NCBI GenBank assembly: GCA_009746045.1
Contig: RPFO01000252.1
Coordinates: 53,660-117,659 of the forward strand
Length of the DNA: 64,000 bases
From: Mesostigma viride
Taxonomy: Eukaryota; Streptophyta; Mesostigmatophyceae; Mesostigmatales; Mesostigmataceae
Direction: 5' to 3'
Below, one piece after another: positions 1-64,000 of this stretch. The notes under the pieces are model-generated. The model worked only from the letters and a program-made list of their open reading frames with translations, had not been told where the DNA came from and made no database searches. The position numbers were made by a program, and so were the translations under genes. Position 1 is the stretch's first letter; each line of letters starts with the position of its first letter.

Positions 1-112
1 CCTTTGCTCCTTCCTCGGGCGCTCCGACGCGCCGAGATCTGGCCGCCCCGGCCCCCCCCTCCCACCGTCACGACCGACGCCATCATGTCGCACCCTCCTT
101 CAGGAATGAATG
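1..112. other. Unassigned left edge
   Basis: No ORF or recognisable repeat can be supported here. The stretch is GC-rich and abuts the (AATT)n tail of the first LINE fragment. Confidence 0.3.
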
Positions 113-829
113 AATTAATTAATTAATTAAACTCGTGCTCCCGTCGGGGAGTCACGGAGCACCGGAGTGCTTTTAATCCTTGTATGTGCACAACATGAAG
201 AAAGGGCAGAGACCCCCTTTCTCCTTCATATGCCATGCAGAGGCCGGCATGCCACAGCTACAATCGGACACGGTAGACGATCCGGCAAGTTCTGTACGTC
301 AGGGCGCAATAAGGCCCATGTGAGCATATAGTTGTCACATTTCTTATCATAACAAGGAGCGTGGGCAAGTAAACTGATCATAGACAGTACGTAGAATGGC
401 TGTATACAAGGGCTAAGCTAAGGCTATGGCTGGTTGTGTATCGTGGTTTAGCGGTGCACGTGACTAGGTATGGTGGCACGGCTAGGCAAACATTCTAGGC
501 ATGGCTGCCATGGCGGTGCCCAGTGACTCAGTACCAATGATTACAAGGCTGCTAGCTAGGGCTATTCTAGATAGCCCGCTGGGGGCGTCCACATCTTGTG
601 GTTGATCATCAGGTCCCCGCCCCGGCCTCCAGTACACCTTGGGCCGCTTCTCGGGGGTCCTGCTTGTGGCGGAGGTACGTATTCAGGCCACAGGTCGCGT
701 CGCTGCTGCTGCTGAGCGGGGGTCAGGTCGTCGTCCAGCGTCCAGGTGAGGTCGTGCAACCGCTTGCGACGAGAAAGGAACCGCCGCTTGTCCTCAGGGG
801 AGGGGAAGGTGAGCAGGACTGGTGGGGGA
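113..829 (-). mobile_element. LINE fragment 1: (AATT)n tail, 3' UTR and ORF1 C-terminus
   Basis: The segment closely matches 4243-4910 and 32158-32790. Read on the minus strand it has the end of a LINE ORF1 (about 571-829, with WTLDDDLTPAQQQQRRDLWP and a terminal WTPPAG-type ending), then a 3' UTR of about 430 bp, then a short tetranucleotide AATT tail at 113-131. The conserved ORF1 block is basic and Gln/Arg-rich and resembles the C-terminal RNA-binding part of L1-type ORF1 proteins. Similarity to the 4.9-kb copy ends abruptly near 829, so the copy is truncated or rearranged. It is interrupted by small indels and is not functional. Confidence 0.6.
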
Positions 830-1190
830 CCTTCAGGAAGCTTTCGAGCAGCATGTGACTCCCCTCGCTGCAGACAAACATGTGGCAGCCCTGGGCCGCA
901 CGCTGGCTACCGAGCTCCCCACCATCTCCACCGCCACCTCCACCCTCCTCGCCTCGATCCTCCACCGCCATGCACCCCCGCCACCACCGACGCCATCACC
1001 GCCCAGCTCCGTGACATCGACCACCGCCTCAAGGACAACGCCATCGCCATCGAGTGCATGCCTGCAAAATGCACCGCAGGCCTTACCGCCCATGCAGGCG
1101 GTGAAGGGCATTGCCGCAAAACCAGCCCCCGTTGGCCAGGAAGGCGATGCTTGTCCCGGCCTAGACCTGGGCAGCCATGCTGCTGATTAA
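830..1190 (+). pseudogene. LINE ORF1 N-terminal fragment (plus-strand copy)
   Basis: Frames in this stretch encode a degenerate ORF1 N-terminal region with DAITAQLRDIDHRLKDN, the counterpart of the heptad-like DAIATKLQELEDHRQAQQRE in the copy at 4670-5254. It lies head-to-head with LINE fragment 1. Pro- and Ala-rich stretches precede it and the reading frame is broken, so it is a relic. It probably belongs with the C-terminal ORF1 fragment at 1779-2216; about 580 bp separates the two. Confidence 0.4.
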
Positions 1191-1778
1191 CCACACCATG
1201 GCACCAACCTCCGGCCGCAGTGGCAGCACAGCTAGCTCATGAGCAGCAGACGCTCGACCTCCGCATGCACTCGACAAGCGCAGCCTCAACATCATCGTCA
1301 AGAACTTTGCCCATGTAGAGAGTTGCTATCTGCTGAGAGGCCATGCCCTACTAGCCATTGTTTAGCCATGATCATCCACCCTATGTCCGCACCTTATTGA
1401 CATTATAAGCTGCTGGAATACAGTGGTGCAGGTGCAGGGCTGCAGGCGCAGGGGCAGGTGTGCAGGTGTGCAGGCGCGAGCCACCTGCATGCGCCTTGTG
1501 CATGCACCCAGCTGGTGTAGTTTACACCCTACCCTTGCAGGAAGAAGCCCAGAATGTTGCCTATAAAGGCGCGCCGCACAATATGGCCACCTCCGCGAGG
1601 GTTGAACGGTCCGCGACTCCGGACACACATTATACACAGTATGGACGGTACCGCAAATTTTTTGGCGCGGAAAATATTCGGCGCGCCACGTCCCAAATGG
1701 TGGTCGAAGCCCCCCAGGCCCCCCCTAGCTGGGGTAGAGCATTCAAGGTAGTTGTCTAAGTGATCCGGGGCGATTGAA
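1191..1778. other. Unassigned DNA between two LINE ORF1 pieces
   Basis: There is no convincing gene. Direct repeats of GCAGG type occur at 1430-1500. The segment separates the ORF1 N-terminal and C-terminal pieces and may be an insertion or a diverged part of the LINE. Confidence 0.3.
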
Positions 1779-2216
1779 ATGGGATATAGCTTGGGCATTA
1801 TAACACGCATCGACATGCCGCCGGAGGAGACCCCGGACTCTCTTCTCGACGAGCTGAAGAAACAGCTCTTGGCGTGCATGCAGCTGCCAGGTGCGATACT
1901 GCAGGGCGCCTACCGCCTGCCCCATCCACGGGCCAAGGCTGGGCCCCCTCCAGTGGTCCTCACCTTCAGCGACATCACAGCCCGAGTTCGGTTCCTCTCT
2001 CGCCGCTAGAAGCTGGTGGACACCTCCTGGTCGCTTGACGACGACCTGACGCCAGCCCAGCAGCAGCAACGCCGCGATCAGTGGCCCGACTACATCCACC
2101 ACAAGACCAACCCCGAGAAGCCCCAAGTGTACTGGCGGGGCGGGATCGACCTCTATGTCAACAAGAAACTGTGGAAGCCCCCGCAGGCTTCCCCGGGATG
2201 GAGCAAGTCCAGCTAG
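1779..2216 (+). pseudogene. LINE ORF1 C-terminal fragment with internal stop
   Basis: The translation carries LLDELKKQLL, YRLPHPRAKAGPPPVVLTF, then after an in-frame TAG (2007-2009) SWSLDDDLTPAQQQQRRDQ and VYWRGGIDLYVNKKLW. This is the same ORF1 domain as the minus-strand copy at 4670-5254 but a clearly diverged subfamily. The basic, RRM-like block followed by a D-L-T-P-A-Q-Q-Q-Q segment matches the organisation of L1-like ORF1p C-terminal domains. The internal stop makes it a pseudogene. Confidence 0.6.
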
Positions 2217-2620
2217 TTGTCTAGATGGGGGCAATCGATTATGGGATAGCTTAGGCATGCATTACAGCACTTGAAACGATATTAGCGCACAGCGTTATAG
2301 TACCTTCAATTAGCTCTGGCACCTTGTGGCCATCAGCTTGCGCCTTAATTAGCCGACGTCTTGAGCCCACCTCACATTTGTAGCGTAATAAGCTATGCGT
2401 CAGCCTACCTATGGTATTGCACTGGTTGTATTGCACCCACAGTGTTGCGCCCCGGCACCATGCCGTGGAGAGAGCGCTCTGTGGCCTGCCCACCTGCGGC
2501 AGTGAGAGAAGCTAGGGCGCCCTCCCTCCTTCTCGCTGTGTATATATAGGGTTGAAGGTTCCTTTACTCTGTATTGGCACCCACGTGACGCAGTCACGTG
2601 CTTATTAATTAATTAATTAT
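2217..2620 (+). mobile_element. LINE 3' UTR and (AATT)n tail
   Basis: This is the 3' UTR downstream of the ORF1 fragment, ending in CACGTGCTTATTAATTAATT at about 2590-2618. A near-identical block of about 150 bp (2440-2590) recurs at 2815-2970, and the tail motif recurs near 8005-8044. That fixes the 3' terminus of this LINE family. Confidence 0.5.
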
Positions 2621-3200
2621 AACACGTCTTGGAATGGATCAGCATGATAGTTACTTAGCTCGCTGTTTAGATAATTAAGCGATCAGAGTATGTTATGGCA
2701 TTCGATCCAGATCGAATGACGCGCCATGGCTCAATGTGGCCATTTTTTGCTTGCGCCTTGAAGCCTGCACCTCACCTTTACAGCATCAGCTCTGCATCAG
2801 CCTACTTCTTGTTGTGTTGCACCCACGGTTGCGCCCGCACCATGACGCGGAGAGAGCGCTCTGTGGCCTGCCGCCCACTTTGGGCAGTGAGAGAAGCTAG
2901 GGCGCCCTACCTCCTTCTCGTTGTGTACAGGGTTGGCCGGAGGTTCCTTTACTTTGTATTGTACATACCCACATGACACAGTGTGGTGTAGACTTCACAG
3001 ACAATGTTTCCTTGACAGGTGGGGCTCGCGCCCCCCCCCCGGCCCCCCGCCGCTTCACCCCGGGACGGGCGGCCGTCTCGAGGGGTCGCCGGACCCCCGC
3101 CGCCGCCGGCCGGCGCCCCCCTCCTCGGCCGCGGACTACCAAGTCCCCGCCTAGCTTGCAGGAGGGCTGCAGTTGCCACCAACGACGTCATCCCGACCCC
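2621..3200 (+). mobile_element. Second LINE 3'-UTR copy and junction to RT pseudogene
   Basis: 2815-2970 repeats the UTR block of 2440-2590 (shared GGAGAGAGCGCTCTGTGGCC and GTGAGAGAAGCTAGGGCGCC). It lacks the AATT tail and runs into a GC-rich stretch of about 150 bp before the reverse-transcriptase relic. Confidence 0.4.
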
Positions 3201-4242
3201 TTCACTTTGAAGGCATTGGACGGCGCCCTTGCATGCTCGCCTGCGGTACGACGCGGCGGTCGGTGCCGACCACCTTTCGGCTGAGCTGCTGAAGACCCCT
3301 GACCCGGTGCATGGTGAGGGATCTTCTGCTGGCGTTCTGCAACCGTGTCCTGCTCTCTGACGCGAGCCTCCGCCTGCAGAGTGGCAGACGGCCATCCGCG
3401 TCATGCTGTACAAGAAGGGCGCTCTGCTGCTGACCCCGGTAACTATCGGGGTGTCTGCCTCCAGAGCGCCGCGCTGAAGGCGGTCTTCATGCGCATGATG
3501 CTGCACAGGCTCCGCGCCGCGCTAGCCACACAGGTCTGGGTGAGTCTCAGATGGGTTTCCGTCGTGGTCGTAACACTGTCATGGCTGTGTTTGTCGCGCG
3601 CCGGTTGATGGAGGAGGTGCGTCGCCTTTGCCCTGACAGTTTGCCGTTGGTCTTCATTTTTGTTGACTATATCAAGGCCTTTGACACGGTCCTCTGGGAG
3701 GCTCTTTGGGCCATCCTAGCTCTGGATCGGGTGCCACCAGCCAGCGTTTATTGCTGCCATTCGTCGACTGTATGAGGGCTCACAGGCAGTAGTGCGGACT
3801 GCGGAAGGCATGTGCACACCACCCCACCATATTCAGTTCCCCCTTCACCACGGGGTGTGGCAAGGTTGTGTCCTGTCCCTGGCATACCTGTTCATTATTG
3901 TCGTGGATCGCATCATGCGCCGGGCATGTGCGCGCTTTACTGCTCTTAACCCGTGTTTTTTTTTTTTAATTAGAACGCGATATATCGCGTTGTAAGCTTT
4001 TTTTAGAACGCGTATAGCACCTAAGGAAAATTTTATTTCATGGTCATGTATATACTTTCCTGAAAGCCCATAAATCAAAGGATTTTTTGAGCTACTCAGA
4101 CTTACAAAATGCTTATTCATTAGAGAGATACACTGGTTTGAATACAGGGGGGTCTGACCATGACCGCGATTTCTTGACCCTAGGTCACAAGTCATGTGCT
4201 TATTCACAAATGGTTCATGAAAAAAATCTGGCTTCTTGCACG

Positions 4243-5445
4243 AGCTATTAATTAATTAATTAATTAAACTCGTGCTCCCGTTGGGGAGTCACGGAGCACC
4301 GAAGTGCTTTTAATCCCTGTGTGTGCACTACAGGAGAAAGGGCAGAGACCCCCAGTCTCCTTCATGCCAAAGGCATGCCACAGCTGCAATCGGGTGCGGC
4401 TAGCTAAAAGGACAGGCTAACGATCCGGCAAACTGTGGGTGCAATAAGACCCATGTGAGCATATCATAGCAAGGAGCGTGGGCAGGTAATCTGAACATAG
4501 CCAGGGCGTAGCATGGCTGTACTAGGACTAGGCTGAGGCTATGGCTGGTTGTGTACCGTGCCGGTTGGCGGCACGTGACTAGGTGTGTTGGCACAGCTAG
4601 GCAACATTCTAGGCATGGCTGCCTTAGCGGCAGTGACGCCAATGGTTACAAGCTAGGGCTATTGCTATTCTAGCCCGCTGGGGGCGTCCACATCTTGTGG
4701 TTGATCATCAGGTCCCCGCCCCTCCAGTACACCTTGGGCTTCTGGGGGTCCTGCTTATGGCGGAGGTATTCCGGCCACAGGTCGCGTCGCTGCTGTTGCT
4801 GAGCGGGGGTGAGGTCGTCATCCAGCGTCCAGGTGAGGTCGTGCAACCGCTTGCGACGAGAGAGGAACCGCTGCTTATCCTCAGGGGAGGGGAAGGTGAG
4901 TAGGACTGGTGGGGGAGCCGCCTTGTCCCGTGAGTGGGGAAGGCGGTGGCACCCACGCAGTTCTACCTCACCTACCAGGCCCATGAGGGTAAGAAGCTGG
5001 TTCTTGAGCTCGTCAGCAAGAGAGGTTGACGTCTCACCTGGCTTCTGGGGGAAGCGACGTAGCACCACTCGGCACTCGCGGCGAGCGCAGTCGGTGACCT
5101 CCCGTTGCTGGGCCTGGCGGTGGTCCTCCAGCTCCTGGAGCTTTGTGGCGATGGCGTCGGTGCACCATGGTGGAGGCAGTCGCTGACCGCAGCAGGTCCG
5201 CGTAGGAGAGCGGCGGGAGGTCGCCAGCATCCTGCCGGGGTGGCTGGGATGCAATGGTGGCCGTCTGCTCCGCTATCTTGGGGACCTGTGTGGCCAGGGC
5301 CTCGGTGTGGGCGGTGATGGCCTCAAGCTTCTTCAGGAGCACGCCACACTTGCCCTCCACCTGGTTAAGGCGAGAGACAAGTGCCGCATGCGTTTCCGAA
5401 GCCTGCGCCGCGGTGTGTAGCGCCGTGAACTGGGGTTGTAGCTAA
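4243..5445 (-). mobile_element. LINE fragment nested in the TTAA element, with nearly full ORF1
   Basis: Read on the minus strand: ORF1 N-terminal part at about 5360-5180 (LLKKLEAITAHTEALATQV, coiled-coil-like), a frameshift near 5170, then ORF1 main part 5254-4670. The main part contains RRECRVVLRRFPQKPGE, ELRGCHRLPHSRDKAAPPPV, LTPAQQQQRRDLWPEYLRHK and VYWRGGDLMINHKMW and stops after WTPPAG. A 3' UTR of about 400 bp and an (AATT)n tail at 4246-4266 follow. No RT follows ORF1, so this looks like an ORF1-only derivative or an internal-deletion copy. It is the best-preserved ORF1 of this family in the window. Confidence 0.65.
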
Positions 5446-6830
5446 TTGTGGACGAGCTATGGGCAACATATGCAGGCTCTGTGAAACAAAACTCAGGCCC
5501 ATTGGGCCACTGGAGCTATTTTTCATTAGCATCACAATTACAACGCAGTAAAACGCAGTGGGAAACATGAGAGCCCTTCACAACATTACGCAACGACACG
5601 AGCCCCATAAACGGGGCCATAGTGAGCTTGGAGGGTCAAAACGTTGAAAATAGGTGTTGTATAAGTTATACAGCATCAAACATGCATCAAACATCATGAC
5701 TGGATGACTAATATGACTGAATCAGGCAGCCATAGCCAAAGCATCATCCACTCTCACAACGTGTTGAGCACATGCCTCGTGGGAACGGAGGTGCTAGGTT
5801 TTCATTCCATAACGCGTGCAATACTGAAAGAAAGAGGCACGTGTAATGCAAGGCTTGGATAAGTTGAGTGATCCATGAGCTTACATGCAGGCAAAGATGA
5901 CGCTGGAATGCATGCTAGCAAATGGTGGCAAGATGCTAACAACACATGATTATACACCATGATTATGGGCACCTAGCTGATCTTCTTGCACAATCAATGC
6001 AGTATAAACCATCAACATCCAATCCTCACGATATATTCACGGCTTGACGACGTATACAGCACCTAAATACTGCACAACTGCAACCTGCTATGGCTGACAT
6101 GCAAGCAACGTCGAGTAGGATGGCGGTCTTAGAGAGGCTGGGCAGAGGTCGGTAAAAATAAGTGGAAAACTGGCAGAAACTGGGCAGAAACACGATATAC
6201 TTACGCCTGCAAGCACTATTGAGCCGGTGGCAGAGGCCATTTCCAGGAAAATACAGCATACCGTAGCAACAGCCACGGTCACGCCTTACGCTATTTGCAG
6301 GCACCATCATGCCCGGAGCTACCCAATAAAAGTCTGCACAAATCTCGGTTTAGCCGAGACTGTCCGGGCGTTCGGAATGAATAAACATGTGTTAAGAAGT
6401 CGAAACACCATGGAAATACCAAGCATGGTGCCGCAGCAGACCCGAGTCTTGACGTAATAATATGTATGCCGGTTTCCAGGGTTTCCGCATGAAAGTTGGG
6501 TGAGAAACTGGAAAAAACTACGTTTCCTTTGCCCCAGTACCTCAACAAACTCGTAGAAACCTAATTATCAACCTTTGAACGCATCATCATGGTCGTGCTA
6601 CCCAACAGCCACTGAAATTCGCGCGAAAACTGGCGAGATCTACCTGCCATCGCCGTCGTCTTCACCTTCGTCCCGCGAAAATGCCTGATTTCAGTGGTAC
6701 ATATTTGTTTGCAGCTGTCACAAAAAAATACCAAAAATACCAGGATTTTTTCTTGAATTCTATGAGATGTTTCTGACCTATTTTGAAAGTTTCAGACCAA
6801 AAATCGCATGTTTAATAGGTTTGCCACGTG
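5446..6830. other. Non-coding interior of the TTAA element
   Basis: AT-richer DNA with no supported gene. It lies between the nested LINE fragment and the right terminal inverted repeat. Confidence 0.35.
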
Positions 6831-7874
6831 TCAGATTACAACGCGATACATCGCGTTCTAACCCTACAACGCGATGTATCGCGTTGTAAAAAAACACGGG
6901 TTAAGGGGTTCGAGCCCGGCTTGGACATCCTTAACGAGCGCGATCACGGCGGGGTTAGCACTGGCTACCGCCTGGCCGACCTGATTTATGCGGACGACAC
7001 CACCCTCATCGCGCGCCCCGAGCACATTCAGACCTGGCTGGACTGTCTGGTCCTGGAGGCCAGGGCGGTGGGGTTGGAGATTAGTGTCAAAACTGAGGCG
7101 ATGGTGATTGGGGCCTCCAGTAGACCACCGCTGCCGCGCCTGCTCGACGGGACGGAGGTCCCGTCCCGCGATCACTTCAAACTGTTGGGGAGTATGCTCC
7201 CTGACACCGCAGACGATGTGGACATCCCCATCGGCCTGGCCTGGGCCAGGCTCCGTTCGCTCAACACCTACAGGCGCTCGAAGGGCCTGAGCGAGCACTG
7301 CAAGCGCATGCTCTTCAAGGTCCTCGTCCTCACGGTGCTCACGTATGGCGCCGAGGCGTGGACAATCACACCAACACTGGCAGCTAAGCTCGACGGCACG
7401 GTTTACAGGATGCTCCGACAGGTCCTGAACGTAGGGTTTTCCAAGTGCCCGTCATTAGAGTCTTTGTATCAGGGTATGCCTGGTATTTCGGACGAGATTA
7501 TGCAGCGTAGGATAGCATTTGTAGGACACCTTGCTCGCACCAGCCAGGTCGACACCGCCCTTGGTCTGGCAGGCCCCCAGTGGCTTGGCCAGCCAGGGCG
7601 GCATATTCTGACCTGGCCTGGCCCCAAGGGCATTCCCAAAAGGGTTGGGAAACATGCCACGAACTACATCCAGATGTTGCTGGCCGACCTAGTGGTCCCA
7701 GCCCAGTTTGAACACCGCATCCACTCTCTCTCCCTTCTTTGGACTGCCATGCAGAACAAGACGCGGTGGCAGAAGATTGTCAAAGCTCACACGCCAGCCC
7801 CTGTGGGCAAGCCACCCCCCCCAAGAGGAGGAGGCGTTTTGATGAGTAGTGTAGTTAGGATTTTTCTAGACTAG

Positions 7875-8044
7875 ATAGCTACGAGTTAGGTTAGTTCGAT
7901 TACGCGGCTCCCTCCACTCCACCCATCCATCAAGGAATATGTGCTACATGATCTCCCAACGGAGGCATGTTATAATTTAATTTAATTTTTTAAATGACAC
8001 AGTCACGCGCTAATAAATTAATTAACTAATTAATTAATTAATTG
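7875..8044 (+). mobile_element. LINE 3' UTR and (AATT)n tail after RT pseudogene
   Basis: The stretch ends in CAGTCACGCGCTAATAAATT followed by imperfect AATT repeats to about 8044. It matches the tail at 2590-2618 and so marks the 3' end of the RT-bearing element. Confidence 0.5.
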
Positions 8045-8704
8045 ATGGATCAGCTCTCGGAACAATATACAATGGCTGGAAGTGCTCTTGGCCTGCGTAA
8101 TGCTAGCATTAGCAGATTTGTGCTTGACTGAAACTGACAAACTGAATGGCTAAACTGCCCACGTCAACGGCAGTCGTGACCACCCTCCTGCTCTGTGATA
8201 TAACTGCAACCCAACCAAGTGCCTCCCAGGGACTCTCAAGCAGATAAAAGAAAGTGCAAGCTCCTTGAAAGTACAATGGAATGTACGGGGGTCCTCATAA
8301 AACCTTAATGCTTGTGACATATGTGATGTGTAGGGTCAACCACCATGTGGAGTATCAACCCCACAGCCACACATCCCACTTGCACTTGAATACACAGCTT
8401 TTTCTTTCGCCAGCAGTGCGTCATTGGGCCCAGCTGCTGGGCCAACCCCACAAGTGCTGGGCCAACCCCACATGAGGGTCGAAGCGTCGTTGTCCATCCG
8501 CTGCGGGCATACGTGCGGTCCAGTACAAGCCCTCACGGTGCCAGTTCGCCCTTGGTGGCTGTAGCGCAAATGTGCATTGGGCAGTGGTGATGCCTAGATG
8601 CCTTTGGCAGTGGTGATGCCTACATGCATTTGCCGGTGGCAGTGCCCGTTTGGCGTTTGCCCTTGGCATACGAAATGTCTATTTCACCTTGGCATCGGCA
8701 GCGC
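8045..8704. other. Region 3' of the synthetase gene
   Basis: Presumed 3' UTR and downstream flank of the minus-strand glutaminyl-tRNA synthetase. A short direct repeat (GGGCCAACCCCACA) occurs at 8431-8472 and a GCAGTGGTGATGCCTA repeat at 8580-8625. No other gene is supported. Confidence 0.4.
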
Positions 8705-11700
8705 CTATTTCCCCTTGGCGGCGGCGACCACCGTCTTCTTGACCGTGGACTCCCGCAATGTCACCGTGCGGTTGAGCACGATCTTGCCGGGCGATGAGTC
8801 GGTGTCCACGCAGAAGTAGCCTGAAGGGGGGGCGCAGGGGGGCCGTGATAGCCAGCAAGCAAGGCGAGCAACAACGGGAGAAAATATGCAAGAATGAGCA
8901 AGAACCATCTTCCGAGCCCATCCCCAACCAATCCCCGACAACCCACCCCCAAACCATCCCCACCCCCATCCCCACCCCCATCCCCAACTCACCCCAAAAC
9001 CATCCCCAACCCATCCCCAACTCACCCCAAAACCATCCCCAACCCATCCCCAACCCATCCCCAACCATCCCCAACCCATCCCCAACCCATCCCCAACCCA
9101 TCCCCAACCCATCCCCAACCCATCTCCAACCCATCCCCAACCCATCCCCAACCCATCCCCAACCCATCTCCAACCCATCCCCAACCCATCCCCACCCCAT
9201 CCCAACCCATCCCCAACCCATCCCCAACCCATCTCCAACCCATCCCCATCCCAACCCCAACCCATCCCCATCCCATCCCATTCCCAACCCCCCTTCACCT
9301 CCCCTCAACCCCTCCACCGCTCGACCCCTCCTCAAGGCCTCGTGACCCCCCCTCAACCCCCCTCAACCCCCCCACCCGTCAACCCCCTACCCCATTGACC
9401 CCTCCACCCGTACGTACCCAACCGTTCGAACTGGAACTTGTCGCCCGGCTTGGCATTGGCGATGGGCGGAACGGCCAGGGCCCCCTGGACCACCTGCTCC
9501 GACTCCTGGCTGATGTCGTCCAGCCACTTGTCCAGCGAGTTGGGGTCCTGCCCCGCAGCCAAGAAAGCAAACAATGGATGAGCACATTAGTTGTTTTTTA
9601 GATGTGTAAACCCATTCAGTCATCAAATCATTTTCCAAAAATATGCATGGGTGCCATGATGGGTACCATGCACCAAGACCAGGGGCGGGGCGGGAAAAAG
9701 GGGGAGCCCTACTATGTGCGGTATTCGAGCAGTTGCATGATACTGCATCCAAGTGATATCGATTCGTTCCTTAGCTACCCCAGAGATGCCACGCAGCGCC
9801 GCGACGCATGAAGGCAACAATAATGAATTGATGCCTTGAGACTGATACTTCAAGCACCAGACATTTTACAGAGACATATATAATTATGGTGTTTCGCTTC
9901 ACTACGTATTAGTGTCACCGTGATCACCCACGAAATATGCGTTTCGGCTCAGCGCTTATGATGGTGTTTAGCTTCACTACTTATAAGTGTCACAGTGACC
10001 ACCCACCAATTCCGGTGTTTAGCTTCACTAACTACTACCACTGTGGCCACCCACCTCGGACTTGAAGAGCGTGTCGTAAATGCGGACCTCCACCTTGAGT
10101 GGGTCGGTGCCTGGCGCGCATGACACCCAGTGGAGCACGCCCTGCGGAAACAACGCGGCATTCAGCACGTCAACATGGCAGCAACACAACGTACACACGG
10201 CAGCAACAAAAATGATTGTGAGCGTTAGGAAGGGGGGAATAAAAACGCGAGTTGAGCTTAGGGGCAAGGCAGCGCCGACCACGTGAGCACGGCAGCAACA
10301 AAATGGAAACACAGCAGTGTGTGTTCATGTAAACACGGCAGGAACAAAAGATGCCACCATAAACTGTGAAGAGGGTTTTCATGACACAATCCTTCCAAGC
10401 AACTTCAGAGAAACCAGGAATCCTGCTAGGCACAAGAAAACTTCCGCGCATTGCCCTGCACGGTGGCTGGCCTCGTGAAGTTATCTTCCAGCAAACATCT
10501 CGTGCGCACGTTTGGCCGCCGGACATTAATCCCTCGATTGGCATCCGTCCACCCACCCATGGCTTGCAGCTCTTGGAACCTTCAATGCCATCCACACAAA
10601 ATCCTTGGCCTAACGCCGCTCTATAAACGACATCTCTTTGGGTGGATACATTACAATTTGCAAGTTAATCCTGCGTGCCCACCTTCGGCTTGCTACTCGC
10701 GCAACCTTGAATTCTCAGGCACGAATCTGCGCTGCGCAAAGATTTGGATTGCTGCTCCTGGCGATACTTCTGGCTGCTGACAAGACCATTACCATCATTT
10801 CCATTTATACTCGCACACGCATCTTTGGCATGCTACAGCCCATGCTGTGGACATCACCCGCACAAGCACCTTTGGCTTGCTGCTCTGGCTGCCTGTATTC
10901 CTTTCGCACGCGTCCAAACATGCCCCCACTTTTGCCTTGCTGCTCTTGCAACCTAAAAGCTTTTTTAATATTTACTTACTACTATTTCTTTAGTATAAGG
11001 TGGCCCCACCTTTGGCTTGCTGCTCTTGCAAGCTAAAAGCTTTTTTCACATTTACTTACTACTATTTCTTTAGTATAAGGTGGCCCCACCTTTGGCTTGC
11101 TGCTCTTGCAACCTAAAAGCTTTTTTCATATTTACTTACTACTATTTCTTTAGTATCAGGTGGCCCCACCTTTGGCTTGCTGCTCTTGCTGGCGTCGTAC
11201 GTCGCGCGCAGCTCCTGCACGGTGGTGCCATCGGCGGCCATGATGGCGTCCGTCACCGTGATCGGGTACGCGTAGCTGATGCGGGCCGTGGGAGGAAGGG
11301 ACAAAGGCGGTGACACCGCATAAGACATAAGAGGTGGAAGCAGGTCAACGTGATGGGGTTCGCCACCAATAGATCACCAGGAAGGGGTAGCTGTGGGTAA
11401 GGGGTAGGGGCGCACGAGACCGGGCCAACAAGTACAAAGGAAGCGGGGGATGAGGCATAAAGGATGGCTCCATGGGACGCATACCCCATCGTTCACCGTG
11501 ATGATGTACTCGTGGTTTCGGGCTTAAGGTACAGGGTTTGAGGTTTAGGGTTCAGGGTTACGCGTTTAAGGGCAGGATGGAACATGCCACAAAGTACAAC
11601 GGCAGGTTGGGATGTGGGCAAAGAGAAAGGTTTCATTTGCGTGGAGGCAGGTCACTGTGACGGTGGTCTTGCCGGCAGAGAAAATCAATGCCTAGCCAAC

Positions 11701-12746
11701 CCACCCACCAACCAAGCCAGTGCCGACCATCTCTGGCCCATCATTATCCTTGCCGCCGCAACATGGCGGTCATGCCGCTGCAAAAACCCTTATCTAGCCG
11801 AGCAAGCAAGCAAGCAACTGGTCTAGTGCCACTAAACAACAACCCACTTACAAATAATCCTTGCCATATCATCAACATCATCATCACCATGATCGCCACC
11901 ATCATCATCACCATGATCGCCACCATCATCATCACCATCATCGCCACCATCATCATCACCATGATCGCCACCATCATCATCACCATCATCGCCACCATCA
12001 TCATCACCATCATCGCCACCACCATGATCGCAACCACCATCATCAACATCATCATCATCATGATCGCCACCATCATCATCACCATTCTTACCGCAGCATG
12101 GCGGTCTTGCCCACGCAGAGGCCGTAGTAGTCCTTGGAGTCGACCAGCCGGAAGTCGCTCTGCTCGATGTAGACGATGCGCGAGAAAGGGACCTGCAGGG
12201 CCAAGGGGCAGGAGGGGTGGCAGATGGCAGAAGAAGCGCAGATGGCAGAAGAGGGACGGCATAGATGGCAAGGTATAGATGCAAGTACAAGGAAGCAAGG
12301 GTTCACACAGTTAAGTACAAGGCATACTAATAGCAGTAGAGTTACACGTGATGTGAAGCATGGTGATGAGTTGGCCGATGTCAACGAGCGGAAAGGAGAG
12401 GCCATGGAAGATAACAACGGCTGTCAACAGGCTGGAGGGATATGCTCATCCTCATCTCGCTGCTTCTGCTAGTGGCATCCCTGCATCAAAACAAGGACTG
12501 CTGAGCGCAGCCAGATCAATATGGGGATGTCGAGCGCATGCAGCGTCTCAGGTGCCAGCCGCACACCTTGTAGACGCCGGCCGACGCGTCCTTGTCAGGT
12601 CGCACGAGCGCCTCCACCTCCTCCACCTGGCCCTCAGGGAAGTTGGTGATGACAACCTGCCAGGGGGTGCGGCAACACATCCATGGCAAGCATACATGAG
12701 CCACCACGGCGTGCACATCAAGATAGGAGCTGGGCTAATCAGGCAA

Positions 12747-12781
<35 letters not shown>

Positions 12782-15700
12782 ATAGGCACGGGAGACGCTG
12801 GTACGACAGGCAAAGGCAGAAGCGGGTCCAAGAACTACATCCACTCCATCTATCGCTTCGAAAAGTAACGACTTCTCAAGTGGCTGGATTATATTTCAAG
12901 TGCCAGGCTTTGTGAGGGCCACTCCCGATCTAAGGGGCTGCGTTGCCCAGTTCAAGTGCCCAACGTGAGGTGAGCGGGGAGGGCGGGGAGGGCAGGGAGG
13001 CGGGGAGGGCGGGGAGGGCGGGGAGGGCGGGGAGGGCGGGGAGGGAGGGGAGGGCGGGAGGGAGGGAGCGGGAGGGCGGGGAGGGCGGGGAGGGCGGGGA
13101 GGGCGGGGAGGGCGGGGGGCGGGGAGGGCGGGGAGGGCGGGGAGGGCGGGGAGGGAGGGGAGGGAGGGCGGAGGGCGGGGAGGGCGGGGAGGGCGGGGAG
13201 GGCGGGGAGGGCGGGGAGGGCGGGGAGGGCGGGGAGGGCGGGGAGGGCGGGGAGGGCGGGGAGGGCGGGGAGGGCGGGGAGGGCGGGGAGGGCGGGGAGG
13301 GCGGGGAGGGCGGGGAGGGCGGGAGGGAGGGAGGGAGGGGAGGGAGGGGAGGGAGGGGAGGGCGGGAGGGCGGGGAGGGCGGGGAGGGCGGGGAGGGCGG
13401 GGAGGGCGGGAGGGCGGGGAGGGCGGGGAGGGCGGGGAGGGAGGGAGGGAGGGCGGGAGGGCGGGGGGGGAGGGGAGGGCGGGGAGGGCGGGGAGGGCGG
13501 GGAGGGCGGGGAGGGCGGGGAGGGCGGGGAGGGCGGGGAGGGGAGGGAGGGGAGCGGGTTGTGCACCGTCATAGTAGACCAGCATACTGGTCACTTTAGA
13601 ACACATTGTTGCAAGTAGTGGCTCACCTTGAGCGGGTTCAACACCATCATTGAGCGGGGCGCCGTGCGGTTGAGGTCGTCGCGCACGAAGTGCTCCAACA
13701 ACGCGTAGCGGATGATGTTCTCGCTGGCACGCGCCACACAGCCACAGAGCATGCGACGAGGCACCAGGCACACAGAGGGAATGGAGGGTTCGACAAATTA
13801 TGATGTTCTCACTAAATGCGACACGGGGTGGACCACCAAGGGCAAGAACTAGTGACAGGGCAAGAGCCAAACAAGTGAATAGAGCACGAAACACACACAA
13901 GGGGGGAACCAAGCAAGCCTACGATTGTGATGAAGGGGTTCGGTTGTGACGATGTCCGCATCCCTGCTTGCCACGGGGTAGGAAGGAACCAAGGCACAGG
14001 GAGCTATCGCCGCACACGGCACGCGCCGAGCACCTGACACACAGAGTGAGCATGGAGCACCCACGGCATGATCCAAGCACAACCACACACGCACAGACAC
14101 ACACACACACACAAACTATACTATAGTGACCACACACACGCACAAACTATACTATAGTGACCACACACACACACACAAACTATACTATAGTGACCACACA
14201 TACACACACACACGCACACACACACACACACAACAAGAGTACACCAGAGACATGTAAGGAGGAAGAGGACAAGGCCCCGGGGAGGAGACGCCAAGAGAAC
14301 GCATCATGTCAATACAGGGTGCCGGCACGGCTTCATTGGCAACGTTTTCGCGATGCACCCCCCAAGGGGATTGCCTCGCGAAGCCGTAGTGGGACAAACT
14401 GCGCTGTACGGAAACAAAGGACTGGGAAACCCGACGCAGACAGGGCAGGAGAGGGGAAGTGGGTGGCAACATGCGCAGAGGAGAAGGGGGGGGGAAGGGG
14501 CACACCAAGGCCCAGGGGGGTGGTAGAGAAGCTGGAGTAGGTGGATAAGGGGGATTGTGGCAAGGAGGCGGGCAGGTGCGAGGTGCAGGGGGGCGGGACC
14601 ACATCACAGTCATGCATACCAGCCCGCCACAACCAGGTGTGCACCATTTCCCATCACGAAACCGAAATGCTCTTATTCCCTCACAGTGACAGGAGGCCCC
14701 CCCCCCCGATCCCCGACCAACCCATTCCCCGTCCAGCCCCAGCCCAGCCCGGTGACTGCACCCACTGTTTCTCCTCCACTTTCTCATTGCGAGTACCAAG
14801 CGTCAGCAGTCGTTTGTGTGTGGCAATGCTGGCCTCTACCACCAAATCATCCCCCACTCACTTACGCATGACTCGCAATCGCGCGTGATTTACACTTAGT
14901 TTGTGAACCCTTGACACGATATTCTCGGTGATGTGCGCTCCCTTTGTTCATCATTGTCACACATTCCCGGCGATGGGCACTCACTTGCGCGTGACGCCCA
15001 GCGAGCGGCAGAATGCGTTGAGCGCCTCGGGGGGGCACCCGCGCCGCCGCAGGCCCGACAGCGTGAGCAGGCGGGGGTCGTCCCACCCGCGCACGTGGTG
15101 GTCCGTCACGAGCTTGTTTAGCTGATGGAAAGATGGAAGGAGAGGGGTAAGGGGACATAATCGTGGATAGGGAACGGGGGGGAGAGGGAGAATGAAGTGG
15201 GCAGCAATACTGTACCTTGAAGGAATATTATACGTGCACAAAGAGGTGATGACACTAGGGAATAGGACCAGGGTGCCAAATATACCTGTTCAAGGCATGT
15301 GACATGTTGTAAAAAAAAAATGCAATAGGCAGGCACTGTTGGTGGGGAGAACATCTATAGAGAGATCGAAAACGTGCTGTCCTCGTGCAGCGGATGGAAG
15401 CACCGAGAGCGCCAGCGCGCCCACAAAGACCAAAGGCCAGCGGAAACTGTGCCTATGCGTACCAAAGGCCCCTGCGTGCAGCTCCTTGACTATAATGGGA
15501 CAACATACGCAGGCTGTGCCGTTACAGCCCCATCGGCTACGATCGCATCAAGCCCAACAAGTCCTGCTGCCTTGTTTTTAGACACTCCCAACATCGCCCC
15601 CCCCCCCCCCCTGCGTCAGCACCCCCACAATTAAACGTTCTGATTCTTTCTGACCTATTACCTCCATTCCCCTTTTGCCCTCGCCCCTCGCGCGACCCCA

Positions 15701-18700
15701 TCACTGCGTCGCGGATCACCCACATGCTTCCCTTGCGCCACCAGCCCCACAGTGCAGCTTCCTCGCTCACCTTGCGCTTGGAGAGCACGGTGTGCGTGAT
15801 GTTGAGGCGCGAGTACTCCCACACGACGGGCAGGTACAGGTCCAGGCTGTGGATCAGCCAGTAGTAGGACGCACGCCGCGTCTCAAACTCGAGCGTGCAC
15901 AGCTGGGGCAAGGGGTGCGGGGAGGGGGAGATCAGACAAGAGGCAGGGTATTGGGGGAGGGGGGGGGACAGAGATGTAGAAGGGGGTGGGGCGAGCGGGT
16001 GGGCATAAGAGTAGGGTGAGGATGAGGATATGTCAGCATCGTCATGCAGCGGAAGGCGCCATACTTGAAAATTAACCAAGGGCAGAGGATAGAGAATCCA
16101 CGACGAACATTTGAGCATGAGCGCATGAGCAAAGGAGCTCGTATGCATTTACTGACCATCGCACACCCTGCGACTGGTCCACCTCCCTAAGGCTAGCTCC
16201 TGCACCGTGTGTCAACATATTGCCCAGTCCAGCATCGGCCAACATGCCAGATGGGGAGAGCCGATTCCCTGCATCGCTCGGAGGAGATGGGATGCTGTGA
16301 CCGTGTGATGACGGAAGATGATGCTACGTGAGATTTCAACGAGATGGATTGTTACAAAGCATGCAGGGAGATGTTCACCAGCATGCGGGTAGATACTAAC
16401 CAGCATACGACGAGACGGGTGCTCCGCCACCCTGACATAGAGGTGCGGAGTCTCCATCGAGTCAGGTTCCTGTGAGCGAGGCGAATACCACTTCAAGCGA
16501 GGAACCCAACACCCTGAGGGAAGTTGCGTCGTGGAGCTGAATACATTCATAACTATCTCCGTCGTTGCAGTTGATACAGCAAGTCCAGGCACGTGCCGCT
16601 ACGCTCGGGTTCAAACAAGCAGGGCAGGTAGCATGCCTTTCTGTCACTTAGGTGCACACAGATCGCGACGATACTATTATTATTATTATTATTATCATCA
16701 TCATTATTATAATTACCATTATTATGGATTTGATTATGATCGCTATGACTTTAAAATTAGTAAAATTCCTAGTGTTTAACGCACCGAGTGTGTGACGTCT
16801 TCCAGCGCGTCCACAATGCAGTGCGTGTAGTCGTAGCTGGGATAGATACACCACTTGTCCCCCGCCATCGGGTGGGGCACAAACTGCCGCCACGCGCACC
16901 CGAGCAGTGGGGCGGGAACACCGGGATGAGCAAGGGAGCGCAGGGGAAGAAAGAAATGTTCAAATCAGAAGTGGTCGGTGGGAAAAATTCGTCTCTTAAT
17001 GGCTGCGGACATCAAAAGTGGCGGCTAGTTTCCTAACCGAAGCATCGGGAAGCGGATTGATTATGCCAAACTAGTTGAGTATATAGCTAGTAAGTACAAT
17101 TAATTTGAAGGTTGCCTAAGCCGAGGACAGCCTAACTATACGGCTTTCCCACTCAGTGCGACAACAAGTCCTAGCTAGCTGGTAAGCAGGTGCAACATGT
17201 CCTAGCTAGCCATCTTGTTGTGGTAAGCTGGTGGCCAGGGCCACGTATGCACAAGCGAGCGAGCGAGCTACTTTGATGAGTTATGCGATCAAATCCAGCT
17301 GTCCCCACCTCTCACCTTGACCAGTAGTGGCAGGCATCCGGTACGGTACGCGCTAGCAAGCTATTCGCCCGGTTACGTTACGCGATCAGGCCCATCATGC
17401 CCTCGCCAGCCACCATGAACAGTGTCAGCTCGCCACCCACCATGAACAGTGTTAGCTCGCCACCCACCTTGAACAGCACGGCGCCACCCACCTTCGCGCG
17501 GTAGCCACCCACCTTTATGCAACCCGCACGCGCGCCACCCACCTTGGGAAGTGTCAGCGAAGGCGCCACCCACCTTGATGCGGTATGCGATCAGGTCGAG
17601 CATGTTGTAGTTCTCGTTGCGCATGTCCTGCTTCATGCGCAGCGTGGCCGCCCCCTCCGGGACAAGCCCCCGCCGCATGTCGTTGAACAGCCTGAGCGAC
17701 TCCTCCACGGGGCGGTTGCGCCAGGGGCTGTCCATCTTCTTCTCGCGGTACTCCTTGATCTCGTCAGCCGTCTGTGCAAGTGTGTGTGGGTATGAGTGTA
17801 AGCGTGTGGCAGGCGAAAGCAACCACAGGTATACTCGACAGGAGAGTCAGACGGTTACATACTCATAGATCTCATCCAAAGTAGTTGAATTCTGTGATCC
17901 TAATTGCTTCTTTGGACTCACAAGTGGGTAGGGCCGAGGCCAACTAACCAGTTAGTACACACATGCATCAAACGGGCAACGATCCCACCGGAACGGAGGT
18001 GGTAAACTAATAATGGATAGGGAGGCGTGGCTGTATGCAGTAGTCACGCCTGCCGTTTAAAAGGGGTGGGGAAGGCGTGGCCAATGACAGAAGCACCAGG
18101 GATCAAACAAACAACGGGGATCAAACAAACAGGGGAGTCAGGCTGCTGGCGTGTACAAGGCGGTAAAGCCGTACTCCCCTGATCTCGCCCGCCACCGGGC
18201 GGGGGAGAAAGAGGTGGTCTGGGATGGATGGTCGCAAAGGAAACTTTACTACTGACAGCATTAGCAACTCTAATTTTATTCCGGGCACTGGAACTAGTGG
18301 ACACAGCGTGCTGATTCTGGAAACGCTCAACACGTACATGGCTTATCCACTCAATTCTGTGATACAAAACACACCGGCCAAATCATGGAGACATCCACAA
18401 GGAGGCATCACCCACGAGGTGAGATTGATAACAACAAGAGCATGGCGAGAATGTGAGTGGGATTCGTTGCTAGTGCCCACGGCACGTGCTAGCGCCCACG
18501 CGTTCGAATCCCACTAGTGCCCCATTCCGCGGTACCTGGTGGCAGACGTAGGCCTTGTCCCGCTTGATCAGCTCCACGGCCAGGTCGTACAGCTCCTGGA
18601 AGTAGTCGCTCGAGTAGGTGATCTGCGCCGGGAGGGGGGAGGGAACGCAAGCATGGCACAAGATGCGGAAGATGGAATTAACCAAGATTGTGTGCCCATG

Positions 18701-20267
18701 TAGTCGCTCAAGTAGGCAATCTGCGAGGGTGCAAGCGGAGGCACACACGAAACATGCCATGACAGATTATTACTGTACACAAGCCTAGATAGGACTGCGT
18801 GCCTGGGGTTGCCTTGCGAGGCCGTAGTGAGTGTGGATATCGAGGTGTTCAGCGGCGTCATGATGCAGGTAAGCAGTGCACAAGAGACAGAAGACAGCAT
18901 TAACGACGCGTGCCTGTGTGATTTCTCCAGTAAGTAATCTGCTAGGGAGGGAGGGGGGGGCGGGCCAGCAAGCACGATACGTATGGCAGAAAAAATGACG
19001 CAAGAAGGCATTTCTTATTCTATAAAAGGCAAGATAATTCTATGTCAACAACCCGTCCTGCGGCCATGCCCACCTTGCACCACTTCCATCCCAGCCACGC
19101 CACAATCTCCTGGATGTGGTCAATGTACTCCTGCTTCTCCGCCTCCGGGTTCGTGTCGTCGTACCTGGGGGGGTTATAATGTACGCGTGGTATAGTTATA
19201 ATGTATTGGAGGGGACGCACACAGACAGGCATGCATGCAAAGTGTGCAAGAAAGTGTCATGACCGGGTGCAGGTCATGCCCAGCCAGAGTGGCGAACGCA
19301 GGAATGAATGTAATGACCATGCTGTGAAGCCAGCGATGCCACACATACATGCGCATGTCTCATGGGACGCAACAGTACGCCAGCCTGGGGCAGACAGGTA
19401 TAAAGAGTAAGAAAATAAGGCAACAAGCGCATGCTCGCCATCGCAAGCATACGGCATTCCATACGTACCAATCCAGCCCTGCAGCAGGTACTGTAAATCA
19501 TGTTCCCCCTTGCGGCTTTGCCGTGCAGCGCAGCTCGATTGTCTCTCTGACGCACGGGCAACCAGGGACCGCTCCTATTCACCGCTCCTATTCACCGCTC
19601 CTATTCATCGAACGTGCCCACTGGCAACTCTTCATCTTCCCACCGTCACCCTCCAAACCTTCAACTTCCTACAATGTCCTCAGGGTAATTCAGAGAAAGA
19701 TACACCGCAATCGTTCCCCGGGGGTTGGGGTGGGTACAGAAGAGAGCCACGATGACGGAAAAAAGAAGGGTGTTTCCAATCCTATCTTCCCGCCATTCTT
19801 CACGTTTCAAGCAACCTTGAATACCCCCAACGTTGTTTATTCCTGCATTTTAATAATGAGCCTTGATTAAAACCAAAAGTACGGCCAACAATTTATTCAG
19901 CCCCAATTTATCCCGGCTAGAGATTGCATTGCAAAAATCAAGTCTCCGGCAAGGACAATGGCACTCAACAGGCAGCATGACAACCCATGAGCTCAACCTT
20001 TGAACCACGAGCTAAAACTTTGGCACGCCGCCCTCATTCCACGCAAGGTCAGCACCGCCATTAAGTACCGATTCATGATACACCAAGAACTGCCGCCCTA
20101 CATGTTAAGACAGGTAGCGCAATAGTAAGGATGCCATGCTACCTATTCAAAAACTATTCAGAGATATCGGCCCTATTCCGTGATTCGGATATACAGATAG
20201 ATTCACGGCCGCCCACCTGAGGTAGCAGATGCCGCCGCGCTCCTTGGCGTATCCAAAGTCGATGTGC

Positions 20268-20311
<44 letters not shown>

Positions 20312-23300
20312 GGGGAAGCGAGTGACCACCTTGCCGCCCGTGCGCTGTAGGTGGGCGGCGAGCATCTCCTTGGTGTTGGCTGGCCGCATGATGGTGCCGT
20401 CGCTGAAGGGGATGACCGTGTGCACCTGAGGCGGCGGATAGGTTGAGAGAGAGCAGCAGCGGGGTTGTGAATGAATTACCTACAGGTGACTGCCCAAGGG
20501 CAAGGCACACATAATCGCGCGGAGGTGCACTCTGCATATCTCCTATTCGCAGCTTTCCTCCCACGTTTCTATGCTGGGTCGTATATACCACAGATCTCTT
20601 ATACATCAAGGAGACAACCAGATCTCTTACATATTTTGCTCCCCCGATGGTGTGATGTTCTGTGAACGATTCCATGTTGGAACTGCAACCATTGCAGAGA
20701 GAACCAAGCCCATGTCTACGCAAGCAATACTCCTTGATCCCTACATTGCCTGCATGTTCAGTATGGACAAAGGGGGTAATTTTACGAAGAAAAAAAACGA
20801 ATGATCCTCGACAGTTGCTCCCATGACCCGGTAGAGCATACGAATAGCCTGCAAAGGGAGACGGTGCAAGACACTGCCTGGGGACGCACCAAGCAGAGAT
20901 GTACCTCCCTGCCCAGCCATCACCGTTGCTACTGATCTCTAACCAGCAGAAGCGGTTAAGTCAACATGTCTGAAGTTTGCACCCACTGGGCACTCCCAGG
21001 AAGATCCTTGCCTGCAGCTGGGCTGCCCCCCCCCATCCCCCTCTCCAGCAAAAAGAATGCCTGCCTGCATGATGTGAATCGGCCCCATAATGCCGCATGA
21101 CTGAACACAGAAGCACAACAGCCCGCATAGCACAGGCAACGCCCAAAGGGGATTAATAGTCTGGATGTCCCTCCATCAGCGACCCACCTGGTGGTTGTTC
21201 TCTGGAGATGGGAAGAACGAGAAGGGGTCCGCGTCCTCAGCGACTCCCTCCCCTTCGCCAGCAGCAGCCGCAGCATTATCGCCGCCGTCGGCTGTGGCGG
21301 CAGCTGCAGGGGCAGCCTCCTGTAGCACAGAACAAGATAAATTGTAGACGGAACATAGGAAGACCAGCTGTGAGTAACAGCCACTCAGGAGAGCAAGAGC
21401 GGCATTCTTAAGTGCGATTCGGGGTAGCCGAGCAAGCCATATCCCTAATAAACCTACGCCATATCAGTTAGTGCAAATATTGGCCGGAATCCTTAGGCCG
21501 CTCGGCATAAAGGATCCGGACCAATATTTACCCAGCTATAACCGCTCACTGGTAACCTAAGCTTATGCATGTATCCTCTCCACACTCCTCACCACCCCAC
21601 CCCCGCGTGGCCCACCCCCCACCTTGGGCTTCTTCTCCACCTTCTTCTTCTTCTTGGGCTCATCATCCGCCGCCGTGCGCGGGCCCAGCAGCGCCTCGAT
21701 CTGGCGATCCGTCTCCTCCTGCGGGGGAGGGCAGGATATGTGTAGATGACAACGAGGGGTACGGTCATGGGGGCGAAGATGATGGGGTACAGCCATTACC
21801 GCGTTCCGTTGCGATCGACGACTGAAATTCGGTGTCCCACCTTAACGCGATAATGCAACTTAACGCGATAATGCAACTTAACGGTAGAATTAGGCTAGAA
21901 GCCCACCCCCTCCTCTCACGGACTTCTATGTGCATTCAACAGCCCTCGTCAAGCCCGATCCAGCTGCAGCATCAATGAAAGCCGCCCAAAGTCCATTTTC
22001 CAGGCCAGATATTTTCTGAGGAAAACGGGCTGCAATACACGCCGGGTGCAGCCACCCAGCCCGTGCGTGCAATGGATACCACAGATGTGTGTTTTGACCC
22101 TAGAAAGTTTTCACTTTTTGGCGGTCCTTAATTGCCAGCCGGCTTCACGTTTGATTGTGGCGAAAAATGGGAACAGTCGTGAGGGAAGTTTCATTTACTG
22201 CATGCATGCTCTTGGATCCGTAAGTTGTACCGCAGTCCGCAGGCTGCAAAATTGATATTGTAAGGTTGCATGCGCGCTTTTCACTGATGCCAGGAGGCGG
22301 GGAAGCCTGCGAATCCAGTGGAGCTTGCGTACTTTGCCGCCTGAACGTCACAATATAGCGGGTCCGGACGTGGCAAAACGGGGCCTCCTCTGCGGCCAAG
22401 AATGGCCTGACACCAACAAATTCAGTCATTACCGCGTTAAGTTGTGATGGCACCCAGGCTTAAGTTGCAGTCGTCGCCCAAGCTTCGGCGTCGCAACTTA
22501 ATGCGGTAACGCGACCTTAGAAATCGCAACTTAACGCTGTCATGACTGTACAGGAATGGGGAGGGGGGGGGAAGATATGTACACACAGCAGCTGCACATC
22601 CTCTGCCCACAGAGGCGGCACAATCTCCCTCTAAGCCGGTGTCCAGAACGGGCCACTTGTAATGTGTCACAAACTATGCACAACACCTTGACACCGGACG
22701 ATGCTTCTTATACCGTCACCGGCACGCCATCACCATTTGGCCACCCATGCCTGCCCACCACCAACACCAGCAGCAGCAGCATCCCCACCACCTCCTGGCC
22801 ACCTGGCCACCACTTTGGAGTGTAAAGTTAGGGTTTAACCTGGCAACTATCACGCGTTGCAACACCCATCCATTGGTATGGTCAGTCTGCGTAATTTACA
22901 ACCTACTGCGTATCCACCCGCCAAAGTCTACAGCCAACAGCCCCAACTTGACCATGTGTGCGCATGCTCGTCCGCTAATATGCCCATCCCCTAATACTAT
23001 GCCCCATGCCATACAACATGATGCTGCCCACATCCTGCGCCCGCACCTTGATCATCTTGGTGTCAGCCCATGGGTGGATCGTGCGCGCCTCCGCCAGCAG
23101 CTTGCCGACTGGATGACAACCCAACAAGGGAGGAGCGAACAAGCACGGTGGTAGAGAATGCATTCGCATGAGCGTGCCGACTGGACCACAAGGCAACACG
23201 GGCAAAGTGAACAAGCATGGTGGTGGAGAATGCCATTGCATGGGCGTGCCGACTTGACGACAACACAAAGGGCATCGTGGCAGAGAGTGCAATAAAGCAA

Positions 23301-24396
23301 GCTGGCCGATTGGACATGGAACCAGAGAGGGAGGGAACAAGACGATGGAGGTGACACACATGAAAATGGTAGAGGAGCCACAGGGTAGGGTGCCGGTAGG
23401 CAAACCAGTCACGCACCACAGAGGTGCCCGTCTTGACATTACAGCGGCTTGGACTAGATAAGGGATTGACCATGCACAGGAACGCGTGCTGCCTGCAAGG
23501 ACAGTTCCCTCCCATAAACTCATGGCTACATGCAGTGCACGGACAATGCCACCCGAGCCATATCAGGGCTCACTTTTACTGGAACAAAAGGATAACATTC
23601 GGCGAGAAACTGTACCGCAAACTTGTCTACACGGTTAGCGAAAAGGGTCGTCTGCTACCAGCGACCAACGTTGCCTCAACCATTCCACGCCCCCATGGCG
23701 CCAGCTGCATCCACACGCACCTTTCTCCCTACCAACCTGACCCAATTGTAACCACCACCACAACTCGGGTAATCCAAAGTCCCTACAAGCAGTCACCCTT
23801 TCCACTCAAACAATTGCCCTGTTCTCCAGAAACAGTGTCCCAGAAATATCACCCGCCGCCGTCACAGAGCTGGTGCCCATCCTAGGCCACCGCAATAGCC
23901 ACCAGTCTAACCCTCAACGCCGCACGCACGCACCGTTCGCATGGTATCGCTCCTCCAGCAGCATCTCCTTGTTCTTTGCAACGATGCTGGTGACCGCGGC
24001 CGCGACCTGCTCCGCCGTCACAGTGACACCTGGGGGTGGGGGGTGGGGGGGCGGGAGAATGGCATCACAGGGGGGGGAGGGTGAATGGCATCCGTCACCA
24101 TTTCCCACACATGCATCCAACGCGGATGCGCTCCGGATCAGCCACTGAGGCATCATCCATCTGACGTACTGAACCTTCTTCCAGATCGGTGCCTGTATTT
24201 TATCCACCCCCCCGCACACAATTGTATTTTACCCCCATGCCACACACATTTATCAAACCAATTGATGAAATTAAGCTACAGTCTACACATGTGGTGTGCC
24301 CAGGATGCCCGACTACATCGGGCCACATGGTCACCGTCACTGTAACACTTGCCCCCCCCCCCCCCACGCACACACACACACACACGCACACACACA

Positions 24397-24467
<71 letters not shown>

Positions 24468-27400
24468 AACGTTGGACACGTTGGACACGTACATCATATG
24501 AACCACATTACCGCCCCACGTACCCATGTCGCGCGCAACCGGAACAACACGACATGGGCCATCAAGAGCACACGGCCCAGCTCCCACATACCCACGCCGC
24601 ACGCGGCCTCAAACTCCGCCACGTTGACGGTCGCGTCGCTGCCCACTTTGGCCATGTGGGACAGAGCCGCCTCCAGCTGCTGCACGCTGCGGATCTGTGT
24701 GTGTGGGGGGGGGGGGGGGGAGTGCAGTGGTTGCGGCAGCCAGGTGATGGGGACAAAGAAGTCAGGAACACACACAACACAGCGGGAGCAAAGTCGGCAG
24801 GAATCACATGGGACACCCACGACATGGGGCCAGGTCATGTTGCGGATCTGTGTGTGGGGAGGGGGGGGGCGGAGAAGGGAAGGGTGGTGGCAGGGGGGAA
24901 GGGGGACACAACCAGCCCATGACACAGCCAACGGTGTGGGCCAGGTCATGGCATGCTGCGGGTGGGCTGGGCAGGAATGCGGGGGGGGGGGGGCTGGTGG
25001 GTAAGGAGTCATGAACACATGACATGGGCCATTAGACGCTGCGGAACTGGTCAAGGGAGGGGAGTGGTGGCGTCAGCGCGTGTTCGGGGTCTGGTGAGGG
25101 ATGGGAGGGAAAATGCCAAGAAGACCTCAGAGAAGACAACAAGAGGGTATGGCCGAAAAACGCCCTGACACAGGTGGACCGTGTCGAGGAGTTCCCAGTC
25201 ACCAGCATTGCGGAGGAAAATCCACATCTAGGAGAACGCCACAAGTACCTGCATCGAGTTGAAACACTACGCACTGTACAATCTCCGCGTCTAGGAGACG
25301 GAGACTCGGAAGTGAACAGCACAGCGCGGCGCGCAGGCGCGCACACACACACACGCACACGCACATGCGCGCATACCATGTGTCAGCACGCACCTTCTGC
25401 GCCGACACGTACTCGCAGACCAGCTTGCGGTGCTGCAGCGCATTGGCAGGGTACTTGGCCACGATCTGATGGGCAAGCGGGGCAGGCAAGCAGTGTGCGT
25501 GGATGTGGGGCATGGGGGGGGGGGGGGGGGGGGGGGCAATATCGGCACCACTCACCCACAGCACACACTCACATCCAGCAAGGGCACATCCAGCAAGGGC
25601 ACATCCAGCAAGGGCACATCCAGCAAGGGCACATCCAGCAAGGGCACATCCAGCAAGGGCACATCCCGCAAGGGCACATTCAGCAAGGGCACATCCAGCA
25701 AGGGCACATCCAGCAAGGGCACATCCAGCAAGGGCACATCCAGCAAGGGCACATCCAGCAAGGGCACATCCAGCAAGGGCACATCCAGCAAGGGCACATC
25801 CAGCAAGGGCACATCCAGCAAGGGCACATCCAGCAAGGGCACATCCAGCAAGGGCACATCCCGCAAGGGCACATTCAGCAAGGGCACATCCAGCAAGGGC
25901 ACATCCCGCAAGGGCACATCCAGCAAGGGCACATCCCGCAAGGGCACATCCAGCAAGGGCACATCCCGCAAGGGCACATCCAGCAAGGGCACATCCAGCA
26001 AGGGCACATCCAGCAAGGGCACATCCCGCAAGGGCACATCCAGCAAGGGCACATCCAGCAAGGGCACATCCAGCAAGGGCACATCCAGCAAGGGCACATC
26101 CAGCAAGGGCACATCCAGCAAGGGCACATCCAGCAAGGGCACATCCCGCAAGGGCACATCCAGCAAGGGCACATCCAGCAAGGGCACATCCAGCAAGGGC
26201 ACATCCAGCAAGGGCACATCCAGCAAGGGCACATCCAGCAAGGGCACATCCAGCAAGGGCACATCCAGCAAGGGCACATCCAGCAAGGGCACATCCCGCA
26301 AGGGCACATTCAGCAAGGGCACATCCAGCAAGGGCACATCCCGCAAGGGCACATCCAGCAAGGGCACATCCCGCAAGGGCACATCCAGCAAGGGCACATC
26401 CCGCAAGGGCACATCCAGCAAGGGCACATCCAGCAAGGGCACATCCAGCAAGGGCACATCCCGCAAGGGCACATCCAGCAAGGGCACATCCAGCAAGGGC
26501 ACATCCAGCAAGGGCACATCCAGCAAGGGCACATCCAGCAAGGGCACATCCAGCAAGGGCACATCCAGCAAGGGCACATCCCGCAAGGGCACATTCAGCA
26601 AGGGCACATCCAGCAAGGGCACATCCCGCAAGGGCACATCCAGCAAGGGCACATCCAGCAAGGGCACATCCAGCAAGGGCACATCCCGCAAGGGCACATC
26701 CAGCAAGGGCACATCCAGCAAGGGCACATCCAGCAAGGGCACATCCCGCAAGGGCACATCCAGCAAGGGCACATCCAGCAAGGGCACATCCAGCAAGGGC
26801 ACATCCAGCAAGGGCACATCCAGCAAGGGCACATCCAGCAAGGGCACATCCAGCAAGGGCACATCCAGCAAGGGCACATCCAGCAAGGGCACATCCCGCA
26901 AGGGCACATCCAGCAAGGGCACATCCAGCAAGGGCACATCCCGCAAGGGCACATCCAGCAAGGGCACATCCCGCAAGGGCACATCCAGCAAGGGCACATC
27001 CCGCAAGGGCACATCCAGCAAGGGCACATCCCGCAAGGGCACATCCAGCAAGGGCACATCCCGCAAGGGCACATCCAGCAAGGGCACATCCAGCAAGGGC
27101 ACATCCCGCAAGGGCACATCCAGCAAGGGCACATCCAGCAAGGGCACATCCAGCAAGGGCACATCCAGCAAGGATCAGAAAGGGCAAGGATCAGCGAGCA
27201 ACAGCCAGCCAGCCGTAAGAATCGGCGCCTACAACCCAGCCTCCTTCCAGCGAACGTGATGATCTGGTAGACGGAACAGGCAAGCATGTGATGCATCAGC
27301 AAGTGCGGGGGTGATGATATTAACAAGGCTATGGGCCTGTCGCCAACATGGCATAGGAATAAACATGTAAGTGCCCATGTAATCCTTCTTCTTGATGTGC

Positions 27401-29269
27401 ATACCCACGTGCATGCAAACTATCGTGTGGCGGGCAGTACAACGAACGAATACTTGTTGTGGGGCAGTAAGACAAGTGAATGGTTGCTGTGGGCGGCAAC
27501 ATAAAAGGACAGTGTTTTGTGCACATCAAAACAAATGAAAGGTTGTTGTGGGCAGCGAAACTAACGAATGGTTGTTGGGGGCAGCAATATAATTGTACAG
27601 AACGATCTCACTAGGTTTTTGTGAGCTGCCCCCCTGCTGGCGCGTACCTGCGTGAGCAGGTTCCCTGTGGCCTTGTCGCATCCGCCCTCCAGCCCCGCCT
27701 GCGTGGGCATGCAGATGGGGGAAAGAGGCACAGGGAGACAGAGGAGCCGCAATGACAGAGCAAGGCAGAGTGACCGGGCAGGGCAGGGTGACCGCGAATG
27801 ATGAGGCTAAAAACCAGGCGATAGGTTCAGCAGTGAGCAAAAGGTTCAGCAGCCAGCCAAGGGTGGCTGACGGAGCCATCAAGGTGATTACTTGCCATAC
27901 ATTTAATTGGGCATGATACATACGCACGGCACATTAGAGGGACAAATGCTTCCATTTAGAGCGCACAGCTGCCTCTTGTTCATTTTATTCTAGTATGCGC
28001 TCATGAAGGCTCGAGAAAGGAAAAAAAAAAAAAAAAAAAAGAACAAACTTTTTCAAAGGCCAAGAAGTGACGAAAGATTTTCTTTGTAAGTCCATGGATA
28101 TTGGCTTAATTTGATATTACCTAGTGTAGCATCTATTTTTCTCTAATAAAATTCCAGATATATGGATGGGCAACAGTTTGCTTGATAGAAGACCAGCTAT
28201 ATAAATGGGCAAGCAATGTTGCGGGCGTGGGAGGAGGTCTCTTTCCATCATGGGCACTAATGGCATGCACATGAATCCAGCTCATGGTGTGCAAATATTT
28301 GTATGCTAGCGATTGTTCGTGCGAGAGAAAGGCCCACAAGACAGCAATGTAGCTGCTCTTATTGGAAAACGCGATTTCTATTCCGAGAGATAGTTTCTCA
28401 TATCAAGCAATACAACTGCAATGATTTCCCAAATGGACTTCCCACCAGCACACACAAATTTGGATGCCCTGCATCCTCTTGGTCAAAAACATGCAGGATG
28501 TCACTGCCCCTAGATGATTGAGTACAACCCCCTCAGCGTGCCCATACCAGCTAGATTTAATCTAATGCTAGCTAGCTTTTAGTTCCATTCAATTTAATTT
28601 AATGCTAGCTAAAAGATCAACGCTCCACCAAAAGCAGGACTGTGGAGACGTGGCAGGGGGTGCATACCATGGAAGAAGGGACCAGCGACAACTATCGGCA
28701 TGCCCATACCATTATATGTAGCGTGACATAAAGGACATATGAGAGGATTGAAGTAAGCGTCACAGATATGCATGCTTGGGCGCCAATTAAAATGTCTAAT
28801 TGCGGCAAACACAGCTCGTCAAGACCGCCGTAGGTAAGGGGGTCAGGCCATACGAATAGCAATAGATAGGGATAAAATCACCGGGCACAGCCGCAATGCC
28901 AGAGCAAGAAGAGCACAAGCCCTTGAAATTTCAAGAATGAGCAGCATAGTAAGCTGGCACAAAATGTAGCATGCACGTGACGAAGGCAGTACATGGCTAG
29001 TCATGGATGCCACGAGGGTTACGTAGATAATCCTGGAACATATATTTCGATGCGGTATCCTGCGCGAAAATTGCTGAGATGGCTCGCAACAATGACCCAT
29101 TTAGCATCCCCATGCGTCCCTTGCACATTACCTCTTTGATGATTTCCAAAAAGGTGGCTGTGATCTTCTGATTTGAAGCCATGCTCTTGGCTGTCTTTTC
29201 CTCTACGCCAACCGCCATGAACTGTGCCACGGCTGCCTCCTCGCGGGCTTCTCGGGTAGCGCTCGCCAT
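8705..29269 (-). CDS. GlnRS: Glutaminyl-tRNA synthetase, 22 exons, complete
   Basis: Class I cytosolic-type synthetase that charges tRNA-Gln with glutamine. Exons in transcription order: 29269-29132, 27698-27648, 25465-25394, 24694-24592, 24029-23934, 23108-23047, 21718-21623, 21319-21188, 20425-20217, 19164-19074, 18622-18536, 17771-17574, 16883-16785, 15902-15771, 15121-14985, 13723-13627, 12656-12567, 12192-12092, 11275-11170, 10141-10055, 9547-9418, 8820-8705. All junctions are GT-AG and in phase, giving 2,430 nt (809 residues), the usual eukaryotic length. Residues 1 to about 206 are the eukaryote-specific N-terminal domain ([49 protein letters not shown]). An acidic Ala-rich linker follows (about 207-250), then the catalytic domain with [15 protein letters not shown] (HIGH, about 296-299), [22 protein letters not shown] and the KMSKS-type VLSKRK (about 517-522). 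The C-terminal anticodon-binding barrel ends in FERLGYFCVD. I chose the ATG at 29269 because [10 protein letters not shown] opens the N-terminal domain. An in-frame ATG six codons upstream (29287) is possible. Only 12% of the span is coding. Confidence 0.97.
8930..9290. repeat. Minisatellite (CCATCCCCAACC)n in last GlnRS intron
   Basis: About 30 imperfect copies of a 10-12 bp unit, CCCATCCCCAAC and variants, fill most of the final intron (8821-9417). Long ORFs on both strands here result from the repeat alone. Confidence 0.9.
9895..10056. repeat. Reiterated donor-site unit after GlnRS exon 20
   Basis: Read on the minus strand, the exon 20 donor (GTGGGTGGCCACAGTGG, starting at 10054) is followed by related units at about 10008 and 9932: GTGGGTGGTCACTGTGACAC and GTGGGTGATCACGGTGACAC. 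Each is followed by AGTGAAGC(T/G)AAACACC. The intron's 5' part is therefore a short tandem array carrying decoy 5' splice sites. Confidence 0.75.
10550..11190. repeat. 80-bp tandem repeat carrying exon 19's 3' end and donor
   Basis: An 80-bp unit recurs with GCTGCTCTTGCAACCTAAAA at 10940, 11020 and 11100. The matching exon copy is at 11180. On the minus strand each unit reproduces the last ~20 bases of exon 19 (GCAAGAGCAGCAAGCCAAAG) plus its GTGGGGCC donor. More diverged copies can be followed leftwards to about 10560, so the array has aged from one end. Confidence 0.85.
11860..12085. repeat. (ATC/ATCACC)n minisatellite in GlnRS intron 18
   Basis: Repeated CACCATCATCATCACCATGATCG-type units abut the exon 18 donor at 12091 on the minus strand. 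Copies alternate CATGATCGCC and CATCATCGCC. Confidence 0.9.
12747..12778. repeat. Poly-G run of 32
   Basis: Uninterrupted G homopolymer (C on the gene's coding strand) inside GlnRS intron 16 (12657-13626), close upstream of exon 17. Confidence 0.9.
12969..13555. repeat. G-rich minisatellite (GGGGAGGGC)n
   Basis: About 590 bp built almost wholly of GGGGAGGGC and GGGAGGGA variants, with no C-run interruptions. It lies in GlnRS intron 16 and ends about 70 bp from exon 16. Every unit offers G-runs able to join a G-quadruplex on the plus strand, which is the template strand of the synthetase gene. Confidence 0.9.
14097..14235. repeat. (CA)n with interspersed CTATACTATAGTGACC units
   Basis: Dinucleotide CA tracts are punctuated by three copies of AAACTATACTATAGTGACCA (starting at about 14113, 14146 and 14178), giving a compound repeat of about 33 bp in GlnRS intron 15. 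Confidence 0.85.
16672..16740. repeat. (ATT)n microsatellite
   Basis: Trinucleotide TAT/ATT repeats with CATCAT interruptions. They lie in GlnRS intron 13 (16784 downwards), about 45 bp downstream of the exon 13 donor. Confidence 0.85.
17400..17575. repeat. Seven reiterated GTGGGTGGCG donor sites after GlnRS exon 12
   Basis: On the minus strand the true junction AAG|GTGGGTGGCG (exon end 17574) is repeated at about 17545, 17514, 17493 and 17470 with the preceding AAG. It recurs as ATG|GTGG(G/C)TGGCG at about 17442 and 17415. Spacing is 20-30 bp. All copies could act as 5' splice sites by sequence. Confidence 0.85.
18536..18960. repeat. Reiterated acceptor and start of GlnRS exon 11
   Basis: The true acceptor-exon start (CGCAG|ATCACCTACTCGAGCGACTA, exon upper end 18622) recurs in diverged form as CGCAG|ATTGCCTACTTGAGCGACTA near 18722. 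A weaker copy, AGCAG|ATTACTTACTGGAG, lies near 18950. The copies carry exon bases, not just the splice signal. Confidence 0.8.
21796..22545. mobile_element. MITE-like element with CGTTAAGTTGCGA inverted repeats
   Basis: Both ends carry motifs related to CATTACCGCGTTAAGTTGCG in inverted orientation. The left end has ATTACCGCGTTCCGTTGCGAT and two AACTTAACGCGATAATGC-type copies. The right end holds GTCATTACCGCGTTAAGTTG and its complement CGCAACTTAATGCGGTAACG within a hairpin. It lies in GlnRS intron 6 and has no ORF of note. The exact termini and any target duplication are not resolved. Confidence 0.45.
23100..23335. repeat. Reiterated acceptor of GlnRS exon 6
   Basis: The acceptor region GTCATCCAG|TCGGCAAG (exon upper end 23108) is echoed upstream in transcript sense: GTGGTCCAG|TCGGCACG near 23180, GTCGTCAAG|TCGGCACG near 23247 and TGTCCAATCGGCCAGC near 23315. 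Each is followed by conserved AACAAGC(A/G)TGGTGG-type spacer. The period is about 67 bp. Confidence 0.8.
24355..24463. repeat. C-run plus (CA)n microsatellite
   Basis: A C homopolymer (about 24350-24365) is followed by roughly 95 bp of CA repeats with CG interruptions, in GlnRS intron 4. Confidence 0.9.
24690..25050. repeat. Reiterated acceptor of GlnRS exon 4
   Basis: The junction CACACACAG|ATCCGCAGCGT (exon upper end 24694) recurs as CACACACAG|ATCCGCAACAT near 24846 and as GACCAG|TTCCGCAGCGT near 25045. The spacer sequence GACATGGGGCCAGGTCATG also recurs. The intron 3 end is thus an imperfect tandem array of 150-190 bp units. Confidence 0.75.
25570..27172. repeat. 15-bp minisatellite, about 107 copies, with higher-order structure
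   Basis: Unit AGGGCACATCCAGCA with two main variants (CCCGCA and TTCAGCA at the variable position), filling most of GlnRS intron 2 (25466-27647). The variant order shows a higher-order period: the block starting CCCGCAAGGGCACATTCAGC at about 25861 recurs at about 26296 (435 bp, 29 units) and partly again at 26581. Because 15 is a multiple of 3 and the unit lacks stops, all frames stay open; none is a gene. Confidence 0.95.
27699..29131. other. GlnRS intron 1
   Basis: This is the first intron. It holds a poly-A run at 28021-28040, TGGTTG(C/T)TGTGGGCAGC-like repeats just 3' (27420-27590), and otherwise unique AT-richer sequence. No embedded gene was recognised. Confidence 0.5.
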
Positions 29270-29539
29270 GATCTCACTGGGCAACAATACAGCACGACCT
29301 TCGAGCTACCAAGCAACAGCGCAGTTTTCGCTTGTACCCGCTGTAGACCAGCTGAATGCGGTGGCAGCCGGGCACCGTGGTCAAGGTGAGTGTTCCGCCC
29401 GCAGCCTGCCGGGAAACGTGATGTGAGCCTCCTGATATTAAGTCGCACGCACGTACCCTACGTAGTCGCTATGGCACCCTACGCTACGCACGCCTTTTCC
29501 CGGTCACAGACGCGCGGGAGAAGCCCGCGATGAGTTGTC

Positions 29540-29880
29540 AACTCGGGCCTTCTGCTGCTGTTGTGTTGTTGTTGTTGTTGCCCACGCCGCACATGGGCAG
29601 CAGGCCAGCAGGCAGCAGCTGAGCAGAGGGGCCTAATAAATATTAGTAAATATTAGTTGTTCCTGGTTCCGTCTAGGGGAAACTAAATAGAATCTCTGCT
29701 GCCCAATGGCCAATGGCCAATGCCCATGTTAAGTTGAGTTGAGTTTATTCCCGCGCTGTTATATGGAAATAAACTTGTCTCTTTGATAAACTAACACCCA
29801 TTTCACCGGAAAAAGTTCATTCCCGCGCCGGTGGTCCAATGTCCAATGCCCATGTGGGGCGTGGGCAACAAGTCAACAAC
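29540..29880. repeat. Inverted GTT-tract flanks
   Basis: GTTGTTGTTGCCCACGCCGC followed by ACATGGGC (29568-29597) is the reverse complement of GCCCATGTGGGGCGTGGGCA (29847-29866), which runs into CAACAACAACAACAA (29874-29888). The two arms enclose about 250 bp. The same flank also borders the giant TTG tract. Confidence 0.65.
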
Positions 29881-29887
29881 AACAACA

Positions 29888-31709
<1,822 letters not shown>

Positions 31710-32157
31710 CCCACGCGAAGAACATGGGCAGCAGAGATTTGGAAAGGCCGAGAAAGGCGGAGGGCGCGGGGTCAGTATGCATGTCCGACCCCGCGCCCCT
31801 ACGTTTACAAGCAAGTACTCAAGTGAGTAAGGGAATGATGCAGCTCTAACATGCAACTATAAGTAAGTTAGTGAACATGCAGCTAAAGGCAATGAATCAT
31901 GGGCACCACGGAGTACCCGATGAGGTACTTAAATTCTAGGCGGATACTTCACCCACGATTGTTGGCAAGTGGCGCGACTCAGCACTCGCCTAGGTAGTCT
32001 GGCTCGTCGCAGATAGCAACCTACTCCACGTCTCCACGTCATCCGGACTCACTATCAGTATCCAAGACGGTCGACCGACGACTGTACGCCGGCTTGGCCA
32101 TGATCATGATGACGCGAGGTAGGTTGCATCATGCTCACTGTGAGTAACCCGGCCCCC
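31710..32157. other. Unique intergenic sequence
   Basis: The first about 50 bp (ACATGGGCAGCAGAGATTTG) is the conserved 3' flank of the GTT-tract family, also found at 33277-33300 and 34105-34125. The rest shows no gene. Confidence 0.4.
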
Positions 32158-32795
32158 GATTAATTAATTAATTAATTAATTAAACTCGTGCTCCCGTTGG
32201 GGAGTCACGGAGCACCGAAGTGCTTTTAATCCCTTTGTGTGCACTACAGGAGAAAGGGCAGAGACCCCCGGTCTCCTTCATGCCAAAGGCATGCCACAGC
32301 CGCAATCGGGCGCGTTAGCTAAACGGACACGCTAACGATCCGGCAAACTGTGGGTGCAATAAGACCCATGTAAGCGTAGCATAACAAGTATAGCGTGGGC
32401 AAGTCATAATCTGAACATAGCCAGGGCGTAGCATGGCTGTACTAGGACTAGGCTAAGGCTATGGCTGGTTGTGTACCGTGCGTTAGCGGCACGTGACTAG
32501 GTTGGCACAGCTAGGCAAACATTCTAGGCATGGCTGCCTTAGCGGCAGTGACTCCAATGGTTACAAGCTAGGGCTATTGCTATTCTAGCCCGCTGGGGGC
32601 GTCCACATCTTGTGGTTGATCATCAGGTCCCCGCCCCTCCAGTACACCTTGGGCTTCTGGGGGTCCTGCTTATGGCGGAGGTATTCCGGCCACAGGTCGC
32701 GTCGCCGGCTGCTGTTGCTGAGCGGGGGTTAGGTCGTCATCCAGCGTCCAGGTGAGGTCGTGCAACCGCTTGCGACCGGAGAGAGGAACCGCTGC
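32158..32795 (-). mobile_element. LINE fragment 3: (AATT)n tail, 3' UTR, ORF1 C-terminus
   Basis: Near-identical to 4243-4870: AATT tail (32159-32183), 3' UTR, then the ORF1 C-terminus, truncated near 32795 with small insertions (for example CCGG additions near 32705 and 32780). The three minus-strand copies differ by few changes, suggesting recent activity of the family. Confidence 0.65.
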
Positions 32796-32989
32796 GGCCC
32801 CCGATAGTCCAGTAGGTCCAATGATACCGGCCAAGGCAAGCTCGAGCTACCATGGTCCGGATTCTCCCGATTTCCACTGGCCTCAGTGCGCTGGTTGTCT
32901 CATCCTTGATACCCAAGCCTGAAGGCTGATCACCTGCAACCCGCCGGCGCCCCTACCCCTCAACTGAACCTGTCGGTACCGCCGGCCAG

Positions 32990-32996
32990 CGCGGGG

Positions 32997-33030
<34 letters not shown>

Positions 33031-33200
33031 ATTTCCCCTGCTAGTACTGACTACATAAGGGGGGAGGGGGGGGGGGCTCAACCCGCGCCTACCCCTCAAC
33101 CTGTACCAAGGGGGGGGGGGGGGGGGGGGGTTGACCCTCACCCCCCCCCCCCCCCTCGGCTCAGCAGGGGTGGGGGGTTGGGGGGGGTCTGCCCCCACCC
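32990..33200. repeat. Poly-G and poly-C tracts
   Basis: A G-run of about 30 at 32998-33027, a second at about 33109-33130, and C-runs at 33140-33155, with GGGGTTGG spacers. It is low-complexity and probably slippage-prone. Confidence 0.85.
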
Positions 33201-33239
33201 CCACCGGCCCCACCACCCCCAAGTGCTTACTCGCGCCGG

Positions 33240-34140
33240 CGGGGTTGTTGTTGTTGTTGTTGTTGTTGCCGCGGCATGGGCAGCACAGATTTGGAAACGG
33301 CCGAGGGCCAGGACGCGCCGGCGGGCCGGATCATGGCCGGACTAGACATGAGCCAGATAACAAGGAGACAACCAGCGCAGGCCAGAAATCGGGAGAATCG
33401 GGACCATGGTAGCTCGAGCCTGCCGTTATCTTGTCCGCGTGTTCGAGTCGTTCAGGATGATGAAGATGAATGGTGATGGAAATGTGTATATCATCCGTGT
33501 GCCGGCATTGAAATTATGGCTGGCTTACGTGTAGAGCGACTAGATGACCTAGACGGTGGGACCGGAAACAGCATGCTTGATCAGGGCGTGTGTTAATTCG
33601 AGCCTAACCGGGCCGGGAGTGTCTAGTGGTGATAACACCAAATCCGCCGAGATTCTTTCGTATATATTGTAATATCGTTGGTTGATACTCTGAATCCCCC
33701 AATTTAGTTACCTCGCTCCGATTGGTCAATTTAAACACGATGACATCAACAACACCCAGGTTCAAGTTCAGGTACAGATTCAGGTTTAGACTGATCTTGA
33801 ACTCTACAGTAGCCACGCCTGCTGGAATGTACAGTGACGAGAATTAGCACTAGAGCCCTTCTGAACCCTCGACTTCGACCGCCGACCCGCCAGGGGTACC
33901 CCTGTCCAGACGGGGCACCGCGCGACAGAACCGGCCACGAACTCTGCCTTGATTTCAGTCCGAGCAGGGTCCGAGCCCGTTTTTGTAAGGTCAGAGCAAG
34001 GTCAGAGTGCCGACGTTTTTTTAAGGTCAGAGTGCCGACGTCGGTGGTTCAGAACTCAGAAGGGCTTGTTGTTTTTGTTGTTGTGGCCCACGCGGCCACG
34101 CCGCACATGGGCAGCAGAGATTTGAGAAGGCGGAGGGCCA
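33240..34140. repeat. Two more copies of the GTT-tract flank family
   Basis: Copy 1: eight GTT units at 33243-33268, then CATGGGCAGCACAGATTTGG. Copy 2: GTTTTTGTTGTTGTGGCCCA at 34069-34088, then ACATGGGCAGCAGAGATTTG. Both share GAGGGCCA-type sequence just beyond. A 27-bp direct repeat (AAGGTCAGAGTGCCGACGT) occurs at 34000-34041. No gene was recognised. Confidence 0.5.
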
Positions 34141-35099
34141 CGACACTGAACAGCACGCCATCATCAGAAGGGCTTACTGATTGTGCCGGTCGACAAAATG
34201 GCGGTTCGCGTTTGCCTGACACGACTACTGATACGATTCAACTAACTTTAACTGATGCAATAGTTCATGCCATAGGTAGTCTGGATACGTTGCCGCCAAA
34301 ATGGCGGCAACGGAAACATACGTACGGCATTCATGAACATAGAACAATGATCACGTGGAGATCACCACGCTGGCCTTTACGTACGGTCGCGGCATTCTGC
34401 CGAAGATGACTGGTGCGCGCTATAATAAAGCACCTTTCACTTTTCAGCAGCTAGTAAATAACGCATCGGTTTCCTTTCTATGCACACGCAGCTGGCTCTC
34501 CTTTCTTGTACTGTAATGATGTCTAGACTCTCTGTGCGGCGCGGGATCCAACTGACTGACTTGTCCCCCTTGATGAGAATTTGTTCCGACCGAAATCCTG
34601 CGCCATGATGGTGCCAGAAATCATGCCAATAATCACTGTCAGGAGATTTAATTTTCACACTGAACGAAAATTCCGCTGATTAGGTCCGCAGCCGCTTTGT
34701 TTGCGAGATGTTCCTCATGATCAGCACGAGACGCGGGCAATTGGCACTCATTTCGTGCGCAGCGAACAAGCCATGCCTGCATTACCGGCATTGACTACAC
34801 GAACCTATTGACTTCTTTCGGGGTTTTCAAGTCATTGGTCTTTAATTTTCGTCATTCCCGGCAGCATATTGCCCTGTGAGGCCGAGGGTGAGCCGGGCGA
34901 GAGGCAACGGTTTAATTAGAATGCTAGCTAAGGCACGTAGCCATAACGTAATATAACTTACTTACTTATGGCGAACTCAGGCCTGCACAGCTCTGGTCGT
35001 TCCCGGGCCCAAATGCGACTTTATGTCAACAAGCCCGAGCATATATGGTAATTTTGACAAGCTTCATCTTGCTCGATCGGCAACTCGCCCTCGGTCCGA
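34141..35099. other. Upstream region of the phosphodiesterase gene
   Basis: Intergenic, including presumed promoter and 5' UTR. No TATA box or other element could be assigned confidently. Two short GCCGCCAAAATGGCGGC-type inverted motifs occur near 34290-34308. Confidence 0.35.
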
Positions 35100-50070
<14,971 letters not shown>

Positions 50071-51182
50071 GGAGCAGGTGGAACGCATAGGGCGTAAGGA
50101 CGGTGCAGCATGGGCTGTGCATCGGAACGCCGTGCACGAGGGTTATGTGTGAGGGCTGTGCATCTGGGCTATGCATAGGCGCCATATGCATGAGAGCTAT
50201 CCTTGAGGACTATGCAAATTAGGGCTATTTGCATAATGGGTATGCATCTGGGCTATCCATGAGGGTTTGCTTATGTGGCCATGCCTCAGTGCCAGCAACA
50301 ATAAAGGATCATGGAATGTTGGAGGCCGCGAGTGGAACAGGGAGGCCCTGGCCCGATCGTTTACCGCAAGGACCAGTGGCAGCTATCAATGGTTGCAGCG
50401 GGTGTGCTCAGAAAACTCTCGCACAGATGCCAGGAGCGTGCTCCTCCACGCAATGGCGTGGATGGGTAGTACTTGTGGCAGTACTGGAGACGGCACTGAA
50501 TTTCCATGCGGCTGTCGATGCAGCTGTACTCGTAGTAGCAGTCACACCAGTGGTAGCAGGCCACTCAGGTCCTGGCGCAAAACCGTGAGGTTCCTGCTTA
50601 GAGTGGTGCAGTGTTTGATGTGCACAAGCACATTTATGTCGTGTGTACCACACCATATTTTTTATGTACTTTTCTGATTCTTTGGTATTGGGCTACAGTG
50701 TTTCTGCCCCCACCTTAGCAGAAACACTGTTGGGCTATATAGATTGCTCCATATGCGTCTCCTCCCGAGGACCTCATGGAGTTGTGATCAGCGAGGCCCA
50801 TACCTGACAATTTAGGGTACTTGTGTGTTGATTACCTGTATCTCAAAGTCTTCCCTGTTGGTGTATAGTAGTGGATGACAGATCGTGGTTGTTGTAACAG
50901 TATTTTCCGACGGCGTGTAAACTCGGACCTCCAAGTTTTTTTCCGTTTGGATGTAACAGTATAGTGTTAATGGCTGAATCCTTTGTACAGCCAAAGTGTA
51001 ATGATTCCTGGCCTGACTTGACTTTTGGGGACCTACGTACGGAGTACCCTTTCAAAGGTCCTTTCTGTTGGGCCCTGGAGGACATGTACCTCCGTGGGAC
51101 AGTGCCTCGGAATCTATGTGCAATCTGACTGATGTCACTAAGTAGTATCTTCGTTAAGTAAGGAGAGTGAAGTACGAGTAAG
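50071..51182. other. PDE 3' flank
   Basis: The first 200 bp contain degenerate GGGCTATGCAT(C/G) repeats (50145-50270). A perfect 13-bp-stem hairpin lies at 50697-50731 (ACAGTGTTTCTGC, then GCAGAAACACTGT). No further gene was recognised. Confidence 0.4.
50300..50305 (+). promoter_or_regulatory. Possible polyadenylation signal of PDE gene
   Basis: AATAAA 230 bp downstream of the PDE stop codon. It is only a motif match. Confidence 0.3.
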
Positions 51183-51767
51183 TGTTACGTCCCAGCCCTT
51201 TTGGTCGGACGTAACAATGGAATAAATTACTAAGGCTGTTTGGTCTATTGTATTTGGGTTTTATGGACCTTGGCCATTGTGTGAATTGGACTAGTTATTT
51301 TGGTCCTAGGTTGTCCTTTTAGGGGCCGGTGCCGTGGCGCCGCGCCAAGTTCTGAGTCCGTCCGTAGATCTAAGCGTGGATCCTATAGTTGAGGGTCGAT
51401 GTCGGCCCGGATCCTACGTGGAATGAGTGACTTGGATTGTTCTAGGGAAATTGGCGTGTATCTGCGCCGCAATCAACCTAGGTTAAATTGGTCCGAGGAC
51501 GAGAGTCTCGTCCTCTTGGTTTAATGAATGATAAGTGCGAATACGCCTACACATTGAGCCCGGGGCAATTATCCATTTGTAATTGGTATTGCTAGCCATT
51601 ATAAGTGTGTACAATTAGCTTGGCATTAAGCCGTGATGCCAGATATCTCACGACTCTCGTCGTGAAGCGCAACTTACATTAGGCCATCTTGGATTATTCC
51701 TAATTCCGGCAAGGAGGGTCTTTCGCTACGTAGCCCAGGCTAGGAGTGTCTGGGCTGGGACGTAACA
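51183..51767 (+). mobile_element. 5' LTR of a truncated retrotransposon
   Basis: Begins TGTTACGTCCCAGCCC and ends GGGCTGGGACGTAACA, a perfect 16-bp terminal inverted repeat with canonical TG...CA ends. It is followed after one base by TGGTTATCGGAGG (51769-51781), which resembles a primer-binding site of the initiator-Met type. No second LTR occurs in the window. Confidence 0.75.
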
Positions 51768-52596
51768 CTGGTTATCGGAGGAAATGTGCTGGAAAGGTTA
51801 GCTAACTCTCGCGGAGAGGGTTAGTGAGCCAATTAGGATACCAAGGCGGAGCTTGGCGTAGGTAGAGGTTCCGGAATTCAACGATTGCTGTCAGGCCGGC
51901 GGCCAGCCCGTAAAGGGATTCAACGACGACCTAGACAGCAAGCGGCCAGTCTGGGATACTCGGCGGGGCTAGCAATAGTCCTGTGGTGAGGTGCTGTCAA
52001 CGATAGCGTTCAGCTCTCCTGTTTTCAACGACACCTAGTGGCGGCCAGGGCTTGCCTTCAACGACACCGGGTGGCGGCCAGCTCAGGAGGGATTAACGTC
52101 ATCGAAGATGGTACGTCCCTAGTTAGAATTCTTTCTTTACAAGCTATGCCTGCTGAAGGCTAGCTGGCGAGCTCGCTTCCTCTCCGGGACCGCACGCGTA
52201 GGGGGTGTATGTTATATGTTGTACCCTCTATAGGTTGTAAATGTCGTTGGTGCCCATGGACGTCGCGGAGACGGCCATTCGTTGTTTGACCTGCAAGGGG
52301 TCGTGGGGGTGGATACCGTCTGGCTGTTGCCGACTGTGTTGACGGTGTTTACCTCCGTGTGTGCGTATAGCCCGCGTTTTCCGCGTTTTCCGCGGCCCGG
52401 CACTGAACGCAAAGGTTTTCACCTTTGCGGAGTGTCTGATCAGAGTATAGCCCGTTCCGCGGAAAGCTCGGGCGTGTGCTGTGTTAGACTCTGTGCTTCT
52501 CCCTTGTTTGTGTTGGTAAAGGTCACTGCACCTAGAGGTAGCCTGGGATCCCCTCCTTCTCTCCTGCTGCAAGCCTCTGCCAGCCTATGATGTAAC
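51768..52596 (+). mobile_element. Retrotransposon leader region
   Basis: Internal sequence from the primer-binding site to the first ORF. It contains repeated TTCAACGACACC(G/T)(G/A)GTGGCGGCCAG units at about 51875-52085. Confidence 0.5.
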
Positions 52597-52938
52597 ATGC
52601 CCAGACGCAACAGAATAAATAAGGGTGGTCAATCTGGATTTCCTTACTATGCCGTGGCCCATGATGGGGGCGAGGGTAGACCAGCCATATTTTACAGTTG
52701 GAAGGCATGTGAAGAACACATCAAGGATAAGATAATGTCTAAAGACTCTAGTGCCAAGTGGAAGGGATTTGATAACATCATGGACGCAGATAGGTTTGTT
52801 AGGGAACACATGCCATTGCCTGAGGGGATGCACACTACACGTGAATGCTCTAAACCACCCACGCTCAGCAGTCAGGGGGAGGGGACAGCAGTTACAGTGA
52901 CCTTCTCTCAGTTGACCATTGGTCCCAGCAAACAGTAG
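52597..52938 (+). CDS. Viroplasmin-like (RNase H1 N-terminal-type) small protein, retroelement ORF
   Basis: 113 residues. The core has YYAVAHDGGEGRPAIFYSWK, CEEHI, KWKGFDN and DADRFV, matching the fold signature shared by the N-terminal RNase H1 hybrid-binding domain and the caulimovirus viroplasmin domain: YAVA, IF.SW..C...I, KGF, A..F. It starts with MPRRNRINKGG, a basic N-terminus. No RNase H catalytic domain follows. It lies between the LTR leader and a gag-like ORF, so it is probably a retrotransposon accessory protein that may bind nucleic acid. Confidence 0.65.
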   Translation: MPRRNRINKGGQSGFPYYAVAHDGGEGRPAIFYSWKACEEHIKDKIMSKDSSAKWKGFDNIMDADRFVREHMPLPEGMHTTRECSKPPTLSSQGEGTAVTVTFSQLTIGPSKQ

Positions 52939-53072
52939 AGGAGACCATTACTAGGGAGTAGTATTAGGTTCTATAGTTATAGCTCTATAGCACGTGGTTG
53001 CTCCCTCTCTCTTTCTCTCTCTTCCTTCCTGGGGAGGTGTTGCCTGCAGTGTAAGGTACCGGTACGAGCACC

Positions 53073-53380
53073 ATGCCAACACGGTCCCAAACAAGGAACG
53101 CCAGAGATACAGAGGAAGAGACTAGAGAACGAGATCCAGAGAATACAGAGGTAGAACCGGTAGACAACCACGAGCACGGTACAGAGAGGATAGAGGTACC
53201 ACTGCACGTCCAAGCAGGGACAGATACAGGTGAGGTCATGGAGAGACCTGCGGAAGGCTTCCCACGATCCAGAGATCAGAACCCTAGGTTCCCAGCGGAT
53301 GGGGACAATCTAGACGCCTTAACAAGGCAGGGAGATGACAGGAACGACCGAGAGAGACTCCAAGAGTACTCGCAGCAGCA

Positions 53381-53441
<61 letters not shown>

Positions 53442-53810
53442 CAACCGCAGCAGCAGCAACAGCAGCAGCAGCAGCAGCAGCAGCAACGGTCACCGCAGCA
53501 GCAACGGCAACAGCAGCAACCCCGGATGCAGCAGCAACAACCCCAGACGAGACCACAATGGCTACCACCTGATCCAGAGCAGCAGGGAGACGAGAATGAA
53601 GATGCCCTGCACTACCGTTATCAGCAGCCAGCCACAGGACGGCCATTGCATCCCTGGGCGGGGCGGGGGCGTCCCCAGGGACCTCCGCCGGTCGGCCACT
53701 CACCGGGGCAGACGCAGAGTGGGCGTCCCCAACATCTACTGCTCCAACCTAGGGCCATTGCTGGTACTTTTGACGTCATGAAAGCAGCGTTTTGGACTAG
53801 TGGAATATGA
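53073..53810 (+). CDS. Gag-like poly-Gln ORF of the retrotransposon (probably truncated)
   Basis: 245 residues opening MPTRSQTRNARDTEEETRER. It has an acidic/basic charged N-terminal third, a CAG-encoded poly-Gln tract (codons at about 53374-53540), and a Pro/Gln-rich tail. No zinc knuckle, protease, RT or integrase follows before 54.27 kb, so the element appears cut off inside or just after gag. Assignment as gag rests on position and the TRSQTR-type opening, and is tentative. Confidence 0.4.
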
Positions 53811-54270
53811 TTTTACAGCATAAAAAGTCCATTTTATCATGAATGAACATGGCCAACAACCCCAAGTGCCCCTAAATTTCTCAATATTTGTAGAGAAATG
53901 CTACTTCTCATAATTAAAACCTGCACAAATGCACAATTTGGGGCATGCATGTGAAAGTTTGAAGTACAATGAGGTTTTACATTTTTCAATTATTAATGGT
54001 ATCTCATTCTTCAATCAATCAATTTGCAATCGTCCAAACAATTTATTCATTTCATACATGTCCGAATATGTTGAAAGAACACATGCAAGTGCTCAATCAG
54101 CGTGGACCCCCTTGGACGCGCCCCACCATATATACATTGGACACGTCACCCCAACTACTAAACTGCCCAAAGTCACGGTAACTGATCCAACTACTATGTA
54201 CATCTGCATTTCTCCACGTTGCGGTGGGCAATTACGTGCAAAACGCGATTTCGTGCAAAGTCCTCGCCCA
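53811..54270. other. AT-rich spacer
   Basis: No supported gene. It lies between the truncated LTR element and the 3' end of the unknown minus-strand gene. Confidence 0.35.
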
Positions 54271-57200
54271 TCATCGCTTGCCAGGTCGATATGAAGGAAT
54301 GTTGTCCCAGCTGGCGCCTTCCTTCAGGAGAGTAACATGTTCTCTAGCGAACTTCAGAGGGAAACGAAACTTTTGCTCGCACTCATTACTCCAACCGAGG
54401 TCGTGCCCTTCATCAAACCATCTGAACACCACCTTCTCCCTCTCTTTGCCCAGGAGGGTGCCAAAGAGCGGAAAATCTTCCTTCTTGGGGTACTTGTGCT
54501 CCCAGTTTATGCACACGTCGTCTACCCATTTCGAACTCCAACCTCCGCGACTCAGTTTCGCGCCATCCATAAAGCGCATCCGGACGTCCGGCCGAACGTC
54601 CCTGATTCGGTTTTCGGCCGTCGCATCTCTGCCCTGACCACCACCCTTCTGCGGCTGTGCAGGTTCGTCGGCACCCTCCGTCTCCTGCCCCGCCCCTCGC
54701 CTGCCCCCTCCCCGACGTTTTGCCTTCTGCCCCTGCGCAGCCGCCGCCTCTGCCATCAACTCTTCGTACGTTTTTTCTGGCTGACCGCACGGTAAGGCTG
54801 GTGCGTGAGTTGGTGCGTTGGGTGGGAGCTCGTCCCCTCCCGCCCCCGGTTGTGCAACTGGTTCGCCGACCGCGGCCTGGCCAACAACACGGCCGGCCTC
54901 TCTGGACACAGTCCCAGACGCGGATCCACGGGGAAACCGAACTGGAGTTTCTTCTTCGCCTTTCCCTGCACGTAAGCACATGCCAATTAACATGAATACG
55001 GAAGGGTCGTGTGAGAAATCAATGAAGCCATGGACTGATGCAAAAAAACTTATGTAGAAATATATATTAAGGTACTTATTAAACTCGTTTATTGAAAATG
55101 AAATTTACCGGCCGAATGTACCGTTGGAGCGTGGAAGGGCATCCTTGGTCGATCGAAGATATCCGTAAATGTTAACGGTGCGGTCGATGTCCCTGGCGGC
55201 GCCTCAACATCGACCACCTCAGTCGGGCGCATCAATCCGGCAAACGCCGGCCCTCCACCTGAGACTTTCGGCGGACCCTCCACGTTACGAGCCTCCAATA
55301 CCCTCTTCTGCAGTGGGGTGCTCGCAACAAAATCCGTGTCAGCCGACGGCTCCGGATCGTCATCCTCATTCAGCAGTATCGTGTTCGGGCATTGCTCCAT
55401 CCCCGTCGAGCGGGGGGGCAAAGTCATCACAACCGTCCTTCCTGACGACGGTACGGGATCGTCACCCAGACCCAAAGAAACCGAGGCGAGGGCGGGGGTC
55501 CCCTCAACCGGGGGTCCCCATGAATCCTGACGAGGCCTCATTCCCACCTGTTGGACACGACCGCCTCCCGTAAATCGGGAACGCCCGCCGGCGCTACCAG
55601 TAACAGGCCGCGAGCCTGCTTCCTGCTGGCGATCCCCCTCCTCATCACAGATACGCCCGCCGGCGTTTCCAGTAACACGCTGCGAGCCTCCTTCCTGCTG
55701 GCGATCCCCCTCCTCATCACAGATACGCCCGCCGGCGTTTCCAGTAACAGGCCGCGAGCCTCCTTCCTGCTGGCGATCCCCCTCCTCATCACAGATACGC
55801 CCGCCGGCGTTTCCAGTAACAGGCCTCGAGCCTCCCTCCCGCTGGCGATCCCCCTCCTCGTCACAGATACGCCCGCCGGCGTTTCCAACGACAGGCCTCG
55901 AGTCTCCTTCACCAGCACGCTGGCGCTTACCTCCCCCCCTGTTGTCTTCATCCCCCCCCATTGTCTCATCACGCAAGCCTCCATCACCCCGACTGCGCTT
56001 TTTCCCTCCCCTTCCATCTCCTCCCCCGTCCCTCTCCCCCTCCCCCCTCCTCCCATCTCCCCATCCCCATCCCCTTTCTCCCCCTCCGCCTGCCCCTCAC
56101 CCATCCCGGGCGGGTGCCCCTCAGCAATATCCTCCTCCTCGTCCTCCTCGTCCTCCTCGTCCTCCTCGTCCTCCTCGTCCTCCTCCTCCTCCTCATCCTC
56201 CTCCTCCTCATCCTCCTCCTTCTCATCCTCATCCGCCTCCCCCTCTTCCCCCTTCTCCGAATCATCATCCTCATCAGACGAAGAATCGTCGTCGGAAAAG
56301 TATTTGAGGCCTTCCCACCCATCTTCAACAAGCCAATATTTGATAAGGCGGACCAGGCGCTTCCACCGGCGGATATGGGCGGGCTCCCCGAACACCAGCA
56401 GAACTCTGCAGGGTCCCCTAAAAAGGGCGTTGGTCATCTTGTCAACCACATCCCACACGACCGGGCTCAAATGCGAGGAGGGTTTGGGAATGTTGCTCTC
56501 CTCCGGAATGCAGTCTGCGTCCCACTTGCGCAGGTTCCTCCACTTCTCGTTGCTGTCAGCTGCCAGGTCCAGCACAGCAAACGCCTGGTCCTCCAGCGAC
56601 CGAGGAATTTTGTAATTCCCCGCGCACAACTCGTCCACCACCTTCGTCACCACCAGATCCTTTCTTTTTTCGTTTTCCTTCCATGTCATTGTCCTGTATG
56701 CGATCCAGTCGGATCCCATCCTCACCCCCTTCCAATCGCTGTAGGCTTCCAACCTTTCCTTCCACCCCTTCTTGGCCTTGGTAGTCCCCTCCTCCGCCGC
56801 CTCCTCGACCTCCTTCTCGACCTCCGCCGCCGCCTCCTGTGGCACACCCAGCAGATGTTTGGTCTTCACCCCCAAATCGTCATACAAATGACGGGGGTGG
56901 GAAGCGAGCAGCCCTCTCGGGAACTTCCAGTCCTTCTGGTCGACCACTTTCCTTTTAGCCGGCGGAAGGTCCCTCAGCGTGAGAATGATCGCCCTCATGG
57001 CCGTGACGACCACCCGCCAAAAGTCTCTGGTCAGGCGGCAGTCGGCGATGAACTTGTCGAGGTCCGTGGCGAAGGTGCCCTTCAGCTTCACGCCAAACAC
57101 GTGCTCCCTCACCAATACGGGGTCGAAAGTCCCGTTTAGTTGTTTGCAAGCGGCCATCAGCTCGGGGTTCTCCAGGAACTTGATGTGGGCGAATTGCTTT

Positions 57201-60200
57201 GCCGCCTCTATCAAATTCTTGGCGACTTCCATTATTTTTATCAGGTTGCTGGGAGGGGCCTCACAGGACATGATCGGCGCTTGGATCAGGCTGTCGAAGT
57301 ACTGGAAACTCGCAAGTTCCCGATGCGCGGTGAAAATGGACAGTTCGTGCGCCTTGTCTTTAGGGCGCGTGTCAAGGAAGTCTTGCCGAGCCGCGATATC
57401 CTGTGCGATCGCCGGCTTGCCGTCGACAGCGGGCTTCAAAGGGTCCTCACACCAGAACAGCCAGCGCTGCATGAAGTTCTTCTGGTCCGGCCCCCACTTG
57501 TCCGTCTCTTCAGCCCCTCCTGCCTTGTCGCCTGCGCCGTCCCCTTCGGCCTTGGCTTGCTCTCCTTTCTGCCAAAAGGGCTTCACAATCGCCCAGATCT
57601 TGCCGTACAGAGGAGTTGGGAGAGACACGCCCTTCCCTCTCTTGACGGGTCCATATGCCTGGTAGGCCCGGTGCACATCCCCAAGCGCTGAGCCCCACGT
57701 TGCCTTGGCTTGGGCTGTGTCCTCGGCGTTCATGGCGTTCCCGAGCTGCCTGACAACTTCGATCATCTTGCCGACTTGTTCGGTAACCTGCATCCCCGTA
57801 GGGCAACAACGCGCAGAGACACATCGACAGTCCTCCCAAATAAGCACAACTCAACTGAGAACAAGAATACGACTGACAGAAACGCCGGCGGTCGCATCTT
57901 GACCGAACTAATGGCATACTGAAATTAACACAAGAAAACCACTTATAGAAACGCCGGCGGTCGCAACCTGGCTTACCTTCTGTTCACGGATCTGCCACCA
58001 GGTCGGCAGGATGGTCTCACCCTTGAGCATCTGCACGTCCACCCCCCCGAAATTCGTCCAATCAGTTGCCCACTCCTCCAGCTTCGCCGCGGCCACGGTC
58101 TTCGTGACCTCCTGCTCCTTCCCTCCCCGCGCAACGACCCTGAGCTTTTCCGCCTTCATGAAACCATTCAGCATTGCCTGGTACCACACAGATCTTTGGT
58201 CCACCGTCATATTGTCGGTGACCAGTTCGAATTTCACCGATTTGATGAGTGTGGTAAAGTGGTTCCCGTCCAGCACGAGAAAGCCGCAAATGGCTGGCGG
58301 CAACGGTGGCTTCTTCTCGAATGGAGCCATCTCCCAGGCGGACTTGCACAAACTGTCCAAAAGCGCGGCCTTTCTCACGTCCACGGGCTTAAGATCGTCC
58401 AGCAAATCGGCCCGTCCTGTCAGAACCGCGGTGGAAGCAGCTTCGGCCATTCCCTTGGCCGAACTCGTTCGCAGGTAGATATCAATTTCTTCGTCAGTCA
58501 TTGCGCGAGCGTAGCCAGCCTTCATTGTCCGTGCCCCCCCATCTCCCCGAAGAGTTGCGCGAGCTGACGCTGGGTGCCTTCCTTTTTCATCCAGTCATGA
58601 AAAGTGTTGGGGCACCGGTCAGCCAAAAACTGGAACGAGTACCGCCACACAGGAATCACCAGCTTGTCGTGGCCGTAGTCGGACTCCGAGTTTGCAAAAA
58701 TGGTGGCGTTCTGCTCGGCTCTAGACAGATGCAAGTCTCGTGCGAGGAGCTTCTGAGGCCCCACGAACAGGTTCCTTGTCCACACCCGATTTCGATGCAC
58801 CAAGGCTTTGGACATCTCATCGAGGTCCCGAGGCTGAACGGCAAGCTGCTTCCGTAACCGTTTGCCCTTCGCGATCTCATCGTTCACATCCAGGATGTCA
58901 TCATCATCCTGCGACACCGGGGACTTCTCCCATTTCTCAAGCAGAGACACGGGAGCATCCGCAACCTCCAAGTCCTTTCCTTTCCCCTTTCCCTTCAGCG
59001 CCTTCCCCTTGTAGGTCGCAAGTGCTTCGGAGAGTCCCTTCTGGTGTTCGTCGACGGCAGCAGTCCACGTACTATCTATTTTCATGTTCTCGCGGCGCGC
59101 GTGCTGGTCGAGGCTGATTGAGTACAGGATGGCCGCGTGGGTCGCCCTCTCGGCCTGCACGTACTGCAGTGATGCGAAAAAATCAGGAAAGCATAACCAA
59201 AAGGAATAAAGTAAATGTCGATTGAGAAACGCCGGCCGTCGCAACCTACATGAAACCTGAACCTCAACATCAAAGCCCCCCTCACAACAGAGGTATACTT
59301 ACCTCGTTCCCCTTAACAATGATATGAAAAAATCAGGAAAGCATAACCGAAAGGAATAAAGTAAATGTCACACTTGAGAAACGCCGGCCGTCGCAACCTA
59401 GATGAAACCTAAACCTCAAGATCAGAGCCCCCCTCACAACAGAGGTACACTTGGCTCATTTCCCTCAACGATGCGAAATCAGGAAAGGAAGTAAGTGTTA
59501 GTCAAAAGGAAGTAAGTGTCACACTTAAGAAACGCCGGCCGTCGCAACCTACATGAAACGTGGACCTCAAGAACAAAGCCCCCCTCACAACAGAGGTAGA
59601 CTTACCTCATTCCCCTCAACCGCTGTTGCTTCAGCCGCTTTCTTCGACCCCTTCGCGATCTTCGGAGACTTGTCCTGGCGGGCATCGTGTTCCTTCAACA
59701 TCTTGATCAGAGTCTTGGCGTCCTTCTCCGTCACCGTCAACAGTTTACACTTCCTCTCCTTCCCTTTGCCCTCGAACAGGTTCTCCTGCATCCACTTTAT
59801 CAAGGCCTTGGCGCTCGGGATTTCCTCAGGCTGTGTGGCGCCATCGGGCCGGCACGCATTCTTCACGATCAACTCAGCGACTTGATGGAGAATCATCATC
59901 TGGTTCCGTACCTCAGGTGGGGCTTCTTCCGTTCTCACCTCGGCCACAACCCACTTTGCCAACTTCTTCAGTTGATAAGCATCCGCTTGCTCCTTAAAGC
60001 GTGTCATTTTCGCAGAATCGCCGTCGCTTAAACCCGCGCCCTCTGACACAGGCTCACCGACAGCGATAGCCCCCTCTCCCTGGAGATTTGCCCCACCCTG
60101 ACGACCGGCTTCCTGCAAGAACATTATCAACGGAAGATTTTTAATGTAAGAAAAGTGTAAAGAAACGCCGGCCGTCGTAACTCTGTCCATTGAGGACGAA

Positions 60201-62023
60201 CCTAAACTTTCGATTACTAAGTCAACGGTAACTTACCCTTCCCCCCTCTGCAGTGGAACCACCGTAAGATCCACTTCCCCTCCTGTCACCGCCCTCTTGC
60301 TGCTCGAACGGACTTCCCTGTAAAAATAGCAAACGCGATTGTCCATTCACAAGAAAAAAATTACTACAAAAATAAACAAGGATATACGCACGCAAACCTT
60401 TTCAATACAAGTAAACCGGAGAGGAATCTGACGCACTCATGTACCTGGGTGCTTCCCGCCATTGAGCGGGCTTCTCTTGCACCAACATCCTCTTGCCGGC
60501 CCTGCGAACATTTCAACGGAAAGTAAAAATCCGCTTAGTTGTCGGAAATGACATGTCTGGCGAATATTGCAAAAAAATGCGTATTGTATTTCACGACATC
60601 AATTTAATGGGCGGAGACTTACGAAGATCGGCCCGCCACCTTCCAAATTGCCCAGCGTCATATCGAAAACATCGAGGACTTCCCCTCCATCGACCCCCTT
60701 CCCCCTTCCCCTCTGCCGCGGCGGGGGCATATCGCCCGTCGCGACCGGCTTGGAAGTCGCGGGGGGATCCCTTGCGGTTGAGGGCACTGCGGCCGACTCG
60801 TGCACACTCTCCCCCCTCTTTTGGGCTACTGCGGCAGGCGCGGCATGGGAGGGCGCGGCGGCTACTGTCTCTGGCGCATTCTGAGCCAACCGACGCAACC
60901 TTAGCTCCTGCTGGAGCAGGGTTTCGAAACGAGGCATGAATGTGCGCTTGGAGGTATAAGGCACCTTGGCGACTTCAGGTTTGTCATTAAGGATGTCTTG
61001 GTACAGCGCGAATTGCTGTTCACGAGTGCCATTCGCGAGTCGCTCAAACCGCTCAATCTGAATCCGCTTAACCGGATCGTCCACCATCTCAAGACCACCG
61101 TGGTACTCATCCTTCCCAGTGACCGCGGCAAAGCTGACACCAGATTCCACCATTGGGGGCGGCGTGCCCTCCCTTGCACGCTTGTGAGGAGGCTGTTGTG
61201 GGGAGGCGCCTTGGGCCTGAACTGGTTGCCCTTCTGACCCTTCCCCCCTAGGGGGAGAGTCGCCGACCACCTGCGATGTAGGGCCGCCCTTTTCCATCTG
61301 CAACACAAAACAAAAAAATTGGAAAAAACATACGAGTCAGCAGGAAGATGCGCCCCACGTCGCAACTCAATACAAAAAATGCATCATTATGTCAAGGTAC
61401 AAACAACGTTATAATTCAGAATGAACAGAGATTCATAACAAGAGAACGACGCACTAAAAGATGCGACCGCCGTCGCAACTTTCGTCAATTCACTCTCTAT
61501 ACAAACAACTCTATGTCCCTCATAAAGAATCAATTGGCAAGGAAATGCAAAAAAATTCCGTTACCACCTCCGTCGACCCATAAGTGGTTCGCGAATGGGA
61601 AATCGCTGCTGATTTTCGGTCGAGCCCTTCACGGTATTTTCGAAATCTCGAGGCAAGGTTGCGCGGAAGAGGGCCCCCCTCAATCATGCGTGCGATCGGA
61701 CTGGCCATGGAAACGGATACCTGGTTCCTGGACTGCCTTGCACGGTCAACCATCTTGAAACTTCCCCGGAGAAGGAAATCAGACGTCAGACGGTTGAATA
61801 TGCGAACGTCAAGATTTGACCAACCCATCATCCATTCCACCACCTTCTCCGCGGCATCATGGAAGACCTGCCTCTCATCCGCCACTCCTCCAGACCCAAG
61901 AAGAATTACAAGGGCAAGATAGAGTTGGGAGAGAAGGGCACTGGTGACCCTAGGGGCATTTACGAATGGTTCGGCATTCTCTGCCGCGAGGGGGGCTGAC
62001 ATGTGGGCTAGTACCCTCAACAT
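54271..62023 (-). CDS. Large spliced gene of unknown function (about 2,110 codons), two frameshifts
   Basis: Exons in transcription order: 62023-61568, 61297-60623, 60501-60445, 60317-60237, 60112-59606, 59163-57977, 57787-55109, 54965-54271. All introns are GT-AG and in phase. Two reading-frame breaks occur inside exons, both correctable by one extra G in a poly-G run: near 58535 (a G7 run, giving an overlapping ATGA stop/start at 58522-58525) and near 55955 (a G8 run). I recognise no domain. Visible features: hydrophilic N-terminal exons, a Lys-rich KGKALKGKGKGKDLE segment, a compact Trp-rich central part (MQRWLFWCEDPLKP; WEGLKYF), a long Glu/Asp tract (about 56120-56290), a 24-residue repeat (GNAGGRICDEEGDRQQEGGS, about 4.4 copies, 55582-55900), and a final exon with KWVDDVCINWEHKYPKKEDF. 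It could be a mobile-element protein or a lineage-specific gene. The start is uncertain. Confidence 0.6.
55582..55900 (-). repeat. 72-bp coding repeat in the unknown gene
   Basis: About 4.4 copies at a 72-bp period (GATACGCCCGCCGGCGTTTC recurs at about 55651, 55723, 55795 and 55867 on the plus strand). They encode 24-residue units. The repeat core GCCCGCCGGCGTTTC is related to the GC-rich motif in this gene's introns but lies in the opposite orientation. Confidence 0.85.
57788..57976 (-). repeat. Intron 6 of unknown gene with two GC-rich motifs
   Basis: On the plus strand, AGAAACGCCGGCGGTCGCAT (about 57879) and AGAAACGCCGGCGGTCGCAA (about 57946), 67 bp apart, suggest an internally duplicated intron. 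Confidence 0.7.
59164..59605 (-). repeat. Intron of unknown gene built from three tandem copies
   Basis: Three copies of a roughly 150-bp unit. AATCAGGAAAG occurs at 59181, 59331 and 59477, and GAAACGCCGGCCGTCGCAAC at about 59225, 59378 and 59529. CTCACAACAGAGGTA followed by (A/G)AC(T)TACCTC near each right end reproduces the exon 5 donor. The whole intron was apparently triplicated in place together with a few exon bases. Confidence 0.88.
60113..60236 (-). other. Intron 4 of unknown gene with GC-rich motif
   Basis: Holds one AAGAAACGCCGGCCGTCGTA copy near 60162, in the same orientation and at a similar place in the intron as the copies at 57.9 and 59.2-59.5 kb. Confidence 0.6.
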
Positions 62024-64000
62024 ACTTTTCTTGCCTCTGACTCATCGGAGGGAATGGGAACGCATCGGATACGAAAGTGTCCAAGAGGTGTGGGCAAACA
62101 GGACTCATACAATGTGAGAGATTTGGGATGCCCATTGCAGTGAGAGTGCACGTGCGATGATCATAAGGAAGACGAACTATGAGGAAGGGGGAGGTGCTCA
62201 GGGTGAAGTGGGGGGGGGTTTAACGGACGACGATACGGGAAAAATATGGGTTATTCACTTCTTCCTTCATTCCTAGAGTCTGCCTAGAAAAAATGAAAAT
62301 GTTAAGTCATAACTTGTTAATATGTTATATTAATGTTTAATGTTACTTTTATAACGTATCATTTTCTCCTCGAGAAGGTGGAGTAGAAATTCAAAAGGAA
62401 AGGACGACATCACTACAAATGGAAGATCTTCCACTTTACATCAAAAAAATAGTCGAGGATTACTGCTCGCTCCGAACGACCTCCGGGCCGAGCGGATACC
62501 GGGGGACAGTGTCAAAGGTCTGGATTTCGACATAATCGCACATGGAATAGATAAGTTATGCATTGTGCTTCGACATGCCGCTTGGGGGCGTTCTTCGCCA
62601 ATTTAACCTCGGGTATAATAACAATACAAAAAAAAATTCAAAACCTTTGGATTTTATTCCGGGCGGTATGTTATCGTAACTTTCGCAGATTCCGTTCGGA
62701 CGGAAAGGACGCCATCGCAGTCACCTCTGGAGAGGATGCAACGACTTCAACACACCACTGCCAGGTCATCAAGGTGCTGCATAGGGCGCGGCGCAAGTGT
62801 ATGGTTCACTTGGGCAAAAAACCGTCTCGCTTTACTGTTTGCGAACACGAAGAACATTCTCGGCACATCGAAATAGCCCTCAGTCGCGACTTTGAATGCG
62901 CGCCTCGACCTGGGATTGGCGGGGACCTGCGACTTCGGCCAACAGGAATCGAGAGGTCGGGGTGTATTTATTCCCAGGAGACGAGACTCCTGGGAAGATG
63001 ATATCAAAGGGGGACTCCGCGGACCAGTGCGGACTTGGCAAAGGAGCACTTGCCGCGGCCAAGAAAATTGGGTAGCTAGTGCTTTTTGGAGGAAAACCTT
63101 TGCGGGACTCCGACACGGATTAGCACTTTACGGGCGTATTGTTTGGCACTCGCGACATTCGGATCATCAAGAAGGTTTTCGCTGGAACAAAACAAGCGAT
63201 GGTAATCCGCGTGAAGCATCGGAAGGACAAGATTCTCTTGGCAAGTATTTGGGAAAGTGCCCAAAGACGAGAGGTCGAAAGCTATCCTCGACAACCGCAA
63301 AAGGAGCAAAGTTTGGCCGCCAAAGAAGAGATGTTCTCGTTCGATGAAAGCGCGAAAAGGTTTCGAAGGGTCTCGATGTTGTGCAAACTGCAGAGAGGGA
63401 AGATCGCGGGACCAGTCTATTTAGATATGAGTTGCGCCCGGCGTTCTCTGGGTTGAATCCCCCTCTACAACACATAAATTTCTGGACTTCGTATGTAGTG
63501 AAAATGTACGAGTGATTGCCATTCTTTGGTGATAAATGGTGTTAGGAGTTCGCCCCAGGCTTTCTTTGTTGCCTTTTCTCAATTTTAAGCTCGCATAAAT
63601 AGATGAAGATGACTATAAATGCAGTTTTTTTTTAATAATATAAACTATTCGGGCAGTAGTTCTGGTTTAGCAGATGTCGTCTGGACGGTCGACATAAGGG
63701 ACGTCCTATCTAGACCGCTGTTTCCGGATTTGGGAAGGACCGACAAGAATGCCGGGATAGGAATGTAAACTGCTGTCAATTACCGACATGTCTGTGTGAA
63801 ACATGACTGGAAAGGACGATTTCCCGTCATTTGCCAACAATACGTGACAACAAGTGTGGAGGGGCGCAATGGCTCTTCTTGAGGATGGAGTGGACGGACC
63901 CAAAGGGCTGTAATTCGGCTGTCGGAAAGGGATGATGACAAAGAGGACGTGACATTCGCGTTAAGAGGCAGACGATAACACGCCGATGTGTGTTGGGTTC
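62024..64000. other. 5' flank of unknown gene; fragmentary coding signal
   Basis: No gene can be assigned. On the plus strand one frame is open at 62896-63072, then after two in-frame TAG codons (63073 and 63121) to 63456. It includes PGDETPGKMISKGDSADQCG and FGTRDIRIIKKVFAGTKQ. On the minus strand 62750-62910 encodes FKVATEGYFDVPRMFFVFAN, which could be an upstream exon of the minus-strand gene. The two readings compete and neither is proven. 63500-64000 shows nothing. Confidence 0.3.

Follow-up and report, generated by a model that had tools for sequence, protein, structure and literature searches.

Copies of exon ends in the introns of Mesostigma viride are probably mostly decaying by-products of local duplication, with a possible bias toward splice donors

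The 64-kb stretch of Mesostigma viride DNA analysed here (the window) carries three genes with repeats that contain splice sites, as an earlier note on this DNA had claimed (Table 1). The GlnRS gene, identified by a PF00749 match and by GlnRS chains such as PDB 4ye8, extends from a first exon at 25394-25465 to a last exon at 8732-8820; exon numbers are those of the present model, in which the start of exon 10 was set by hand and its acceptor lacks AG and is probably misplaced. The second gene is assigned as a PDE-domain gene by PF00233, and a Pfam search of the third, at 54-61 kb, gave no match. Exon numbers in the earlier note equal ours plus three for its exons 11, 12, 19 and 20, while its acceptors 4 and 6 have no certain counterpart.

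Table 1. Genes and junction copies in the window (exon positions are negative upstream of a donor and positive downstream of an acceptor)
Feature	Position	Strand	Details
GlnRS gene	8732..25465	-	19 exons; PF00749 pieces, PDB GlnRS chains, gene finder
Array at GlnRS exon 4 acceptor (junction 23108)	23099..23268	-	72-bp array, 10 exon bases
GlnRS exon 8 acceptor junction copy	18700..18725	-	-5 to +21, 23/26, single
GlnRS exon 9 donor copies (junction 17574)	17405..17573	-	six more GGTGG[GC]TGGC sites
Farther copy of GlnRS exon 9 end	17270..17299	-	-28 to +2, 24/30, at +275
GlnRS exon 12 donor junction copy	14855..14872	-	-11 to +7, 16/18
GlnRS exon 13 acceptor junction copy	13800..13813	-	-2 to +12, 13/14
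GlnRS exon 13 end copy	13552..13572	-	-24 to -3
Copy of GlnRS exon 15 end	11756..11776	-	-20 to +1, 19/21
Array at GlnRS exon 16 donor (junction 11170)	10924..11189	-	80-bp units x3.3, 20 exon bases + donor
Repeat after GlnRS exon 17 donor (junction 10055)	9999..10007	-	GTGGGTGG
Array at PDE-domain gene acceptor (exon start 44999)	44642..44893	+	71-bp array, four junction copies
Array at donor 59606, gene at 54-61 kb	59176..59620	-	151-bp array, 15 exon bases

The junction arrays that the earlier note described hold up in part, as arrays or single copies containing the adjoining splice site, usually with exon bases. The exceptions are the exon 8 acceptor (18622), which has one copy rather than an array, and the exon 17 donor, whose repeats have GTGGGTGG in common but, apart from the exon's last G, contain no exon bases. 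At the exon 16 donor the first array copy matches 28/28, and by the exon 9 donor GGTGG[GC]TGGC stands at seven positions, counting the true donor. The copy of the exon 15 end sits at +316 from its donor at 12092 (p 0.05), beyond a CAT-type array at 11864-12085. Copies in the PDE-domain gene array cover about -19 to +7, match 23/26 each and lie 71 bp apart, and the array at donor 59606 holds two further junction copies, at +137 and +289. In GlnRS, 36 junction sides were compared with 100 random segments of the window; copies reach p <= 0.01 at 7 of these sides (about 0.4 by chance) and p <= 0.05 at 12 (about 1.8 by chance). The arrays do always lie on the intron side of the true site, but this is expected, because exon-side insertions would break the protein.

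Introns for a wider count were supplied by 26 loci from the window and 27 other stretches, with 0.32 Mb of the 440-Mb genome covered. Gene models are ab initio, with Pfam support for part of them; their codon use has a GC3 of 0.87. Flanking exons required coding scores above 5 or 8 and had to fall within length limits. A junction copy was defined as a 26-base probe over the splice junction matching at least 17/26 within about 400 intron bases, and control probes from the intron interior and from the exon interior (exon positions 34-60 bases away from the junction) went through the same search; 95% intervals for the donor/interior and acceptor/interior ratios come from a locus bootstrap. Simple-sequence probes were removed from the 26-base counts, the 20-base measure, the per-site match, the other-intron control and the copy-spacing analysis. 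The intron sets comprised 114 introns for direct matches and arrays, 112 for dispersed copies, 138 for codon positions and 141 for the per-site match, and interior matches inside arrays were left out of the dispersed-copy and spacing comparisons.

At 17/26, 36/121 donors have a copy, against about 15% of intron-interior probes (2.2-fold, 95% interval 1.4-3.5), whereas acceptors, at 17/126, show no excess (1.0, 0.5-1.7). Comparison of boundaries with intron interiors, which the earlier note had proposed as a check, therefore comes out in favour of donors and not of acceptors. A second measure with 20-base probes gives ratios of 1.9 (1.2-3.1) for donors and 1.5 (0.7-3.0) for acceptors, and none of 223 exon-interior probes has an intron copy at 17/26. 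The donor ratio falls with stringency, to 2.0 at 19/26, 1.7 at 21/26 and 0.95 at 23/26, so that the excess is absent among near-identical copies (9/121 donors vs 7.8% of interior probes) and the anchoring at junctions that the note had suggested is reduced to a donor bias. Altogether, 65 donor and 31 acceptor copies were found at 17/26, with means of 2.3 and 2.3 when the probes were tried on other introns. The 20-base measure at L026-L029, L032 and L033, six positions chosen at random or arbitrarily, gives 0/26 for donor probes vs 9/88 for interior probes. Dispersed short donor copies occur in 16/112 introns, and true tandem arrays, present in 36 introns, span three donors among 114 introns.

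Matches are nearly all direct, with 388 direct (114 introns; many of these matches come from repeat-rich ones) vs 3 inverted (112 introns). In a search reaching 500 bases, the first copy of a donor is 37-416 bases away from it, with a median near 100; a second copy is often found at roughly double that distance (95/179, 98/185, 87/171, 102/189 and 107/213), and one acceptor has four regularly spaced copies (85/172/256/338). Non-array interior duplications are similarly spaced (median 88-102). Distances of 80-112 account for 24/53 junction copies vs 37/638 for all interior probes, many of whose matches are repeat arrays, vs 10/54 for non-array interior duplications (p 0.004), and vs 6/24 when the latter are counted one per intron (p 0.13). 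The idea of a fixed distance ruler, which stands out clearly beside the full set of interior probes and weakly beside non-array interior duplications, was accordingly rejected, as was copy order as age order, since identity shows no clear fall with distance (Spearman -0.03 to -0.17 for donors, -0.03 to -0.38 for acceptors).

Flank homology at p < 0.05 accompanies 10/25 junction copies (5/16 donors, 5/9 acceptors), and traces of a whole tandem unit are present in about two fifths of copies. In multi-copy introns, a set (n=22) picked by hand from the copy-count and spacing results, it is found in 10/22 exon-copy pairs and 10/31 copy-copy pairs; sorted by block identity, it is present in 3/11 pairs at 0.8 or above and in 7/11 below 0.8. 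Neighbouring copies in L014 and L022, read by eye, have common changes, which point to copy-of-copy growth. Over 17 donor events the per-site match is 83-84% at -26 to -1 and 79% at GT, declining on the intron side to 68% at +3 to +6, 50% at +7 to +10 and 33% at +11 to +20, while the deeper exon (-40 to -31) matches at 35%. Exon and copy mismatch at 10.4, 8.6 and 15.7% of codon positions 1, 2 and 3 (29 events), as expected for a neutral copy of an exon that itself changes mainly at third positions.

Taken together, the copies of exon ends that lie dozens to hundreds of bases off in adjoining introns are probably, for the most part, decaying by-products of local duplication. Our preferred account, which we hold with some reserve, is that local duplication of an ordinary, error-prone kind is tolerated on the intron side, and that donors may in addition be favoured. 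Local direct duplications, either tandem or nearly so, would often strike introns of this genome, and would be of the type ascribed to break repair of the staggered or patch type with subsequent end joining; local slippage or repair, as the earlier note proposed, is likely in general. Where a duplication takes in a junction, the original outermost site could stay in use with the reading frame intact, leaving an extra junction copy that would sit harmlessly in the intron and decay neutrally, while duplications within exons would be purged. Junction copies would remain recognisable longer because selection holds their exon partner constant, and, over and above the uniform process, duplication may hit donor junctions at a higher rate than the intron interior. 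Direct orientation, intron-side location, neutral-like decay, donor excess and acceptor parity are observed, as are the close, direct and, in several multi-copy introns, regularly spaced copies that local duplication leads one to expect. The scarcity of flank homology around high-identity blocks is not what duplication of whole tandem units would predict.

A simulation of uniform duplication with exon constraint (four parameter sets, with assumed rates and with duplications in exons removed by rule) gives donor/interior ratios of 0.93-1.28 at 17/26, below the 2.2 observed, and of 1.2-1.7 at 21/26. The observed 21/26 ratio sits at the upper edge of this range, and the donor excess over the uniform model is therefore modest. 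The model also expects 2-10% of probes at exon positions 34-60 from the junction to have copies, where we observe none. Purely uniform duplication was set aside, as it yields too few donor copies at 17/26, though hardly too few at 21/26; a limit on exon reach empties the exon interior in the simulation but loses the donor enrichment too. A modest bias toward intron starts over the duplication background is possible.

The strongest alternative is a junction-anchored process, in which breaks or template jumps that concentrate at splice junctions, for instance through stalling linked to transcription or splicing, repeatedly copy a block of about 16-41 exon and up to about 10 intron bases, in direct orientation, tens to hundreds of bases intronward. 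It would explain why the donor-copy match is high from -26 to GT and then drops, why the right end of dispersed donor blocks falls within +12 in 16/17 cases (38-66% simulated), why dispersed copies occur at 16 donors when about 4 are expected, and why 8/11 high-identity copies lack flank homology. Yet acceptors are not above the interior, near-identical copies are not enriched at donors, the 21/26 ratio is within reach of the simulation, the 80-112 peak differs weakly from non-array interior duplications, donor probes found nothing at the six random or arbitrary positions, and the 16 dispersed donor cases all fall outside the window. We therefore consider such anchoring doubtful, and equally so the narrower proposal that splice donors are genuine local-duplication hot spots from which exon ends and at most about 10 intron bases are copied some 60-110 bases intronward.

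Selection could instead keep decoy or backup splice sites close to the true ones, as the earlier note had suggested. At intron +20 to +140 the sense strand carries donor-like sites at about 2-3 times the density of the antisense strand, and the L014 acceptor array keeps CAG in 4/4 copies; but whole introns have no sense excess (248 vs 287 antisense at score 5) and exon bodies share the sense bias (50 vs 20). Moreover, the splice dinucleotides of the copies are no better preserved than the other block positions (GT intact in 12/17 donor copies, AG in 4/11 acceptor copies), and copies diverge from the exon at every codon position. Selected decoys are thus not supported, and we regard them as quite improbable.

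Least probable, and by our estimate very much so, is the insertion of mobile DNA close to junctions, producing long target duplications, or an RNA-templated insertion of fragments protected by the spliceosome: a minority of cases do have an unrelated spacer flanked on each side by a block of about 30 bases, but ungapped donor blocks range in length from 19 to 47 bases, the common changes of neighbouring copies suggest copying from copies, and no family unites the 28 spacers within the 0.32 Mb covered, where besides self-similarity to their own introns they yield one 26-base match (L013-L022) and word counts reflect mainly simple sequence and splice-like words. Also rejected were recursive splicing at AG|GT ratchets, since a number of copies have CCG or GGG at their ends instead of AG, and nested removal of an inner intron between both exon-end copies, for which just two introns qualify (L023 3750 and 5500, dispersed matches).

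Human introns arising from tandem arrays were reportedly described by Zhuo et al. in 2007, in a study of how introns originate and of alternative splicing; as here, splice sites are said to lie inside repeat arrays. Tandem genomic duplication of AGGT is a route of intron gain which, as far as the relevant part of PMC3443670 goes, is similar in that a local tandem duplication carries splice-site sequence and the mRNA can stay unchanged. There, the segment between the AGGT copies becomes an intron, whereas in Mesostigma viride the copy of each exon end sits in the adjacent part of an intron that already exists and is usually long, and no new intron is shown; intron gain of this kind, which expects the upstream exon end at the intron 3' end, was rejected given the position of first donor copies. 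Local duplication here also resembles patch-mediated break repair in rice (Vaughn and Bennetzen 2014, via PMC7407515), where tandem and non-tandem duplications are short and sourced from within 200 bp of a break; section 4.3 of that source mentions no splice-junction preference. Introner elements, in the parts of PMC7789003 (Amoebophrya) and PMC9860276 concerned, are likewise repeats tied to introns genome-wide, but form dispersed families, unlike the Mesostigma copies, each of which resembles its own junction.

If donors are genuine targets of duplication, introns would lengthen outward from their junctions, growing at the ends by transcription- or splicing-linked repair, and simple comparisons between genomes could test whether splicing and DNA breakage are linked. 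Gene finders will have to deal with many false splice sites that are almost perfect. Even under ordinary local duplication, introns are a readable record of duplication, and because the source exon is kept nearly constant, the age of each duplication can be measured from one side.

Copies of exon–intron junctions in the adjoining introns are real, and they recur outside the window within the sample. The sample comprised the window (C1490:53660–117659) and 27 further stretches, together some 0.32 Mb of the 440 Mb assembly (0.07%); the majority carry TCP1 or aminoacyl-tRNA synthetase genes and were picked blind to repeats, eight (L026–L033) lie at random or arbitrary positions, and 26 of the 28 sequences gave usable introns. 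Gene models were predicted ab initio by a small purpose-written gene finder, trained by iteration from a seed of 59 Pfam-matched exon pieces (GC3 0.87), which recovered 9,636 of 10,836 Pfam-matched bases and the majority of the GlnRS exons. It miscalled two GlnRS intron repeat arrays as exons, so that junctions were lost and none created. The sampled stretches L001 and L002, both on contig C2011, are AT-rich (34–35% GC) with uninterrupted GluRS/GlnRS-type frames, and C2011 also carries an uninterrupted Cpn60 frame; this suggests a bacterial symbiont, contaminant or organelle contig. The TCP1 matches on C1641 and C887 have identical scores and are possibly haplotype copies.

In the window, the GlnRS gene was identified by PF00749 pieces and PDB GlnRS chains such as 4ye8, and Tandem Repeats Finder returned 63 rows. 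The junction copies listed in the earlier note are present as described at most places, with two corrections in GlnRS (exons numbered by our model): exon sequence is missing from the repeats at the exon 17 donor, and just one diverged copy is present at the exon 8 acceptor. Three places give the clearest cases. At the exon 16 donor the match is 28/28 over −20 to +8, with six copies scoring at least 17/26, while GGTGG[GC]TGGC occurs at seven sites at the exon 9 donor, the true donor among them. The acceptor of the phosphodiesterase-domain gene has four copies (23/26). Across GlnRS, p ≤ 0.01 was obtained for 7 of 36 junction sides and p ≤ 0.05 for 12 of 36. The 348-codon open frame at 6828–7874 apparently encodes, as read by eye, what we take to be a YADD-type reverse transcriptase motif, and is probably a retroelement fragment.

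Features of the window and sample, with their locations
Feature	Location	Strand	Description
Open frame	window 6828-7874		348 codons
GlnRS intron array	window 11877-12086		called as exon
GlnRS intron array	window 17382-17542		called as exon
15-bp satellite	window 25570-27173		107 copies, 96% match; just upstream of first GlnRS exon (model)
(TTG) repeat	window 29889-31709		607 units, 100% match (Tandem Repeats Finder); unusually long and pure
GlnRS gene	window 8732-25465	minus	19-exon model
Phosphodiesterase gene	window	plus	cyclic-nucleotide phosphodiesterase domain (PF00233)
Third gene	window 54-61 kb	minus	no match in Pfam search
L025 (sampled stretch)	C1106:2463000-2472900		2,086 N among 9,901 bases, gap possible

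With a 26-base probe (−20 to +6 at donors) and a threshold of at least 17/26 within 600 bases, 65 donor copies were found against a mean of 2.3 on other introns; the acceptor count was 31, against a mean of 2.3 with probes placed on other introns, and inverted copies were almost absent. When probes and targets were equal across classes, copies accompanied 36/121 donors (29.8%), 17/126 acceptors (13.5%) and 18/124 probes from the first 26 intron bases (14.5%), compared with 492/3278 (15%) and 422/2972 (14%) intron-interior probes; exon-interior probes gave 0/109 and 0/114. The resulting ratios to interior, bootstrapped by locus, are 2.2 (1.4–3.5) for donors and 1.0 (0.5–1.7) for acceptors, and leaving out the window gave 32/98 donors and 13/101 acceptors. 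The donor excess falls with stricter matching, from 25/121 versus 10% interior at 19/26 to 18/121 versus 8.7% at 21/26 and 9/121 versus 7.8% at 23/26, where acceptors stand at 1/126. After Pfam-supported exons, probes spanning −10 to +10 matched in 15/44 introns and those spanning −20 to −1 in 7/43, compared with 4 to 8 of 41–44 for interior probes from +60 on. Six of the stretches L026–L033 yielded usable introns, and these count against the donor excess: donor probes matched there in 0/26 cases and interior probes in 9/88, the exons there being ab initio only and perhaps false.

Anchored on exon bases −26 to −7 (17 events), donor copies match at 83–84% up to the junction, 79% at the GT, 68% at +3 to +6 and 50% at +7 to +10, and are near chance past +10 and before −30; acceptor copies are roughly the mirror image (11 events). 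In 16 dispersed donor cases the reach was 16–41 bases into the exon, 16 being about the detection limit, and −2 to +10 into the intron. The nearest donor copy lies 37–416 bases into the intron (80–112 in 16 of 37), and later copies often follow at similar steps, as at 85, 172, 256 and 338 bases upstream of a TCP1-gene acceptor (stretch L014, minus strand), where the steps are 82–87 bases, all four copies have CAG and the spacers are unrelated. Flank homology, a sign of whole tandem units, was significant in 10/25 junction copies; in multi-copy introns it was found in 10/22 exon–copy and 10/31 copy–copy pairs, and there it was rarest for copies of high identity (3/11). Far more sample introns than expected, about 10 of 156, contain words of the TAATTAAT type, which are found on both strands.

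To model uniform duplication, simulated introns grew by tandem duplication and shrank by deletion of randomly chosen segments while accumulating substitutions and indels; exons were kept under constraint, and duplications lying wholly within an exon were purged. With rates that are assumed and an observed sample that is small, the simulated donor/interior ratio was 0.93–1.28 at 17/26 (2.2 observed) and 1.23–1.68 at 21/26 (1.7 observed). The share of introns with a dispersed donor copy, divided by the number of interior copies per kb, was about 0.03–0.07 in the simulations and 0.23 in the data (16/112 introns, and 54 matches over 86.8 kb of interior), and adding an exon-reach limit emptied the exon interior and abolished the donor excess. 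Given this shortfall, a donor-specific duplication bias is possible. Exon and copy differ at 10.4, 8.6 and 15.7% of first, second and third codon positions respectively (29 events), and the GT is intact in 12/17 donor copies and the AG in 4/11 acceptor copies. The pattern looks like neutral decay and argues against selection for decoy sites. Between +20 and +140 of introns, the sense strand carries donor-like motifs at about 2–3 times the density of the antisense strand; whole introns lack this bias and exon bodies share it.

The earlier note's statement that it knew of no named mechanism is half right. Local duplication by break repair is already described (PMC7407515), while a splice-junction bias of duplication was not found in the literature searched, most subscription papers being outside its reach. 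Most junction copies are what frequent local duplication and survivorship would leave. Local duplications would be frequent in introns, with survivors on the intron side; the duplicated unit could include the junction because the intron copy is harmless, and old copies would still be recognisable because their exon partner is constrained. The remainder for which this does not account is the donor excess, strongest among diverged copies, together with the short exon reach.
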